DNA of 64,000 nt, taken from contig NZ_BBMB01000007.1 of NCBI RefSeq assembly GCF_000971235.1, positions 122,804 to 186,803 on the forward strand, read 5' to 3'. Positions 1 to 64,000 of the stretch are shown piece after piece. Each line of letters opens with the position of its first letter. The first letter of the stretch is position 1. A program made the position numbers and the translations under genes. The notes under the pieces are model-generated. The model saw nothing but the letters and a program-made list of their open reading frames with translations. It ran no database searches and was not told where the DNA came from. The stretch is from Demequina subtropica (GTDB taxonomy: Bacteria; Actinomycetota; Actinomycetes; Actinomycetales; Demequinaceae).

Positions 1-61
1 CGCCGCGCGCCCTGCCAGCAAGGAAAGACCCGGGACGCACCCGGGCGAAGGGGAGGGCACG

Positions 62-1354
62 ATGCCCGGAGCAGTGATCGTCGGAGCCCAGTGGGGCGAC
101 GAGGGCAAGGGCAAGGCGACCGATCTTCTCGGTTCGCGCGTCGACTACGTCGTGAAGTTCAACGGCGGCAACAACGCCGGCCACACGGTCGTCATCGGCG
201 ACCAGAAGTTCGCCCTCCACCTGCTCCCGTCCGGCATCCTCACGCCCGGCTGCACGCCCGTGATCGGCAACGGCGTGGTCATCGACCTGCGCGTGCTGTT
301 CCAGGAGCTCGACGCGCTGAACGAGCGCGGGGTCGACACCTCCGACCTGCTCGTGTCCAACGCGGCGCACCTCATCGCGCCCTACGCGCGCACGCTCGAC
401 AACGTCACCGAGCGCTTCCTGGGCAAGCGCAAGATCGGCACCACCGGCCGCGGCATCGGTCCCGCGTATGCCGACAAGATCAACCGCCTCGGCATCCGCG
501 TGGGCGACCTGTTCGACGAGACGGTACTGCGGGACAAGATCGAGGGCGCGCTGGTCGCGAAGAACCACCTGCTCGTCAAGGTCTACAACCGTCGCGCGAT
601 CACCGTCGACGAGGTCGCCGACGAGCTGCTCGCGTACCGCGACCGCCTCTCGCCGCACGTCACGGACACGTCGCTGGTGCTCAACGGCGCCCTCGACGAG
701 GGCCAGAACGTCCTGTTCGAGGGCGGCCAGGCGACGATGCTCGACGTCGACCACGGCACCTACCCGTTCGTGACGTCCTCGTCGGCGACCGCCGGCGGCG
801 CATGCACGGGCTCCGGCGTGGGCCCGACCCGCATCGACTCCGTCATCGGCATCGCGAAGGCCTACACCACCCGCGTGGGCGAGGGCCCCATGCCCACCGA
901 GCTGCTCGACAAGTGGGGCGACCGCCTCCGCGACGTGGGCCACGAGTTCGGCACCACCACGGGCCGTCCGCGCCGTTGCGGCTGGTACGACTCGGTCATC
1001 ACGCGCTACGCCTCGCGCATCAACGGCCTCACGGACATCGTGCTCACCAAGCTCGACGTGCTCACCGGCATCGAGGAGATCCCGGTGTGCGTGAGCTACG
1101 ACGTCGGCGGCGTGCGCCACCAGGACCTCCCGCTCGACCAGGCCGCGTTCGCCGCCGCCGAGCCGGTCTACGAGACCTTCCCCGGCTGGACCGAGGACAT
1201 CTCGGGCGCGCGCGAGTTCTCGGACCTTCCGCAGAACGCGCAGGACTACGTCAAGGCGGTCGAGGAGCTCTCGGGCTGCCGCATCTCGACCATCGGCGTG
1301 GGCCCCGGCCGCGACGAGATCATCCAGATCAACGATCTCCTGCACGCGCGCTGA
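62..1354 (+). CDS. purA: Adenylosuccinate synthetase
   Basis: This enzyme joins IMP and aspartate using GTP, the first committed step from IMP to AMP, in the cytosol. The 430-residue length is normal for bacterial PurA. The N-terminal GTP-binding signature QWGDEGKGK (about residues 10-18), [22 protein letters not shown] and the late [11 protein letters not shown] motif are all present. The ATG at 62 is preceded by a purine-rich GGGGAGGG ribosome binding site. A small CCCGGG hairpin (29-45) lies just upstream, and the promoter is probably before the window. Downstream is a 312-nt gap holding a repeat. Identification is secure. Confidence 0.98.
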
Positions 1355-1392
1355 CCCGCGACGGGCCCGCCCCGCTCCGCCCGCCCCTTCCC

Positions 1393-1495
1393 GAAGTGGT
1401 GGACCTTGGTCGGTCTCGGGTGGTCTCCGCGCCGCAGCGGTAGGTGAGTGTCGCCAGGTCCGGCCCGAGCCGACCGCCAACGACCGCTCCGCGGG
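1393..1495. repeat. Dispersed intergenic repeat, family I (copy 1)
   Basis: The gap between purA and the next gene (1355-1666) holds a sequence that begins GAAGTGGT. Over its first 61 nt it matches the sequence beginning at 58143, downstream of purM, at about 44 of 61 positions by eye. Its second half carries an inverted relative of the CCGCAGCGGTAGGTGAG segment, so it can fold. No reading frame with good codon use covers it. It looks like a degenerate REP-type element; the ends are approximate. The rest of the gap shows nothing recognisable. Confidence 0.5.
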
Positions 1496-1666
1496 GGGTT
1501 CTGGCCCGGCGCGGCGCGGGATCCATCCCGCCAGGTGAGGCCCCGGAGGCCCGCCGGAGGCTCCTCTTGCGTACCGCGCAAAACGGGCATAGCGTCACAT
1601 CCGGGACCGAGGAATCCCGGCGGGGCTTCAGAGGGGGGGCGCCGCGCATCCAGTTGAGGGGCTTCA

Positions 1667-2179
1667 ATGATGAAGAAGATTCTGGCGACCCTGTTCGCCG
1701 CCGTTCTGCTCACCACCGGCACGTCCTCCGTCGCATCGGCGGCCACGTTTCCGGTCGATACCACGGGGTACGTGGCCGAGACGGGGTGGGGTGCCGGTTG
1801 CGGCTTCACCGGCGCGAACTGGTCGATGTACTTCACGGGTACGTGCACCAAGATCATCGCCGGCAACCCGAAGAACTCCGAGAACGCCGTCGGGCTCATC
1901 GGGGTGGTCCCGGACGACCACGGCACGGTCACGATCATCGTCGACCTGGATGTCCGCAAGGCGGTCTTCACGGACCCGCTCAAGCTGCACATCCTGTATT
2001 CGGACACCGCGCCCACGGTCAAGAACCCTGCGCCCGGCAAGTTCCCGATCAACGTCGAGAAGCTGGTCGAGGGGGTCGACTACACGTTCATGGACAACTC
2101 GTGGCAGCGCGTCGAGGTCTACAACGTGCCGGTGGCGAACTACTACGCCGTGCACGCCGACCTTCTCACGGTTCCCTGA
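1667..2179 (+). CDS. Small secreted protein of unknown function
   Basis: A 170-residue protein with a clear Sec signal peptide: a basic start (MMKK), a hydrophobic core to about residue 20, and a likely cleavage after ASA near residue 26. The mature part has two cysteines (about residues 45 and 58) that could form a disulfide and is rich in beta-prone segments. I do not recognise a family. Two adjacent ATG codons (1667, 1670) are possible starts, with GAGGGG a few bases upstream as ribosome binding site. A strong hairpin terminator follows, so it is probably transcribed alone. Confidence 0.8.
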   Translation: MMKKILATLFAAVLLTTGTSSVASAATFPVDTTGYVAETGWGAGCGFTGANWSMYFTGTCTKIIAGNPKNSENAVGLIGVVPDDHGTVTIIVDLDVRKAVFTDPLKLHILYSDTAPTVKNPAPGKFPINVEKLVEGVDYTFMDNSWQRVEVYNVPVANYYAVHADLLTVP

Positions 2180-2197
2180 TCGTCGGGACCTGCGTGT

Positions 2198-2231
2198 GCG
2201 AGGGCCACGCCCGACCGGGCGTGGCCCTCGC
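2198..2231 (+). terminator. Rho-independent terminator-like hairpin
   Basis: A perfect 15-bp inverted repeat (GCGAGGGCCACGCCC, 4-nt loop, its complement) begins 19 nt after the stop of the secreted-protein gene and is followed by a modestly T-rich tract. It should end transcription of the gene at 1667-2179. Confidence 0.8.
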
Positions 2232-2253
2232 GCTCTCTTGTGGTCTACCTGCG

Positions 2254-2442
2254 GTGACGCACCGCGGCTACACGGAGGAGCTGGTCGACGAGCTGGTGGC
2301 GCGGCTCGAGGCCGACGGATGGACCCCGTCGAGCCTCGGCGGCCTCACGTGGTTCGGGGACGCCGCCTATGACTTCCGCTATGCGACGATCGCGGTCGAG
2401 GAGGACGGCGTCCGGCTGCGGATCGGGCTCATCGAAGGCTGA
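2254..2442 (+). CDS. Small hypothetical protein (about 62 aa), uncertain
   Basis: A short open frame with gene-like third-position G+C lies between the terminator at 2198-2231 and purD. The likely start is GTG 2254, giving a soluble acidic protein containing GWTPSSLGGLTWFGDAAYDF. There is no clear ribosome binding site, and the frame is open further upstream through the terminator, so the start is uncertain. It could be a remnant. No family recognised. Confidence 0.35.
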   Translation: MTHRGYTEELVDELVARLEADGWTPSSLGGLTWFGDAAYDFRYATIAVEEDGVRLRIGLIEG

Positions 2443-2470
2443 GGTGCCCGCACCGCCTAGACTCGCCTGC

Positions 2471-3768
2471 GTGATCATCCTCCTGGTCGGCACCGGCGCG
2501 CGCGAGCACGCCCTGGCCCGCGCACTGTCCCTCGACCCCGCGGTCTCCCAGCTTCACGCGGCCCCGGGGAACCCCGGCATCGCGACGCTGAGCACCGTCG
2601 ACGGCACGCCCGTCACGCTGCACGGTGTCGATGCGCTCGACCCGGTCGCCGTCGCGTCGCTTGCGGGCGCGGTCAAGGCCGACCTCGTGGTGGTCGGGCC
2701 CGAGGCGCCGCTGGTCGCGGGCGTCGCGGACGCCGTGCGCGGCACCGGCATCCCCGTCTTCGGGCCGAGCGGCAAGGCCGCCATGCTGGAGGGCTCCAAG
2801 GCCTTCGCCAAGGAGGTCATGGCCGCGGCGAACGTGCCGACGGCCGAGCCCCGCGTGTGCCGCACCTCCTCCGAGCTCGAGGACGCGCTCGACACCTTCG
2901 GCGCCCCCCACGTGGTGAAGGATGACGGCCTCGCCGCGGGCAAGGGGGTCGTGGTGACCTCCGACCGCAGGGCCGCGGTCGAGCACGGCGAGGCGATCAT
3001 CGACGCCGGCGGCGTGGTGGTGATCGAGGACTTCCTCGACGGCCCGGAGGTCAGCCTCTTCTGCCTGTGCGACGGCGAGACGGTCGTGCCCCTCCAGCCG
3101 GCGCAGGACTTCAAGCGCGCGCTCGACGCGGACCAGGGCCCCAACACGGGCGGCATGGGTGCGTACTCGCCGCTGCCGTGGGCGCCCGCGGACCTGGTCG
3201 ACGAGGTGGTCCGTGAGGTCGCTCAGCCCACCGTCGACGAGATGGCCCGGCGCGGCACGCCCTTCATCGGCGTCCTCTACTGCGGGCTCGCGCTCACGTC
3301 CAAGGGCACCCGCGTGGTCGAGTTCAACGCGCGCTTCGGCGACCCCGAGACCCAGGTGGTGCTCGCCCGTCTCGCCACCCCGCTCGCGGGCGTGCTGCTC
3401 GCGGCGGCGCAGGGCCGCCTCGCCGAGCTCCCGCCGCTCGAGTGGAGGGACGATGCCGCGGTCACCGTGGTCGTCGCCGCGCAGAACTACCCGGACACCC
3501 CGCGCAAGGGCGACCCGATCACCGGGATCGACGAGGCCGAGCAGGTCGAGACCGTGCACGTGCTCCACGCCGGCACCACGCTCGACCACCGCGGCACGCT
3601 CCTGTCGAACGGCGGCCGCGTGCTGTCGGTGACGGCGCTCGGCGACACCCTCGTGGAGGCCCGCGAGCGCGCCTACCAGGGCGTCGACCGCATCGTCCTC
3701 CCCGGAAGCCACCACCGCCGAGACATCGCCGCGCGCGCCGCCGCCGGCGAGGACCTTCTGGAGGCCTG

Positions 3769-3769
<1 letters not shown>
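2471..3769 (+). CDS. purD: Phosphoribosylamine-glycine ligase
   Basis: GARS is an ATP-grasp enzyme that makes glycinamide ribonucleotide from phosphoribosylamine and glycine, step 2 of purine synthesis. The 432-residue protein starts [16 protein letters not shown]. It shows the ATP-grasp signatures [11 protein letters not shown], the [10 protein letters not shown] loop and the metal-binding [13 protein letters not shown] chose GTG 2471 because a TAGACT -10 box (2458-2463) ends 7 nt before it, so the message is probably leaderless; the frame remains open further upstream but lacks homology. Its stop overlaps the purC start. Confidence 0.96.
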
Positions 3770-4665
<896 letters not shown>

Positions 4666-4721
4666 CGGCGCAGCCCGGCGCACCGACCCAACGAAACGGC
4701 GATGGGACGCGTCCTACCAGC

Positions 4722-5189
4722 ATGGGACGCATGCCGATGGTGGCCATGGTGGCGCTGCTGGGAGCCCTGGTGCTCGGGACCGTGCTGAGCGCGTGCGCTG
4801 CGCCCGGTTCGACGGTGACCGGCCCGACCGGCTACGACGACCGGATCGACCTGGGCGTCCCGGGGGAGGTCGTGGAGACGGTCACGGGCGTCGAGGGCTA
4901 CCCGGCGTGCCACAACGAGCCGATCACCTACGACGGCACCACCTGGTACCCGTTCCTCCCCGAGAACCTCGCGGACTTCCCCGAGGTCGGGCCGCATCCC
5001 ACGACGGGCGGCGGCCTGGGCGGCGGGACGATGCGCATCGTCCTCCCCGCGGTCGCGGAGCCCGGACCGGGCGACGACGTGGGCACCCTCACGGTGTTCG
5101 AGGGCGGCTTCGCCTACTGGATCTCCGACTCGCGCGACCTCGACGCGTGGCTCACGGACCAGGAGCTCACCTACCCCTGGATCTGCTGA
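4722..5189 (+). CDS. Putative lipoprotein, unknown function
   Basis: A 155-residue protein with a lipoprotein signal: a hydrophobic stretch ending in the lipobox LSAC, so the mature protein should begin at Cys about 26 and be anchored to the outer face of the membrane. The mature domain has two more cysteines, one near the middle (YPACHNE) and one as the final residue. No family recognised. The gene contains a perfect 18-bp palindrome of the GGACGATGCG motif at 5026-5043. The start at 4722 is chosen for the signal peptide. Confidence 0.75.
   Translation: MGRMPMVAMVALLGALVLGTVLSACAAPGSTVTGPTGYDDRIDLGVPGEVVETVTGVEGYPACHNEPITYDGTTWYPFLPENLADFPEVGPHPTTGGGLGGGTMRIVLPAVAEPGPGDDVGTLTVFEGGFAYWISDSRDLDAWLTDQELTYPWIC
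5026..5043. repeat. Perfect palindrome of the GGACGATGCG motif
   Basis: GGACGATGCGCATCGTCC is its own reverse complement. It is two copies of the window-wide 10-mer GGACGATGCG overlapping head to head, inside the lipoprotein coding sequence (it encodes Thr-Met-Arg-Ile-Val). Confidence 0.85.
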
Positions 5190-5191
5190 CC

Positions 5192-5899
5192 CTACGCGTG
5201 GCTCTCGGTCTGGAGCTCGCGCTTCTGCACCACGGCGACGGACGGCACGCCCCAGCCACGCTTGAGCGACAGGGTGCGCAGCGCGAGGATCACCAGCAGC
5301 GGGACCCAGAACACCAGCTCGGCCGGTGCGCCCGCGGCCCACAGGGCCCATGAGGTGAAGGCTCCGCCCAGCGCCGCGGTCGCGTAGAGCTGGCCGTTCC
5401 AGAACACCTCCGGCACCTGCGCCGCGAACAGGTCACGCAGGATGCCGCCGCCGACCCCGTTCGCGACGCCCACGATCATCGCCGCGACCGGGCTCGCGCC
5501 CACATCGAGCGCGATGCCGGTGCCGATCACCACGAAGATGGCGAGCCCCGCGGCATCCGAGTACTCGACGATGCGGTGCCTGGCGAGCGCTCCCAGGTCC
5601 CGCCGCCGCGCGAACGGCGCGATGGCGAGCGCGGTCGCGATCGCGACCATCACCAGCGCGGGGTTCTCGATCCAGAAGACGTCCTGGCGCAGCAGGAGGT
5701 CGCGCATCGTCCCTCCGCCTACGGCGACGAGGCTCGCGAGGACCACGGCGCCTACGAGGTCCATGCGACGCCGGCTGGCCGCGACGGCACCCGAGATCGC
5801 GAACGCGACGGTGCCCAGGTACTCGAGCGCGATCCGCAGGGTGCCGAGGGCATGGGTGAGGATCACGTCGGGATCGACGGCGGTGGTGAGCGCGTGCAT
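5192..5899 (-). CDS. UPF0126/TRIC-type membrane protein
   Basis: A 235-residue polytopic protein with two similar halves: GAVAASRRRMDLVGAVVLA..VGGGTMRDLL and, later, DVGASPVAAMIVGVANGVGGGILRDL. This internal duplication with glycine-rich GGG(T/I)xRDL turns marks the UPF0126 family (YadS/YicG, TRIC fold), implicated in small-molecule or cation passage; the substrate here is unknown. About six to seven membrane helices are visible. ATG at 5899 is preceded by GGAGG; a longer frame to 5989 would add a non-homologous arginine-rich tail and run into the divergent gene. The C-terminus ends 2 nt from the convergent lipoprotein gene. Confidence 0.85.
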   Translation of the reverse strand: MHALTTAVDPDVILTHALGTLRIALEYLGTVAFAISGAVAASRRRMDLVGAVVLASLVAVGGGTMRDLLLRQDVFWIENPALVMVAIATALAIAPFARRRDLGALARHRIVEYSDAAGLAIFVVIGTGIALDVGASPVAAMIVGVANGVGGGILRDLFAAQVPEVFWNGQLYATAALGGAFTSWALWAAGAPAELVFWVPLLVILALRTLSLKRGWGVPSVAVVQKRELQTESHA

Positions 5900-5987
5900 G
5901 GGAGCCTCCGTTCGGGCGACCCTCAAGGGTACGGGAGCCCTGGTACCTTGGGCGCGCACTGGAGGCGTGGACACCGAGGGGGAACGC

Positions 5988-6443
5988 ATGCGACGTCGGG
6001 CGATGGCCGTGGTCGGAGGGCTGGCCGTGGCGGCCTCGATGAGCGGCTGCGCGCTGCTCGGTGCGGAGGCGGTGGAAGACCTCGAGCTCGCGGTGGGCGA
6101 GTGCGTCGACGAGTCGTCGCTGTCGGAGTCCGACGAGGAGGAGCAGCAGGTGGGGAGCCTCCCGCGCGTGGAGTGCGCCGAGGAGCACGACGCCGAGGTC
6201 TACTACGTCGAGGACCTCACGGACTCGTCGCTCCCCGACGACGTCGCGGACCGCGCCGACCAGATCTGCTACGAGGAGTACGCCGGCTACCTGGGGATCG
6301 AATTCGAGGACTCGCGCTACTACTACGTGTCGCTGTACCCGAGCCCGTCCACGTGGGCCTACGGCGACCGTCAGGTCGCATGCATGCTCGTGGGCGAGGT
6401 GGGCGAGCGGCTCACGGGCTCCCTCAAGGGGGCCGCCGCGTAG
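5988..6443 (+). CDS. Lipoprotein with septum-formation-like domain
   Basis: A 151-residue protein with a short signal peptide ending in MSGC (lipobox). The mature part follows the pattern of the actinobacterial Septum_form domain: VGECVD near the start, VECAEEHDAEVYYVED, a second cysteine in QICYEEY, then GDRQVACMLVGE. The four mature cysteines suggest two disulfides. The domain name comes from association with septation; a direct role is not shown here. A TACCTT -10 box near 5944 gives a short leader with GGGGGAACGC before the ATG. It is divergent from the UPF0126 gene. Confidence 0.75.
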   Translation: MRRRAMAVVGGLAVAASMSGCALLGAEAVEDLELAVGECVDESSLSESDEEEQQVGSLPRVECAEEHDAEVYYVEDLTDSSLPDDVADRADQICYEEYAGYLGIEFEDSRYYYVSLYPSPSTWAYGDRQVACMLVGEVGERLTGSLKGAAA

Positions 6444-6483
6444 CGCGCCTCGGACGGGCACGTCCGCCGGTAGACTGCGGCCC

Positions 6484-6792
6484 ATGGCCACGATCCTCGT
6501 CCACGTCATGCCCAAGCCTGAGATCCTCGACCCGCAGGGCAAGGCCGTCGGTGCCGCCCTCCCGCGTCTGGGCTTCGAGGGCATCTCGCAGGTCCGCCAG
6601 GGCAAGCGCTTCGAGATCACCGTCGACGGTGAGGTCACCGACGAGGTGCTCGCGAACGTCCGCACGGCGGCGGAGACTCTGCTGAGCAACCCCGTGATCG
6701 AGGACGTCGTCCAGGTCAAGGTGGTCCGTGAGGGCGGCTGCGGCTGCGGCGGTCACGGGCATGGCAAGGCCGAGAAGGACCTGCTCGCGTGA
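6484..6792 (+). CDS. purS: FGAM synthase subunit PurS
   Basis: PurS is the small bridging subunit of the three-part formylglycinamidine ribonucleotide synthase PurSQL; its partners here are purQ (adjacent) and purL (32.9 kb). The core [21 protein letters not shown] and the rest to about residue 82 match the family. At 102 residues it is longer than the usual 80 or so because of a C-terminal tail with [10 protein letters not shown], which looks able to bind metal. TAGACT (6471-6476) ends 7 nt before the ATG, so the transcript is probably leaderless. Its stop overlaps the purQ start by 4 nt. Confidence 0.95.
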
Positions 6793-7493
6793 CCGCGCGC
6801 ATCGGCGTCGTCACCTTCCCGGGGACGCTCGACGACCGTGACGCCTCCCGCGCGGTGCGCCTCGCCGGTGCCGAGGCGGTGGAGCTGTTCCACGCGGACG
6901 CCGACCTCAAGGACGTCGACGCCGTGGTGCTGCCCGGCGGCTTCTCCTACGGCGACTACCTCCGCGCCGGCGCGATCGCGCGCTTCGCGCCCATCATGGA
7001 GAAGGTGGTCGACGCCGCGAACGGCGGCATGCCGGTGCTGGGCATCTGCAACGGCTTCCAGGTGCTGACCGAGGTCCACCTGCTGCCCGGCTCGATGATC
7101 AAGAACGAGCACCTGCACTTCATCTGCCGCGACCAGACGCTGCGCGTCGAGAACGCGGAGACCTCCTGGACCACCGAGTACCAGGACGGCGAGGAGATCG
7201 TCATCCCGCTGAAGAACCAGGACGGCCAGTACGTCGCTGACGACTACACGCTCGACCAGCTCGAGGCCGAGGGTCGCGTCGCGTTCCGCTACGTCGGCTG
7301 GAACCCCAACGGCTCGCGCCGCGACATCGCCGGCATCACCAACGAGCGCGGCAACGTGGTGGGCCTCATGCCGCACCCCGAGCACGCGGTCGAGGCGGGC
7401 TTCGGCCCGGACTCGCGTGAGGCGGGTCGCATGGGCACGGACGGCCTGGCATTCTTCACGAGCGCGATCAAGGGCCTGCTCGCCACCGCATAG
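6789..7493 (+). CDS. purQ: FGAM synthase subunit PurQ (glutaminase)
   Basis: PurQ is the class I glutamine amidotransferase that releases ammonia for PurL. The 234-residue protein has the nucleophile elbow GICNGFQVL (Cys about 84), the oxyanion region [14 protein letters not shown], and the catalytic His/Glu pair in MPHPEHAVE near residue 198. It begins with GTG at 6789, overlapping the purS stop (GTGA), so the two are translationally coupled. Confidence 0.97.
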
Positions 7494-7550
7494 CCGCGCC
7501 CTGCCTCCTGCGGGGAACGCATCGCTGCTTGTGCTGGGAGAGGGAGGACG

Positions 7551-8216
7551 ATGCAGCGCACCCAGGTGATCTCGGCCCTCGCCGATGCGGTCGCGCGGGC
7601 CGCATCGTCCCTCACCCATCCTGTGCGCGTGGGGCTCGACGGCGCGGACGGCGCCGGCAAGACCACGATGCGCCTCGCGCTCGCGGTCCAGCTGAGGCTG
7701 CGCGGCGCGGAGGTGATCGAGGCGAGCCTCGACGACTTCCATCACGCGCGCGAGCGCCGCTACCGTCAAGGACGGGACAGCTGGCGCGGCTACACGGACG
7801 ACGCCTTCGACCTCGCGCGGGTGCGGAGCGACCTGCTCGACCCGCTCGGGCCGCGCGGGGACCTCAGGTTCCGCACCCGGTCGCGCGAACTCGCCACCGA
7901 CACCGCGCTCGACGACCCGTGGCTGACGGCTCGCCCCGACGCGATCCTGCTGGTCGACGGGGTCATGCTCCAGCGCCCCGAGCTCGCGGGGGCGTTCGAC
8001 CGCATGATCTTCCTCGACGCCTCCGAGCGCGAACGGTATCGGCGCCTGGCCCTGCGAGACGGCGCCGACCCCGAGCCCGAGGCGCCCTCGAATGTGCGGT
8101 ACACCCTCGCGCATCGTCACTACCGGGCGTTCTGCCGTCCGGACGAGCGCGCCGACGTCCTCGTGGACCACGAGGACGTGCACGGCCCGGTCATCCTGAG
8201 AGGAGCCCCCGCATGA
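7551..8216 (+). CDS. Uridine kinase-like P-loop NTPase
   Basis: A 221-residue protein with Walker A GADGAGKTT (about residues 30-38), an SLDDFHHARERRYRQG segment like the substrate loop of uridine kinases, and a Walker B-like ILLVDGVML. This arrangement matches the uridine kinase/phosphoribulokinase superfamily members common in actinobacteria whose substrate is unproven. AGGGAGG precedes the ATG. The stop overlaps the next gene by 4 nt, so the two are probably cotranscribed. Confidence 0.8.
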   Translation: MQRTQVISALADAVARAASSLTHPVRVGLDGADGAGKTTMRLALAVQLRLRGAEVIEASLDDFHHARERRYRQGRDSWRGYTDDAFDLARVRSDLLDPLGPRGDLRFRTRSRELATDTALDDPWLTARPDAILLVDGVMLQRPELAGAFDRMIFLDASERERYRRLALRDGADPEPEAPSNVRYTLAHRHYRAFCRPDERADVLVDHEDVHGPVILRGAPA

Positions 8217-8515
8217 TCCGCGAGTCCGTGGTGCTTCGCGTCCACCCCGGGCGCGAGGCCGAGTACGAGGCGGCCTTCCGCGCGGCGTCGTCGATCATCG
8301 CGCGCCAGCCCGGGTACTCCGCCCACACGTTGCACCGCGGGATCGAGGATGCCTCGACGTACCTGCTCACGGTCGAGTGGGAGAGCGTCGAGGCGCATGA
8401 GACCGGCTTCCGCGGGTCCGTCGACTACCAGGAGTGGCGCCGCCTGCTGCACCCCTTCTACGTCGAGCTGCCGCCGGTGCCGCACTACCGTGAGGTCGAT
8501 CTCACGCGAGGGTGA
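8213..8515 (+). CDS. Antibiotic biosynthesis monooxygenase (ABM)-like protein
   Basis: A 100-residue dimeric ferredoxin-like fold protein: VVLRVHPGREAEYEAAFRAA at the start, YLLTVEWESVEAHETGFRGS in the middle. Small ABM proteins include quinone monooxygenases and also proteins with no known activity, so function stays open. ATG 8213 overlaps the kinase stop (ATGA), with GAGAGGAG upstream. Confidence 0.75.
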   Translation: MIRESVVLRVHPGREAEYEAAFRAASSIIARQPGYSAHTLHRGIEDASTYLLTVEWESVEAHETGFRGSVDYQEWRRLLHPFYVELPPVPHYREVDLTRG

Positions 8516-8548
8516 GCCGGCGGGCACGGTTCTCCATCACGGCGCGAG

Positions 8549-8899
8549 TCAGGCACCCGCCGGCACGGGGCTGCGGTCGCGGCTCCGCAACAGCACCACG
8601 CCGCCAGCGCACAGCGCGAGCGCGAGTGTCATCGCGTTGCCGAGGTACGCGAACCCGGTCGGCGTGACGGTCGCGACGAGCGCTGCGCCGGCTGCCCAGC
8701 CCCACCGCGCGTGCCTGACGAGCGCGATCGCGGCCGCCGAGCACGCGAGCCCGATGGTGAGACAGGCGCCGACGAGGAGCCGCGCGCCCGCATCGGCCTC
8801 GCCCCATGCGTCGAGCGTGAACCAGGACCCGGCGACCGCCAGCGCGGCCGTGGCGAGCACGGCCAGCACCATCGACGAACGCGCGAGCGAGGCGGTCAT
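8549..8899 (-). CDS. Small integral membrane protein
   Basis: A 116-residue protein with four predicted membrane helices separated by short charged loops (DAWGEADAGAR, RHARWGW) and a basic C-terminal tail. No family recognised. It is convergent with the ABM gene. The 47-nt gap to the next minus-strand gene carries one ACGATGCG motif (8917-8924). Confidence 0.65.
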   Translation of the reverse strand: MTASLARSSMVLAVLATAALAVAGSWFTLDAWGEADAGARLLVGACLTIGLACSAAAIALVRHARWGWAAGAALVATVTPTGFAYLGNAMTLALALCAGGVVLLRSRDRSPVPAGA

Positions 8900-8946
8900 G
8901 CGCGCGAGGCTACTCGCGCATCGTGCCCGCTACAAGACGCTCGGCG

Positions 8947-9249
8947 CTACGGTCGGACCGGGTCCGCGGCATCATGACCGACGACGGTCGCCCACGGCAG
9001 GACGCGCCACGCGGTCGCGACCCTGTTCACCACATAGGGGTCGGCGGCGGCATGAGCCGAGGCGAGCGCGATCGGGTCCTCGCCCGTGAAGATCATGAGC
9101 CCCGTGAACGGGCCGTCGCCCGCGGCGCCGCCCAGGATCATCTCTCCGCGGTCGACAGCCGCCCAGGCGTAGGAGAGATGCTCGGCGCGATACGGCAGGC
9201 GCGCGGTGAGGTGGTCGTCGCGGAACGTGTACTCGAGAACGGCGTGCAT
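8947..9249 (-). CDS. YciI-like protein
   Basis: A 100-residue protein of the YCII-related fold: LPYRAEHLSYAWAAVDRGE, GGAAGDGPFTGLMIF, then SAHAAADPYVVNRVATAW. The conserved His in the AEHL segment and the ADPYV motif fit. YciI proteins have a dimeric ferredoxin-like fold with proposed but mostly unproven catalytic roles. Confidence 0.8.
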   Translation of the reverse strand: MHAVLEYTFRDDHLTARLPYRAEHLSYAWAAVDRGEMILGGAAGDGPFTGLMIFTGEDPIALASAHAAADPYVVNRVATAWRVLPWATVVGHDAADPVRP

Positions 9250-9303
9250 GCGCGGCTCCTCGTCGGTGAGCCTCCCCCGCGATCGACTCTACGCGCGCGC
9301 CAT

Positions 9304-9368
9304 GCGCCCTGGCGGGACATGGATGCCGTTCTAGGCCCGGATCCTGCACTCATGTCCCGCCAGGGCGC
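9304..9368. repeat. Palindromic intergenic element, family IV (copy 1)
   Basis: A perfect 18-bp inverted repeat (GCGCCCTGGCGGGACATG and its complement) surrounds a 29-nt loop containing GGATCC. A second element with the same TGGCGGGACAT..TGCCG..GGATCC layout lies at 39773-39825. It sits downstream of the luciferase-like gene and upstream of the yciI gene, both minus strand, and could also end transcription. Confidence 0.8.
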
Positions 9369-9431
9369 GGGCGCGGCGCGGGCGCGGGCCGGGGCGCGTG
9401 AGTGGGAGCGGGCGGGAGCGGACGCGGGCCG

Positions 9432-10469
9432 CTACAGCGCCACGCGGGCGAGCCGGTCGCGCAGCTCGGCGAGCGCCACGAACGTCGTGTGGTTGAAGTC
9501 CGCGCCCAGCTGGTTGGGGATCGTGACCAGCAACGTGTCCGCCGTCATCACGGCCTCGTCCTCGCGCAGCTCGCGCTCGAGCTTGTCGAGCCCGCCCACG
9601 TACGTCTTGCCGAAGGTCGACACGGTGTTGTCGATCTCGCCGATCTGGTCGCGGTTGGCGCCCATGAGGTCGCGCTCGAGGTACGGGTGGAAGTAGGTGT
9701 TGGTGAGGTCGTCGACGATGGGCATGACGCTGCGCGAGACCGACACCCGCGGGTGGCCCTCGTGCCCGGCGTCCCTCCACGCGGCACGGAACGCCTCGAT
9801 CTGGCGCGCCTGCACCACGCCCAGCGGCTCGCCGGTCGCCTCGAGCACCAGCGTCGAGGACATGAGGTGCATGCCGAGCTCGCCCGTGCGTCGTGCCGAG
9901 TCGATGCCTCCCGCGCCGTACCAGATGCGCTCCGACAGGCCCGGGCTGTGCGGCGTCAGCGGGAGCAGCTCGCCCTGGCGCACGTGCGCGCGTGGACCCG
10001 GCTCCGCGATCCCTGCGCCCGTGATCGCCTCGCGGAAGGCCTCGATGCGCGACGCCGCGTCCTCCATCGGCGAGACGCCCCAGGCAAGCGGGTAGCCGAA
10101 CGTCGCCGGGCCGTCCGCAGCGGGCTCGGGGCTCCCGCGTGAGACCCCGAGCTGGAGACGGCCGCCGGCGATGAGGTCCGCGGTCGCCGCGGCCTCTGCC
10201 ATGTAGATCGGATTCTCGTAGCGCATGTTGATCACGCCCGTCCCGAGCTCGATGCGCGACGTGCGCGCCCCCATCGCGGCGAGCAGCGGGAACGGGGAGG
10301 ACAGGCACTGCTCGAAGTGGTGGACGCGGATCCACGCGCCGTCGATCCCGGCGTCCTCGGCGGCCTGCGCGAGCAGGACGGTGTCCGTCATCGCGTCGGC
10401 GGGCGTGCGCACCTTGGATCCCGGCGCGGCCGACCACCAGCCGAACGACAGGAACCCGACCTTGCGCAT
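9432..10469 (-). CDS. Luciferase-like (LLM class) flavin monooxygenase
   Basis: A 345-residue (alpha/beta)8-barrel flavoprotein of the bacterial luciferase family. The start MRKVGFLSFGWW, the ARTSRIELGTGVINMRYENP segment and GGRLQLGVSRGSPEP are typical of LLM oxidoreductases, which use reduced flavin and oxygen; the substrate cannot be read from sequence. ATG 10469 follows GAGGAGGCGG; the frame continues upstream without homology. It is divergent from the GNAT-kinase fusion. Confidence 0.85.
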   Translation of the reverse strand: MRKVGFLSFGWWSAAPGSKVRTPADAMTDTVLLAQAAEDAGIDGAWIRVHHFEQCLSSPFPLLAAMGARTSRIELGTGVINMRYENPIYMAEAAATADLIAGGRLQLGVSRGSPEPAADGPATFGYPLAWGVSPMEDAASRIEAFREAITGAGIAEPGPRAHVRQGELLPLTPHSPGLSERIWYGAGGIDSARRTGELGMHLMSSTLVLEATGEPLGVVQARQIEAFRAAWRDAGHEGHPRVSVSRSVMPIVDDLTNTYFHPYLERDLMGANRDQIGEIDNTVSTFGKTYVGGLDKLERELREDEAVMTADTLLVTIPNQLGADFNHTTFVALAELRDRLARVAL

Positions 10470-10605
10470 GCCGCCTCCTCGCCGCCTCCGGACGCACCGC
10501 ACGGATCTCGCGTCGACGCGCCGTCGATCCGTCCATTTTCCCGCCGACACGGCGGCGTGTCGCGGCCAACTCCGTGCGGAGTGTCGGGGGCAATAGCCTG
10601 TGCCC

Positions 10606-11586
10606 ATGATCACCATCCGCCGGGTCGAGCCGGACGATGCGGACGCCCACCTCCTGTGGTCCGAGCAGCAGGCGGACCTCGCGGTCCGGTACGACAGCCC
10701 CGACCTCATCCTCGAGTCCAGCTTCCCGACGCTCGTCGCGTCGCTCGTGGGCTATGCGGAGGACGGCGAGCCCGTCGCGAGCATCGTGCTGCGCTGGTCG
10801 CCCTATCCGACAGGCGCGGGATCGATCGAGGTCAAGCGGCTCTGGGTGCGTCCCGCGCATCGCGGCCATGGCCATTCCAAGGTCATGATGGGTGCGGCCG
10901 AGTCGATCGCCCGCAAGGCCGGCGCGACCCGCATCGTGCTCGAGACCGGGACGGAGCAGCCCGAGGCGCTCGGCCTCTACGACCGCCTGGGCTATGAGCG
11001 CATCGCCCCCTATGGCGAGTACAAGGACGAGCCCGACTCGGTCTGCTACGGGCTCGACCTGGCGCCCCGCGTGCTGATCGTCACCGGCACGCTCGGCGCG
11101 GGCAAGACAGCCGTGGGCGGCGCGATCCACGAGCTGCTTGCGGAGCGCGGCGCCCGCACGGCGTTCCTCGACGCCGATGCGCTGATCCAGTCGTACCCCG
11201 CAGCGCCGCACGATCCCGGCAACGAGGCGCTGCTGCTGCGCTCTCTCGCGCTGCTCGCTCCCCTGCACCGCGACCGGGGCGTGGGGAACATCGTGCTCGC
11301 GTGCGCGGTGGAGACGGCCGAGGCTCTCGCGGCCCTCGCGCGCGCGCTCGGCGGCGGGACGGCGCCCGACGTCGCGGTGGTGCGGGTGGCGGCGCCGCTC
11401 GAGGCCCGGCTCGTGCGCTTCGACCGGCGACCGGTGTCCGAGCGCTGGCTGGACTGGGCGCGGGAGCGCACCATCGAGCTCGACGCGCTGCTCGATGCGG
11501 CCGGGCTCGAGGACGCGACCGTCGACACGGGCGACCGCGACCCGTTCGACGTGGCCGCCGAGGCGCTCGACGCGGTCGGGTGGTGA
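10606..11586 (+). CDS. GNAT acetyltransferase fused to a P-loop kinase-like domain
   Basis: A 326-residue two-domain protein. Residues 1-153 form a GNAT N-acetyltransferase, with the acetyl-CoA signature in VKRLWVRPAHRGHGHSKVMM and the late LGLYDRLGYERI. Residues about 155-326 hold a separate P-loop domain with Walker A GTLGAGKTAVG, of the nucleoside or gluconate kinase type. Each half resembles a stand-alone family; the fusion is unusual. TAGCCT (10594-10599) lies 6 nt before the ATG, pointing to a leaderless start. The stop overlaps the next gene by 4 nt (GTGA). Confidence 0.8.
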   Translation: MITIRRVEPDDADAHLLWSEQQADLAVRYDSPDLILESSFPTLVASLVGYAEDGEPVASIVLRWSPYPTGAGSIEVKRLWVRPAHRGHGHSKVMMGAAESIARKAGATRIVLETGTEQPEALGLYDRLGYERIAPYGEYKDEPDSVCYGLDLAPRVLIVTGTLGAGKTAVGGAIHELLAERGARTAFLDADALIQSYPAAPHDPGNEALLLRSLALLAPLHRDRGVGNIVLACAVETAEALAALARALGGGTAPDVAVVRVAAPLEARLVRFDRRPVSERWLDWARERTIELDALLDAAGLEDATVDTGDRDPFDVAAEALDAVGW

Positions 11587-13238
11587 CGGGCGTGAGCGCG
11601 CTGCTGATCCGCGGCGGCGTCCTCTGGTCCGATGGCGCCTTCCTCGACGGCGACGCCGTGCTGGTGGTCGGCGGCGTCGTGCGCGCGATCGGCGCGGGCG
11701 AGGAGCTCGCGGCGCGGGACGATGCGGCGGGCGCCGAGGTGGTCGACGCGGCCGGTGGTCTGGTCCATGCGAGCTTCGCCGATGCGCACGTGCACGCCGC
11801 GATGGCCGGCATCGAGGCGCTCGGGCTCGACGTGAGCGCGGCCCACGGCGCCGAGGAGTGCCTCGCGCGGGTGGCCGCGTACGCCGCGGCGCATGAGGGC
11901 CCGTGGATCGTCGGCGGCGGCTGGCACATGTCCGACTACGAGGGCGGCACCCCGACCGCCGCGGCGCTCGACGCCGTCACCGGGGACGTGCCGACGTTCC
12001 TGGTCAACGCCGACCACCACGGGGCGTGGGTCAACTCCGCCGCGCTCCGGGCGGCGGGGATCGACGCGGACACTCCGGATCCCGAGGACGGACGCATCGA
12101 GCGCGACGGCACGGGGAGCCCGACGGGCACGCTGCACGAGGGTGCGATGGCGCTGGTCGAGCGGCACCTGCCTCCCGTGTCCGAGGACGATGCGCGTGCG
12201 GGTCTGGCGGTCGCCGCGGGCACCCTCCTGAGGCACGGGGTGACCGCCTGGCAGGAGGCGATCGTCGGCGAGTACGGCGGCCACTCCGACGCGACGCCCG
12301 CGTACACCGCGCTGATCGCCGACGGCTCGCTCGCGGCCCGGGTCTCGGGGGCGCTGTGGGTTCCTCGCGATGCGACGCTCGAGAGCGTCCCGGCGCTGGT
12401 GGCCTCGTTCGTGCGCCGCCGCGACGCGAACGCCCTCGCGGGCTTCGACACCTCGAGCGCGAAGATCATGGTCGACGGGGTCGCGGAGAACCGCACGGCG
12501 GCCATGCACGAGCCGTACGTCGAGCCCGGCTGCGACTGCGGTGCAGGCGTGGACGGCGAGCGCGGCATCGCGTACTTCTCGACGGCGGTGCTGCGTGCGG
12601 TCGCGGCCGCGCTCGCGGCCGAGGGCTTCGCCTTGCACTTCCACGCGATCGGCGACCGTGCGGTCACCGAGGCGCTCGACGCGGTCGAGGCGATCCCTGC
12701 GGCTGACCGGAGCCGACGCCGGCACCACATCGCCCACGTCCAGGTGGTGGATCCGGCGGATGTGCCGCGCTTCGCGGCGCTGGGCGTCACCGTGAACGCC
12801 CAGGCCCTGTGGGCGCGCAACGAGGCGCAGATGACCGAGCTCACCGTGCCGATCCTCGGCGAGCGACGCGCGGCGTGGCAGTACCCGTTCGGGTCCTTCC
12901 TGCGCGCCGGCGCCTCGCTCGCGATGGGTTCCGATTGGCCCGTCTCGACTCCCGACCCGTGGCAGGCGATCCACACGGCGGTCACGCGCCGCGAGCCGGG
13001 CTCCGACGCGGGGCCGCTCAACCCGGTGGAGGCGCTCACGCTCGCGGAGGCGCTGCGCGCCTACACGGCCGGCTCCCATGAGCTGCTGGGCCTCGAGGGC
13101 TCCGGCGTGCTCGAGGCAGGTGCACGGGCCGACCTGTGCGTGGCGTCGCGCGATCCGTTCGCGGGCTCGCCGGAGGAGATCGCGACGACGCGGACCGTGG
13201 TGACGGTGCTCGGCGGCGAGGTGGTGGCGCGGGTCTAG
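11583..13238 (+). CDS. YtcJ-type metal-dependent amidohydrolase
   Basis: A 551-residue member of the amidohydrolase 3 family. The metal-binding HxH is in FADAHVHAAMAG, the later histidine in FHAIGDRAV, and the catalytic Asp region in MGSDWPVSTPDPWQ. These enzymes hydrolyse C-N bonds, but YtcJ-like substrates are mostly unknown. The start is either GTG 11583 (overlapping the upstream stop) or GTG 11592. Its TAG stop overlaps the TAG stop of the convergent lipoprotein gene within TCTAGA. Confidence 0.85.
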   Translation: MTGVSALLIRGGVLWSDGAFLDGDAVLVVGGVVRAIGAGEELAARDDAAGAEVVDAAGGLVHASFADAHVHAAMAGIEALGLDVSAAHGAEECLARVAAYAAAHEGPWIVGGGWHMSDYEGGTPTAAALDAVTGDVPTFLVNADHHGAWVNSAALRAAGIDADTPDPEDGRIERDGTGSPTGTLHEGAMALVERHLPPVSEDDARAGLAVAAGTLLRHGVTAWQEAIVGEYGGHSDATPAYTALIADGSLAARVSGALWVPRDATLESVPALVASFVRRRDANALAGFDTSSAKIMVDGVAENRTAAMHEPYVEPGCDCGAGVDGERGIAYFSTAVLRAVAAALAAEGFALHFHAIGDRAVTEALDAVEAIPAADRSRRRHHIAHVQVVDPADVPRFAALGVTVNAQALWARNEAQMTELTVPILGERRAAWQYPFGSFLRAGASLAMGSDWPVSTPDPWQAIHTAVTRREPGSDAGPLNPVEALTLAEALRAYTAGSHELLGLEGSGVLEAGARADLCVASRDPFAGSPEEIATTRTVVTVLGGEVVARV

Positions 13239-13783
13239 AGGTCCTCGTCCGCGCAGGAAGAGCCCGGTGCCGTCCGGTACTCGACGAGGACACGCTCGAG
13301 CTTCTCGTCGCCGTCGCTCGAGTAGAGCACCTCGATGTCGTCGACCGTCGCGGACCGTGCCGCGTCCTCGGCGGTGATGCTGAAGACCAGCTGGGCGGTG
13401 ACGCCGGGCTCGATCACCGCCTCCTCGGGGGCGACGAGGCGGGCGAGCAGCTCCTCCTCGTATCCGTAGGGCTCGTCGGCAGGCCACCTCATCGTGCCGA
13501 TCATCTGGCCGGAGACCTCCGCCTCGAGGTCGACGCCGATCTCCACCGAGGCGACGTTCTCGCCGCTCGCGGTGGCCGAGCGCAGCTCCGCCGGGGCATC
13601 GCCGGTATTCGTGAGGGGCTCGCCGAAGTAGACGGTCCCGTCACCGCGGGGGCCGCAGACGAGGACGGAACCGGCCGAGACGCGTGGGCCCTCGAGGGGG
13701 CCGCCCTCGGACGGGGAGCAGCCCGCGAGGGCGCCTGCGATCAGGAGGGCCGCCATGCCGGCGGTCATGGTGCGTCGTCGCAT
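13235..13783 (-). CDS. Putative lipoprotein, unknown function
   Basis: A 182-residue protein with a signal peptide ending in LAGC (lipobox). The mature part is acidic, with one cysteine in VLVCGPRGD and another near the C-terminus, and a beta-rich pattern resembling the DUF4352-like lipoproteins, which I cannot confirm. A TAGGTT -10 box (13816-13821, minus) gives a leader of about 25 nt with AGGGACG before the ATG. A GGACGATGCG motif overlaps the start codon (13779-13788). Confidence 0.7.
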   Translation of the reverse strand: MRRRTMTAGMAALLIAGALAGCSPSEGGPLEGPRVSAGSVLVCGPRGDGTVYFGEPLTNTGDAPAELRSATASGENVASVEIGVDLEAEVSGQMIGTMRWPADEPYGYEEELLARLVAPEEAVIEPGVTAQLVFSITAEDAARSATVDDIEVLYSSDGDEKLERVLVEYRTAPGSSCADEDL

Positions 13784-13847
13784 CGTCCCTGCTTCCCTCG
13801 GACAACCCTGACAGGAACCTAGCGCCTCGGCGCTCGTCCGCGCGTGC

Positions 13848-13861
13848 CCCCACTTGTGGGG
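13848..13861 (-). terminator. Short hairpin after the racemase gene
   Basis: CCCCA-CTTG-TGGGG, a few bases downstream of the stop at 13867 on the minus strand. It is a short G+C stem, compatible with termination but weak on its own. A similar CCCC-cactt-CGGGG hairpin follows the alpha-xylosidase gene at about 21090. Confidence 0.4.
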
Positions 13862-13866
13862 TCGGG

Positions 13867-14568
13867 TCAGTCGGCGAGGGCGAACCTCACGGCGGCCTCC
13901 GCGTGGAGGGCGAGCGCGTCGAGGTACGGCACCTCGACGTCCTCGGCCGTCATGACCATGGGGATCTCCGTGCAGCCCGCGATGACGCCCTGCGCCCCTG
14001 CGCCGATCAGCTCCTCGGTGGCCGTCCGCATGAGCGCGCGCCCCGCATCGTCCACGATCCCGCGCGCGAGGCGCTCGTAGATGAGCGCGTGGACCTCGGT
14101 GAGGCGCGGCTCGGACGGCACCAGCGCCTCGACCCCGGCCGCTGCGAGGCGCTCGCGGTAGAACGGCATCCGCATCGTGAAGCCCGTGCCCAGCAGCGCG
14201 ACCCGGTCGAGCCCCGCCGCGCGGGCCGCGGCGGCGACCGCGTCGACGATGTGGATCACCGGCACACCCGCGGCCTCCGCCACCTGGTCGGCGACCAGAT
14301 GCATCGTGTTGGCGCAGATGAGGATGGCCTCGGCGCCGCCGTCGGCGAGGCGGCGTGCATCGTCGCCGAACCGGGCCGCCAGGCCGTCCCAGTCGCCCTC
14401 GGCCTGCGCCCGCTCGACCGCGCTCCACTCGTAGTGGCGGATCAGCAGGTCCGCGCTGGAGCCGGGCAGCGTGGCGGCGACGCCCTCGTGGAGCAGGCGC
14501 TCGTACTCGAGCGTCGAGTGCCACGTGATGCCTCCCAGGAGGCCGAGCCGGCGGGGTGCGGTGCGCAT
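13867..14568 (-). CDS. Aspartate/glutamate racemase-like protein
   Basis: A 233-residue protein with the family start RRLGLLGGITWHSTLEYERL and both catalytic cysteines: ICANTMH (about residue 83) and AGCTEIP (about residue 195). The family interconverts L- and D-Asp or Glu; substrate is not certain. A TAGCGT box ends 7 nt before ATG 14568, so the mRNA is probably leaderless. It diverges from the CueR-type gene. Confidence 0.85.
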   Translation of the reverse strand: MRTAPRRLGLLGGITWHSTLEYERLLHEGVAATLPGSSADLLIRHYEWSAVERAQAEGDWDGLAARFGDDARRLADGGAEAILICANTMHLVADQVAEAAGVPVIHIVDAVAAAARAAGLDRVALLGTGFTMRMPFYRERLAAAGVEALVPSEPRLTEVHALIYERLARGIVDDAGRALMRTATEELIGAGAQGVIAGCTEIPMVMTAEDVEVPYLDALALHAEAAVRFALAD

Positions 14569-14656
14569 AGCTCCGACGCTACGCGGAGGGGTGGGGGCCA
14601 CGGAACGGGTCCTTGGCCCCGTTCCGCGGGCGCCAACGTTCCTTTACGCTGGAAGC

Positions 14657-15076
14657 ATGCAGATCGGCGAGCTGGCCGCGAGAGGCGGCGTCACGGCCAA
14701 GACCGTGCGGTACTACGAGAGCATCGGCCTCCTCGATGCGCCCGAGCGGCGCGCGAACGGCTACCGGGAGTACGGCGAGACGGCGCTCGAGCGCCTGCGG
14801 TTCATCCGGGACGCTCAGGCGTCCGGCATGACGCTCGCCGAGACGGGCGACATCCTCCACATGAAGGATCGCGGCGAGAGCACGTGCGAGCACTCGCGAG
14901 CCGCGCTCGACCGCCACCTCAAGGACATCGACGCGCAGATCGCGAGCCTGCTCGCCGCGAAGGCGGAGCTCACGTCGTTGGCCCGCCGTGCCGACGTGCT
15001 GGACCCCGCCGACTGCACCGATCCCAACCGCTGCCAGGTGCTCGCGCTTGACCTTCCAGCCCACGGGAAGGCCTAG
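14657..15076 (+). CDS. cueR: MerR-family copper-responsive regulator
   Basis: A 139-residue MerR protein: helix-turn-helix MQIGELAARGGVTAKTVRYYES, the coupling helix, then a dimerisation helix, and a C-terminal loop with Cys-Thr-Asp-Pro-Asn-Arg-Cys (DCTDPNRCQ), matching the two metal-binding cysteines of CueR/HMR-type activators. Placement directly before copA supports copper sensing. TACGCT (14645-14650) lies 6 nt before the ATG (leaderless). The last 9 codons contain the operator and promoter of copA. Confidence 0.88.
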   Translation: MQIGELAARGGVTAKTVRYYESIGLLDAPERRANGYREYGETALERLRFIRDAQASGMTLAETGDILHMKDRGESTCEHSRAALDRHLKDIDAQIASLLAAKAELTSLARRADVLDPADCTDPNRCQVLALDLPAHGKA

Positions 15077-15079
15077 CGT
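15048..15079 (+). promoter_or_regulatory. CueR-type operator and promoter of copA
   Basis: A -35 box TTGACC (15048-15053) and a -10 box TAGCGT (15074-15079) are separated by 20 nt, the overlong spacer typical of MerR-activated promoters. The spacer centres on the perfect dyad CCTTCC-N8-GGAAGG (15052-15071), the classic CueR box. The -10 box includes the cueR stop codon TAG. The copA ATG lies 6 nt after the -10 box, so its mRNA should be leaderless. Confidence 0.9.
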
Positions 15080-15085
15080 GAGCGC

Positions 15086-17437
15086 ATGAGCACCGAGACC
15101 GCACCCGCGGGCGCCCCCGATGCGCCCGAGCCCGCCGCGCCCGAGCCCACCGCGACCGGGGCCGCGGTGATCGAGCTGTCCGTGGGCGGCATGACCTGCG
15201 CCGGGTGCGCGAGCGGCATCCAGCGCGGGCTCGCCGCGCTTCCGGGGGTGAACGGCGCGGACGTCAACATCGCGACGCGGCGCGCACGCGTGCTGCCCGA
15301 CGGCACGCTCGACAGGGACGAGCTCGAGGACATGATGCGCGCCGCGATCGCCGGGCTCGGGTACCAGGTGCTCACCCAGCGGGCCGGCGAGGGCGCGGCC
15401 GACGGTGCGGTCACGGGCCTCGACGCGCGCGCGGAGGAGGCCGAGGCTCAGGAGCGCAACGACGTCCGCCGCATCGCCGGCTACCGTCGGCGCTTCATCG
15501 TCGCCGCCGCGCTGTCGATCCCGGTGGTCCTCATCTCGATGGTCCCCGCGTTGCACTTCGCCGGCTGGGAGCTGGTCGCCGGCCTGCTCGCGACGCCCGT
15601 GGTGTGGTGGGCGGGCTGGCCGTTCCACGTCTCGGCGGTGAAGAGCCTGCGCCACGGCACCACCACGATGGACACGCTCGTGAGCCTCGGCACGGCGGTC
15701 GCGTGGGGGTGGTCCGTCGCGACCCTCCTCGCGGGAGATCTGGGGCACGTGTACTTCGAGACCGGCGCGGTCATCGTCACCCTGATCCTGCTGGGGAAGT
15801 GGCTCGAGGTGCGCTCGTCCGCGCACGCGGGCGATGCGATCCGCGCGCTCAGCGCGCGCCAGAGCGCGACCGTGGAGCTCGAGGACGGCCGGGAGATCCC
15901 GCGCGCCGACCTGGGCGTGGGCATGCGGTTCCTGGCGCGCCCGGGCGAGGCCATCGCGACGGACGGCGTGGTGGTCGAGGGCGAGGCGGCCGTGGACGCG
16001 AGCCTGGTGTCCGGTGAGCCCGTGCCCGTCGCGGCGCGCGCCGGGGTCGAGGTGGTCGGCGGCACCGTCGCTGTCGACGGCGCCCTCACGATCGAGGCGA
16101 CGCGGGTGGGCGAGGAGACGATGCTCGCGCAGATCGCGCGCATGGTCGACGAGGCGCAGGCCGGCAAGGCGCGCATCCAACGGCTCGCCGACCGCATCGC
16201 CGCGGTCTTCGTGCCCGTCGTCGTCGCGATCGCGGCGCTCACCGCCGCGGTGTGGCTCATCTGGACCTACGACACGACGGAGGCCGTCACAGCCGCCGTC
16301 GCGGTGCTCATCATCAGCTGCCCGTGCGCGCTCGGCCTCGCGACGCCGCTCGCGCTCATGGTCGGGACGGGGCGAGGCGCCCAGCTCGGGATCCTGGTCC
16401 GCGGACCGCAGGCGCTCGAGGACGCGCGGCGCCTCGAGACGGTGGTCCTCGACAAGACCGGCACGGTGACGGAGGGGCGCATGTCGCTGTCCGGCACGTT
16501 CGCGCCGGGGCTCCCAGACGATGCGGCGGCGGCCCTGCTCGACGCCGCGGCCTCGGTCGAGGCGCGCTCCGAGCACCCGGTCGCACGCGCGATCGCCGCG
16601 TCGCGCGAGGGCCGCGTGCCGCTCAAGGGTTTCAGGTCGACCCCCGGCCAGGGCGTCACCGCGACGGTGCAGCGTGCCGGTGCGGACGGCTCGCATGCGG
16701 ACGTCACCGTCGGCTCGCGTCGCCTGTTCGACCAGGTTCCCGAGGAGCTCTCCGCGTGGGCGCACGAGCGTGAGGGGCGGGGCGAGACGGTGGTCTTCGT
16801 CGGCCGTTCGGCCCCGATGGGCGGCGGCCTGCTGGGAGGGGGCGCCTCGTCCACCCGCGGCGCGCTCGCGGCGGAGGCCGCCATCGCCGTGCGCGACCGG
16901 GTCAAGGACACGGCGCCCGAGGCGATCGCGGCGCTGCGGGACCTGGGCGTCGACGTGGTGCTGCTCACCGGGGACAACCGCCGCGCCGCCGAGGCCGTCG
17001 GCGCCGAGCTGGGCATTGAGCGCGTCATCGCCGAGGTGCTGCCGGGCGACAAGGAGGACGTGGTGCGCTCGCTGCAGGCGGGCGGGCGGCGCGTCGCGAT
17101 GGTCGGCGACGGGGTGAACGATGCGCCGGCGCTCGCACGCGCGGACCTGGGCCTCGCGATCGGCACGGGTGCGGACGTGGCGCGCGAGGCGTCGGACCTC
17201 ACCATCGTCTCGGGCGACCCGCGTGCCGCCGCCGACGCGATCGCGCTGTCGCGCCGGACCTACGCGACCATCCGCGGCAACCTGGTCTGGGCCTTCGCCT
17301 ACAACGTGGCCGCGATCCCGCTCGCGGCGTCCGGGGTGCTCGACCCGATGATCGCGGCCGGCGCGATGGGCGCCTCGAGCCTGTTCGTGGTGGGCAACTC
17401 GCTGCGGCTGCGTCGGTTCCGGGGCCTGCGGGGGTAG
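15086..17437 (+). CDS. copA: Copper-exporting P1B-type ATPase
   Basis: A 783-residue Cu(I) efflux pump. An N-terminal heavy-metal-associated domain carries MTCAGC (residues 36-41). Eight membrane helices include the transport motif SCPCALG (about 410-416). The phosphorylation motif DKTGT has its Asp at 456, followed by the SEHP motif and the hinge GDGVNDAPAL. All catalytic features are intact. Expression should be induced by copper through CueR at the operator in the end of the preceding gene. Downstream lies a repeat cluster. Confidence 0.97.
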   Translation: MSTETAPAGAPDAPEPAAPEPTATGAAVIELSVGGMTCAGCASGIQRGLAALPGVNGADVNIATRRARVLPDGTLDRDELEDMMRAAIAGLGYQVLTQRAGEGAADGAVTGLDARAEEAEAQERNDVRRIAGYRRRFIVAAALSIPVVLISMVPALHFAGWELVAGLLATPVVWWAGWPFHVSAVKSLRHGTTTMDTLVSLGTAVAWGWSVATLLAGDLGHVYFETGAVIVTLILLGKWLEVRSSAHAGDAIRALSARQSATVELEDGREIPRADLGVGMRFLARPGEAIATDGVVVEGEAAVDASLVSGEPVPVAARAGVEVVGGTVAVDGALTIEATRVGEETMLAQIARMVDEAQAGKARIQRLADRIAAVFVPVVVAIAALTAAVWLIWTYDTTEAVTAAVAVLIISCPCALGLATPLALMVGTGRGAQLGILVRGPQALEDARRLETVVLDKTGTVTEGRMSLSGTFAPGLPDDAAAALLDAAASVEARSEHPVARAIAASREGRVPLKGFRSTPGQGVTATVQRAGADGSHADVTVGSRRLFDQVPEELSAWAHEREGRGETVVFVGRSAPMGGGLLGGGASSTRGALAAEAAIAVRDRVKDTAPEAIAALRDLGVDVVLLTGDNRRAAEAVGAELGIERVIAEVLPGDKEDVVRSLQAGGRRVAMVGDGVNDAPALARADLGLAIGTGADVAREASDLTIVSGDPRAAADAIALSRRTYATIRGNLVWAFAYNVAAIPLAASGVLDPMIAAGAMGASSLFVVGNSLRLRRFRGLRG

Positions 17438-17464
17438 GCCCCGGCCGCGCCCTCCCGGGGCGAT

Positions 17465-17610
17465 GGGAGGTGTTGCGCCGTGCTCGCACCTTTCCTGCGC
17501 GACGGGAGCGTGGGGAAGTGGGAGGTGTTGCGCGGTGCTCGCACCTTTCCTGCGCGAAGGGACGAGGGGTGGCGCACGGTTCCGGCCATACGCTCGTGCA
17601 GGAAAGGTGC
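17465..17610. repeat. Intergenic repeat cluster, family II
   Basis: Two 43-nt direct repeats start at 17465 and 17520 (55-nt period), beginning GGGAGGTGTTGCGC and containing GCACCTTTCCTGCGCGA. They differ at only about two positions. A partial inverted copy (GTGCAGGAAAGGTGC) follows at 17596-17610. It fills most of the gap between copA and the convergent PrsW-like gene. Around 17645 there is also a short run of CGGCACGT units. It could act as a bidirectional terminator. Confidence 0.85.
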
Positions 17611-17691
17611 CAGTACCCGGACAGGCGCCTAGGTTCCGCGCGCCGGCGCGCCGGCACGTCGGCACGTCGGCACGCGCGGGGCTCGGCGGCG

Positions 17692-18837
17692 CTACTTGCC
17701 CACGATCGACCACGCGAGCGAGGACCGCGCGGACGTCACACGCCCCGCCGCATCGGCCGCGCGCGCGGAGATCATCCCGTCGGAGTGCGCCGCCACGAGC
17801 AGCGCGAGCTGCGCCCGCTGCAGGCGGTGCAGATCGCGGGCGGCCGGGCGGCCGTGCCGGTCGCGCATGTCCGCCCGCGCGTGGCGGCGGCGCGTCCGCG
17901 TCGAGAGGCCCTCGAAGTCCGCCGGGCTCACCAGATGGTCCGGGACGGTCACGCGCGCGGTGCGGGCGAACACCGCGCGTTCACGCAGGTGGCTCACGTG
18001 GAGCGTGGTGAGGAGCACCGCGACGATCGGGACGCCCTTGATGAGCGCGGACGTCACCTGGGTGCCCTGGACCACGGGCGAGTTGAGCAGCGCGTGGAGC
18101 GCCATCGCGGCACCGAGGGCGCCCAGCGCGACCGCCCATCGTTGGAGCGCCGGCGCGACCGAGACGAAGAAGAACGCGACACCCGCCCCCGCGATCGCGG
18201 AGAACGCCGCGTGGCTCCACAGTCCCGCGACGATGCCGCGGAGCACGAACATCTGCGTGACGGTCTCCATCGGCTCGCCCGCAAGCGCGGCGGTGCGCGC
18301 CGTGTAGAGGAAGCCCTCGACCACCTGGAAGCCCAGGCCGATCATGCCGCCGTAGAAGGCCCCGTCCGCGACCGTGCGGATGCGTGCTCCCGGCACCAGC
18401 GCGAGCGCGACCACGCCGAGCACCTTGAGCGGCTCCTCGACCAGCGGCGCGGAGATCGAGGACAGCCAGAGCGAGTCGTCCCCCACCCGCGCGCCCACGA
18501 TGGTGTGCATCGCCGGGCCGGCGATGTGCGCGAGCCCCACGGCCACGATCGCGCCCCACACGAGCGCGCCGGCGACGTTGACCAGGTGGCGCCGCTCGTA
18601 GAGCTCGAACACCCAGACCGAGCTCGCGAACACCAGTCCGTACGCGGCCCACAGGAACGCGGCGTACGCGCCCGACGCCGGGCTCGCGACCGCCGACTCG
18701 AGCACCAGCGGCGCGACCTGCGTGAGCGCCCCGAGCGTGAGCACCACCACGGTCCAGAACACCCACGAGCGGGCGTCCACGAACGTCGCGGTGCGCGGAC
18801 GCGGCTGGCGCGCGTAGGGCCTGATCTCCGCGGTCAT
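17692..18837 (-). CDS. PrsW-family intramembrane protease-like protein
   Basis: A 381-residue polytopic membrane protein with about eight helices and the PrsW motifs: APLVEEPLK (the paired glutamates), GFQVVEGFLY, SHAAFSAIAGAG and HALLN. PrsW cleaves anti-sigma factors in Bacillus; the target here is unknown. The last 70 residues form a cytoplasmic basic tail. ATG 18837 overlaps the stop of the upstream gene (ATGA), so the two form an operon. Confidence 0.85.
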   Translation of the reverse strand: MTAEIRPYARQPRPRTATFVDARSWVFWTVVVLTLGALTQVAPLVLESAVASPASGAYAAFLWAAYGLVFASSVWVFELYERRHLVNVAGALVWGAIVAVGLAHIAGPAMHTIVGARVGDDSLWLSSISAPLVEEPLKVLGVVALALVPGARIRTVADGAFYGGMIGLGFQVVEGFLYTARTAALAGEPMETVTQMFVLRGIVAGLWSHAAFSAIAGAGVAFFFVSVAPALQRWAVALGALGAAMALHALLNSPVVQGTQVTSALIKGVPIVAVLLTTLHVSHLRERAVFARTARVTVPDHLVSPADFEGLSTRTRRRHARADMRDRHGRPAARDLHRLQRAQLALLVAAHSDGMISARAADAAGRVTSARSSLAWSIVGK

Positions 18838-19439
18838 GGCTGCACCTGCGTCGGGAGCACGATCGATCGCACGATCGTCTGCGCGGAGTCCGAGGCGGCC
18901 TCCCACCCCGTCTGGGGCATGGACAGCAGCGCGACCACCATGTGCGTGCCGTCCGAGACCACCCAGGCCTGGCCCGCTCGCAACGGGTCTTGGAGCACGG
19001 ACGTCACCGCATCGTCCCCCGCGTCGGTGCTGAACGCGCGAGGCGAGCCGGTCACGGCGAGGTCGCCCTGGCCCTGCTCGAGCCACGTGTCGGTGACCAT
19101 GGTGATGGCCTGGGCGGGGTGGAGGTCGGATTCCACCGGCGCCGCGATGACGAGCGTCGCACCGCCCTGGGTGAGCGTGACGGTGTTCGGGGCGTCGGTG
19201 CCGACCGACCAGTCCTCGGTCACCCGGATCGATGCCCCCTGGCCGATGTCGACGATGCGCGGCGGAGCGGGTGCCGAGACCGACCCGGCGAGGGCCGGCA
19301 GCACGCCCACGTACAGGAGGACGATCGCCGCGATCACGGCGGCGCCTGCCGCAGATCCGCGGCCGAGAAGGCGCAGCGACAGGGGCTCGGAGGTGTCGTC
19401 GGTGGCCGCGCGAGCGGCGGGGGTCGCGCCGCTGCTCAT
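18834..19439 (-). CDS. Membrane-anchored protein, unknown function
   Basis: A 201-residue protein with a cytoplasmic N-terminus of about 30 residues, one membrane helix (AAVIAAIVLLYVGVLPALAG) and an extracytoplasmic beta-rich domain without cysteines. It is translationally coupled to the PrsW-like gene, so it may be a partner or substrate; this is inference. No family recognised. Confidence 0.75.
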   Translation of the reverse strand: MSSGATPAARAATDDTSEPLSLRLLGRGSAAGAAVIAAIVLLYVGVLPALAGSVSAPAPPRIVDIGQGASIRVTEDWSVGTDAPNTVTLTQGGATLVIAAPVESDLHPAQAITMVTDTWLEQGQGDLAVTGSPRAFSTDAGDDAVTSVLQDPLRAGQAWVVSDGTHMVVALLSMPQTGWEAASDSAQTIVRSIVLPTQVQP

Positions 19440-19483
19440 GGCTGCGACGCTAACACGCGAGGGTCCCGCTCCGGATCGCCGCG

Positions 19484-20701
19484 TCAGATCGCGTCGAGGG
19501 CGCGCGCGAGGTCCTCGCGGAGGTCCTCGGCGTCCTCGAGGCCGATGCTCAGCCGGACCGTCGCATCGGACATCCCCACGCGTGCGCGCCGCTCCGGACC
19601 GATCTTGCGGTGCGTGGTGGTCGCCGGGTGCGTCGCGATGGACTTCGCGTCTCCGAGGTTGTTCGAGATGGCGATCACCCGGAGCGCGTCGAGGAAGCGG
19701 AACGCGGCTGCCTTCGCCTCGGGACCATGCGGGTCGGTGCCCTCGGGCAGCGCGATGTCGATGGTGACGAGCGTCCCGCCGAGCGTCATCTGCGCCTTCG
19801 CCCGCTTGTGCTGGGGGTGCGAGGGGAGCAGCGGGTAGCGAGCGACCGCGACCTTCGGGTGCGCGTCGAGCCACGTCGCGAGCTCGAGGGCCGAGGAGGC
19901 CTGCGCCTTGACGCGCACCGCCAGGGTCTCGAGCGACTTGCCGAGCACCCACGCGGTGAACGGCGACATGGTCGCGCCCATCGTGCGGACCATCTGGCGG
20001 ACCTTGTCGACGTACTCCTTGCTTCCCAGCACCGCGCCGCCGAGCACGCGGCCCTGGCCGTCGATGTGCTTGGTCGCGGAGTACACGACCGCATCGGCGC
20101 CGAGCTCGAGCGGCTTCTGGCCCAGCGGGGTCGCGAAGACGTTGTCGACGATGAACAGCGCACCCGCCTGCTTGGCGCGCGCGGCGACGAACGGCAGGTC
20201 CACCACGTCCTGCATGGGGTTGGTGGGCGACTCGCAGAACACGGCGGTCGCGGGCGTGGCGAGCGCGCGCTCCCAGTCCTCGTTGACGTGGCCGTCGACG
20301 TAGTCGACCGTGATGCCCCAGTTCGCGAAGTACTCGTCGAAGGTCGCGATCGAGGTCCCGAACAGGGCGCGCGAGGCCACGAGCCGGTCGCCCTGGCGCA
20401 GCACGGACGCGAGCGACACGAACACCGCGGCCATGCCCGTCGCGGTCGCGAAGCAGTCCTCGGCGCCCTCGATCGCGGCGAGGCGCTCCTCGAACATCGT
20501 GACCGTCGGGTTGGCGTAGCGCGAGTACTGGTAGCGCTCGATCTCGCCGGCGAACGCGGCCTCGGCCTCGCGCGCGGTCGGGTAGACGTAGCCCTGCGTC
20601 ATGTAGATCGGCTCGGACATCTCCTCGAACTGCGAGCGGTGCAGGCCGGCGTGGACGGCGAGGGTGTCGGGGCGGAGCTGCGGGGCGTCTTCCGAGGTCA
20701 T
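19484..20701 (-). CDS. metZ: O-succinylhomoserine sulfhydrylase (Cys/Met PLP enzyme)
   Basis: A 405-residue enzyme of the Cys/Met metabolism PLP family. The PLP lysine is in YSATKHIDGQG (near residue 207), preceded by FCESPTNPMQ. The sequence reads like MetZ, which makes homocysteine from O-succinylhomoserine and sulfide, rather than cystathionine gamma-synthase, but family members are hard to tell apart. A TAGCCT box (20708-20713, minus) lies 6 nt before the ATG, so the transcript is probably leaderless. Confidence 0.85.
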   Translation of the reverse strand: MTSEDAPQLRPDTLAVHAGLHRSQFEEMSEPIYMTQGYVYPTAREAEAAFAGEIERYQYSRYANPTVTMFEERLAAIEGAEDCFATATGMAAVFVSLASVLRQGDRLVASRALFGTSIATFDEYFANWGITVDYVDGHVNEDWERALATPATAVFCESPTNPMQDVVDLPFVAARAKQAGALFIVDNVFATPLGQKPLELGADAVVYSATKHIDGQGRVLGGAVLGSKEYVDKVRQMVRTMGATMSPFTAWVLGKSLETLAVRVKAQASSALELATWLDAHPKVAVARYPLLPSHPQHKRAKAQMTLGGTLVTIDIALPEGTDPHGPEAKAAAFRFLDALRVIAISNNLGDAKSIATHPATTTHRKIGPERRARVGMSDATVRLSIGLEDAEDLREDLARALDAI

Positions 20702-20750
20702 GCGCTCAGGCTACCGGCGTGGTCCGGTCCACCAGGGGCCGCGGCGGCAC

Positions 20751-20939
20751 CTACTTCAGGCGGGTCGTCGCCATCACGCCGACCGTCACGAGGAACGGGG
20801 TTGCCGCCACCGCGACCACGACCAGCGGGTAGACCACCCACCGCGCGCGACCGCGCGGGGGTCGACGGATCAGCAGCGCCACCAGGGCGACCACGAACGC
20901 GATCGCCAGCGCGATCCACACGTAGGTCCCGATCTCCAT
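20751..20939 (-). CDS. Small two-helix membrane protein
   Basis: A 62-residue protein with two membrane helices joined by a basic loop (RRPPRGRAR). GAGGAGCTGAG precedes the ATG, and the end of a 24-codon frame overlaps this site. No family recognised. It follows a probable leaderless promoter at 21039-21044 and is upstream of metZ on the same strand. Confidence 0.6.
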   Translation of the reverse strand: MEIGTYVWIALAIAFVVALVALLIRRPPRGRARWVVYPLVVVAVAATPFLVTVGVMATTRLK

Positions 20940-20943
20940 GACC

Positions 20944-21018
20944 TCAGCTCCTCTGCAGGGTGACGGTGGGCTCCGGATCGCAGCAGGCGACGCTGCCGAC
21001 CCTCTCGCCCGGGCTCAT
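20944..21018 (-). CDS. Possible 24-aa leader peptide with a Cys-Cys pair
   Basis: The frame MSPGERVGSVACCDPEPTV.. (24 codons) starts at 21018 and ends in the ribosome binding site of the 62-aa membrane protein. It is preceded by a 5-codon frame (MEPRR) starting at 21032, exactly 6 nt after a TAGTCT -10 box (21039-21044, minus), whose stop overlaps this start (ATGA). The arrangement looks like coupled upstream frames. The adjacent cysteines and nearby metZ recall cysteine-sensing leader peptides, but this is only suggestive. Confidence 0.35.
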   Translation of the reverse strand: MSPGERVGSVACCDPEPTVTLQRS

Positions 21019-21089
21019 CGTCGCGGCTCCATAGGCGCAGACTACGGCGCGCGGGTCCTCTGCGGAAGTACGGATGACCAGGGGTGATG

Positions 21090-21156
21090 CCCCCACTTCG
21101 GGGGTCTTCCGGACGATGCGGCCGCGGGCCGAGCGTGCCCCGCCGCCGCATCGTCC
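21090..21156 (-). terminator. Two hairpins after the alpha-xylosidase gene
   Basis: The first inverted repeat downstream of the stop at 21161 is GGACGATGCGGC (21111-21122) paired with its exact complement (21145-21156), a 12-bp stem with a 22-nt loop built from two copies of the window-wide motif. A second, smaller hairpin with CCCC and GGGG arms around cactt follows at about 21090-21106. Together they probably end transcription of the xylosidase gene. Confidence 0.6.
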
Positions 21157-21160
21157 AGGC

Positions 21161-23431
21161 TCAGGCCTCCCGCACCGCGTAGGCGCGGCCCGAGGCGCCG
21201 ATCGCCTCGAGGGCGCCGTCCCGGACGGTCACGGTCACCGTGTCGCTCGAGCCGTCGGCCGCGTGCAGCGTCACGTCGCGCACGTCGTCCCCGCCCGGGT
21301 ACACGACCAGCTCGACGTCCGCGAGGTAGTCGTAGTCGGGGCGGTCGTCGCGCGTGCCGCGTGCGAGCACCGCGCCGGCGCGCACGTACAGCGGCATCGA
21401 CTGGAAGCCGTGAGTCTCGCGGGCCCAGCGGCCGCCGGTCACCCGCTCGGCCGTGAGAAGCGAGGTCCACTCGCCTGCGGGCAGGTAGAGGTCGACCGTC
21501 CCGGACTCCGACATCACCGGCGCGACCAGCAGGTCCGGGCCGAGCATGTACTGGCGGTCCAGGTGCTGCGTCGCGGGGTCGCCGGGGTACGCGAGGAACA
21601 TCGGCCGCATCATCGGCATGCCGGTCCGCGTCGTCTCGACCGAGGCGGCGTAGAGGTACGGCATGAGCGAGAGCTTGAGCTTGGTGAACACGCGCGCGAC
21701 GTCCACGGCCTCCTCGTCGAAGGCCCACGGCACACGGTACGAGTTCGATCCGTGCAGGCGCGAGTGCGAGGACATGAGCCCGAACGCGAGCCAGCGCTTG
21801 AACACGCCCGCGTCGGGCGTGCCCTCGAAGCCGCCGATGTCGTGGCTCCAGTAGCCGAAGCCCGAGCTCATGAGCGACAGCCCGCCGCGCAGCGTCTCCG
21901 CCATCGACACGTACGACGACGAGTTGTCGCCGCCCCAGTGCACCGGCATCGTCTGCCCGCCGGCGGTCGCGGAGCGCGCGAACAGCACGGCGTTGCCCTC
22001 GCCCTTCTCCTCGACCAGCGCCTCCCACACGGCCTCGTTGTAGAGCTGCGTGTAGAGGTGGTGCATCGCCTCGGGCGACGTGCCGTCGTGCCACACCACA
22101 TCGGTGGGGATGCGCTCGCCGAAGTCGGTCTTGATCGCGTCGACGCCCTGACGCGCGAGCGAGCGGATGAGGTCCTGGAACCACGCGCGCGCCTCGGGGT
22201 TGGTGAAGTCCACCAGCGCCATGCCGGGCTGCCACAGGTCCCACTGCCAGATCGAGCCGTCGGGGCGCTTGACCAGGTAGCCCTTCTCCGCGCCCTCGCG
22301 GAACATGCGTCCGCGCTGGCCGATGTACGGGTTGATCCACGCGGACACGTGGAGGTCCTTGTCCTCGTGCATGCGCTTGAGCATGAGGTCCGGGTCGGGG
22401 AACACGCGCTCGTCCCACACGCCGTCGGTCCAGTTGTACTCGCGCATCCAGAAGCAGTCGTAGTGGAACACCGACAGCGGGATGTCGCGCTCGCGCATGC
22501 CGTCCACGAAGGAGTTGACCGTCTGCTCGTCGTAGTCCGTGGTGAAGGACGTCGACAGCCACAGCCCGAACGACCACGCCGGCACGCGCGGCGGCCGGCC
22601 CAGCAGCGCGGTGTACCGCTCGATCACGTCGGCGGGCGTGGGGCCCGCGAAGACCAGGTACTCGAGCGACTCGCCGCCGGTCGAGAACTGGACCCTCTCG
22701 ACGGCCTCGGAGCCCACCTCGAAGCTCACGTGCTCCGGCTGGTTGACCAGCACGCCGTAGCCCTTCGAGGACAGGTAGAACGGGATGGACTTGTAGGCCT
22801 GCTCGGAGCTGGTGCCGCCGTCCGCGTTCCAGATGTCGACGGTCTGGCCGTTCTTGACGAACGGGCCGAACCGCTCGCCGAGGCCGTAGATGGTCTCGCC
22901 GACGCCCAGGTCGAGCTGCTCGTGGACGTAGGAACGATGCGGGGCCAGCCCGGTCGCGGAGTAGGGGGTGACGCCCACGGGCTCGGCGGCCACGGGAGCG
23001 CCCGGCGCGAGCTCCATGTACCCGAGCGAGCGGTGGCCGGAGCCCGTGATGCGCTCGCCGTCGACCTCGAAGTCGAGGCTCCACGGCGCGCCGCGGCGCA
23101 CGCGCGCCGTGAGGCGGCCGGAGGTCAAGGTGCCCTCCGCATCGTCCGTCGCGGCGACGCCGGCGCCCTCGGTCGCGCCCGGCATCCCGAAGCCAGGGGA
23201 ACGATGCGCGCCCTGGTGGTGGTCGATGCGCACCCGGATCACGCCGTCGAGCGGGGAAGACAGGGTCAGGGTGAGCACGGCGCCGCCGAGCGTGTCGCCG
23301 CGCGTGTGGATGACCTTGGTGGGTGCGTGGACGGTGAGGGTGTCGCCCTCGGCCCAGAGGTCGTACGCCTCGGCGGCGTAGTGGGCGTCGACGCCGGGGC
23401 GCCGCAGCCAGAATCCGTCGGTGAACTTCAT
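21161..23431 (-). CDS. yicI: Alpha-xylosidase, glycoside hydrolase family 31
   Basis: A 756-residue GH31 enzyme that removes alpha-xylosyl residues, for example from xyloglucan oligosaccharides. The nucleophile Asp is in IKTDFGERIPTDVVWHDG (about residue 436). The N-terminal beta-sandwich, barrel and distal domains (MLGPDLLVAPV) match YicI in order and length. No signal peptide is seen, so it acts in the cytosol on imported oligosaccharides. A LacI-type regulator gene lies 66 nt upstream on the same strand. Confidence 0.92.
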   Translation of the reverse strand: MKFTDGFWLRRPGVDAHYAAEAYDLWAEGDTLTVHAPTKVIHTRGDTLGGAVLTLTLSSPLDGVIRVRIDHHQGAHRSPGFGMPGATEGAGVAATDDAEGTLTSGRLTARVRRGAPWSLDFEVDGERITGSGHRSLGYMELAPGAPVAAEPVGVTPYSATGLAPHRSYVHEQLDLGVGETIYGLGERFGPFVKNGQTVDIWNADGGTSSEQAYKSIPFYLSSKGYGVLVNQPEHVSFEVGSEAVERVQFSTGGESLEYLVFAGPTPADVIERYTALLGRPPRVPAWSFGLWLSTSFTTDYDEQTVNSFVDGMRERDIPLSVFHYDCFWMREYNWTDGVWDERVFPDPDLMLKRMHEDKDLHVSAWINPYIGQRGRMFREGAEKGYLVKRPDGSIWQWDLWQPGMALVDFTNPEARAWFQDLIRSLARQGVDAIKTDFGERIPTDVVWHDGTSPEAMHHLYTQLYNEAVWEALVEEKGEGNAVLFARSATAGGQTMPVHWGGDNSSSYVSMAETLRGGLSLMSSGFGYWSHDIGGFEGTPDAGVFKRWLAFGLMSSHSRLHGSNSYRVPWAFDEEAVDVARVFTKLKLSLMPYLYAASVETTRTGMPMMRPMFLAYPGDPATQHLDRQYMLGPDLLVAPVMSESGTVDLYLPAGEWTSLLTAERVTGGRWARETHGFQSMPLYVRAGAVLARGTRDDRPDYDYLADVELVVYPGGDDVRDVTLHAADGSSDTVTVTVRDGALEAIGASGRAYAVREA

Positions 23432-23497
23432 GGCGGGTCTGGGGTCCTCTCGTGACGGCGGGTCGCCGTCGTCAGGTCGCGCGCGACGTTGCGCGGA

Positions 23498-24526
23498 TCA
23501 CGGATGGGGGGTGAGGGGCGCGCGGCTCCGAGCGAGGACGGAGCCCGCCTCGCGGTAGTCGGGGACGAGCAGCACGGTCTGCGGCTGGTGCTCGCCGGTC
23601 TCGATCGCCGTCACGAGCAGCTGGACCGCGGCCTCGCACGAGGCGTGGGCGTCCAGCGGGATGACGTCGAGAGGCACGGCGAACCTGCCGGTGGAGAACG
23701 TCACGCCGGCCGCGATCGTGGAGATGTCCTCGGGGATGGACAGGCCGTGCGTGGCGAGCGCGGGGCTGAGCGAGGCGGCGACGTCCGTGGTGGTGTTGAG
23801 CACGATGCCGTCGAGCTCGGGCAGCTTCTTGAGCAGCCGGTCGACGCTGCCCTGCGCGGTGTGGCCGTGCGGGTGCGTGACGGCGTAGGCGACGCCGCGG
23901 GCCTCGGCCTGCGCGATGAAGCCCCGCAGGAAGCGCCGCGGGAAGTTCGAGCCGCGCAGCACGGTGTCCTCGCGATGCGAGATGAGGCCCAACGCGCGGT
24001 GGCCCGCGTCGACCAGCCGGTCGACCGCGATGCGCGCCGCGGCCTCGAAGTCGAGGTCGATGCAGACCAGGCCGTCGGTGTCGGCGGGGAGGCCGATGAA
24101 GACCGTGGGGCAGGACAGGGTGCGTGACAGCTCGACGCGCGGATCGTCCTCGTCGACGTCGAGCACCACGATGCCGTCGGCCAGCGAGGTCGCGGCGGAG
24201 CGGCTCATGCCCTCGACGGCGTCGTCGTGGACCAGCAGGAGCGTGTCGTAGCCCGCCGCGCGCGCGGCCTTGGTGGTCTCCATCGCGAACGTCATGTGCG
24301 CCGTGTCGTCCGTGTCGGCGTGGACGGGCTCGCTGACCGCGATGATCTGGGAGCGCTGAGCGGCGAGCATGCGCGCGCTCGCGTTGGGGGCGTAGCCGAG
24401 CTCGGCGGCCACGGCGAGCACGTGATCCCGCGTCGCGGGCTTGATCGAGCGCTTCCCGCTGAGGGCGTAGGAGACCGTGCTGATGGACACGCCGGCGGCC
24501 TCCGCCACCTCCGCAATGGTCGCCAT
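23498..24526 (-). CDS. LacI-family transcriptional regulator
   Basis: A 342-residue repressor: N-terminal helix-turn-helix TIAEVAEAAGVSISTVSYALSG, hinge region to about residue 60, then a periplasmic-binding-protein-like sugar domain. ATG 24526 was chosen because the HTH starts there. A palindromic operator lies just upstream (24552-24569), indicating autoregulation, and a related site precedes the acetyl xylan esterase gene. Flanking xylosidase and esterase genes suggest it senses a xylo-oligosaccharide. Confidence 0.93.
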   Translation of the reverse strand: MATIAEVAEAAGVSISTVSYALSGKRSIKPATRDHVLAVAAELGYAPNASARMLAAQRSQIIAVSEPVHADTDDTAHMTFAMETTKAARAAGYDTLLLVHDDAVEGMSRSAATSLADGIVVLDVDEDDPRVELSRTLSCPTVFIGLPADTDGLVCIDLDFEAAARIAVDRLVDAGHRALGLISHREDTVLRGSNFPRRFLRGFIAQAEARGVAYAVTHPHGHTAQGSVDRLLKKLPELDGIVLNTTTDVAASLSPALATHGLSIPEDISTIAAGVTFSTGRFAVPLDVIPLDAHASCEAAVQLLVTAIETGEHQPQTVLLVPDYREAGSVLARSRAPLTPHP

Positions 24527-24551
24527 GGGTGCTCCGTCTCGTCCTGGGCGT

Positions 24552-24610
24552 TTTCGAAGCGTTTCGAAACACCCTGCCGTCACTTTATGTTGTGCGCGAC
24601 AACAAGGCAA
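24552..24610 (-). promoter_or_regulatory. Promoter and LacI-type operator
   Basis: On the minus strand, TTGCCT (24605-24610) and TAAAGT (24582-24587) are spaced by 17 nt. The expected start of transcription is near 24575. The operator TTTCGAA-GCGT-TTCGAAA (24552-24569) lies just downstream, a roadblock position. The 17-nt promoter spacer is itself a dyad, TGTTGT-N5-ACAACA, so a second protein may bind between the boxes. Confidence 0.7.
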
Positions 24611-24658
24611 ATCTATTGCCGCGCACGCGTGCGCGCCGTCTGCGCGACGCGCACATGC

Positions 24659-25639
24659 TCATGCCGCGGGTTGCCGCGTCAACGCCTTCTCGAGCAGCGC
24701 GAGGTGGTGCTCGACCTGGTGCATCTGGCCGCCCTCGTGCCCGTTGAAGGCGTACTCCACGATGCTCTTGGGTCCCGCGTAGGCGTTGTAGGCGGAGTAC
24801 ACCGTCGAGGGCGGGCAGATGTCGTCCATGATCGCGACCGACCACACGGACGGCGCGGTGGCGCGCGGCGCGAGGTTCGCACCGTCGAAGTAGGCGAGCG
24901 TCTGGTGCACGGCCTCGACCCCTCCCCGGTGGACCGCGAGGTAGCGGCGGATCTCGGCGTAGGGGTCGGAGTCTGTCATGCGGATCGCGCGCGGGAAGTT
25001 GCACAGGAAGGGCACGTCGATCAGTGCCGCCCCGACGCCGTCGGCGAGCGACGCCGCCGCGATCGCGATGCCGCCTCCCTGAGACGAGCCCTTGACGGCG
25101 ACCCGCCCCGCGTCCACGCCGGGGAGCTCGCGGGCCACGTCGACCGCGAGGGTCGCATCGGTGAAGACCCGGCGGTAGTAGTAGGTCTCGGGCGACTCGA
25201 TGCCGCGCGTCATGAAGCCTGGGACGGACGGGCCGGTCGCGTGCGGGTCGGCGGTGTCGCCGCCGTTGCCCCACGCGGAGGCCTGGCCGCGCGTGTCCAT
25301 GATGAGATGCGCATAGCCGGCCGCGGGGAGCAGCGAGTACTCGTAGGGCAGGCCGCGTCCGCCGCCGTAGCCGATGTACTCGACCACCACGGGAAGGTCG
25401 GTCGCGCCCTTCGGGGTCGCGAGCCAGGCGCGGATCGGGTCGCCGCCGAAGCCCGAGAAGGTGACGTCGCGGACGGTGAGGCCGGGAAGATCGACCACCG
25501 GTGCGGAGATCTCGGTGGGGCGGCGCGCGGCGCGCGACTCGGCGAGCGTGGCCTCCCAGAACGCGTCGAGGTCCTCAGGGGTGTCGAGGCTCGCGGTGAA
25601 CGTGCGCAGCTGGTCGACTGGGAGGTCGAGCTCGGCCAT
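24659..25639 (-). CDS. Acetyl xylan esterase (AXE1/cephalosporin-C deacetylase type)
   Basis: A 326-residue alpha/beta hydrolase of the carbohydrate esterase 7-like family. The nucleophile is in VKGSSQGGG (Ser about 185), with DTRGQASAWG, the late Asp in DDICPPSTVYSAYN, and His in GHEGG. It removes acetyl groups from xylo-oligosaccharides. No signal peptide, so probably cytosolic. It lies upstream of the LacI-type gene on the same strand, with its own operator. Confidence 0.9.
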   Translation of the reverse strand: MAELDLPVDQLRTFTASLDTPEDLDAFWEATLAESRAARRPTEISAPVVDLPGLTVRDVTFSGFGGDPIRAWLATPKGATDLPVVVEYIGYGGGRGLPYEYSLLPAAGYAHLIMDTRGQASAWGNGGDTADPHATGPSVPGFMTRGIESPETYYYRRVFTDATLAVDVARELPGVDAGRVAVKGSSQGGGIAIAAASLADGVGAALIDVPFLCNFPRAIRMTDSDPYAEIRRYLAVHRGGVEAVHQTLAYFDGANLAPRATAPSVWSVAIMDDICPPSTVYSAYNAYAGPKSIVEYAFNGHEGGQMHQVEHHLALLEKALTRQPAA

Positions 25640-25690
25640 GGGAGGTGCTCCTGTGCTGTCGTGGCTGCGGGGCCGTCGTTGGCGCCGCGC

Positions 25691-25738
25691 GGTTCATTGA
25701 ACCACGGCGGCACGCGCGCGTCGAATCGCTTCGACGCG
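25691..25738 (-). promoter_or_regulatory. Two palindromes upstream of the acetyl xylan esterase gene
   Basis: Site 1 (25717-25738): CGCGTCGAA-TCGC-TTCGACGCG, perfect arms, sharing the TCGAA-N4-TTCGA core and spacing of the operator before the LacI-type gene. Site 2 (25691-25703): GGTTCATTGAACC, a perfect dyad around one central base, of unknown binding protein. No clear -10/-35 pair was identified. Both lie in the 149-nt gap upstream of the esterase gene. Confidence 0.65.
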
Positions 25739-25788
25739 GGGCTGCCGCGCATGGCCCGACGGCGCGTCGGGCGGGTCGACGCGCCGCG

Positions 25789-26202
25789 TCAGCCCTGCTG
25801 CCAGGGGAGCCCGGCGCCCTTCCAGCCCTGCCAGCCCCGGTGGCCGTTCTCATCGGTCGCGCCCTCGAATCCCTCGAGCACGTTGTAGGCCGGGCCCAGG
25901 CCCGCCGCGGTGGCCGCCTCGGCCGCGCCGATGGAGCGCGCGCCCGAGCGGCACAGGAAGACGATGGGCTGGCCCGGCTCGGCGCCCGTGGCCTTGAGCT
26001 GGTCGAGGAAGCCCTCGTTGCGCTGCATCGTCGGGTACGTCACCCACTCGATCAGCGCGGGCTTCTTTCCCAGGCTCGAGGCGTCCGGGACGCCGGTGAA
26101 GCGCCACTCGGCCTCGGTGCGGACGTCGACCAGGATCGCGCGCGGCTCGTCCTCGAGCAGCTTCCAGGCCTCGTGCGGCGTCAGATCTCCTGCGTACGTC
26201 AT
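25789..26202 (-). CDS. Rhodanese-domain protein
   Basis: A 137-residue single-domain rhodanese. The active-site loop CRSGARS (Cys about 84) is intact, preceded by ILVDVRTEAEW. Such proteins transfer sulfur from persulfides; the acceptor is unknown. A TAGACT -10 (26231-26236, minus) gives a 22-nt leader with GGGAGGACC before ATG 26202. It diverges from the ArsR-type gene. Confidence 0.9.
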   Translation of the reverse strand: MTYAGDLTPHEAWKLLEDEPRAILVDVRTEAEWRFTGVPDASSLGKKPALIEWVTYPTMQRNEGFLDQLKATGAEPGQPIVFLCRSGARSIGAAEAATAAGLGPAYNVLEGFEGATDENGHRGWQGWKGAGLPWQQG

Positions 26203-26258
26203 GTGGTCCTCCCGGGTGGCGATGCGCGTCAGTCTAGGGGCGTGGTCGCGCGCGATGT

Positions 26259-26299
26259 GCAAGTAATCGCTTGCGTGCAAGTGCCTGCTTGCCTATTCT
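26259..26299 (+). promoter_or_regulatory. ArsR-gene promoter with double operator
   Basis: Two identical-layout dyads, GCAAG-N6-CTTGC, lie 18 nt apart at 26259-26274 and 26277-26292. The second fills most of the 17-nt spacer between -35 TTGCGT (26271-26276) and -10 TATTCT (26294-26299), and the first overlaps the -35 box. The GTG start at 26306 lies 6 nt after the -10 box (leaderless). Binding would block RNA polymerase, so this is a likely autoregulatory site. Confidence 0.85.
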
Positions 26300-26305
26300 G
26301 ACCGG

Positions 26306-26584
26306 GTGGCCGATGTGTACGACGCTCTCGCCGCGCCTGCCAGGCGCGCGATCCTCGACGTGCTCACGGCCCGCGACCACCAGAGCCTGTTCGAGATCAC
26401 CACACGGCTGCTCGGCGATCACGACATCTCCCTCACTCGCCAGGCCATCTCCCAGCACCTCGCGGTGCTCGAGGAGGCGGGCCTGGTGTCCTCGCGGCGT
26501 GAGGGCCGCACCCGGCTGCACAGCCTCGATACCCGGCCGCTGCGCGCGATCGCGCGCCGTTGGCCAGACAAGGAGCCCGAATGA
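26306..26584 (+). CDS. ArsR-family winged-helix repressor
   Basis: A 92-residue regulator: AAPARRAILDVLTARDHQSLFEI, then recognition region LTRQAISQHLAVLEEAGLVSSRREGR. No cysteine is present, so it is not a classical metal sensor; the ligand is unknown and may be the substrate of the coupled VOC protein. Start GTG 26306 is leaderless. Its stop overlaps the VOC start (ATGA). Confidence 0.9.
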   Translation: MADVYDALAAPARRAILDVLTARDHQSLFEITTRLLGDHDISLTRQAISQHLAVLEEAGLVSSRREGRTRLHSLDTRPLRAIARRWPDKEPE

Positions 26585-26973
26585 TCCGCATCCACCTCGC
26601 GAGCGTCTTCGTGACCGACCAGACCAAGGCGCTCGACTTCTACACGCGCGTGCTGGGCCTCGAGCCCCGCCAGGACATCGACATGGGCGACGGCAACCGT
26701 TGGCTGACGGTGGGCAACCCGGGCGACCCGAGCATGGAGCTGCTGCTCGAGCCTGCCGGCCACCCCGCGGTCGCGCCCTTCCGCGAGGCGCTCGTCGAGG
26801 ACGGCATCCCCGCGGCCCAGCTCGCCGTCGACGATCTCGAGGCGGAGCACGAGCGCCTGGTCGGGCTGGGGGCGACCTTCGTCCAGCCGCCGACCGACTT
26901 CGGTCCCGTGGTGGTCGCGGTGATCGACGACACGGTGGGCAACCTCATCCAGCTCGCGCAGATGAAGGGCTGA
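26581..26973 (+). CDS. VOC-family (glyoxalase/bleomycin resistance fold) protein
   Basis: A 130-residue protein: SVFVTDQTKALDFYTRVLGLEPRQDIDMG at the start and GPVVVAVIDDTVGNLIQLAQM at the end, the two beta-alpha-beta-beta-beta units of the vicinal oxygen chelate fold. It is translationally coupled to the ArsR-type repressor, a common actinobacterial pair. The activity is not known. Confidence 0.85.
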   Translation: MIRIHLASVFVTDQTKALDFYTRVLGLEPRQDIDMGDGNRWLTVGNPGDPSMELLLEPAGHPAVAPFREALVEDGIPAAQLAVDDLEAEHERLVGLGATFVQPPTDFGPVVVAVIDDTVGNLIQLAQMKG

Positions 26974-26976
26974 GGC

Positions 26977-29076
26977 TCAGCGCGCGAGCCGCTGCGCCTC
27001 CTGAGGGGAGCGCGCGTCCACGCCGCGCGCCGCGAAGAGCGACGCGATGCCGACTCCCGCCGCGCCGCCCGCCACGATGCCGAGCGCCGCGATCAGCGCC
27101 CGGAGGATGACGACGGGCAGGTCGCGCGCGAGGATGGTCGACGCGCCGGCGCCGAGCTGCTCCCAGACCTCGAACACGGCCACGCCCAGCAGCCCGAGCG
27201 CGACGCCCACGATCACCCCGAGGCTCATCGGTACCGCGACGCGTGCGATCGCGGCGATCTGCCTGCCGTGGCGGTCCAAGCCGAGGGCCCCTGCCGTCGC
27301 CGCCTCGCGCAGCGCCGCGCCACGGCCCATCCACTCCGCCAGCCCCACCATGAAGCCGCCGGCCATGAGCAGCAGCGCCCCGCCGAGCCACCAGACCAGC
27401 AGCGCGTCCACCACCAGGTCCCATGTCGCGAGAGTCGCTCCGGCCGCCATGAGGTCATCGTCGTAGGCGCGCACCGGGGCCATCACCGTCGTCTCCACCG
27501 CGCCGAAGGTGAGCCCGGCGGAGAGCAGCAGGCCCGTGGCCGCAGCCGTGAGGCTCCCGGTGCGGTGGCCCAGGGCGTGGGAGGCGAGCACCAGCGCCGG
27601 ACGGCCGGTGCGTGCAAGCGCCGCGCTCGCGTGCGGCAGCAGGGCACGCACGGCGACCACGCCGAACGCGGCGGCCACGACCGCGACCGCGATCCACGCG
27701 CCGACGGCGATCGCGTCGATCCCTCCCGTGGTGCTCGGCGGGTTCCCCGCAGCCACGGCCAGCCCGAGCGCACCGATCCCGCCGAGCCACGCGAGCGGCA
27801 CGCGGCGGCTCCTCGGCTCGGCGTCGCGCTGGTGGGTCGCGCCGCGCGGGCTGAGCGCCGCGCTCGGCTCGACGCGCGAGGCCCACAGCGCCGGCACCAA
27901 CCCGATCACGAGCGCGAGGATGATCGCGAGCCCGAGCAGTGCCGCTACGTATCCGAGCGGCAGGACGGCGAGTGCGGGTCCGTAGACGTCGGGGCGCGAC
28001 GCGGGCTGCGCCGAGTAGATCCACGCCTCGACGCCCCATCCGGCTGCCACCCCGATCGCGCCGGCGATCACGCCGACCACGAGCCCCTCGAGCGCGCCGG
28101 CGACGACGATGTCCCGGCGCGTCGCACCGAGCGCACGGGCGGTCGCGACCCACTGCGTTCGCGCCTCGCCCTGGGAACGGCCCGCGGCGATGGCCGCGCC
28201 CACCGCGACGATGGCGAGCAGGCCGGCACCCATGAGCGAGAGCATCTCGCCTGCGCCGAGGCTGGAGCTCAGCCACGGGGACGTGTCGGAGCGCTCCCAG
28301 GTGGTTGTGACATCCTCGAGGCCTGCGACCATCGGCCCGTCCCACGCGAGCACGATGTCGTAGCTGCCGGTGCGCTCGCCCCGCTCGTTCACCGCGGGGA
28401 GAATGCCGCCCACGGCCGCGACGTCGGCCAGGCTGTCGGGCGAGATGAGGCTGGTCACGTCGTAGTCGACCGCATCGAAGGCGAGGGTCTTCGCGAACCC
28501 CGAGACGGTCAAGGTGACCGGGTCGGCGTCGGGTATCCCCTCGAGGTCTCGGCCCACCAGCGTGATCGTGTCGCCGATGCCGAGCGCGAGGTCGCGAGCG
28601 TACAGGGATGCCAGCGCCACCTCGCCCGGTCCGGGGGCCTCGCCCTCGTACATCAGCGGTGCGGCGGACTCCGGGTCGACCGCCGCGAGGTACATGCCAC
28701 GATCGCCGGACTCGGCGACGATTGCATAGGACCCCTGGCTTACCGAGACGTCGATGCCCTGTGCCGCGGCATCGGCCACGATGGCGTCGATCTCCTCGGA
28801 TGTCGCCGACCGGTCGTACAACTGCTCGCCGTGGAGGTAGCCCACGCCGTTGCCCCAACCGGGCAGCGTCGCGATGTTCTCGGCGTCGGCGGCGCCCGCG
28901 TAGGCCGTGTTCGCATCGCTGGCTACGGCTGCCTGCGTCATGACGGACGCCACCGCGAACGTGGCCAGCCCAGTGGCGAGCGCCACCATCACCCCCGCCG
29001 TCAGCGTGTACCGGCGCTGCGCGCGCCACTGCTCGCGCACCAGCGCGCCGTTCAGTCCCCCGAAGATCCCTCGCAT
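26977..29076 (-). CDS. MacB/FtsX-type ABC permease without a linked ATPase
   Basis: A 699-residue permease: N-terminal helix, a large extracytoplasmic domain (about residues 50-270), three helices, a middle linker, then a second FtsX-type helix block. It resembles the permeases at 39842 and 41944, sharing the N-terminal VREQWRAQRRYTL and the loop GEARTQWVATARALGA. No ATPase gene lies beside it. I chose ATG 29076 because TAGCGT ends 7 nt before it; GTG 29085 would lie inside the promoter. Its promoter shares a module with the ATPase-permease operon at 48.5 kb. Confidence 0.88.
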   Translation of the reverse strand: MRGIFGGLNGALVREQWRAQRRYTLTAGVMVALATGLATFAVASVMTQAAVASDANTAYAGAADAENIATLPGWGNGVGYLHGEQLYDRSATSEEIDAIVADAAAQGIDVSVSQGSYAIVAESGDRGMYLAAVDPESAAPLMYEGEAPGPGEVALASLYARDLALGIGDTITLVGRDLEGIPDADPVTLTVSGFAKTLAFDAVDYDVTSLISPDSLADVAAVGGILPAVNERGERTGSYDIVLAWDGPMVAGLEDVTTTWERSDTSPWLSSSLGAGEMLSLMGAGLLAIVAVGAAIAAGRSQGEARTQWVATARALGATRRDIVVAGALEGLVVGVIAGAIGVAAGWGVEAWIYSAQPASRPDVYGPALAVLPLGYVAALLGLAIILALVIGLVPALWASRVEPSAALSPRGATHQRDAEPRSRRVPLAWLGGIGALGLAVAAGNPPSTTGGIDAIAVGAWIAVAVVAAAFGVVAVRALLPHASAALARTGRPALVLASHALGHRTGSLTAAATGLLLSAGLTFGAVETTVMAPVRAYDDDLMAAGATLATWDLVVDALLVWWLGGALLLMAGGFMVGLAEWMGRGAALREAATAGALGLDRHGRQIAAIARVAVPMSLGVIVGVALGLLGVAVFEVWEQLGAGASTILARDLPVVILRALIAALGIVAGGAAGVGIASLFAARGVDARSPQEAQRLAR

Positions 29077-29083
29077 GGCGGCC

Positions 29084-29153
29084 ACGCTAGCGACGCGACG
29101 CCGCGCGCCGCATCGTCCCTGCGCATCGTTCCTGGGTGATACCCCGGTATGAC
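29084..29153 (-). promoter_or_regulatory. Transporter promoter module (copy A)
   Basis: Minus strand, in order: dyad GTCATACCGGGGTATCAC (29136-29153), 6 nt, ACGATGCG (29122-29129), 5 nt, ACGATGCG (29109-29116), 19 nt, -10 TAGCGT (29084-29089), 7 nt, ATG. Every element and every spacing is repeated at 48503-48572. It likely binds a regulator that controls both transporter units. Confidence 0.8.
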
Positions 29154-29157
29154 GCGG

Positions 29158-29661
29158 TCAGCCCTGCTCGGGATGAGGCTTGCCCGGGGTGACCGGCGGG
29201 AGCGCGGACCACGGGAAGGTGATCCACAGGTCGGTGCGCTTCCAGACGTAGTCCGGGTCGATGACCGAATGCGACTTCGCGTAGAGCACCACGGTGCGGA
29301 CCTCGCCCGCGTGCTCCTCCATGAGCTTCTTCACCAGGGCGAGCGTCTCGCCGGTGTCCGCGACATCGTCCGCGATGAGGACCTTGAGGCCCTTCATCGC
29401 GTCGGTGTCGAGCAGCGGGGGCAGGAGCACGGGCGCGGGGAGGCGCTCGTCGATGCCGGTGTAGAACTCGACGTTGAGCGTGCCGACGCCCTTGGTGCCC
29501 AGCGCGTACGAGATCGCGCCGCCCACCGGCAGGCCGCCGCGCGCGACGGCCACGACCACATCGGGCTCGTAGCCCGAGTCGACCACCATCTGCGCGAGCT
29601 CGCGCGAGGCGTCGCCGTAGCCCTGCCAGGTGAGGATCTCGCGCTCGGGGGTCTCGGTCAT
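29158..29661 (-). CDS. Phosphoribosyltransferase
   Basis: A 167-residue type I PRTase. The PRPP-binding motif is VLIADDVADTGETL (about residues 96-109), with VVVAVARGGLPVGG earlier. It resembles xanthine/guanine-type salvage enzymes, but the base cannot be assigned. A purine salvage role would fit a window full of purine genes. GGAAGGAGCC precedes the ATG. Its stop is 4 nt from the transporter operator at 29136-29153. Confidence 0.85.
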   Translation of the reverse strand: MTETPEREILTWQGYGDASRELAQMVVDSGYEPDVVVAVARGGLPVGGAISYALGTKGVGTLNVEFYTGIDERLPAPVLLPPLLDTDAMKGLKVLIADDVADTGETLALVKKLMEEHAGEVRTVVLYAKSHSVIDPDYVWKRTDLWITFPWSALPPVTPGKPHPEQG

Positions 29662-29728
29662 GGTGGCTCCTTCCGGTGAGGCGAGGGTACCTGTGCGCAG
29701 GGCGACGCGGCGCGGCTAGCCTGGCTCG

Positions 29729-31000
29729 ATGGGTTTCTTCACCGCCGACGGGGACGAGCGCCGCTTCTACGAGGCCGATGCGTGGTTCCAGGCATGGCTC
29801 GCCTCGAGCCCCAAGAGCGCGGAGTACCTCGCGACGCGCCTGCGCAAGGCCACGGGTCACGACCTCCACTTCACCGCGGCCGAGCTGCGGCCCACCGTCG
29901 ATTGGGTGACGCGCGACCTGCGCCGCGACCGTTCGGCCGTGAAGCCCGACTGGGCCTACCGCTCGGAGCTCGGCCAGGAGCTCACCATGCACGGCGCCGC
30001 GCTGATCGACGGCCTGCTGGTGTACGTCGGCGGCCTGGCCGACGCGCATCGTCCGATGTCGTGGGGGCTCGACCGACGCGAGGGATCGGCGACCTACCTC
30101 GACCCGGTGCTCGGCCCCGGCGGCCCGCCGGTCGCGATGCTGCCGTACGCGATCGCCGCCATGGGGCACGGCCGTGCGTCCTGGGACGCCGTCGAGGACG
30201 TGCTGCGCTGGTTCGACACGGACGGCGAGATGTCCTACGCGGACTTCGACACGCCCGCCGAGGTGCGCGAGTCGTTCGTCCCCAAGGGCGGCTTCCTGCG
30301 GAAGGTCGAGCGCCCCGCGGAGCTACCGCGTGCGGTGCCGTCCGAGGTGCTCGGTCCCCTCAGCGAGGAGGACCCCGGCCTGGTGGTGAACGATGCGGGG
30401 CCCGGGCACGCGCCCGGCACGCCGTCGGACGCCACGCATCACGCCATCGTCATGCTCGCCGCCGGGGCGATCGACGAGGCCGCGCTGCTGCGCTTCCTGC
30501 GCGCGTGCGACGCCGCGCCCGGCATCCAGCGCGTGCTGTTCCGCAGCCACCACATCCTCGAGGCGTGGGCACCGGGCCTGCTCACGGTCGAGGTGCTCGC
30601 GTCGCTGCGCGTCGCGGCCCGCACCGAGCTGCCGTCGCGGCCGGACGATGCTCCGCTGAGCGAGGACGACCGCCGCGGGCTGCTGCTGCGCGCACCGTTC
30701 CTCGAGCGGCTGGGGAAGGCCGAGGACCTCGCGCTCCGCACGATCGAGATCGACGGCTTCGACGCGACCGTCACCGTGCAGACCCCGTGGCTCGACGACT
30801 ACACCTACACCGTGGCCCTCCACCCGCGGATCGTGGAGACGCTCACCGAGGCGCGCATGCACGCGGTGGCGGACGCGCTCGGGGAGCTGCCGGGCGTGGA
30901 CCGCGTGCTGTGGGAGGACGCGGAGGGTGTGCACGTCCATGCGCCGGGGCTGCCCGTCGAGCAGCTGGCCGACGCCGTGGCGGAGGCGTTGCGGGGCTGA
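29729..31000 (+). CDS. Hypothetical protein, 423 aa
   Basis: A soluble protein with no signal peptide or membrane helix. It starts MGFFTADGDERRFYEADAWF and has a proline/aspartate-rich middle and an acidic C-terminal part. I recognise no domain. Codon use is typical of the window. TAGCCT (29717-29722) lies 6 nt before the ATG, so it is probably leaderless and transcribed alone. A repeat cluster follows. Confidence 0.75.
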   Translation: MGFFTADGDERRFYEADAWFQAWLASSPKSAEYLATRLRKATGHDLHFTAAELRPTVDWVTRDLRRDRSAVKPDWAYRSELGQELTMHGAALIDGLLVYVGGLADAHRPMSWGLDRREGSATYLDPVLGPGGPPVAMLPYAIAAMGHGRASWDAVEDVLRWFDTDGEMSYADFDTPAEVRESFVPKGGFLRKVERPAELPRAVPSEVLGPLSEEDPGLVVNDAGPGHAPGTPSDATHHAIVMLAAGAIDEAALLRFLRACDAAPGIQRVLFRSHHILEAWAPGLLTVEVLASLRVAARTELPSRPDDAPLSEDDRRGLLLRAPFLERLGKAEDLALRTIEIDGFDATVTVQTPWLDDYTYTVALHPRIVETLTEARMHAVADALGELPGVDRVLWEDAEGVHVHAPGLPVEQLADAVAEALRG

Positions 31001-31036
31001 GCCTCCTCGCGCCGCCCGGCGCTGCGGCCGCAACGC

Positions 31037-31166
31037 GTGCTGATCGTGCGGTGTCGCGCCCTCGCGACGTCGCAATCGGTGCGGATCGTGCGGGGAGCGC
31101 CGCGCAACGAGACACGAATCGCACGCGCTGTGCCCCAGCGAGGCGCCGGTCCGACACGATCCGCAC
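31037..31166. repeat. Intergenic repeat cluster, family III
   Basis: Four short units lie in the 222-nt gap: two direct, GTGCTGATCGTGCGG (31037) and GTGCGGATCGTGCGG (31079), and two inverted, GACACGAATCGCAC (31111) and GACACGATCCGCAC (31153). The two orientations can pair, forming a large imperfect hairpin. The gap holds no convincing gene. Confidence 0.7.
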
Positions 31167-31222
31167 GTGTTCCGGGCGGGGGCTCCCATTGACGCACGCC
31201 TCGAACCGGACAAGATGGACCC

Positions 31223-31690
31223 ATGCGCGCCTTGCGGATAGCAGGCCTGACGGCGATGACGGCGGTGGTGGTGGTCATCGCCTGGTTCGGGCTGTGGGAG
31301 GCGCCCGCGCGCACGGCGACGTTCGCGGGCGACCTCACGGGCGAGGGCGTGCCGGTGAGCGACGTGGTGGTCGAGCCGCACGGCTGGTGGACGGTGTGCG
31401 TCTCCGGGGTGCTCGACGTGAGCACGCAGACCGTGGGCGTGATCCTTCCCGACACCTGGACGGCGCACCGCTTCGGTGTGATCCCGCGCGTCGTGCTCGA
31501 CCGGCCCGAGGCCGAGGTGCGCGACCGCGCATCGGGAGCGCAGATGCCCCAGGACCGGGACGCGATGCTCGAGGGCGCGCTGCTCGACGTCGACGACCCG
31601 GACGAGGCGCCCATCGCGCAGCGGTGGATCGACCTGTGCGGGGAGGCCGACCTGTTCGTGGTGATGACCCCGCTCGCCATCTTCGAGTAG
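31223..31690 (+). CDS. Membrane-anchored paralog 1 of 3, unknown function
   Basis: A 155-residue protein with an N-terminal membrane helix (TAMTAVVVVIAWFGLW) and an extracytoplasmic domain. It shares a layout with its two downstream neighbours: a first cysteine in a WWTVCVSG strand, then VGVILPDTW, and a C-terminal IAQRWIDLCGEADLFVVM. The two cysteines could form a disulfide. No known family recognised. Confidence 0.75.
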   Translation: MRALRIAGLTAMTAVVVVIAWFGLWEAPARTATFAGDLTGEGVPVSDVVVEPHGWWTVCVSGVLDVSTQTVGVILPDTWTAHRFGVIPRVVLDRPEAEVRDRASGAQMPQDRDAMLEGALLDVDDPDEAPIAQRWIDLCGEADLFVVMTPLAIFE

Positions 31691-31736
31691 AGCGAATCCC
31701 CTGGTGGTGCCCGCCGCTACCTGCTAGAACGTCTCC

Positions 31737-32294
31737 ATGGGGGCAACGATGGAGACGCGTACTGGCGCGGGCCGGATCGCGACCGTGGCGCTGGTGACGG
31801 TCGGCGTGGTGCTCGGAGCGCTGCTGGTGGTGCAGGCGGTGACGAGCCACGCGGTCTCGGACACCACATGGAAGGACGCGACCCTGGTCACGTATCCCGC
31901 GCACAAGTGGTCCGGCACCGCGGAGCACGTCGCTGACGGGCTCTCCTTCGACTTCACCGCCTCCGAGCTGCTGTGCTCGACCGCGCGCGCCGCGGACGGC
32001 AGCGGCACGGTCGCCGTGGTGCTGCCGAACTCGTGGTCGGCCACGTCCCCGGTCGAGACGGGGGTGCGGGAGGACCACGGCCCGCGGCTGGAGTCCGGCG
32101 AGGACGGCACGGTCCTCGAGTCCGCACCGTTCGGCGCGAGCGAGATCACGGTCGAAGGTCGCATGCTCGATACCGCCGATGCTGGGGACGCCGCCTACGC
32201 GAGCGCGTGGGTGACCGCGTGCGGCGAAGCCGATCAGTTCGCGCTCGCGGCGCCCGACGGATTGAGCGGTGGAGAGATCGAGGGGGGGTCATGA
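31737..32294 (+). CDS. Membrane-anchored paralog 2 of 3, unknown function
   Basis: A 185-residue protein with a longer N-terminus, a membrane helix (VALVTVGVVLGALLVVQAV) and an extracytoplasmic domain. Equivalent positions to paralog 1 are FTASELLCS, VAVVLPNSW and YASAWVTACGEADQFAL. The stop overlaps paralog 3 by 4 nt (ATGA). An in-frame second ATG at 31749 is an alternative start. Confidence 0.75.
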   Translation: MGATMETRTGAGRIATVALVTVGVVLGALLVVQAVTSHAVSDTTWKDATLVTYPAHKWSGTAEHVADGLSFDFTASELLCSTARAADGSGTVAVVLPNSWSATSPVETGVREDHGPRLESGEDGTVLESAPFGASEITVEGRMLDTADAGDAAYASAWVTACGEADQFALAAPDGLSGGEIEGGS

Positions 32295-32824
32295 GCGAGC
32301 AGCGGACGGTCAGCGTGCCCACCAGGCGGGGGCCGGCGCCGTCGCGGCGCGCGGCGGCGGCAGGGGTCGTGGTTGCGGGAGCGGCGCTCGCGGTGGTCGC
32401 GACCGCGGTCCTGTGGGATCGCCCGGCGGAGCTGCCCACCTACGAGGCGTCGGCCTGGACCGGCGAGTCGACCGAGATCGAGGGCTACGTGAGCCTCGAG
32501 ACGCATGGGCTGTTCACCGTGTGCCCGGAGCTCGTCACCGACGGCACAACCCGCATCGGCGTGCTGCTGATCGACGGGTTCACCGCCACCATCCCCGGCA
32601 TCGGCCTCTCCCACTCCGGACCCTGGCTCACGGCTCCCGCGGGCGAGCGCGTGGCCGATGCGCCTCTCATCCACGACTACCCGACCGACGTGCAGGTGCT
32701 CGACCCTGCGGTCGCGGCCGATGCGGCGCTCGCGGACTCCTGGACGGCCACGTGCGGCGCGGCGGACTCGGTGGTGCTCATCGACCCTGACGCGACCGTC
32801 ACGACGCCCGACTTCACCAACTGA
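32291..32824 (+). CDS. Membrane-anchored paralog 3 of 3, unknown function
   Basis: A 177-residue protein with a basic cytoplasmic N-terminus of about 20 residues, one membrane helix ([19 protein letters not shown]), and the shared domain: [37 protein letters not shown]. It is translationally coupled to paralog 2. It lies just upstream of purL but on a separate transcript, since TAGGAT (32866-32871) precedes purL. Confidence 0.75.
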
Positions 32825-32906
32825 GCCCGCGCCGTCCGGGGGAGAGGCGAGGGGGAGCGCGCGGCTAGGATTGCCGGGTATCCGCCGGCACTCTCACGAG
32901 GACACC

Positions 32907-35213
32907 ATGACCGACGCCCCCGCCCAGCCCGCCGCCCACCTCGACACCGTCGAGCACGCGGCAGCCACTCCCGACGAGCAGCAGCCCTGGGGCGAGCTCG
33001 GCCTCAAGCACGACGAGTATCAGCGCATCCGCGACCTGCTGGGCCGCCGTCCCACCAACGCGGAGCTCGCGATGTACTCCGTCATGTGGTCGGAGCACTG
33101 CAGCTACAAGTCCTCCAAGGTGCACCTGCGCCAGTTCGGCGAGAAGACGACTCCTGAGATGAAGGAGCGCCTGATGGTCGGCATCGGCGAGAACGCCGGT
33201 GTGGTCGACATCGGCGACGGCTGGGCCGTCACCTTCAAGGTCGAGTCGCACAACCACCCGTCCTTCGTCGAGCCGTACCAGGGCGCCGCGACCGGCGTCG
33301 GCGGCATCGTCCGCGACATCCTCGCGATGGGTGCCCGCCCGGTCGCCGCGATGGACGAGCTCCGCTTCGGCGCGATCGACCACCCCGACACGGCCCGCGT
33401 GGTCCACGGCGTGGTCTCCGGTGTGGGCGGCTACGGCAACTCGCTCGGCCTGCCGAACATCGGCGGCGGCGCGCGCTTCGACTCCTGCTACCAGGGCAAC
33501 CCGCTGGTCAACGCGCTGTGCGTGGGCGTGATGAAGCACGAGGACATCCACCTCGCGTCCGCCGAGGGCGTGGGCAACAAGGTCGTCCTGTTCGGCGCCC
33601 GCACGGGCGGCGACGGCATCGGCGGTGCGTCCATCCTCGCCTCGGAGACCTTCGAGGACGGCGTCCCGGCCAAGCGTCCGAGCGTCCAGGTGGGCGACCC
33701 CTTCATGGAGAAGGTGCTCATCGAGTGCTGCCTCGAGCTGTTCGCCGCGGACGTGGTCCAGGGCATCCAGGACCTCGGCGCCGCGGGCATCTCCTGCGCG
33801 ACCTCCGAGCTCGCGTCGAACGGCTCGGGCGGCATGCACGTGTGGCTCGACGACGTCCTGCTGCGCGACCCCACCCTGAACGCCGGCGAGATCCTCATGT
33901 CGGAGTCGCAGGAGCGCATGATGGCGGTGGTCACGCCGGAGAAGCTCGACCAGTTCCTCGAGATCACGGGCAAGTGGGACATCGAGACCGCCGTGGTCGG
34001 CGAGGTCAACGACTCGGGCCGCCTCACCATCGACCACCACGGCGAGCGCATCGTCGACGTCGACCCGCGCACCGTCGCCCACGACGGCCCCGTGTACAAC
34101 CGTCCGTTCCACCGCCCCGCGTGGATGGACGGGCTCCAGGCCGATGCGTTCGCGGGCGACCTCCCGGCGACCGGCGACGCGATGAAGCAGGCCTTCCTCA
34201 CGCTCCTCAGCAGCCCCAACATGTCCTCGCGGACGTGGATCACGAACCAGTACGACCGCTACGTGCAGGGCAACACCGCGGCCGCGCGCCCGGACACCGC
34301 GGGCGTCATCCGCGTCGACGAGTCCACGGGCCGCGGCGTCGCCATCGCGACGCGCAGCAACGACCGCTTCACCAAGCTCGACCCGTACAACGGCGCGCGT
34401 CAGTCCGTCGCGGCTGCCTACCGCGCCGTCGCGATCACGGGCGCCGAGCCGACCGCCGTCACCGATGGGCTGAACTTCGGCTCGCCCGAGGACCCCGACT
34501 CGATGTGGCAGTTCGCGGAGGCCATCCGCGGCCTCGCCGACGCATGCCAGGAGCTCGGCGTGCCGGTCACCGGCGGCAACGTGAGCCTCTACAACGGCAC
34601 TGGCGAGCCCGGGAAGATCGACTCGTCGATCAACCCCACGGCCATCGTCGGCATCCTCGGCATCCTCGACGACGTCGCCCGCGCGACCCCGTCGGGCTGG
34701 CGCGAGGACGGCCAGCTGCTGTTCCTCATCGGTGCCACCAAGCCGGAGCTCGACGGCAGCGAGCTGGCCTCGACGCAGGGTCACCTCGGCGGCCTCCCGC
34801 CCGTGCTCGACCTCGCGTGGGAGAAGGAGCTCGCGGAGATCCTCATCGCGTGCTCGCGCGACGGCCTGGTCGACGCCGCCCGCGACGTCTCCGAGGGCGG
34901 TCTCGCGGCCGCCGCGGCCTACGGCGCGCTGCGCTACGGCGTCGGCGCGCGCATCGTGCTCGACGAGGTGTGCGAGCGCGACGGGTTGACCCCCGCGCAG
35001 GCGTTGTTCTCCGAGTCGCAGGGCCGCGCGCTGCTCACGGTGCCGCGCACCGAGGAGCCGCGCTTCGTGGCGATGCTCGAGGCGCGCGGCGTGCCGTTCG
35101 CGCGCGTGGGCGTCACCGGCGGTGACGTGCTCGACGTCCAGGGCCAGTTCGAGGTCCCGGTGGCCGAGCTCAACGAGGCCTGGGAGGCTCCGCTTCCGTC
35201 GCGCTTCGCCTGA
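32907..35213 (+). CDS. purL: FGAM synthase subunit PurL (small type)
   Basis: PurL is the ATP-dependent amidotransferase core of PurSQL. The 768-residue length is that of the small type that needs PurS and PurQ, both in this window. Motifs include [49 protein letters not shown] and [17 protein letters not shown] gives a leader of about 30 nt, with GAGGACACC before ATG 32907. It is 25 kb from purSQ here. Confidence 0.97.
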
Positions 35214-35245
35214 GGCCTCTGCCGGGGACGATGCGCGGGTAGGGC

Positions 35246-38200
35246 ATGAGGGCACGCGGCTGGGTGGCGCTCGCGGGCGCGGGCGCGCTCGCCGCCAGCC
35301 TCGCCGCGCTCGCGCAACCCGACCCGACCCCGTGGGCCGGCACGCCCGAGGTGTTCGAGGTGAACCGCCTCGAGGCAGCGGCGCGCTCGATCCCCGTGGC
35401 GGACGCCGCGACCGCGCTCGAGCTCGGCGCATACGATGCCGAGGCGGCCTCGCCGTGGCTCCTGTCGCTCGACGGCGAGTGGAGCTTCCGCTGGTCGCCC
35501 ACGGTCGCCGACGCGAGCCTCGACTTCGCGGACCCCGCCACCGACGTCCGCGGGTGGAACACGGTCGAGGTGCCGCACCACTGGCAGCTCGACGGCTACG
35601 GGGACTCCGAGTCGGGCGACCTCGTCTACCTCAACGAGCAGTACCCGTGGGAGGCCTACGGCGAGCTCACGCCGTTCGAGATCCCCGATGAGCACAGCTC
35701 CGTCGGCTCGTACCGGCGCGACGTGGACGTGCCCGCGGACTGGGACGGGCGTCGCACCGTGCTCGCCTTCCAGGGGGTCAAGTCCGCGTTCACCGTCTGG
35801 GTGAACGGCGTCGAGGTGGGCTACAGCGAGGATTCGTACGCCCCGGCCGAGTTCGACGTCACCGAGGCCATCCGGCCCGGCACCAACACCGTCGCGGTGC
35901 TGGTGCACCGGTGGTCGGACGGCTCGTGGCTCGAGAACCAGGATCAGATCGACCTGTCCGGCATCTTCCGCGAGGTCGAGCTGTACTCGACGCCCGCCTC
36001 CTACGTGGCGGACCACACGATCACCACGGAGGTTCACGACGACCTCGGGGCCGCCACGGTGGAGGCCACCCTCGACATCGTGGGCGACGCGACGGCCCGC
36101 GCCACGCTGCACGATGCGGAGGGCGCCGTGGTCGGGGAGGCGACCGGGGCATCGTCCGCCATCGAGGTCGAGGATGCACGCCTCTGGTCCGCCGAGGACC
36201 CCTACCTCTACACGCTGATCTACGAGCTGCTCGACGGCGAGGACGTGATCGAGACGGTCGCGACGCGCGTGGGGATCCGTGAGTTCGGGATCGTCGAGGG
36301 GCTCATGACGCTCAACGGCATGCCGCTCGACATCAAGGGTGTGAACCGTTCGGAGATGCATCCCGACACTGGGCAGGCGCTCACCGAGGACCAGACGCGC
36401 GCGGACCTGGTCGCGATGCGTCAGCACAACATCACGGCGGTCCGCACCTCGCACTACCCGGCGAGCCCCGCGCTGTACCGCCTTGCCGACGAGATCGGCA
36501 TGTACGTGCTCGACGAGGCGGCGCTCGAGACGCACTCGCTGCGTCCCTTCCCCGACGGCGCCCCCGAGTGGGACGCCGCCGTGCTGGACCGCATCGTGAG
36601 CATGTACGGGCGCGACAAGAACCACGCGTCGGTGCTGTGGTGGTCCTTGGGCAACGAGATCGGACCCGGCGACGTGTTCGCCGAGGCCGCCGACTGGCTC
36701 CGCGCGACCGACCCGACGCGGCCGGTCCATTTCCAGGAGGACAGCACCGTCGTGGACCTCGACGGCGTGTTCTACCCGTACGTGTCGACGCTCGAGGAAC
36801 GTGCGGCGACCACGACCGGGCGGCCGTGGATCATGACCGAGTACCAGCACGCGCTCGGCGCCGGGTTGGGCGGCATCGAGGAGTTCTGGGACGTCATCGA
36901 CACGAGCCCCGAGATGCAGGGCGGCTTCGTGTGGCAGTGGGCGGACCAGTCGATCCGGTTGCCGATCGACGGCGGAGTCGCGGCGCTTCCGGTGGCGGAC
37001 GATGCGCCCGAAGGCTCGACGTACCTGTCCTACGGCGACGACTGGGGCGAGCTGCCCACGTCGGGTGCCTGGACGCTCAACGGGGTGGTGAACCCCGATC
37101 GCGAGGCGCAGCCCGAGCTGATCGACCTCGCCGCGGTCTACGCGCCCGTCGAACTGGTGGACACGGACCTCGAGGCGGGCCGGATCCAGCTGCGCAACGA
37201 GCACCTCTTCACGGGCCTCGCGAGCCTGGATGCGTCGTGGGTCCTCGAGGCGGACGGGGTGCCCGTGTCCTCGGGTGACCTCGACGTCGCGCTCGCGCCG
37301 GGTGAGACCGGGTGGGTCCCGCTGCCCGTCGAGGAGCCCGCCGACCCGGTCGCGGGCGCGACCTACCGCGTGACGGTCTCCTTCGCGCTCGCCTCCGACA
37401 CCGCCTGGGCGTCCGCGGGCCACATGGTCGCGTCCCTGCAGGCGACGATGCCGTGGGACACCGGCGCTGCCGTCGCGCCGGGGGAGCGGGGCGAGGTCTC
37501 TGTCGAGGAGTCAGCCGGGACGACGACCGTCTCCGGCGACGGCTTCGCGGCCGCCTTCGACGTTGCGAGCGGCGCGCTCGCGTCCTACGTGGTCGACGGC
37601 CTCGAGCTGCTCGCCGAGCCCTGGCACCCCGACTTCTGGCGCGCCCCCACGCAGAACGACCTCCTCAACGGCGTCACCGACAACGCGCTCTCGTGGAAGG
37701 GTGCGGGCGAGGCGCTCGAGGACGTCGCGGTGAGCGTCGACGCGGGACCGGACGCCGCCGTGATCCGCGTCGCGGCGACCGTGCCGGCGGCGGGGAGCCC
37801 TTCGTGGGAGGCGACCTACACCGTCACCGGGGACGGGGCGATCGCGGTCGAGGCGACGCTCGGTGCGACCTCGCGCGCCTTCGAGATCCCCGCGGTGGGC
37901 ATCGAGCTCACGCTGCCCGGGGCGTTCTCTGAGCTCGCCTGGCTGGGCGCAGGTCCCCACGAGACGTGGCGCGACCGCGACACCGGCGCGCTCATCTCGG
38001 TGTGGACCTCCACCGTCGAGGAGCAGGTGTTCGACAACGTGGTCCCGCAGGCGACAGGCAACCACACCGGCGTCGAGTGGTGGGCCGTGACGGACGAGGC
38101 GGGGGCGGGGCTCTTGGTGGTCGCGGGCGACGCGCCTCTCGAGGCCGCGACGCTCCCCGTGACCGAGGCGGCGCTCGAGGAGGCGGGGCATCCGTTCGAG

Positions 38201-38401
38201 GTCGAGCGCGACGGCCTGACGCATCTGAGCATCGACGCCGTCCAGCAGGGGCTGGGGCTCACGTGGGGAGAGCGCGCGCTGCCCTTCGCGACGGTCGCGG
38301 GCGACGAGCCCCACTCGCTCGCATTCACGCTCGCGCCGCTGCGCGCGGGCGACGATGCGGGTGCCGCGGCGCGCGCCGTCCGCGCGGCAGCCGCGCATTG
38401 A
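35246..38401 (+). CDS. Beta-galactosidase, glycoside hydrolase family 2
   Basis: A 1051-residue LacZ-type enzyme: jelly-roll domain (from about residue 70), two immunoglobulin-like domains, barrel with acid/base Glu in LGNEIGPG (residue 471) and nucleophile Glu in MTEYQHALG (residue 532), and a C-terminal beta-galactosidase small-chain domain (from about 770). The N-terminus (MRARGWVALAGAGALAASLA) looks like a signal peptide, unusual for this family, which is normally cytosolic. AGGG lies near the start. Confidence 0.92.
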   Translation: MRARGWVALAGAGALAASLAALAQPDPTPWAGTPEVFEVNRLEAAARSIPVADAATALELGAYDAEAASPWLLSLDGEWSFRWSPTVADASLDFADPATDVRGWNTVEVPHHWQLDGYGDSESGDLVYLNEQYPWEAYGELTPFEIPDEHSSVGSYRRDVDVPADWDGRRTVLAFQGVKSAFTVWVNGVEVGYSEDSYAPAEFDVTEAIRPGTNTVAVLVHRWSDGSWLENQDQIDLSGIFREVELYSTPASYVADHTITTEVHDDLGAATVEATLDIVGDATARATLHDAEGAVVGEATGASSAIEVEDARLWSAEDPYLYTLIYELLDGEDVIETVATRVGIREFGIVEGLMTLNGMPLDIKGVNRSEMHPDTGQALTEDQTRADLVAMRQHNITAVRTSHYPASPALYRLADEIGMYVLDEAALETHSLRPFPDGAPEWDAAVLDRIVSMYGRDKNHASVLWWSLGNEIGPGDVFAEAADWLRATDPTRPVHFQEDSTVVDLDGVFYPYVSTLEERAATTTGRPWIMTEYQHALGAGLGGIEEFWDVIDTSPEMQGGFVWQWADQSIRLPIDGGVAALPVADDAPEGSTYLSYGDDWGELPTSGAWTLNGVVNPDREAQPELIDLAAVYAPVELVDTDLEAGRIQLRNEHLFTGLASLDASWVLEADGVPVSSGDLDVALAPGETGWVPLPVEEPADPVAGATYRVTVSFALASDTAWASAGHMVASLQATMPWDTGAAVAPGERGEVSVEESAGTTTVSGDGFAAAFDVASGALASYVVDGLELLAEPWHPDFWRAPTQNDLLNGVTDNALSWKGAGEALEDVAVSVDAGPDAAVIRVAATVPAAGSPSWEATYTVTGDGAIAVEATLGATSRAFEIPAVGIELTLPGAFSELAWLGAGPHETWRDRDTGALISVWTSTVEEQVFDNVVPQATGNHTGVEWWAVTDEAGAGLLVVAGDAPLEAATLPVTEAALEEAGHPFEVERDGLTHLSIDAVQQGLGLTWGERALPFATVAGDEPHSLAFTLAPLRAGDDAGAAARAVRAAAAH

Positions 38402-38471
38402 CGTCACCCCAGGCACAGCCCTAGATTCACGGGCACCGAGGACGATTCCTCGCGTTGAGGGGGGAGGCGCC

Positions 38472-39368
38472 ATGCGCATATCGGCGACGCTGACGGCTCT
38501 CGCCCTGCTGCCCGCACTCCTCGCGGGCTGCTCCGCCGAGGCCGATGAGGCCCCGGCCCCCGCATCGTCCCCGGGCGCCGGCCTCGATGGGAAGGCCGAC
38601 GCCGACGGCGACCTCCTGTCCGACGCGCAGGAGGCCAAGCTCGGCACGGACCCCCACCTTCCCGATACCGATGGTGATGGTCTCGAGGACCTTCTCGAGC
38701 TGGTGACCACCCTGACGGATCCGACGCTCGCGTCCACGGACGGGCTGATCCCCGACGGCGAGTCGGACATCGACGGTGACGGCCTGGGTGCGCTGCGCGA
38801 GCGGGAGCTGGGCACCGATCTCATCACGGCGGACACCGATGGGGACGGGCTCGACGACGGTGCCGAGCTCGAGTTCGGCACCGATCCCCTGCTCTACGAC
38901 TCCGACGGCGACGGGATCTCTGACGGCCTCGAGGCCGCACATGCGCTCGACCCGCTCGCGGTCGACGAGGACGGGAACGTGACCCGCACCGTGCTCGAGG
39001 GCGACGTGACGGTGACCGTCACGGGCGAGGCCGGCGCGGTGACGGAGGTGCGCGCGGCGCGCGGCGCCGACGTCCGCTGGGACGAGTCGCCCGTGGTGCT
39101 GACCGACTCGGTGGACTTCTTCGCGCTCCCCGCGTCGACGCGTGTGCGCTTCGAGGTCGAGACGGTCGGGCTCGACGCGGACCCGGACGATGTCGCGATC
39201 CTGCTGCACTCCGGCGACGGCGAGATCCTCGACGTGCTCGAGCCGGACGGGCGCGACGAGGGTGTGCTCTCCTTCGAGTACGAGGTCGACGAGCCGCTCG
39301 AGCACCCCACCTTCGGCGTCATCGATCATCCCGCGTGGCTCGCGTTCTTCGAGGATTTCGACTACTGA
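38472..39368 (+). CDS. Lipoprotein with thrombospondin type 3-like calcium repeats
   Basis: A 298-residue protein with a signal ending in LAGC. After a short linker come several calcium-binding repeats of the DTDGDGL type between about residues 40 and 155 (DADGDLLSD, DTDGDGLED, DIDGDGLGA, DTDGDGLDD, DSDGDGISD), then a beta-rich C-terminal domain. It is probably an extracellular calcium-stabilised protein. TAGATT near 38424 is a possible -10 box; GGGGAGGCGCC precedes the ATG. Confidence 0.85.
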   Translation: MRISATLTALALLPALLAGCSAEADEAPAPASSPGAGLDGKADADGDLLSDAQEAKLGTDPHLPDTDGDGLEDLLELVTTLTDPTLASTDGLIPDGESDIDGDGLGALRERELGTDLITADTDGDGLDDGAELEFGTDPLLYDSDGDGISDGLEAAHALDPLAVDEDGNVTRTVLEGDVTVTVTGEAGAVTEVRAARGADVRWDESPVVLTDSVDFFALPASTRVRFEVETVGLDADPDDVAILLHSGDGEILDVLEPDGRDEGVLSFEYEVDEPLEHPTFGVIDHPAWLAFFEDFDY

Positions 39369-39388
39369 CCCTGTGACAGGCTTGGCGC

Positions 39389-39760
39389 ATGCCAGCACGT
39401 CGTCGCATCCCCGTCGCAGCCGGTCGCGAGGCCGTGGCCCAGTGGGCCGCGCTCACCGATGCCGGGAACGTCGATCCCGGCATGGTCGCCATGGCCGTGC
39501 GGTTCAGCCTCGAGGAGCTCGCCGCGGTCGCGCGCGGGCGCTCCCTGGAGGTGCGCGTCCCGCCGTGGGGCGCGGTCCAGGCGGTCGAGGGCTCGGTGCA
39601 CCGCCGCGGCACGCCTCCGGCGGTGGTCGAGGTCGCGCCCGAGACCTGGCTTGGCCTCGTGACCGGCCGCGTGCGCTGGGACGATGCAGTCGCGGCGGGA
39701 GACGTCGACGCGTCGGGGGAGCGGTCCGACCTCTCGGCGCTGCTGCCGCTCGAGCTCTAG
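39389..39760 (+). CDS. SCP2-like sterol-carrier-family protein
   Basis: A 123-residue protein matching the small actinobacterial sterol carrier family: AVRFSLEELA, LEVRVPPWGAVQAVEGSVHRRGTPPAVVE, TWLGLVTGRVRWDDAV and the C-terminal DLSALLPL. These proteins are commonly found beside purL/purF in this phylum, which suggests conserved neighbourhood, but their ligand is unknown. Confidence 0.8.
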   Translation: MPARRRIPVAAGREAVAQWAALTDAGNVDPGMVAMAVRFSLEELAAVARGRSLEVRVPPWGAVQAVEGSVHRRGTPPAVVEVAPETWLGLVTGRVRWDDAVAAGDVDASGERSDLSALLPLEL

Positions 39761-39772
39761 CTGCGGGCCTCG

Positions 39773-39825
39773 TGGCGGGACATAGGTGCCGGATCCGGGA
39801 CGGATCCGACCCTCAGGTCCCGCCA
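39773..39825. repeat. Palindromic intergenic element, family IV (copy 2)
   Basis: TGGCGGGAC (39773-39781) and its exact complement (39817-39825) bound a loop with TGCCG and GGATCC, the same layout as the element at 9304-9368. It lies between the convergent SCP2-like gene and the FtsX-type permease gene and can serve both strands as a terminator. Confidence 0.75.
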
Positions 39826-39841
39826 GCGAGCGGCACTCCCG

Positions 39842-41947
39842 TCACGCCGCGACCCGCTCGCGGCTCCCGATCGGGGTCAGGGCGGCCGCGAGCGCCGAGG
39901 CCGCCGCGATCCACGCGAGGCCGATGAGCACCACGCCGGCCACCGGGATGATGGCGTGCGACACGTGGCCAAGGGCCCAGAGAGGTCCGATGAGCCGCGG
40001 CATCATGATGCCGGGGGCGGCCTCCTCGACGGTCCCGGTGTCGTAGCCGGCGAAGCTGGCGACCGCGACCACGATTCCCATGGCCGCGCCGATCAGGATC
40101 GCGAGGGCGATCGGCACGCCGAGCACGAGTGCGTTTGCCAGCCGGGCGTCGCGGCGGGTGAGACCCAGCGCGCCCTGCGCGATGGCATCGTCACGATGCG
40201 CGCGGGCGGTCGCCAGGTGGGAGCCGAGCGCGACGAGCGTGAGAGCCCCGAAGCTGAGCGCCGCGACAGCGGGGATGAGGCTCAGCCCCGAGTAGGCGAA
40301 CTGCGGGTAGAGCAGGGCGTCCGGGAACCAGGCCGTGCTCGCCGGCCACGCGTCGGCGTTGTACCCGCCGCCTTGCGACCAGACGTAGAGCGCGGCCCAC
40401 GTCTGCACTCCGACGAGGACGGCGGCCGCGACGCCGAGCACCGCTGCGGGGCCCGAGGCCTGTCGTGGCCGACCCTCGAGCGCGAGCCCCGCGGACAGCG
40501 CCCAGGGGCGCGCCGACCGCACGAGCCGGCGCCCCGCCAGGGCGGCGGCTCGGCGGCTCCAGGAGACCACGACGGCGACGGACAGGAGGCCGGCCGCGAC
40601 CGCGCACACGGCGCCGATCCCGGGGACCAGGGGCCCGACGAACCCGAGCCTGCTGCTGTCGAGCAGGGTGGGCATGATGGTGAGCGCGACCGCCGCGAGC
40701 GAGGCCGCCCACGCAAGGTGGAGACCTATGGGGCGGTACGCGCTGGCCGAGCGGCCGGTCGTCACCGGAGAGACCGGCTTGAGCGCGGCGACAGGCTCGA
40801 CGCGGGAGGCCCAGAACGCGGGGATCCCGCCGACGATGCCCGCAAGGACCAGGGCGAGCGTGAGCCCGGCCCCGGCGAGCCAGGGGTCCAACGCCGGCGC
40901 GGCCGGGAGCAGAGCATCGGCGTGAGCGCCCACGTAGAGCGCCCAGTCGATGCGGGCGGCGCCCCATCCGATGGCGAGCCCGCCCAGGCCCGCGATCATG
41001 CCGACCGCGAGAACCTCGGCCACGGTCGCGGCGACTATCGCGGAAGTGCGGGCGCCGAGCACGCGTGCCGTCGCGACCCACCGCGTCCGGGCCTGCGCCT
41101 GCGCACGTCCCGCGGCGAACGCCATGCCGGCGAGCCCGATCGCGAGCACCAGGGCCGTGAGGCCAAGGACGGTCCAACGTGCCGCCGACGTGTCCGCCTC
41201 GAAGCTCGGCGACCCAGGCCACCCGGCGAGGGCCTCGAGGTCCGGGGTGGACCGCTGCGCCGCGACCTCGACGTGGTCGCGGTCGCCGAGGTCGAACGAC
41301 TGCTCCCAGTCGAGCAGGGCGAGCGGTTCCCTCGAGCCGTAGCGCCCCTCGGAGGACGTGCGCATGAGGCCGGAGACCATGAGCGACGCGGCCTCGTCCC
41401 ACGCGGGGCCATCGGCCAGCTCCCCGTTCCACATCGCGGCAACGGTGTCTCCGACCGCGACCCCGACTCCCTCGGCCCAGGAGGCATCCAGCACCACCTC
41501 GCCGTACGACGGCGCGTCGCCCTCGATCAGCAGCGCGTCCCAGTCGATGGCGCCGCGCACCCCCGCAGGCTCCGCCGCCATCCGAGCCGCGGGGAAGCCC
41601 GCCTCGTCGAACTCGGTCGCGCCGGGCAGCCAGAAGCCCAGCCCGGTCACCTCGTGAAGACCGGAGGTGACTGCGCCGTCCGCATCGGCGGAGTCGAGCA
41701 CCCGGTCGAGCTCGTCGAGCGTCGGGGCGTCGCCCAGGGCGTCGTAGTGCTGTCCGAGCTCGATCGAGCGGGTCCACTCGCCGTCGAGCCCGAACACGCC
41801 CTCGGCGTAGGCGACCACACGGAACTGCTGGAGCGCGATGACCCCGACGAACGCCACGATCGCGACGGTCACCGCGATGAAGCCGCCCGTCCAGGAGAGG
41901 TACGCGCGCTGCGCGCGCGCCTGCTCGCGCATGAGCTGACGGATCAT
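39842..41947 (-). CDS. MacB/FtsX-type ABC permease (operon gene 5)
   Basis: A 701-residue permease: N-terminal MREQARAQRAYL and one helix, an extracytoplasmic domain (about 50-260), three helices with the loop AQARTRWVATARVLGA, then a second FtsX block. It is closely similar to the neighbour at 41944 and to the lone permease at 26977. ATG 41947 overlaps the upstream stop (ATGA). It is the last gene of the operon led by the ATPase at 48495. Confidence 0.9.
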   Translation of the reverse strand: MIRQLMREQARAQRAYLSWTGGFIAVTVAIVAFVGVIALQQFRVVAYAEGVFGLDGEWTRSIELGQHYDALGDAPTLDELDRVLDSADADGAVTSGLHEVTGLGFWLPGATEFDEAGFPAARMAAEPAGVRGAIDWDALLIEGDAPSYGEVVLDASWAEGVGVAVGDTVAAMWNGELADGPAWDEAASLMVSGLMRTSSEGRYGSREPLALLDWEQSFDLGDRDHVEVAAQRSTPDLEALAGWPGSPSFEADTSAARWTVLGLTALVLAIGLAGMAFAAGRAQAQARTRWVATARVLGARTSAIVAATVAEVLAVGMIAGLGGLAIGWGAARIDWALYVGAHADALLPAAPALDPWLAGAGLTLALVLAGIVGGIPAFWASRVEPVAALKPVSPVTTGRSASAYRPIGLHLAWAASLAAVALTIMPTLLDSSRLGFVGPLVPGIGAVCAVAAGLLSVAVVVSWSRRAAALAGRRLVRSARPWALSAGLALEGRPRQASGPAAVLGVAAAVLVGVQTWAALYVWSQGGGYNADAWPASTAWFPDALLYPQFAYSGLSLIPAVAALSFGALTLVALGSHLATARAHRDDAIAQGALGLTRRDARLANALVLGVPIALAILIGAAMGIVVAVASFAGYDTGTVEEAAPGIMMPRLIGPLWALGHVSHAIIPVAGVVLIGLAWIAAASALAAALTPIGSRERVAA

Positions 41948-44040
41948 CGAAGCGACTCCTTCTGGGGCTGGGAAGAGCGGACCATCGTCGCGGCCGCCAC
42001 AACGGCGCCCGTCGCGGTCGCGGCGACGGCGGTGAGCGCCATGGCGACGAGCGGCGCGATCAGGTTGCCCGCATGGGCGAGGGCCCACGCCGGACCGGCG
42101 ACCTGCGGCACGAGCACGCCCTCGTAGCCGAGCGGCAGCGCCTCCTCGAAGGTCGGCCCATGGAAGGTGAGGAGCACGCCCGCGACCCCGGTGACCACCC
42201 CGAGCCCGACGCCGATGAGGACCGGCACGGCGAAGCGGAGCGCCATCGCGGCTCGGGCGGTGCCCGCGGCGAGCCCCAGCGCCCTGCGCGCCTCGTCCTC
42301 GGCCTCGGAGGCCCGGGCGCCGGAGGCGAAGGCCGCGAAGGCGACGAGCACCAGCACGCCCAGACCCGTCAAGGCGACGGCCATGTACGCGTCGCTGAAC
42401 ATCGACGCGATGAGGGAGGTGGATCCTGCAGGCAGCCATCCCCACGCACCGAGCGTCGAGCCCCCGGCCTCGAGCTCGCCGGCCGCCGCGAGCACGTGCC
42501 ACGCCACGGCCCCGGTCAGCGCCGCGACGCCGATCGCCACCACGCCTGCCGGGAGCGCCGCGATGCGAAGCCGTCCGAGCAGCGCGTCGCCCGCCGCGAC
42601 CTCCCACGGCAGCACACCTCCCGCGAGCCGACGGCCGGCGTGCGCCACGAGCAGGCCCGCCGTCCGCATGAGCATCGGGACCGTGGCGATCACCACCGCC
42701 GGAGCGAGCACCGAGACCGCGGTGAGCCGGGCTCCGGTCAGGTGGCTGGGCCACGCGACCATCACGAGCGTCAGGAACAGCGCGACCCAGGCTCCGTAGA
42801 TCCACGTCGACGGCGCTCGCGGTCCGGCCGGCGCCTCGGTCACGGGCACCACGGGCCTGAGCGCCGCGGCGGGAGGGACCCGCGCCGCCCAGAATGCCGG
42901 GATCGCGCCGAGGATCGCTGCCATGACGAGCCCGAGCGACGCGATCGCGGGCGGCAGCCACGGGGCGAGCTCGAGGCCCGCCGGGATGAGGGAGTCGGGG
43001 TGGGAGGCGGCGAAGGTCGCGTACTCGGCCGCGACCGCTCCCCACGCGATCGCCGTCCCGAGGACTCCCGCGAACAGCCCCACCAGCAGCACCTCGGCGG
43101 CAGCGGCCGCCGCGATCGCGGAGCGTCGCGCGCCCAGGACGCGTGCCGTGGCGACCCAACCGGTACGTGACTGCGCCTGCGAACGCCCCACCGCGAAGGC
43201 CATCCCGATCATCGCGACCGCGAGGACGATGCTGGTGACGGCGAGCACCTGGATACGGCCGCTCGGGCGGCTGCTGCCGAACCACGGCGACCATCCCGAT
43301 CCGCCGACGGCTTCGAGTGCCGGGGTCACGGCCTGTGCGCCGACCTCGACCCCGTCGCCCCACAGCGCGGCCTCGGGATCGGTCTGCGCCTCGTGCCATG
43401 AGTGGAGGATGTCCCACGCGTCGTCCCATGCGAGCACGGCGTCGGGGGGCTGGATGGCGTAGCGGCCCTCGGCGCCCGGTCGCAGGAAGCCCGAGACGGT
43501 GAGCGTGCCGAGGTCGAGCACCTCCCACTCGGGCTCGTCATACCAGACCTCCCCGTGGACCTCCACCGGGTCGCCGATCGCAACCCCGCCCTGCGACTCC
43601 CACCACGCATCGAGGGCGACCTCGCCCGGCCCGGGTGCCTCGCCCGAGAGCAGCAGCGTGTCCCAGTCGACGTTCCCGCGCGTCCCCGCGACGCTCCACA
43701 TGCTCCAGCGGCTCCCGCGCCCCGGCACCTCCAGGGTGAGGATCGAGGTCCGCAGCATCGCCGCCGTCTCGGCGCCCTCGGCGTCGGCGGCATCGAGCGC
43801 AGCGTCGAGCTCTCCGCGCATGGTCGAGGCCCCATCGCCCAGCGCGGTGACGTAGACGTCCCGGGACCATCCGCCTGCCAGGCCATACGCCTCGGCCGCG
43901 TTCATGTCGACGGCATCCTGCTGCGCAGCGGAGAAGGCGGCGTAGCCCGCGAGCGAGACGCCGAGCGTAAGCATCGCGGCGGTCCAGGCGAGGTAGCCCC
44001 GATGAGCTCGGGCCTGCGCCTTCATGAGGTCGAGGATCAC
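41944..44040 (-). CDS. MacB/FtsX-type ABC permease (operon gene 4)
   Basis: A 698-residue permease with the same layout as gene 5: start VILDLMKAQARAHRGYLAWT, extracytoplasmic domain, helices with AQSRTGWVATARVLGARRSAI, second FtsX block. The start is GTG 44040, overlapping the stop of the previous gene (GTGA). The tandem with gene 5 is probably a duplication, as in a heterodimeric permease pair. Confidence 0.9.
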   Translation of the reverse strand: MILDLMKAQARAHRGYLAWTAAMLTLGVSLAGYAAFSAAQQDAVDMNAAEAYGLAGGWSRDVYVTALGDGASTMRGELDAALDAADAEGAETAAMLRTSILTLEVPGRGSRWSMWSVAGTRGNVDWDTLLLSGEAPGPGEVALDAWWESQGGVAIGDPVEVHGEVWYDEPEWEVLDLGTLTVSGFLRPGAEGRYAIQPPDAVLAWDDAWDILHSWHEAQTDPEAALWGDGVEVGAQAVTPALEAVGGSGWSPWFGSSRPSGRIQVLAVTSIVLAVAMIGMAFAVGRSQAQSRTGWVATARVLGARRSAIAAAAAAEVLLVGLFAGVLGTAIAWGAVAAEYATFAASHPDSLIPAGLELAPWLPPAIASLGLVMAAILGAIPAFWAARVPPAAALRPVVPVTEAPAGPRAPSTWIYGAWVALFLTLVMVAWPSHLTGARLTAVSVLAPAVVIATVPMLMRTAGLLVAHAGRRLAGGVLPWEVAAGDALLGRLRIAALPAGVVAIGVAALTGAVAWHVLAAAGELEAGGSTLGAWGWLPAGSTSLIASMFSDAYMAVALTGLGVLVLVAFAAFASGARASEAEDEARRALGLAAGTARAAMALRFAVPVLIGVGLGVVTGVAGVLLTFHGPTFEEALPLGYEGVLVPQVAGPAWALAHAGNLIAPLVAMALTAVAATATGAVVAAATMVRSSQPQKESLR

Positions 44041-45944
44041 AGCACGCCCTCCTTCTCCGCAGCGCGCAGCTGCTCCGCGGGGCTCATCGCGTCCGCACGC
44101 ACGCGGACCAGAGCAGCAAGCCCGGCCGCGAGCCCGACGGACACCACGGCGAGCCCGATGAGCGCCGCCCAGGGCACCTGGGTCAGGTCGAGTCCGACGT
44201 TCCAGAGCCGGATGCCCCAGCCGCCGGCGCCGTTCAGGGAGGAGGTTGCCAGCCCGAGCGTGAGCCCGGCGACGAGCCCGAGCACCGCGCCGACGCCCGT
44301 CACCACGGCTGCCTCGAGCGCCGCCGCGGCGCGCATCGTCCCCGCCTGAGCCCCCAGGGCGATCAGCGTCGCGTGCTCTCGCGCGCGCAGCCGCTGCGTC
44401 GCTGCCGCGAGCACCACCACGATGGCGACTGCGCCCAGCAGGAACGGACCGGCGAGGAACGTGAGGCTCCACGCGTCGGCACGCGACTCCTCGAGCCAGT
44501 AGTAGTCGAGTCCGTTCGACTCGTAGGCATCCCCGAGCAGGTGCTCGGCAAGGATGTCGTGGACGTCGCTCGCCTGCGACGCGTCGCCCGGCATCCGGGG
44601 CACGCTCGACGCCGCGTAGACCAGCAGCGCGGAGTCCGGCGCCGGACCGAAGGTCTCCTCCGCCCACGTCCGCTCGATCGCCGCGAAGGGCGCCGCGACC
44701 GCAGGGGTGTCGACCCGAACCTCGACGTCGCCGACCACCAGCAGCTCGGGTGCGACGTCGATCGCCACGGCATCGTCCAGGTAGGCCGCGCGCAGACTGT
44801 GCGCGCCGAGCCCGTCGAGAGAGTCGTTCTCGACCGCCAGCAGCGTGCCGCCGCCGCCCAGCTGGCCGTCGTAGTTCGCGAGGTCGGCGGGAAGCGGCGC
44901 CACGGACGTGGTGAGCGCGGCGGCCGGAACCACCACCAGCCGGGGGTCTGCCTCGAGCGCGGCGACGATCCCGGGGTCGAGCGCCGGCGCCCAGCCGGGC
45001 GCGGCCGCGGCGGAGCCCGCATCCTCGCCGAGCGTGGGGACCGAGGCCACCACCGCGTCGGGCGCCAGCGTCTGCGCCACGTCGTTGCGCGCCGCGTTGC
45101 CGTTGATCGCGACGGTCGCGCCGGCCGCCGCTGCGACCACGAACCCGATGGCTCCGATCGCCGCCGCGCGCAGCGGTGCGGGGCGCACCAGCGCGTGCGC
45201 CCCCAGCGCTCGCGGGCTCGCGGGGTTCGCGCCCTTCCCCAGGAGCGCCGCGAACCGTGTGACGATGCGCGCGCCGAGCAGCGCGCCCCACCGCACCAGG
45301 AGCGTGGGGAGGGCGAGGTACATCCCGATGGCCGCCGCGATCGCGACGACGACCTCGAATGGCGCGGAGTAGACGTCGGGCCAGCCGGTCGCGACGCACG
45401 CGAGGCCGAGCAGCGCGAACCCTCCCGCGACCCACGTCCACCGCAGGCGGCGGCGCGCGCGACCCGCGGGCGCATCGTCCTCGCCCCGACCGCGCGTGGC
45501 CCACGCCGCGGCTGCGGTCCACCCGAGCGCCGCGCCCGAGACCAGGGCGATCGCGAAGAACGTGAGCGTCACCGCTGCCAGCCAGTCGGGTGCCGTGCCG
45601 CCGAAGCCCGCGACCAGCTGCCGCGTGACCGAGCCGGCGAGCAGTGCGCCGAGGCCCCACGCGCCACCGGCGACGACGCCGCGTCGCGCCTCGGCGCCGA
45701 CCAGGGACGCGCGGGACTGCCCGAGCGCACGCCGCGAGGCGAGCTCGGCACGCCGGGTCGCCAGGTGCGCCGCGCGAAGCGTGCCCGTCACCGCCCCGAT
45801 GAGGCCCGTCAGCACGGGCAGGAAGGCGATCCCGAGCATCGGCGAGAATCCGAAGCCGCCATCGGCCGGCTGCCACAGCGGCGGCGCGACCAGCCCGAGC
45901 CCGAAGCCAGCCACCACGAGCGCCCACGACGCCGCGGCCCTCAT
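44037..45944 (-). CDS. FtsX-type ABC permease, divergent (operon gene 3)
   Basis: A 635-residue permease with two FtsX-like blocks but an N-terminal extension of several helices rather than a single one. The second block includes LRAREHATLIALGAQAGTMRAAAALEA. An extracytoplasmic domain lies between about residues 285 and 480. It has no MREQARAQ-type start and pairs in style with gene 2. ATG 45944 overlaps the upstream stop. Confidence 0.88.
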   Translation of the reverse strand: MRAAASWALVVAGFGLGLVAPPLWQPADGGFGFSPMLGIAFLPVLTGLIGAVTGTLRAAHLATRRAELASRRALGQSRASLVGAEARRGVVAGGAWGLGALLAGSVTRQLVAGFGGTAPDWLAAVTLTFFAIALVSGAALGWTAAAAWATRGRGEDDAPAGRARRRLRWTWVAGGFALLGLACVATGWPDVYSAPFEVVVAIAAAIGMYLALPTLLVRWGALLGARIVTRFAALLGKGANPASPRALGAHALVRPAPLRAAAIGAIGFVVAAAAGATVAINGNAARNDVAQTLAPDAVVASVPTLGEDAGSAAAAPGWAPALDPGIVAALEADPRLVVVPAAALTTSVAPLPADLANYDGQLGGGGTLLAVENDSLDGLGAHSLRAAYLDDAVAIDVAPELLVVGDVEVRVDTPAVAAPFAAIERTWAEETFGPAPDSALLVYAASSVPRMPGDASQASDVHDILAEHLLGDAYESNGLDYYWLEESRADAWSLTFLAGPFLLGAVAIVVVLAAATQRLRAREHATLIALGAQAGTMRAAAALEAAVVTGVGAVLGLVAGLTLGLATSSLNGAGGWGIRLWNVGLDLTQVPWAALIGLAVVSVGLAAGLAALVRVRADAMSPAEQLRAAEKEGVL

Positions 45945-47742
45945 CGCACGGCCTCGCTGTCGCGCAGCGCCTCGGCGGGCGTGCCCAGGTGGATCGCGGA
46001 GGCGGCGAGCGCCGTGACCGAGACGAAGGCCGCGAAGATGAGGACGCCCCACATGACCACGTGGCTCCACGGCACGGACTCGAGCATCAGCGCGGGATAG
46101 GAATCGGTGAGGATCCCGCCGAGCGAGCGTCGCGCGGCGCCCAGGCCCGACATCGTCATGCGGGTGACGACCCCGGCAGCGGCACCGGCCGCGACCGCGA
46201 CCGACGCCACGACCGCGCCCTCGATCGCGAGGGCCTGCCGCACGATGCGCGCCTCGACGCCGAGCGCGGCGAGCATCGCGGCGTCCCGACCGCCGGCCCG
46301 CACCGCGCCGAGCGCGAGGGGCGCGAGCAGCAGCACGAGCGCGACGGAGGCGGGCGCGACGCCCTGCCAGGTGCCCGGCTCGTCGCTGTAGCGGAACGAC
46401 GACGATGCCCACGAGGCCTCTCCCGTGTCGAGGTCTGCGACGGCCATGCCGATCGCCTCGCGGGCGGCGCCGGCCTCGACGTAGACCAGGTACGCCGTGC
46501 CGAGCCCGGGGGCGTCGATGCCTGCGGCGCCGACGTAGGACTCCGAGCTGTGCACCGACGGGACGATCCCGTCCGGGTCGATCGCATCGGCCTGGAGGTC
46601 GTTCAGGCTGGTCGCGCTCGAGACGACGGCGTCCGGGTGCGTCCTCAGCGCGCGGGCGAGGTCGTCGTCGACGCCGGCGAGGTCGGACGGGTCGAGGGCG
46701 ACGACGGTGTGTGTGCGCTCGACGCCGCTCACCACGTCGCCCACCACCACGCGCTCGACCCCGTCCAGCTCCGCGATCTGCTCGGACAGGTCCGGCGCGT
46801 CCGCGTCCACCATGAGCGTCATCGCCAGCCGGTCGCTCTGCTGGACCCCCGTGGGCACCACCAGCCACGCCGCGAGCGCGAAGGCGATCGCCCCGACAGC
46901 CATCACCGCGCGCCCCGCCGCCCTGGTCGGGGACGATGCGCGTGCCGCCAGCACGGCTGCCAACCTCGGCGCCCCGGCGCCGTCGCTCAGCCCCGCCGCG
47001 AGCGCGACGAACCGCGGCGCGAGCGTGCGCGCCCACGGCAGCACCGCGCCGAGCACGAGGCCGATGGCCGCGACCCATGCGACCGCATAGGCGACGCCCG
47101 CGGCCACGACCGCGGATGCCCCGCCCTGGTCGGTCGTGAGGGCGAGACCCACGACCACACCCGCCGCCGTGGCGCCGATGCCCGCAGCGATCCGTGCGCC
47201 CCGACCGAAGCGGGCGGGAGCGAGCGGCTCGGCGTCCTCGCGAAGGCGCTCGGCTGGCGAACGCTGCGGGCGCCAGACCGCCAGCGCGTGCGCGACCGTG
47301 AGGGCGAGCGTCAGCAGCACGGCCTCGACCGCGCGCGTGGTCCACAGGTCGGTGAAGGTCGAGAACGGCTCCCAGCCGTGCGAGGTCTCCTGCGAGACGT
47401 GGAGCGAGCCGGCGATCGCGTACGCGGCGGCGGCCACCGCGGCGCCGTCGCGCAGGCCGATGAGCGCAGCGCGGCGCACTCCTGCGTGAGCTGCCTCGCC
47501 GAGCGCGGCGCGCACCGCCGCCTCGTGCGCGGAGCCGGGCCGGATCCCGAGCGTCCACACGAGCACCGCGGTGAGCAGCGCGGCGGGGATCGCGAGGAAG
47601 ATCACGAGCGTGGCGACCGAGCGCCCCGTGACGGGATCGGAGGCCATGGCGCAGATCGACGCGCAGTCGTCGAGGTGCCACGGCACCTGCGCCGCCATCA
47701 CCGCGCCGCCGACGATGCCCGCGACCAGCGCCGCCGCGCCCC

Positions 47743-47746
<4 letters not shown>
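45941..47746 (-). CDS. FtsX-type ABC permease, divergent (operon gene 2)
   Basis: A 601-residue permease, again with two helix blocks and an extracytoplasmic segment (about 300-450). It begins MRGAAALVAGIVGGAV and has a Cys pair early (DDCASIC) facing outward, possibly a disulfide. AAMLAALGVEARIVRQALAI is the coupling-type loop. ATG 47746 overlaps the ATPase stop, so it is translated directly after it. Confidence 0.88.
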
Positions 47747-48495
<749 letters not shown>

Positions 48496-48502
48496 GCCAG
48501 CG

Positions 48503-48572
48503 AACCTATCGACGGCCCGCTCGCCCGCGCATCGTCCCCTCGCACCGTTCTCGCGTGATACCCAGGTATGAC
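48503..48572 (-). promoter_or_regulatory. Transporter promoter module (copy B)
   Basis: Minus strand, in order: dyad GTCATACCTGGGTATCAC (48555-48572), 6 nt, ACGGTGCG (48541-48548), 5 nt, ACGATGCG (48528-48535), 19 nt, -10 TAGGTT (48503-48508), 7 nt, ATG. Spacings are identical to copy A at 29084-29153 although the intervening bases differ. Confidence 0.8.
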
Positions 48573-48574
48573 GG

Positions 48575-49825
48575 CTACTCGCCGGCCGGGTCCACGTACT
48601 GCCCGACGAAGAGGATCGCGCCGGTCCCGGTGTCCCGGACCACGTAGAGGAAGGGACGGTCGGCGATGATCTCCGCGTCGAGCTCGGGCGGCATGGATCC
48701 CGCGATCCCCGAGATCACGGTCGCGGCCGCGGCCTCCGTGCCCTCCTCGTCCACGATCACCTTGGTCGCGTGGACGGCGGCGTCCACCTCGAGCTCGGGT
48801 CCGATGCCGTCGAGCCCGATCTCGCCGAACAGCCCGCCGATGCCCATGCGGTCGGTGAGGATCTCGCGCAGGTCCACGCGCGACTCCGTCTCGAACCGGG
48901 GGAGCCGCACCCTGACGTATCCGGTGGCGAGGGACTCGTCGAGCTGGTCGAGCGCCGCGACCTCGAGGCCGTCACGGACCTCGTCGAACCGGCCCTCGCG
49001 CGGCACGATCAGCACCATCTCGAGGTCGCCCACGTACGGCAGCACGGCGGCGTCGTAGGACGGGGTGGTCGCGTACGAGGCCGTGAGCGACTGCCCCATG
49101 AGCTCCGCGGTGGCGGTGGACCCGTCGAGCCGCGTGAAGTCGTCCTCGTCGGTGCCGGCCTCGCTGAACGGGCTCCACCACTGCGCCTTGAGGTACAGCG
49201 TGTTCACCAGGATGAAGCGCGTGTCCGGCCCGGGGACGGACGCGGGCATCACCCGGGGGATGAGCCCGGCGGTGCGATCCTTCACCCAGGCGTCGATCTC
49301 CTCGCGCGAGCCGTCAGGGTCCTGGACGAGCGGCAGTCGGCTGGCGCGGGACCCGAACCACGTCTGCACCGTCTCGATGTACGCGGGGTCCGGGGTGAAG
49401 CCCTCGTCGAACCATGCCGAGTTGGCGACCCGCACGATCGGCAGGTCCACCGTCTCGCCCTCCGCGTTCGGGGCGCCGTCGCCCTTCTCGCTCGCGATCG
49501 CGAGATCCAGCGAGTTGAAGGCGTTCAGGAGCGCGTCGCCCTCGGCGGGATACGCGAAGACCTCGTCGAGCGCCGCGTCGACCGGGCCGGTCGCGCCCGC
49601 GTCGACCATGCCGAAGGCGAGCCCGATCGAGGTGGGGGACAGAGCGAGGTTCTGGTCCTCCGCCGCTGCCCGGAACATGCGCAGGCCGGCCTCGTTGAGG
49701 GACTCGGCGAGCGGGACGGCCGCGGACGGCGTGGGGGCGGGACGCGTGATCTCGATCTCGGCGGCTGGCGACATGCACCCAGCCAACAGCAGCCCTCCGA
49801 CAACGACCCCGATGGCACGCCTCAT
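48575..49825 (-). CDS. Serpin-type protease inhibitor lipoprotein
   Basis: A 416-residue serpin. A lipobox signal (LLLAGC) anchors it outside the cell. Fold signatures include NLALSPTSIGLAFGMV, ANSAWFDEGF, FILVNTLYLKAQWWSPF and the C-terminal DRPFLYVVRDTGTGAILFVG. The hinge VDEEGTEAAAATV (around residues 357-370) has the small residues needed for inhibition. The reactive loop then reads ISGIAGSMPPEL. Bacterial serpins block proteases of competitors or host. It ends 3 nt from the promoter module of the ABC operon. Confidence 0.92.
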   Translation of the reverse strand: MRRAIGVVVGGLLLAGCMSPAAEIEITRPAPTPSAAVPLAESLNEAGLRMFRAAAEDQNLALSPTSIGLAFGMVDAGATGPVDAALDEVFAYPAEGDALLNAFNSLDLAIASEKGDGAPNAEGETVDLPIVRVANSAWFDEGFTPDPAYIETVQTWFGSRASRLPLVQDPDGSREEIDAWVKDRTAGLIPRVMPASVPGPDTRFILVNTLYLKAQWWSPFSEAGTDEDDFTRLDGSTATAELMGQSLTASYATTPSYDAAVLPYVGDLEMVLIVPREGRFDEVRDGLEVAALDQLDESLATGYVRVRLPRFETESRVDLREILTDRMGIGGLFGEIGLDGIGPELEVDAAVHATKVIVDEEGTEAAAATVISGIAGSMPPELDAEIIADRPFLYVVRDTGTGAILFVGQYVDPAGE

Positions 49826-49885
49826 CGCACACCCCCTCAGCGGTACGACGCCTCAGCGAGCCGAACCGTTGGGCTCATGCCCGGG

Positions 49886-50536
49886 TCAGCCGCGTGCGAC
49901 CAGGCCTGCCTCGAACGCGATGACCACCGCCTGCACGCGGTCGCGCGCGCCGAGCTTCGCAAGCACGCGGCCCACGTGCGTCTTCACGGTGGGCTCGGCG
50001 AGGTACAGCTCTGCGCAGATCTCCGCGTTCGACAGCCCTCGTGCCATGAGCGCCAGGACCTCGCGCTCGCGCTCGGTGAGGGAAGCGAGCCGCGCATCGT
50101 CCACCGGTTCCGGCATGGCCGCGACGCGGGCGAGCAGCCGGCGCGTCGACGAGGGCGCGATCACCGCGTCCCCCGCGTGCACCGTGCGCACCGCCGCGAG
50201 CAGGTCCTCGGGCGGCGCGTCCTTGAGCAGGAAGCCGGACGCGCCCGCCTTGATGGCTGCGACCACGTACTCGTCGAGGTCGAAGGTGGTGAGGATCACC
50301 ACCTTGGTGGGGGACGATCCGGTGATCGCCGCGCACGCCGCGATCCCGTCGGTGCCGGGCATGCGCACGTCGACGAGCGCGACGTCCGCCGGAGGGTCGA
50401 GCGCCGCCAGCGTCGCGATCGCGGCGGCGCCATCGCCGGCCTCCGCGACCACCGTCATGTCCTCCTGGGAGTCGACCACCATGCGGAAGCCCGCACGGAT
50501 GAGCTGCTGATCGTCGACGAGCGCGACGCGGATCAT
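49886..50536 (-). CDS. NarL/LuxR-type response regulator
   Basis: A 216-residue regulator: receiver domain with phospho-acceptor Asp in VALVDVRMPGTDG (about residue 56) and Lys in FLLKDAPPED, then a LuxR-type HTH, LTEREREVLALMARGLSNAEI. Start ATG 50536 overlaps the kinase stop (ATGA). It is of the DesR/LiaR type that often controls envelope stress or transporter genes, and the nearby transporter promoter module is a candidate target (inference). Confidence 0.95.
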   Translation of the reverse strand: MIRVALVDDQQLIRAGFRMVVDSQEDMTVVAEAGDGAAAIATLAALDPPADVALVDVRMPGTDGIAACAAITGSSPTKVVILTTFDLDEYVVAAIKAGASGFLLKDAPPEDLLAAVRTVHAGDAVIAPSSTRRLLARVAAMPEPVDDARLASLTEREREVLALMARGLSNAEICAELYLAEPTVKTHVGRVLAKLGARDRVQAVVIAFEAGLVARG

Positions 50537-51327
50537 GCGTCCTCCTTCTCGGACAGGGGTGCGGTGCGAGGGGTGAGGGGCAGGCGGGCGCGCACCAGGA
50601 AGCCGCCGCCCGCACGCGGGCCCGCCGTGAGCGTGCCGCCGAAGACGGTCGCGCGCTCGGCCATCCCCGCGATGCCCAACCCGGCGCCGTCGCCGCGCGC
50701 CGCGGCGCCCCGGCCGTCGTCGGAGACGGCCACGGCCAGCGCATCGTCCTCCCATCGCAGCTGCACGAACGCGGTGACGTGCGGCCCGGCATGCTTGAGC
50801 ACGTTGGTGAGGGCCTCCTGGACGATGCGGTAGGCGGCCAGGCCCGCCCCGATCGGCAGGGGGCGAGGGGTTCCGGTGGTGACGTACGAGACCTCGAGGC
50901 CGCCCTCGCGGATCGACGCGACCAGCTCAGGGATGTCCGCGAGCGACGGCTGCGGGCCCATGTCCGCGTCGCCGTCGCCGTCGCGGAGGATCCCGAGCAG
51001 CGCGCGCATCTCGGCGAGCGCGGAGCGGCTCACGTCCGCGATCGTGTCGAGGCTCGACAGAGCGGCGCCGGCGTCGGTGCGGCCCGCGAAGCGTCCGCCG
51101 TCCGCCTGCGCGACCACGACCGAGAGGGTGTGCGCGACCACGTCGTGCATCTCGCGGGCGATGCGCGCGCGCTCGTTCGAGGCGGCGAGCGCGAGAGCCG
51201 CCTCGCCCGCTTGCGCGCTCTCCTCGGCGCTCGCGCGGGAGCGCCGCCGCTCGACGGCGAGCAGGGCGCCCAGGACGCATGCGATCAGCGTGGCGATCGC
51301 CGTGAGGCCCCATGCCAGCCAGATCAT
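50533..51327 (-). CDS. DesK/NarX-type sensor histidine kinase
   Basis: A 264-residue kinase with a single short membrane anchor (MIWLAWGLTAIATLIACVLG) and no separate sensory domain. HisKA_3 contains the phospho-His in REMHDVVAHTLSVVVAQ (about residue 62). The ATPase domain has EALTNVLKHAG and SDDGRG. ATG 51327 was chosen because TACAGT ends 7 nt before it; GTG 51336 would fall inside the promoter. Confidence 0.93.
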   Translation of the reverse strand: MIWLAWGLTAIATLIACVLGALLAVERRRSRASAEESAQAGEAALALAASNERARIAREMHDVVAHTLSVVVAQADGGRFAGRTDAGAALSSLDTIADVSRSALAEMRALLGILRDGDGDADMGPQPSLADIPELVASIREGGLEVSYVTTGTPRPLPIGAGLAAYRIVQEALTNVLKHAGPHVTAFVQLRWEDDALAVAVSDDGRGAAARGDGAGLGIAGMAERATVFGGTLTAGPRAGGGFLVRARLPLTPRTAPLSEKEDA

Positions 51328-51447
51328 GGCGCTCACTGTACGGTGCGGCGGGCTGGGCGCGGTGCGCGACGCCGCGGGTGACGCCCCGATTGCGCATCGG
51401 CCCAGGTCACGCGGGGATAACGATGTCGTACGAGGGTCGCTGAGAGG

Positions 51448-51496
51448 TTGCGGGCGCCCTGGGGCGCCGCTACGTTCGATTGCAAGCGCTTGCGAT
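51448..51496 (+). promoter_or_regulatory. Sugar-ABC promoter and LacI-type operator
   Basis: TTGCGG (51448-51453), a 17-nt spacer and TACGTT (51471-51476) form the promoter. The dyad ATTGCAAGCGCTTGCGAT (51479-51496) overlaps the expected start of transcription and is a LacI-family operator type with a CG centre. It differs from the TCGAA-N4-TTCGA sites, so another LacI protein is expected. The leader is about 110 nt. Confidence 0.8.
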
Positions 51497-51595
51497 GGCG
51501 GGGTGCGGTGGGCCCCACCTCACAGGCGCCGCTCCGTGCGTGTCCTCGCGACCGGGCGCACGGCTGCAACTCAACGAAGAGGAGGCGCATCACCC

Positions 51596-52978
51596 ATGAA
51601 CCGACGTCTATATGTACCCGTCGCGGGGCTCGCGATCGGGGGGCTCGTGCTCGCCGGCTGCTCCGGCGGGGACTCCGACGGTGGCAGCAGCGGCGACAGC
51701 AGCGGCGGTGGCGGTGGCGCCATGGCCGAGGGCTGCGAGGCCTACGCCGACTACGGCATGTTCGACGGCGAATCCGTCGAGATCTACGGCACCCAGGTCG
51801 ACGACGAGGCCGACCGCCTGGTCGAGTCCTGGCAGGAGTTCTCCGACTGCACGGGGATCACCATCGACTGGATCGGCAACCAGGAGTTCGAGACGCAGAT
51901 GAACGTCCGCGTCGAGGCCGGCGACCCGCCGGACCTCGCGATCTTCCCGCAGCCCGGCCTCGCGGCCCGCTTCATCAACGGCGGCTCCGTGGTCCCGGCC
52001 CCCGAGTCCGTCGAGGCGAACGTCGACGAGTTCTGGACCGAGAGCTGGAAGGAGTACGGCACGGTCGACGGTACGTTCTACGCCGCGCCCCTCATGGCCA
52101 GCGTCAAGGGCTGGATCTGGTACTCGCCCACCGAGTTCGCCGAGAAGGGCTACGAGGTCCCCGAGACGTGGGACGACATGATGGCCCTCACCGCGCAGAT
52201 GGCCGACGACGGTGCGGACAACTCGCAGTACCGTCCGTGGTGCATCGGCTTCGAGTCCGGTGAGGCCACGGGCTGGCCCGGCACCGACTGGATCGAGGAC
52301 ATCGTCCTGCGGCAGCAGGGCGCCGAGACCTACGACGCGTGGGTCGCCGGCGACGTGAAGTTCTCCGACCCGGAGATCGTCGAGGCCTTCGACACGTTCG
52401 GCGAGATCGCTCTCAACGCCGACTACGTCAACGGCGGCATCGGCGGACCCGAGACGATCGCCTCGACGGCGTTCGGCGACGCGGGCCTCCCGATCCTCGA
52501 CGGCAACTGCTCGCTGCACCACCAGGCCTCGTTCTACGAGGGCTTCTGGCCCGAGGGCACCACGGTCGCCGAGGACGGCGACATCTGGGCCTTCATCACC
52601 CCGAAGGTCAACGCGGACGACCCGGACGCCGTCACCGGCGGTGGCGAGTTCATCACGGCCTTCAACGACGACCCGGCCACGGTGGCGTTCCAGACGTTCC
52701 TCTCGAGCGACACCTGGGCGAACATCCGCGTGGGCCTGGGCGGCGTCATCTCCGCGAACCAGGGCCTCGACCCGGCGAACGCGAGCTCCGCGCTCGGAAC
52801 CGCCGCGATCGAGCTCCTGCAGAGCGAGGACACGCTGTTCAAGTTCGACGGCGCGGACCTCATGCCCGCCGAGGTCGGCTCCGCCTCGTTCTGGACCGGG
52901 ATCACCGACTGGGTCCAGGGCACCAAGACCACGGAGGAGGTCACGGCCTTCATCGACGGGACGTGGCCCTCGTCCTGA
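51596..52978 (+). CDS. Sugar ABC transporter substrate-binding lipoprotein
   Basis: A 460-residue solute-binding protein of the maltose/alpha-glucoside type. Lipobox LAGC near residue 22 is followed by a Ser/Gly-rich linker, then the binding fold (VEIYGTQVDDEADRLVESWQEF at its start). Four further cysteines lie in the mature domain. It delivers sugar to the permeases downstream. AGAGGAGGCGC precedes the ATG. The specific sugar is not clear. Confidence 0.93.
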   Translation: MNRRLYVPVAGLAIGGLVLAGCSGGDSDGGSSGDSSGGGGGAMAEGCEAYADYGMFDGESVEIYGTQVDDEADRLVESWQEFSDCTGITIDWIGNQEFETQMNVRVEAGDPPDLAIFPQPGLAARFINGGSVVPAPESVEANVDEFWTESWKEYGTVDGTFYAAPLMASVKGWIWYSPTEFAEKGYEVPETWDDMMALTAQMADDGADNSQYRPWCIGFESGEATGWPGTDWIEDIVLRQQGAETYDAWVAGDVKFSDPEIVEAFDTFGEIALNADYVNGGIGGPETIASTAFGDAGLPILDGNCSLHHQASFYEGFWPEGTTVAEDGDIWAFITPKVNADDPDAVTGGGEFITAFNDDPATVAFQTFLSSDTWANIRVGLGGVISANQGLDPANASSALGTAAIELLQSEDTLFKFDGADLMPAEVGSASFWTGITDWVQGTKTTEEVTAFIDGTWPSS

Positions 52979-52986
52979 TGTCAACC

Positions 52987-53025
52987 GCGATGCGCCGGCC
53001 GGGTGACCCCCGGCCGGCGCATCGC
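52987..53025 (+). terminator. Strong intercistronic hairpin
   Basis: A perfect 17-bp inverted repeat (arms 52987-53003 and 53009-53025, 5-nt loop) lies between the binding-protein and first permease genes. There is no T tract. Such hairpins usually stabilise the upstream mRNA or reduce read-through, giving more binding protein than permease. Confidence 0.8.
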
Positions 53026-53045
53026 GCCATCGAAGGGAGGGGACG

Positions 53046-54062
53046 ATGACGTCCCTCGCAGGTGTAGCCCAGGGCGCCCTCCGCATGGAGGGCTTCTGGA
53101 CCGAGCAGAGCCCCAAGCTCGGGTTCGCCGCGATCGCGATCGTGGTGTTCCTCGCGGTGATGGGCCTGGTGATGTTCCTGGCCGACAACGCCCCACGCAA
53201 GGGTCGCGACGTGATCCAGCTGCTGCTGTTCGTCCTGCCGGCGATGCTGCTGCTCGCGGCCGGCATGATCTGGCCGGCGCTCTCGACCATGTGGCAGTCG
53301 GTCACGTCGAAGGCGGGCGAGTTCGTGGGGCTCGACAACTTCGTCACGATCTTCACCGACCCGACCGGGCAGGTGGTGCTCCGCAACACGCTCCTGTGGG
53401 TGGTGTTCGTGCCGACCATCTCCACCGTGGTGGGCCTCGCCTACGCGCTGTTCATCGACCGCGCCAAGGGTGAGCGGATCCTCAAGTCGCTGGTGTTCAT
53501 GCCCATGGCGATCTCGTTCGTGGGGGCCTCGATCATCTGGGGCTTCATGTATACGTACCGGTCCGAGGGCTTCCCGCAGATCGGCCTGCTCAACCAGATC
53601 CTCGTGTGGATCGGGTTGTCCCCCTACCAGTTCGTCGAGACGCCGCCATGGAACACGTTCTTCCTGCTCGTCGTCATGGCGTGGATCCAGACCGGTTTCG
53701 CGATGGTGGTGCTGTCCGCCGCGATCAAGGGCGTGCCCGCGGAGATCGTCGAGGCCGCCGAGCTCGACGGCGCGAGCGCGTGGCAGCGCTTCAAGAACGT
53801 CACGCTCCCGTGGATCCGCGGCTCGCTCGTGGTGGTGGTCACCACCATCACCATCTCGACGCTCAAGGTCTTCGACATCGTGCGGACCATGACCGGCGGT
53901 CAGTACAACACGTCCGTGGTCGCGAACGAGATGTACACCAGGGCCTTCCGGCTCGGGCAGCCCGAGATCGGCGCCGCGCTCGCGGTGGTGCTCTTCATCC
54001 TGGTGCTGCCGATCGTCATCTACAACATCCGGGTCCTGCGACAGCACAAGGAGACTCACTGA
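53046..54062 (+). CDS. Sugar ABC transporter permease (MalF type)
   Basis: A 338-residue permease with about seven helices. The EAA loop that docks the ATPase reads EIVEAAELDGASAWQRFKNVTLP (about residues 236-258). An extra N-terminal helix precedes the core. GGGAGGGGACG lies before the ATG. No ATPase gene is in this operon; a shared ATPase such as MsiK elsewhere is expected, as in other actinobacteria. Confidence 0.93.
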   Translation: MTSLAGVAQGALRMEGFWTEQSPKLGFAAIAIVVFLAVMGLVMFLADNAPRKGRDVIQLLLFVLPAMLLLAAGMIWPALSTMWQSVTSKAGEFVGLDNFVTIFTDPTGQVVLRNTLLWVVFVPTISTVVGLAYALFIDRAKGERILKSLVFMPMAISFVGASIIWGFMYTYRSEGFPQIGLLNQILVWIGLSPYQFVETPPWNTFFLLVVMAWIQTGFAMVVLSAAIKGVPAEIVEAAELDGASAWQRFKNVTLPWIRGSLVVVVTTITISTLKVFDIVRTMTGGQYNTSVVANEMYTRAFRLGQPEIGAALAVVLFILVLPIVIYNIRVLRQHKETH

Positions 54063-54994
54063 TGAGCGCCGCCATCGCACCCGAGCCCGTGGTCGACGCC
54101 GCCGACGCGACGCCGTCCGGCGGCAAGGCCAAGCGGGTCAAGAAGCGCCTGACATCGCGCACCGCGACGTTCTTCGCGATCGTCATCGCGGCGCTGTGGA
54201 CCATCCCGACCTTCGGGCTGTTCGTCTCGTCCTTCCGGCCCGACACGGACATCGCGAACTCCGGCTGGTGGACCATCTTCACCAACCCGAGCTTCACGCT
54301 CGACAACTACACCGCGGTGTTCTCCGAATCCGGCGCCTCGTCCGCGAGCCTCGGCGTCTACTTCATCAACTCGATCGTCATCACGCTGCCGGCGACGGTG
54401 TTCCCGATCACGCTCGCGCTCATGGCCGCGTACGCCTTCGCGTGGATCCCCTTCCGAGGGTCCTCGTGGATCTTCGTGCTCGTGTTCGCGCTGCAGATCG
54501 TGCCGCTCCAGATGGCGCTCATCCCGCTGCTGAAGATCTTCAACTACCCGTGGCTCGACATCGGCGGCACGTTCCCGGCGGTGTGGATCGCGCACACGAT
54601 CTTCGCGTTGCCGCTCGAGATCTTCCTGCTGCACAACTTCATCTCGGAGATCCCGCGCGACGTGATGGAGGCGGCGCGCGTCGACGGGGCCAACCACGCG
54701 CAGATCTTCCGACGCGTGGTCATCCCGCTGTCGGTGCCGGCCATCGCGTCGGTGGCGATCTTCCAGTTCCTGTGGGTGTGGAACGACCTGCTCGTCGCGC
54801 TGGTGTTCTCCGGCGGCACGGTGAGGACCGCGCCGGTCACGCAACGCATCGCGGAGTTCGCGGGCACGCGCGGCAACGACTGGGAGCTGCTCACGGCGGC
54901 GGCGTTCGTCGGCACCATCGTCCCGCTGATCGTGTTCTTCTCGCTCCAGAGGTACTTCGTACGCGGCCTGCTCGCCGGCTCGACCAAGGGCTGA
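54062..54994 (+). CDS. Sugar ABC transporter permease (MalG type)
   Basis: A 310-residue permease with six helices and an EAA loop DVMEAARVDGANHAQIFRRVVIP. It is partner to the MalF-type gene and starts at ATG 54062 overlapping its stop (TGATG). A 30-residue cytoplasmic N-terminus precedes the first helix. Confidence 0.93.
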   Translation: MSAAIAPEPVVDAADATPSGGKAKRVKKRLTSRTATFFAIVIAALWTIPTFGLFVSSFRPDTDIANSGWWTIFTNPSFTLDNYTAVFSESGASSASLGVYFINSIVITLPATVFPITLALMAAYAFAWIPFRGSSWIFVLVFALQIVPLQMALIPLLKIFNYPWLDIGGTFPAVWIAHTIFALPLEIFLLHNFISEIPRDVMEAARVDGANHAQIFRRVVIPLSVPAIASVAIFQFLWVWNDLLVALVFSGGTVRTAPVTQRIAEFAGTRGNDWELLTAAAFVGTIVPLIVFFSLQRYFVRGLLAGSTKG

Positions 54995-55019
54995 CGGGCA
55001 TCCGAGGGGGAGGCCGGGA

Positions 55020-55049
55020 GGGGTCGGCGGACGTCAGGCCGCCGGCCCC
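55020..55049 (+). terminator. Terminator-like hairpin after the sugar transporter
   Basis: GGGGTCGGCGG pairs with CCGCCGGCCCC across an 8-nt loop (11 bp with one G-T pair). It lies 26 nt after the last permease stop. No T run follows. Confidence 0.65.
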
Positions 55050-55146
55050 GTCCCGGGCGCGGAGCGGACGATGCGGTCCCGTGCGCGCGCCGGTCCGGCC
55101 GCGGATCCCGTTCACGGGCCGTTCGGGCACCGCCTAGACTTGCCAC

Positions 55147-55497
55147 GTGAGCGACGTCCCCCAGGAAGACACCGCGTCCGGACTCCCCGAGCAGGAGCAG
55201 ACCGCTCCCGCACCCGCACCCGGTGAGCGCCCGGTCCCGGAGGACCTCGCGAGCGTGGCCGTCCCGGCGCACGTGCGGAACGCCCCCAGGTTCGGCAGCT
55301 TCATCGGCACCGGCGTGGGCGCGGGCATCATCGTGGCCGCGGTCCTCGCGATCTTCCTGCCCAACTCGACGGGCGTGGGCCGCTTCCTCGTCTTCGTGCT
55401 GCTGGCCCTCGGGCTGTGCCTGCTCGGCGCCATCATCGGCGGCGCGCTCGCCACGTCGATGGACCGCGCATCGTCCGCCACCAAGGAGAACCGATGA
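55147..55497 (+). CDS. Small membrane protein upstream of purF
   Basis: A 116-residue protein with a proline/glutamate-rich cytoplasmic N-terminus of about 45 residues and two membrane helices (GTGVGAGIIVAAVLAIFL and FLVFVLLALGLCLLGAIIGG). A similar small gene before purF is common in actinobacteria, but no function is known. TAGACT (55135-55140) lies 6 nt before GTG 55147 (leaderless). Its stop overlaps purF (ATGA). Confidence 0.8.
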   Translation: MSDVPQEDTASGLPEQEQTAPAPAPGERPVPEDLASVAVPAHVRNAPRFGSFIGTGVGAGIIVAAVLAIFLPNSTGVGRFLVFVLLALGLCLLGAIIGGALATSMDRASSATKENR

Positions 55498-57005
55498 CGA
55501 ACCGCCGCAGCCCCCTCGGCACGTCGATGACGACCCGACGCGGCGGCGACGGCCGCCTGAACCACGACCTCCTCCAGGGCGAGGCCGCGCCGCAGGACGA
55601 ATGCGGCGTGTTCGGCGTCTTCGGGCCCGGCGAGGAGGTCGCCAAGCTTGCCTACTTCGGGCTCTACGCGCTCCAGCACCGCGGCCAGGAGTCCGCGGGC
55701 ATCGCGACCTCGAACGGCGAGAACATCCTGGTGTTCAAGGACATGGGCCTGGTCTCCCAGGTGTTCGACGAGGGCGCGCTCGAGGCGCTCCAGGGCCACA
55801 TGGCCGTGGGCCACACGCGCTACTCGACCACCGGCGCCTCCGTGTGGGCGAACGCGCAGCCCACGCTCGGTCCCACCGAGCACGGCACCATCGCGCTCGG
55901 TCACAACGGCAACCTCACCAACGTCCAGCAGCTGCTCGACCTGCTGATCGAGCGCGAGGGCATGGCCAAGCGGCTCGACCTCAAGGGCGGCAAGTGCACG
56001 GACACGGCGATCGTGACCGCGCTGCTGGGCGCGGAGGGCTTCGAGTCGCTCGAGGAGGTCGCGATCGACCTGCTGCCCCAGGTGGAGGGCGCGTTCTCCT
56101 TCGTCTTCATGGACGAGCACCGCATGTACGCCGCGCGCGACCCGCAGGGCTTCCGTCCGCTCGTGCTCGGCTCGCTGCCGTCCGGCGGCTGGGTGGTGGC
56201 CTCGGAGACCGCCGCGCTCGACATCGTCGGTGCGAAGCACGAGCGCGAGATCGAGCCGGGCGAGCTCATCGTCATCGATGAGACCGGCGTGCGCTCGCGC
56301 CGCTTCGCGGAGGCGGACCCCAAGGGCTGCATCTTCGAGTACGTCTACCTCGCGCGTCCCGACACGACCATCGCCGGACGCTCGGTGCAGATGGCGCGGC
56401 TCGCGATGGGCCGCGCGCTCGCGAAGGAGCACCCCGTCGAGGCCGACCTGGTGATCCCGACGCCCGAGTCCGGCACCCCCGCGGCGGTGGGCTACGCGCA
56501 GGCCTCCGGCATCCCGTTCGCGCAGGGCCTGGTGAAGAACGCCTACGTGGGCCGCACCTTCATCCAGCCGTCGCAGACGCTGCGCCAGCTGGGCATCCGG
56601 CTCAAGCTCAACCCGCTGCGCGAGGTCATCGAAGGCAAGCGCCTCATCGTGGTCGACGACAGCATCGTGCGCGGCAACACCCAGCGCGCGCTCGTCGCGA
56701 TGCTGCGCGAGGCGGGCGCGGCCGAGGTGCACGTGCGCATCTCCTCGCCGCCCGTCCAGTGGCCGTGCTTCTACGGCATCGACTTCCCCACGCGCGAGGA
56801 GCTCGCGGCGGTGGGGCACTCGGTCGACGAGATCCGCGACGAGATCGGTGCGGACTCGCTCGGCTACATCTCCCTCGAGGGCATGCTCGCCGCGACCGAG
56901 CAGGCGCAGGAGCGCCTGTGCACCGCGTGCTTCACCGGGACCTACCCGGTCGAGCCGCCCGTGAACGCCCGGCACCTGCTGGTGTCCCAGCCCGTGGAGG
57001 CCTGA
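55494..57005 (+). CDS. purF: Amidophosphoribosyltransferase
   Basis: PurF makes phosphoribosylamine from PRPP and glutamine, the first step of purine synthesis. The 503-residue precursor has a propeptide ending before the nucleophile Cys in DECGVFGVF (about residue 36), an N-terminal glutaminase domain and a C-terminal PRTase domain with PRPP motif RLIVVDDSIVRGNT. Cysteines near the C-terminus (CTACFTG) match the iron-sulfur type. ATG 55494 has AAGGAGAA upstream and overlaps the preceding stop. Confidence 0.97.
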   Translation: MTNRRSPLGTSMTTRRGGDGRLNHDLLQGEAAPQDECGVFGVFGPGEEVAKLAYFGLYALQHRGQESAGIATSNGENILVFKDMGLVSQVFDEGALEALQGHMAVGHTRYSTTGASVWANAQPTLGPTEHGTIALGHNGNLTNVQQLLDLLIEREGMAKRLDLKGGKCTDTAIVTALLGAEGFESLEEVAIDLLPQVEGAFSFVFMDEHRMYAARDPQGFRPLVLGSLPSGGWVVASETAALDIVGAKHEREIEPGELIVIDETGVRSRRFAEADPKGCIFEYVYLARPDTTIAGRSVQMARLAMGRALAKEHPVEADLVIPTPESGTPAAVGYAQASGIPFAQGLVKNAYVGRTFIQPSQTLRQLGIRLKLNPLREVIEGKRLIVVDDSIVRGNTQRALVAMLREAGAAEVHVRISSPPVQWPCFYGIDFPTREELAAVGHSVDEIRDEIGADSLGYISLEGMLAATEQAQERLCTACFTGTYPVEPPVNARHLLVSQPVEA

Positions 57006-57008
57006 ACC

Positions 57009-58118
57009 ATGACCGAGCCGCAGGGCATCACCTACGCGTCCGCGGGCGTCGACACGCACGCGGGCGACCGCGCGGTCGAGCTCATGAAGGCGGCCGTGGC
57101 GAAGACGCACGGCCCCGAGGTGCTCGGGGGCGTGGGCGCGTTCGCGGGGCTCTTCGACGCCTCGGCGCTCAAGGCGTACGACCGCCCGCTGCTCGCGTCC
57201 TCGACGGACGGCGTGGGCACCAAGATCGTCATCGCGCGGGCCCTCGGGGTGCACGACACGATCGGGCAGGACCTGGTCGCGATGGTGGTCGACGACATCG
57301 TCGTGTGCGGCGCCAAGCCGCTCGTCATGACGGACTACATCGCGTGCGGGAAGGTGGTGCCCGAGCGCATCGCGGACATCGTGCGTGGCATCGCGGTCGG
57401 CTGCGAGATGGCGGGCGTCGCCCTGGTGGGCGGCGAGACCGCCGAGCACCCGGGCGTGATGGAGCCGGACGACTACGACGTCGCGGGCGCGGCGATCGGT
57501 GTGGTCGAGGCCTCGGCGCTGCTGGGCCCCGATCGGGTCCGGTCCGGCGACGTGGTGGTCGCGATGGCCTCGTCCGGGCTGCACAGCAACGGCTACTCGC
57601 TGGTGCGCTCCGTGGTCGCGCACGCGGGCTGGTCGCTCTCGACGTCGGTGCCCGAGCTCGGTCGCACCGTGGGCGAGGAGCTCCTCGAGCCCACGCGGAT
57701 CTACTCGCAGCTGTGCGTCGACCTGGCGGCCTCGGTGCCCGGTCTCCGTGCGTTCTCCCACGTCACGGGAGGCGGCCTCGCGGCGAACCTCGCGCGCGTG
57801 CTCCCCAAGGGCCTCGCGGCGTCTGTCGCGCGCGATGCCTGGGACCTGCCCGCGGTGTTCTCGGTGGTCCAGGCGGCGGGATCCGTGCCGTGGAACGACC
57901 TGGAGTCGACGCTCAACATGGGCGTGGGCATGGTCGCGGTGGTGGCTCCGGAGGACGCCGACGCGCTGATCGCGGCTTCCGCGGCCGCGGGCGTGCCGGC
58001 GTGGGTGCTGGGGTCGGTGTCGGCGGACGCCGGGCTGCCCACGGGTCCCGACGTGGTCCGCGGCGCCAAGGGCGTCGACGGCGGCACCGTGGTGCTCTCG
58101 GGGGCGTACCGGGCCTGA
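57009..58118 (+). CDS. purM: Phosphoribosylformylglycinamidine cyclo-ligase
   Basis: PurM (AIR synthase) closes the imidazole ring of FGAM using ATP. The 369-residue protein has ASTDGVGTKIVIA, DDIVVCGAKPLVMTDYI, LVGGETAEHPGVM and HVTGGGLAANL. The start is 3 nt after the purF stop, with GTGGAGG upstream, so purF-purM are one operon. Confidence 0.97.
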   Translation: MTEPQGITYASAGVDTHAGDRAVELMKAAVAKTHGPEVLGGVGAFAGLFDASALKAYDRPLLASSTDGVGTKIVIARALGVHDTIGQDLVAMVVDDIVVCGAKPLVMTDYIACGKVVPERIADIVRGIAVGCEMAGVALVGGETAEHPGVMEPDDYDVAGAAIGVVEASALLGPDRVRSGDVVVAMASSGLHSNGYSLVRSVVAHAGWSLSTSVPELGRTVGEELLEPTRIYSQLCVDLAASVPGLRAFSHVTGGGLAANLARVLPKGLAASVARDAWDLPAVFSVVQAAGSVPWNDLESTLNMGVGMVAVVAPEDADALIAASAAAGVPAWVLGSVSADAGLPTGPDVVRGAKGVDGGTVVLSGAYRA

Positions 58119-58142
58119 ATCGCCTGACGCGGCCACCCCACT

Positions 58143-58368
58143 GAAGTGGTCGATGGTGGTCGCTTCTGGCGGGTTTCCGCACCGCAGTGGTCGCTGGTTG
58201 TCGTTTCTGCCGATGCGCCACGACCCGCGCGCCCTGAGCGGCGCGGCGCGTCCTGCGCGCGACTAGGGCCGGCCAGGGGTCGCAGTGGGCGCGTCAGCGA
58301 CACTGATCTACCACTGGCGCGCAACGACGGCTGGAAAGCGACCACCACCGACCACTGCGGGTGCGGTG
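58143..58368. repeat. Dispersed intergenic repeat, family I (copy 2)
   Basis: The convergent gap after purM holds GAAGTGGTCGATGGTGG... (58143 onward). The end of the gap carries an inverted relative: the reverse complement reads CCGCACCCGCAGTGGTCGG, similar to CCGCACCGCAGTGGTCGC near 58180. A long imperfect hairpin results. Copy 1 is downstream of purA (1393-1495). Confidence 0.6.
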
Positions 58369-58384
58369 GGGAGCGGGAGAGGAC

Positions 58385-58567
58385 TCAGTCCTCGTCGTCC
58401 GCCCAGCGGTCGTAGTACTCGTCCGAGTCGTCGGCGGTGTGGGTGGGCGCGCTCGCCTCGCGGCTGGTCAGCTCACGCTCGAGCTCACGGAGGTCACCAC
58501 CGTGGTTCGTGTACTTGAGCTGACGAGCGATCTTCGCGTCCTTAGCCTTCTGACGGCCTCGCCCCAT
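58385..58567 (-). CDS. DUF3073 family protein
   Basis: A 60-residue highly charged protein starting MGRGRQKAKDAKIARQLKY and ending in an acidic tail (DDSDEYYDRWADDED), matching the actinobacterial DUF3073 family. Function is unknown; the gene is often found next to purM and bldC. GGGAGGGACG precedes the ATG. A possible TAAAGT -10 box lies at 58630-58635 (minus). Confidence 0.9.
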   Translation of the reverse strand: MGRGRQKAKDAKIARQLKYTNHGGDLRELERELTSREASAPTHTADDSDEYYDRWADDED

Positions 58568-58915
58568 GTCGCCGTCCCTCCCGGTCTCTCGCGCCTCGTG
58601 TGCGGGCGCCGCCTCGTCATTCCTGCCCTACTTTACAACGCGTGTCCAGCACGTTGCGACCGCCCTGGAAGCGGGATCGCGCGCCGCGGCCGGCGCGACG
58701 CGCGGACCGATGCGCATCGTCGCCCGCGACGCAAGCCGCCGTGAGGTCTGTCACATGCTGCGCACAGTCTGAGGGCGCGACACGCCGTACATGTCACAAT
58801 ATGGAAATTACGGAAACAGTGACCTTTCGCCGTCATAATCGCTTCCGTCGGACGTCTCATCGCACACAGGAGCCTCCCCCGAGGCGCTCGACACGGACTG
58901 AGGGAACGAAATTTC
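58568..58915. promoter_or_regulatory. Divergent intergenic region before bldC
   Basis: A 348-nt region without a gene. The half next to bldC (about 58790-58850) is unusually A+T-rich for the window and includes CATAAT (58833-58838), a plausible -10 box, and two TGTCACA-like stretches (near 58750 and 58795). The other half holds TAAAGT for the DUF3073 gene. The long leader fits a regulated developmental gene; no operator is certain. Confidence 0.45.
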
Positions 58916-59113
58916 ATGACTGAAACTGCGCAGGAGCCCGAGAAGCTGCTCACCCCTTCTGAGGTTGCCGCGATCTTCCGCGTCGACCCCAAGACCGTGA
59001 CCCGCTGGGCCAAGGTCGGCAAGCTCAGCTCGATCCGTACGCTCGGCGGGCACCGCCGCTTCCGCGAGGCCGAGGTCCAGGCCCTCCTCGCGGCGGCACA
59101 GGAAGGCCGCTGA
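58916..59113 (+). CDS. bldC: BldC-type MerR-like DNA-binding protein
   Basis: A 65-residue single winged-helix protein: LLTPSEVAAIFRVDPKTVTRWAKVGKLSSIRTLGGHRRFRE, near identical in pattern to Streptomyces BldC. BldC binds direct repeats cooperatively and controls the timing of development; outside Streptomyces its role is less clear. No effector domain. Confidence 0.93.
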   Translation: MTETAQEPEKLLTPSEVAAIFRVDPKTVTRWAKVGKLSSIRTLGGHRRFREAEVQALLAAAQEGR

Positions 59114-59258
59114 GCCTCGAGCAGGCTGTGGCGTCCTTCTGAGGGAGGGGCGCCGGTGCCGCGCGTCGACGCGCGGTGACACACGACGCTGGCGCGCGCC
59201 CATCGCGATGTCCGATGGGCGCGTGCCGGGTGTCAGACGGTGGTCGTAGCCTGCTGTC

Positions 59259-59786
59259 ATGACATCGGCACCGCTCATCGGGGCGTCCTACGAGACGCCC
59301 TTCGGCACGCTCACCGTGCTCGCTACGCCCGAGGACGGCGTCGTCCGTTCGTCGGGCTTCCGGACGATGCGCGACACGGTCGCGGGGCTCCCTGCGCCGA
59401 TGCAGGGACGGGGCTGGGAGCCGGGCGAGCTTCCGCACGTGGCCGCCGCGATCGCGGCCTGGCTCGACGGCGACGGCGACGCTCTCGCGTCGGTCCCGAT
59501 CGTGCAGCAGGGCGGACCGTTCTTCCAGGAGGTCTGGGAGCAGCTGCGCACCGTGCCCTCCGGAAGCGCCGTGAGCTACCAGGAGCTCGCGACGATGGCG
59601 GGGCGTCCGCGTGCCATGCGCGCGGCCGGTACTGCGTGCGCGCGCAACAACATCGCCCCGTTCGTGCCGTGCCACCGGGTGGTGCAGTCGGGCGGAAGGC
59701 TCGGCAGCTACGGCTTCGGCGGCACCGAGGTCAAGGCGGCGATGCTCGCGCTCGAGGGTGCGTGGCCGCTGCCGGCACGGGCATGA
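59259..59786 (+). CDS. ogt: Methylated-DNA-[protein]-cysteine S-methyltransferase
   Basis: A 175-residue repair protein that removes alkyl groups from O6-alkylguanine. The acceptor Cys is in VPCHRVV (Cys 138), after YQELATMAGRPRAMRAAGTA, the helix-turn-helix that binds DNA. TAGCCT (59247-59252) lies 6 nt before the ATG (leaderless). Its stop overlaps the next gene (ATGA). Confidence 0.93.
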   Translation: MTSAPLIGASYETPFGTLTVLATPEDGVVRSSGFRTMRDTVAGLPAPMQGRGWEPGELPHVAAAIAAWLDGDGDALASVPIVQQGGPFFQEVWEQLRTVPSGSAVSYQELATMAGRPRAMRAAGTACARNNIAPFVPCHRVVQSGGRLGSYGFGGTEVKAAMLALEGAWPLPARA

Positions 59787-60745
59787 CCGCGGCTCCTGCC
59801 CGCGCCTGGGTTCCCGCGTTCATCGTCGCGGCGGTGTCGTGGGGCTCGAGCTTCCTCTTCATCTCGCTCGCGTTGCGGGGGCTGAGCGCCACCCAGGTGG
59901 GCTTCGGTCGCCTCGCGATCGGCGCGGCGGTGCTGTGGGCGATGCTGCTGGTGACCCGCCACCGCCCGCGCCTCTCCGCGCGCGACGTCGCGAGCATCGG
60001 CGTGGTCGCGATCGGGTTGTCCACGGTGCCGTTCGTGCTGATCCCGCTCGCGCAGCAGCACATCACGTCCATCCTGGCGAGCCTGCTCAACGCGACCACG
60101 CCGCTGTGGACCGCACTGTTCGTCGCGGTGCTCATCCCGCACGAGCGTGCGACCCGCGCGCAGGTGCTCGGGCTGGTGATCGGTGCGCTCGGGATCGCCG
60201 TGCTCCTGGGGGCGTGGGACATCGACGGGATCCCTCTGCTCGGCGCCGCGCTCATGCTCGCGGCCACGGCCTGCTACGGCATCGGCTCCACCTTGTCGCG
60301 CATGCTGCTCGCGCGCGTCGACGAAGGCCCCACCGCGCTGTCGGCGGTGCAGATCGGCATCTCCGCGATGCTGCTGTTGCCGTTCGCGCTCGTGGCGCCG
60401 GCGCCCGCCGCGGACACCCTCGCGCTCGGCTCGGAGGTGCTGTGGGGGCTGCTCGCGCTCGGCGTGCTCGGGACCAGCTTCACGTACGTGCTGTTCTGGC
60501 GCGTGGTGAAGCTCGCGGGAGCGACCACCGCCGCGTCGGTCACCTACGTGGTGCCCGTGGTGGCGACGGTGCTGGGGATCCTGGTGCTCCACGAGGAGTT
60601 GAGGTGGCACGAGCCTGTCGGTGCCGCCGTGGTCCTCGCAGGCGTGTGGCTCGCGCAGCGCAAGCCGCGCGTCGCGGCCACGGCCGAGGGAGCCGTGGCG
60701 CCGGCGGGCGCTACTTCGAGGAGGACATCCCGACCGTCGACTTGA
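59783..60745 (+). CDS. EamA-family (drug/metabolite) transporter
   Basis: A 320-residue membrane protein with ten helices in two EamA repeats (first ending near residue 140; second with LGTSFTYVLFWRVVKLAGATTAA). The substrate is unknown. It is coupled to ogt. The last 11 codons overlap, tail to tail, the end of the convergent holin-X gene by 35 nt. Confidence 0.9.
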   Translation: MTAAPARAWVPAFIVAAVSWGSSFLFISLALRGLSATQVGFGRLAIGAAVLWAMLLVTRHRPRLSARDVASIGVVAIGLSTVPFVLIPLAQQHITSILASLLNATTPLWTALFVAVLIPHERATRAQVLGLVIGALGIAVLLGAWDIDGIPLLGAALMLAATACYGIGSTLSRMLLARVDEGPTALSAVQIGISAMLLLPFALVAPAPAADTLALGSEVLWGLLALGVLGTSFTYVLFWRVVKLAGATTAASVTYVVPVVATVLGILVLHEELRWHEPVGAAVVLAGVWLAQRKPRVAATAEGAVAPAGATSRRTSRPST

Positions 60746-61100
60746 TGTTGTCGATCTGCTCGTGGGGCGTGAGGTCCTTGTTCTTCTTGATCAGCGCCGA
60801 GCCGATGCCCGCGAGCAGCAGCACGATCAGCAGCAGCGCGCCGCCCACCGTGAGGGCCGCGAGCCATGCGGGCCAGACCTCGGAAAGGCCCAGGATCGCG
60901 GCGGCGATGAAGACGCCGACCATGAAGAAGGCGAACACCCCGGCCCCGATGACCAGGCCGACGCCGATGCCGATCCGCTGGAGCTTCTTCGAGATCTCCT
61001 GCTTGGCCTTCTCGATCTCGTCCTTGATGACGGTGGCGATACGACCGATCAGGCCGGCGACGATCGCGTTGACGAAGTAGCGGCCGAAGTTGTCGGACAT
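60711..61100 (-). CDS. Holin-X superfamily III-type membrane protein
   Basis: A 129-residue protein with a cytoplasmic amphipathic start (IKDEIEKAKQEISKKLQRIG) and two membrane helices, matching the actinobacterial putative holin-X family. Despite the name, chromosomal members are not shown to be holins. GGAGGTGCTGC precedes the ATG. No other phage gene is near it. Confidence 0.8.
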   Translation of the reverse strand: MSDNFGRYFVNAIVAGLIGRIATVIKDEIEKAKQEISKKLQRIGIGVGLVIGAGVFAFFMVGVFIAAAILGLSEVWPAWLAALTVGGALLLIVLLLAGIGSALIKKNKDLTPHEQIDNIKSTVGMSSSK

Positions 61101-61203
61101 GCAGCACCTCCACTGGGATTGTCCCTAGTCAATCCTGTATCGGCAGGTGTCCGCAAATGAACAAGGCTGGCTGCCTCCGCGTTCGCTCGCTACGGTCGGC
61201 GGC

Positions 61204-62157
61204 ATGACCTTGCCTTCCACCCCGCCGGTGCCGCTCGTGATCGACACCGACACCGCCTCGGACGACTGCTTCGCGCTCCTTCTCGCGCTCCTCGACCCAC
61301 GCGCCGACCTGCGCGCGATCACGATCGCGCAAGGCAATGTCGACTTCGCGCAGCAGGTGCACAACGCCTTCCTGGTGCTCGAGGTCGCGGGTCGTCTGGG
61401 TGAGGTCCCCGTCCACCTGGGAGAGCGGGAGGCGCTCGCGGGCGGGTGGATCGGCGCGGAGGACGTCCACGGGGACGGCGTGGGTGGGCAGCGGCGGGAG
61501 AACGACGCGCAGGCCGAGCCTGAGCACGCCGTCGACGCGTTGCTGCGTCTCACCGCGGAGGCGCCGGGGGAGCTCGCGATCATCGCGATCGGGCCGCTCA
61601 CCAATCTTGCCCGCGCCGTCGAGCGGGACGCGAGCTTCGCGGGGCGGGTGCGCGAGCTCGTGGTGATGGGCGGATCGCTGGACGGGGTCGGCAACATCAC
61701 CCCGCACGCGGAGTACAACATCTACGCGGACGTCGAGGCGGCTGCGGCGGTGGTCGCGGCCGACTTCCCGCGGCTGCGCTTCGTCACGTGGTCACCGGTG
61801 ACGTTGCGGGACGGGATCTTCGATGCCGGCCGCGTGGAGGAGATCCGGGCGCTCGGGACGCGTCGCGGCGAGTTCTTCGTGCGTGCGAACCAGGCGCCGT
61901 TCGACTTCGATACCGCTCACGGGGTGGGCGGCTCGACGCACCCGGACACGCTCTCGGTGCTCGCGGCGATCGACCCGGGCGTCGTGGTGGAGGAGCGCGC
62001 CTTCGATGTGAGCGTGGTGCTCGAGGGGGAGCGGCGGGGCGCCACGAGCTTCGCTCCGGTCGCCGATGCGGCGGTCGCCTCGTGCACGGCGATCACGGTC
62101 GCGGACGGGGAGAGGCTGTTCGCGGCTCTGCGCGACGTGCTCGCGAACGGCGGCTGA
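61204..62157 (+). CDS. Nucleoside hydrolase-like protein
   Basis: A 317-residue inosine/uridine-preferring nucleoside hydrolase fold protein. The N-terminal calcium-binding motif reads VIDTDTASDDCFAL instead of the usual DTDPGxDDA, keeping the four aspartates. LVVMGGSLDGVGNITPHAEYNIYADVEAA and the late GVGGSTHPDTLSVLAAI fit. Substrate is likely a purine or pyrimidine nucleoside. TACGGT (61191-61196) lies 7 nt before the ATG (leaderless). Confidence 0.88.
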   Translation: MTLPSTPPVPLVIDTDTASDDCFALLLALLDPRADLRAITIAQGNVDFAQQVHNAFLVLEVAGRLGEVPVHLGEREALAGGWIGAEDVHGDGVGGQRRENDAQAEPEHAVDALLRLTAEAPGELAIIAIGPLTNLARAVERDASFAGRVRELVVMGGSLDGVGNITPHAEYNIYADVEAAAAVVAADFPRLRFVTWSPVTLRDGIFDAGRVEEIRALGTRRGEFFVRANQAPFDFDTAHGVGGSTHPDTLSVLAAIDPGVVVEERAFDVSVVLEGERRGATSFAPVADAAVASCTAITVADGERLFAALRDVLANGG

Positions 62158-62280
62158 CCCCGGCAGCGCGCCGAGGCGCGTCGGGTGGCGTCTGGGTGCC
62201 ATAATCCCTCCTCGTGGGCCGCGACAAGTGGCGGCCGATACGCATGACCACCTCCCCGACACACCGAACGAAGGTCCCCA

Positions 62281-62832
62281 GTGAAGCGACTCGCCCACCA
62301 CACCGTCTCCACGCTCGCGCCCCTCGCGCTCGCCATCGGAGCGACCCTTTCCCTCGCGGGCTGCTCGTCCGCTGAGGGCGCGCCCGAGGACACCCAGGCT
62401 GCGCTCGTCGTGGCGACTGTCGAGCCGGTCGCTGCGGAGCCCAGCTCCGACACGACGGATGTCGCTGAGGCCGTCGTCGAGACGACGCCCGAGCCGACAG
62501 AGTCTGCCGTGCCGGCGCCGACGAAGACCACGAAGGCGACGCCCAAGCCCGAGCCTGTGGCCGAGGCGCTCTCCCTCACGGAGACCTTCACCGCGATGCT
62601 CGCCGCCGCGAAGACGGACGGCGTCGAGGGCGTGGTTCCCTTCATGGAGAAGCAGGGGCACGGTGACCTGTGGGGAGTCGTCGGCACGGACTTCATCGCT
62701 GGCGAGTGCAGCGAGGCCGACCCCGCTGGCTGCGTGGCGTACTACGACTATGAGGGCACTCAGAGGGAGCGCATCTTCATGTTCGAGAAGATCGACGGCT
62801 CGTGGAAGCTCACCGAGGCCTATACCTGGTGA
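62281..62832 (+). CDS. Putative lipoprotein, unknown function
   Basis: A 183-residue protein starting at GTG 62281 with a signal ending in LAGC (lipobox), a Thr/Pro/Glu-rich linker (about residues 50-100) and a C-terminal domain with one Cys pair (GECSEADPAGC). No family recognised. A strong terminator follows at once. Confidence 0.8.
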   Translation: MKRLAHHTVSTLAPLALAIGATLSLAGCSSAEGAPEDTQAALVVATVEPVAAEPSSDTTDVAEAVVETTPEPTESAVPAPTKTTKATPKPEPVAEALSLTETFTAMLAAAKTDGVEGVVPFMEKQGHGDLWGVVGTDFIAGECSEADPAGCVAYYDYEGTQRERIFMFEKIDGSWKLTEAYTW

Positions 62833-62838
62833 CGACAG

Positions 62839-62868
62839 AAGCCCCCGGAGGCGATCCTCCGGGGGCTT
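62839..62868 (+). terminator. Rho-independent terminator
   Basis: AAGCCCCCGGAGG, 4-nt loop, exact complement (13 bp), beginning 7 nt after the lipoprotein stop. The A/T ends of the stem (AAG..CTT) make it a good bidirectional terminator. Confidence 0.9.
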
Positions 62869-62875
62869 CCTGTTC

Positions 62876-62914
62876 TGGTGGCTCCGACGGGCGTCGATCC
62901 CGTGACCTCACGAG
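62876..62914 (-). other. 3' end of a tRNA-like sequence, probable attachment site
   Basis: On the minus strand the sequence reads CTCGTGAGGTC, then T stem ACGGG, loop ATCGACG, T stem CCCGT, then CGGAGCC and ACCA. This is the 3' part of a tRNA (T arm, acceptor strand, discriminator, CCA). No 5' half with the matching GGCTCCG acceptor strand is found in the following 100 nt. Such 3'-half copies are what tyrosine integrases leave at the far end of integrated elements. The IS3 element lies on the other side of it. Confidence 0.65.
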
Positions 62915-63038
62915 TTTGAGTTCGGCACTGTCAGGGGTTTTCGCGGGGTGCCTGGCTCTTCGGTGTGCCGAGGTAGGCCATCGATTTGGCGGTCTTGCGG
63001 AGCCTGATCCGGTCTCGTGGACACGGGTGGTGTGTTGA

Positions 63039-63863
63039 TCATGCCGCGATGGCGGCACGGGTGTGAAGGGCTTCGTACTCGACGGGGCTGAGGTCGCCGA
63101 GCGAGGTGTGCCGGCGGCGGGGGTTGTAGAGGCCCTCGATCCATTCGAACATCGCGGATGCGAGTTCGGTGCGGCTGATCCAGTCGTGGCGGTCGAGCAG
63201 CTCGCGTTGCATGGTCGACCAGAACGACTCGATGAGGGCGTTGTCCACGCTCGAGGCGACTCGCCCCATCGATCCCAGCAGTCCCGCCTGGCGTAGCCGG
63301 TGCCCGAAGACCCAGCTCGTGTACTGCGCTCCTCGGTCGGCGTGGACGATCGTGCCCGGCTGGGGTCGGCGCTGCCAACGCGCCATGTCGAGGGCGTCGA
63401 CGACGATGTCCGCGGTGATGCGGTCCGAGATCGACCAGCCCACGATCCGACGCGAGTAGGCGTCGATCACGCCCGCGCAGTAGACCCAGCCGTCCTTCGC
63501 GCGATGCTGCGTGATGTCGCAGAACCACAGCCGGTTGGGGCGGTCGGCACGGAACTGGCGTTTGACGAGGTCGTCGTGCGGGGCCGGGGCCGGCTTCCAG
63601 CCCCGGCGCTTCCTGCGGTGGCATACGCCCTGCAAATCGGCGGCCCGCATGAGCCGGGCGACGCGCTTGCGACCCACACGCACGCCCAGGCCGAGCCGCA
63701 GCTCGGCGTGGACGCGGGGTGCGCCGTAGGTGCCGCGTGAGTCCAGATGGATGCGTTCGATCGTGGCCGTGAGCGCCTCATCGGCGACGGCGCGCGCGGA
63801 TCGCGGACGAGTCCGCCAGGCGTAGTAGCCAGTACGGGAGACCTTCAAGGTCCGGCACGCCAC
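63039..63863 (-). CDS. IS3-family transposase OrfB (integrase catalytic domain)
   Basis: A 274-residue frame from GTG 63863, continuing open upstream as expected for a product made by frameshifting from orfA. The DDE triad is complete: Asp in WFCDITQH, Asp in HADRGAQY, Glu in DNALIESFW. An HTH_21-type segment (DSRGTYGAPRVHAELR) precedes it. The C-terminus YNPRRRHTSLGDLSPVEYE is typical. Confidence 0.92.
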   Translation of the reverse strand: MACRTLKVSRTGYYAWRTRPRSARAVADEALTATIERIHLDSRGTYGAPRVHAELRLGLGVRVGRKRVARLMRAADLQGVCHRRKRRGWKPAPAPHDDLVKRQFRADRPNRLWFCDITQHRAKDGWVYCAGVIDAYSRRIVGWSISDRITADIVVDALDMARWQRRPQPGTIVHADRGAQYTSWVFGHRLRQAGLLGSMGRVASSVDNALIESFWSTMQRELLDRHDWISRTELASAMFEWIEGLYNPRRRHTSLGDLSPVEYEALHTRAAIAA

Positions 63864-63910
63864 CGCGACGTCGAAGCCGTCGGCGGCCAGCTCATGGACG
63901 AGCCGGAACC

Positions 63911-64000
63911 CTATTTTGGGAGGATGTTCTCGCGTGCGAAGTACGCCGAGGCACGCTTGAGGATCTCGATCTCGGTTTCCAACACCCGGTTCTTGCGCCG
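63911..64000 (-). CDS. IS3-family OrfA, C-terminal end (partial)
   Basis: The reading frame RRKNRVLETEIEILKRASAY, followed by FARENILPK and TAG, is the leucine-zipper end of an IS3 OrfA. An A-rich CCCAAAATAG at the stop is a likely -1 frameshift site that fuses OrfA to OrfB. The start is beyond the window. Confidence 0.85.
   Translation of the reverse strand, partial: RRKNRVLETEIEILKRASAYFARENILPK

Follow-up and report, generated by a model that had tools for sequence, protein, structure and literature searches.

Why should one 10-base word recur throughout a stretch of actinobacterial chromosome, on both strands and in different reading frames? This is the question raised by the 64-kb stretch of Demequina subtropica DNA analysed here (the window), in which GGACGATGCG occurs 29 times (11 plus, 18 minus), against a mean of 1.01 and a maximum of 5 in 100 dinucleotide shuffles. 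The 8-mer ACGATGCG occurs 52 times (25 plus, 27 minus; shuffle mean 6.6, largest 14). A preliminary description of this DNA had counted at least 42 copies of the 8-mer (22 plus, 20 minus) and about 28 of the full 10-mer; our recount agrees, and all 24 positions that it listed reappear in the ACGATGCG match table. Its estimate that about two copies of ACGATGCG would be expected was too low given the shuffle mean, although the excess is still real. Over-representation also holds across the 3.08-Mb genome, which carries 1,079 copies of GGACGATGCG (552 forward, 527 reverse) and 3 of the reversed-pattern control. Within a 584-kb sample made up of the window and 26 further stretches of the same genome, a third-order Markov model predicts 8.2 copies against 201 observed; 87% of 5-kb fragments hold at least one. 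The preliminary description's claim would have been refuted, by its own account, had the count lain near the Markov expectation or been explained by one codon pair in one frame, and neither is seen in this sample.

The copies are scattered along the window. Those within genes lie on the plus strand at 10632–10641, 11717–11726, 12185–12194, 36997–37006 (in a beta-galactosidase-like gene), 46931–46940, 55066–55075 and 59362–59371, and on the minus strand at 3689–3698, ahead of the start at 5026 given earlier, and at 5703–5712, 7601–7610, 14044–14053, 19008–19017, 23138–23147, 30045–30054, 38561–38570, 44332–44341, 45471–45480, 50093–50102, 50740–50749 and 55467–55476 (in purF). Two inverted copies overlap (5026–5035 plus, 5034–5043 minus), forming an 18-bp perfect palindrome at 5026–5043. 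By crude gene calls, which leave 12.9% of the window non-coding, 7 of the 29 copies are intergenic: three on the minus strand (13779–13788, 29109–29118 and 48528–48537), two on the plus strand (50820–50829 and 35226–35235, the latter beginning 13 bases beyond the end of purL) and an inverted pair (21111–21120 plus, 21147–21156 minus). The preliminary description had put the intergenic copies at about ten.

The main finding emerges from sister genomes, the comparison that the preliminary description had proposed: the motif is spelled in dialects, GGACGATGC, GGCCGATGC and CCGACGCTG, that differ between Demequina species. We counted GGACGATGCG, GGCCGATGC and CCGACGCTG across 44 genomes against their reversed patterns and applied Markov tests to samples. 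Fifteen genomes hold 711–1,564 copies of GGACGATGCG (295–521 per Mb), and the remaining 29 hold 10–235. In D. salsinemoris, which uses the GGACGATGCG dialect, the 22-kb locus L009 alone contains 10. In 20 of these 29, GGCCGATGC reaches at least six times its reversed control, with 409–2,018 copies and densities of up to 747 per Mb. CCGACGCTG has 1,062 copies against 50 for its control in one genome (G009) and stands at 3.5–6 times control in three others. Four of the 44 genomes (G001, G005, G012 and G027) have no clear dialect by the cut-offs used. An unbiased word search recovered dialect words, without presupposing them, in 11 of 14 sampled low-count genomes. The dialects are mixed to a degree: the ratio of GGCCGATGC to its control ranges from 1.1 to 6.0 among the 15 GGACGATGCG genomes and is 4.0 in this one. 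The distribution of the dialects mostly matches the species tree, with GGACGATGC appearing in two separate clades.

All three words are non-palindromic, and the dialects share the core CGA[T/C]GC. Around this core, tolerance is uneven: one-letter changes at positions 4–9 of GGACGATGCG (CGATGC) are mostly near or below the Markov expectation, and several changes at positions 1, 2, 3 and 10 exceed it. The motif therefore has a rigid CGATGC core and tolerant edges, with at most 0.18 bit of information in its flanks.

We also compared orthologous places between species. Pooled tests, which supersede first-pass counts resting on 2–6 aligned sites per species (5 of 6 identical in G002, 0 of 3 in G004), found that 435 of 770 comparisons kept a genome's own dialect unchanged, versus 34% for composition-matched 9-mers, and that 20 of 163 kept the foreign dialect, versus 29%. 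In the single reverse case with enough sites, the foreign spelling was not conserved. Three dialect-B groups gave identities of 16/47, 26/45 and 8/19 (controls 21, 19 and 13%), and G021 showed no excess (12/54 versus 27%). Because 46 of 128 control words were as conserved as the motif or more so, counting words with at least 150 comparisons, a cut-off biased toward conserved words, conservation as such is not specific to the motif.

The preliminary description had named three candidates, a sequence like an uptake signal, a HIP1-like motif and a site for a nucleoid or methylation protein, without choosing. The dialects, the pattern of core tolerance, the dialect-specific conservation and the presence of competence genes together favour the first, short of proof: GGACGATGCG is probably a DNA uptake sequence, marking DNA as self so that the uptake apparatus would prefer it in natural transformation. 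A putative receptor on that apparatus, which could be a pilin (Tad or type IV), ComEA or some other surface protein, would prefer tagged fragments. If homologous DNA is then replaced more frequently by these fragments, tags would spread and persist through biased transformation, a molecular drive. Should the receptor's preference shift, the old spelling would decay and a new one accumulate, giving rise to dialects.

Placement and orientation bear on the other explanations. Across the 27 sampled stretches, which do not amount to whole replichores, GGACGATGCG has no strand polarity (99 and 102 copies by strand), no heterogeneity between stretches (chi-square 23.4, 26 d.f., p = 0.61) and a majority-strand share of 0.641 against a random expectation of 0.636. 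In one of the genus-wide counts, extreme polarity had seemed possible because plus-strand copies were nearly exclusive among the matches listed; a direct count in one stretch of the contig concerned (L157) found 4 and 4, and since its minus-strand copies are absent from the listing, the apparent polarity is a listing effect. Spacing in the sampled stretches looks random, so that gaps alone are no evidence for islands; the longest motif-free gap within a single stretch (14.2 kb, in L194) is known as gene calls alone. By crude gene calls, 40 of the 201 copies are non-coding where 1.2 are expected, a density of about 0.51 per kb between genes versus 0.32 per kb inside them. The 161 copies inside genes use all six frames, with Asp-Asp-Ala in 73, Ala-Ser-Ser in 44, Arg-Ile-Val in 26 and each remaining frame in 6. 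Together, the missing polarity, the six frames, the intergenic use and the random-looking spacing argue against Chi- or KOPS-type signals and codon effects, as the preliminary description had held when it took the missing strand skew to speak against a polar signal and the varied frames against a protein motif. A polar replication or repair signal would agree with the similar copy numbers of Chi, yet it is largely contradicted by the strand counts and by the existence of inverted pairs (6 close pairs in the 584-kb sample), and we consider it very improbable. The uneven use of frames, with Asp-Asp-Ala in the lead, is what a by-product of codon or dipeptide preference in GC-rich DNA might leave behind; that explanation is already contradicted by the excess of intergenic copies, by the use of six frames and by counts of just 3–37 copies in 22 genomes that belong to the same order but to different families, and its chances are negligible.

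Two further explanations would account for a chromosome-wide motif. Binding by a chromosome-organising or nucleoid protein fits the random-looking spacing and the absence of strand bias, but the majority of copies lie within genes, divergent gaps are not enriched (0.40 per kb, against 0.65 in tandem and 0.44 in convergent gaps), a block around the pilus genes is fivefold depleted, and a change of dialect inside one genus is unlike a conserved organiser; we regard such a role as improbable. The main rival, somewhat less improbable but still unlikely, is a HIP1-like process in which methylation-linked mismatch repair preserves a methyltransferase target and raises its copy number, differences in enzyme leading to alternative motifs. 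Excerpts of one account of cyanobacterial HIPs (PMC4390886) describe the same extreme genome-wide abundance, one-base deviations at the edges of a core and species-wise replacement by alternative motifs, paired with different methyltransferases. According to the same excerpts, however, HIPs are GC-rich palindromes tied to methyltransferases and reach 1,000–2,000 per Mb, unlike the non-palindromic and sparser Demequina words.

For a DNA uptake sequence, the relevant machinery is known here from genes alone, and several NCBIfam scores fall under curated cut-offs. The competence genes that the preliminary description had suggested looking for are present: ComEC (40 of 41 genomes) with an adjoining ComEA-like protein, a type IV pilus operon (PilB/PilT/PilC/PilM; PilB in 44 of 44 genomes) and two Tad-like ATPases. 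The two Tad-like ATPases belong to a set of three extra T2SSE ATPases, made up of TadA, a TadA-like protein below cut-off and a second PilT-family protein; the PilT-family member rules out that all three are of the Tad type. In the motif-rich G009, ComEC is broken into two pieces that lie in different frames, and in G026 it is interrupted; either may be an assembly error. As ComEC and PilB occur with or without a strong motif, they do not discriminate. At least two divergent forms of the pilus locus occur in the genus, and the operon has been shuffled between species, with the local spelling about fivefold depleted in its block (28 own-dialect copies in 341 kb versus 99 in the adjoining 234 kb, across 32 genomes). 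In the PilB tree, which is discordant with both species tree and dialects, GGACGATGC genomes fall in both halves. Given these divergent forms and this discordance, the pilins do not track dialect; minor pilins were also rejected as the sole determinant of dialect because those of the GGACGATGC species went unmatched by tblastn at 1e-5. No dialect-tracking receptor was found among the type IV pilus proteins compared, and identity in ComEC and ComEA gives no sign of a receptor shared between the main GGACGATGC clade and the second one (G004 and G060). Identities to this genome are 39 and 37% for ComEC and 46 and 44% for ComEA in G004 and G060, respectively, and 36, 38 and 39% and 49, 46 and 51% in their neighbours G027, G001 and G011.

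In the excerpts of the literature found, Neisseriaceae and Pasteurellaceae, both Gram-negative, are the only families for which uptake sequences are described (for example, PMC7811141). The literature searched, as far as its excerpts extend, describes none in actinomycetes, and those of a 2023 paper note that none has been reported for mycobacteria (PMC10526031). Among the matches listed, Demequina goes unmentioned for transformation or uptake, and no title presents the literal 10-mer as a bacterial genome motif. We lean, by a small measure, toward the view that a putative sequence-specific self-recognition in natural transformation had a third origin among the Gram-positive Actinomycetota, with the Demequina dialects acting as mating barriers that the type IV pilus locus would cross freely. 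If true, the system would be new for this bacterial branch, would show self-tagging without need for an outer-membrane uptake step and predicts that Demequina is naturally transformable. A natural dialect series with one dialect in two clades would also offer a route to the receptor and a test of molecular drive.

The closest actinobacterial comparison is Micrococcus luteus, which transforms by means of Flp/Tad pili and ComEA/ComEC. Demequina likewise has ComEA, ComEC and Tad-like ATPases; the available excerpts on M. luteus mention no uptake sequence (PMC4322843, PMC6370729), and M. luteus, unlike Demequina with its PilB/PilT/PilC/PilM operon, apparently is without T4P/T2SS genes (PMC4322843, in part). 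The Pasteurellaceae USS differs in host group, sequence and gene set, and has an extended form where the Demequina flanks carry almost no information. It is nonetheless alike in being a 9-bp motif with two subclade dialects and a constant core (excerpts of PMC12616744), and in its intergenic excess, inverted forms and lack of general orientation bias (excerpts of PMC2346458). The Neisseriaceae DUS, for its part, is unrelated in sequence, belongs to a different group of bacteria and has the receptor ComP, no counterpart of which was found in the actinomycete Demequina, whose motif we know from sequence. As described in part of PMC3630211, however, the DUS is also a motif of about 10 bases that stands out among over-represented 10-mers, with thousands of copies, and it too is spelled in phylogenetically distributed dialects around an invariant core, CTG there and CGA[T/C]GC here.

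The 10-mer GGACGATGCG is a real, strong and genome-wide motif. It occurs 29 times in the window, against a mean of 1.0 in shuffled sequence, and its inner 8-mer occurs 52 times against 6.6, which bears out the over-representation claimed in the preliminary description, whose motif coordinates are also correct. Across the 3.08-Mb genome of Demequina subtropica, we counted 552 forward and 527 reverse copies (1,079 together), and only 3 of the same letters read backwards (the reversed control). A third-order Markov model predicts 8.2 copies in a 584-kb sample consisting of the window and 26 further stretches (L159 and L186–L210), and 201 are present. The best-scoring 10-mer in this sample that lacks every inner hexamer of GGACGATGCG is CGCGATCGCG (160 copies versus 52 expected); this word, approximately threefold over-represented, contains the HIP1 octamer.

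The motif is spelled differently among species, and we refer to these spellings as dialects, the two main ones being those of GGACGATGCG and GGCCGATGC. In both, one-letter variants of core positions 4–9 (CGATGC) seldom exceed the Markov level, and then by little (for example, 7 versus 1.8 and 9 versus 4.8 expected), and several variants at positions 1, 2, 3 and 10 are well above it (for example, 71 versus 17, 40 versus 8.5, 60 versus 12 and 32 versus 6). No flanking position carries more than 0.18 bit in the 584-kb sample. As the preliminary description had proposed, strand skew is absent (99 plus and 102 minus copies, homogeneous across 27 stretches, p = 0.61) and the motif is not a protein motif: the 161 coding copies span all six frames (73, 44, 26, 6, 6 and 6), and 40 of the 201 copies are non-coding, where 1.2 are expected, non-coding sequence making up 13% by crude gene calls. 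Spacing between copies is random-like (CV of 0.87 versus 0.84–1.07 for random placement), such that a copy is present in 87% of fragments of 5 kb and in 98% of those of 10 kb. There are six close inverted pairs, one of which forms an 18-bp palindrome at window positions 5026–5043. The purine synthesis genes of the window (purA, purD, the gene for a GATase_5 protein, purL, purF and purM; 62–1354, 2369–3769, 6789–7493, 32658–35213 and 55416–58118) are scattered rather than gathered in one operon.

Comparison with sister genomes showed the motif in related species under different spellings. Among named records, the PurL of the window is nearest to that of Demequina salsinemoris (82% identity, versus 75% for the next record), one locus of which (L009) holds 10 motif copies in 22 kb, and the 36 nearest genomes make up a single genus, which we therefore read as Demequina (Micrococcales in the NCBI taxonomy). 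Among 44 genomes of this genus, the GGACGATGCG count is bimodal, with 711–1,564 copies in 15 genomes and 10–235 in the other 29; 22 genomes of the order that belong to other families contain 3–37. A count of GGMCGATGC in 218 genomes of the order gave 1,072–2,220 copies in the same 15; the highest value outside them was 828, in a 9.4-Mb genome. We sampled 14 low-copy genomes (40–60 kb each) for over-represented words without presupposing any. In eight, the one-letter variant GGCCGATGC, followed by G, C or T, was among the top words; GCCCGACGCT and CCGACGCTGT stood out in G009, GCCGACGCTG in G003 and GGACGATGCC in G026, and no clear word emerged from these samples of G001, G011 and G017. When 42 genomes were searched (3–520 kb each), a dialect word topped the list in most of those with at least 38 kb; it did not in G001, G011, G019 and G059, the last two of which nonetheless have 943 and 928 copies of GGACGATGCG genome-wide.

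In whole-genome counts, 20 of the 29 low-copy genomes hold GGCCGATGC (409–2,018 copies) at no less than sixfold the level of the reversed control. CCGACGCTG exceeds its control in G009 (1,062 versus 50), G003 (404 versus 67), G032 (245 versus 49) and G011 (363 versus 103), and G026 carries GGACGATGC with different last letters (20 versus 1.5 expected in 58 kb). Four genomes (G001, G005, G012 and G027) lack a clear dialect, GGCCGATGC still standing at 5.1 times its control in G012. The dialects also mix: GGCCGATGC is at 1.1–6.0 times its control in the 15 GGACGATGCG genomes (4.0 times in D. subtropica), and these copies may be relics or tolerated variants.

Other over-represented words surfaced in these comparisons. 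G027 has GGCGGGGTCG 11 times in 20 kb (L175; 0.4 expected), either a local repeat or a different motif. In 44 kb of G122 (L259–L262), overlapping words such as GGGGACGGTT (15 times) and TTACAGGGGA (9 times), with <0.2 expected, apparently belong to a single repeat unrelated to the motif. A second family of the order, f20 (L251–L254 and L269–L270; G095 and G135), carries a related longer word, GACGATGCCG: it occurs 434 times in a genome of 2.7 Mb and 476 times in one of 2.2 Mb, and among 15 genomes sampled from this family, 7 have more than 110 per Mb. The family may thus hold a further branch of the system, a weak link given that the word is fairly common across the order.

Dialects group mostly by clade in two trees, one of 40 genomes built from AroC, LepA, LeuS, PilB and Efp (without G005, G028, G029 and G032) and one from AroC, LepA and LeuS only; many genomes lack some markers, and branching order differs in places. 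GGACGATGCG occupies one main clade and appears separately in G004 and G060, which cluster with G027, G001 and G011, genomes that show a weak CCGACGCTG signal or lack a clear dialect. At orthologous places in the ComEC region of 12 GGACGATGCG-dialect genomes, the own 9-mer GGACGATGC is identical in 435 of 770 comparisons, versus 34% for 9-mers of the same composition (105 mutually non-independent query sites; site bootstrap 0.49–0.64), and the foreign-dialect 9-mer in 20 of 163 (20 sites), versus 29%. Own-motif identity in three GGCCGATGC-dialect groups was 16 of 47, 26 of 45 and 8 of 19 (controls 21, 19 and 13%), with 0, 4 and 0 foreign-motif comparisons, too few to judge. Counter to this pattern, G021 showed no excess (12 of 54 versus 27%). 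Conservation by itself is also not unusual for a word: requiring at least 150 comparisons, a cut-off that favors conserved words, leaves 128 control words, 46 of which match the motif in conservation.

Competence genes, which the preliminary description had suggested looking for, are present. Of 41 genomes searched, 40 have ComEC (PF03772), which in D. subtropica adjoins a protein that combines SLBB and helix-hairpin-helix domains (Pfam, above cut-off) and that we read as a putative ComEA; the NCBIfam comE and ComEC_Rec2 models match this genome's proteins below their own cut-offs. ComEC (L159:8758–11849 and the other ComEC loci of the genus) diverges very rapidly, at 61–65% identity in comparisons with species in which LeuS retains 90–97%. 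Its matches are split in two single-contig assemblies, G009 (C1:2039413–2040200, two frames) and G026 (C1:423579–424363, with a TGA inside one piece), which may reflect assembly error or decay. A type IV pilus operon on contig C12, flanked by shikimate dehydrogenase and chorismate synthase genes, encodes PilB (646 bits, slightly below the NCBIfam cut-off), PilT and PilM (above cut-off), PilC (T2SSF), PilA and two more proteins with N-methylation motifs, a prepilin peptidase, and PilN and PilO, assigned by weak match and position. PilB is present in all 44 genomes. Three further ATPases lie outside the operon: another member of the PilT family, one TadA and a TadA-like protein that scores below cut-off.

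The pilus locus (L206:14603–L207:7486 on C12; also L211–L249) occurs in two or more divergent forms across the genus; from sequence comparison, it appears to have been exchanged between species. PilB and AroC of G002 are 92% and 95% identical to those of D. subtropica, yet its minor pilins gave no tblastn match to this genome's despite near-identical housekeeping proteins, and the PilB tree interleaves dialects and conflicts with the species tree. Because the locus is shuffled between species, pilins are ruled out as the sole determinant of dialect. Across 32 genomes, own-dialect copies number 28 in 341 kb of the PilB-to-PilM block; the adjoining 234 kb hold 99, and a further 920 kb elsewhere hold 423. 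Composition is not the cause, because a second-order model predicts about the same number per kb within the block as outside it (4.9 in 149 kb versus 12.8 in 403 kb for the GGACGATGCG dialect), and a small excess persists within the block (14 versus 4.9 and 12 versus 6.1 expected). This depletion fits a frequently imported locus that has not yet acquired its tags.

DNA uptake is the best-supported reading of the role of GGACGATGCG, and a reasonably probable one; given the dialect series, the simplest reading is a recognition system whose reader changes. The main alternative is a methylation or repair motif of the HIP1 kind. The depletion in the pilus block does not discriminate between the two, as a slow HIP1-like process predicts it just as a DNA uptake sequence (DUS) does. 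HIP1 motifs, like GGACGATGCG, tolerate changes at their edges and have alternative spellings, but they are palindromes linked to methyltransferases (PMC4390886), whereas GGACGATGCG is not palindromic.

Among actinomycetes, Micrococcus luteus is transformed via Flp/Tad pili (PMC4322843). No uptake sequence in this group is reported among the matches listed, in a literature that extends to neither subscription journals nor preprints; the relevant excerpt on mycobacteria reports none (PMC10526031), and that of a 2025 review presents Neisseria species as the exception in recognizing DUS (PMC12236230). GGACGATGCG displays the DUS and USS features testable from sequence, and we say that it would work like a DUS rather than that it is a proven member, because uptake is only predicted and the motif receptor was not found. 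Its closest match is to the DUS dialects of Neisseriaceae, found as over-represented 10-mers in eight dialects that share an unchanging CTG core and are distributed in line with the core-genome tree (PMC3630211), and to the two USS dialects of Pasteurellaceae, which have a GCGG core (PMC12616744).
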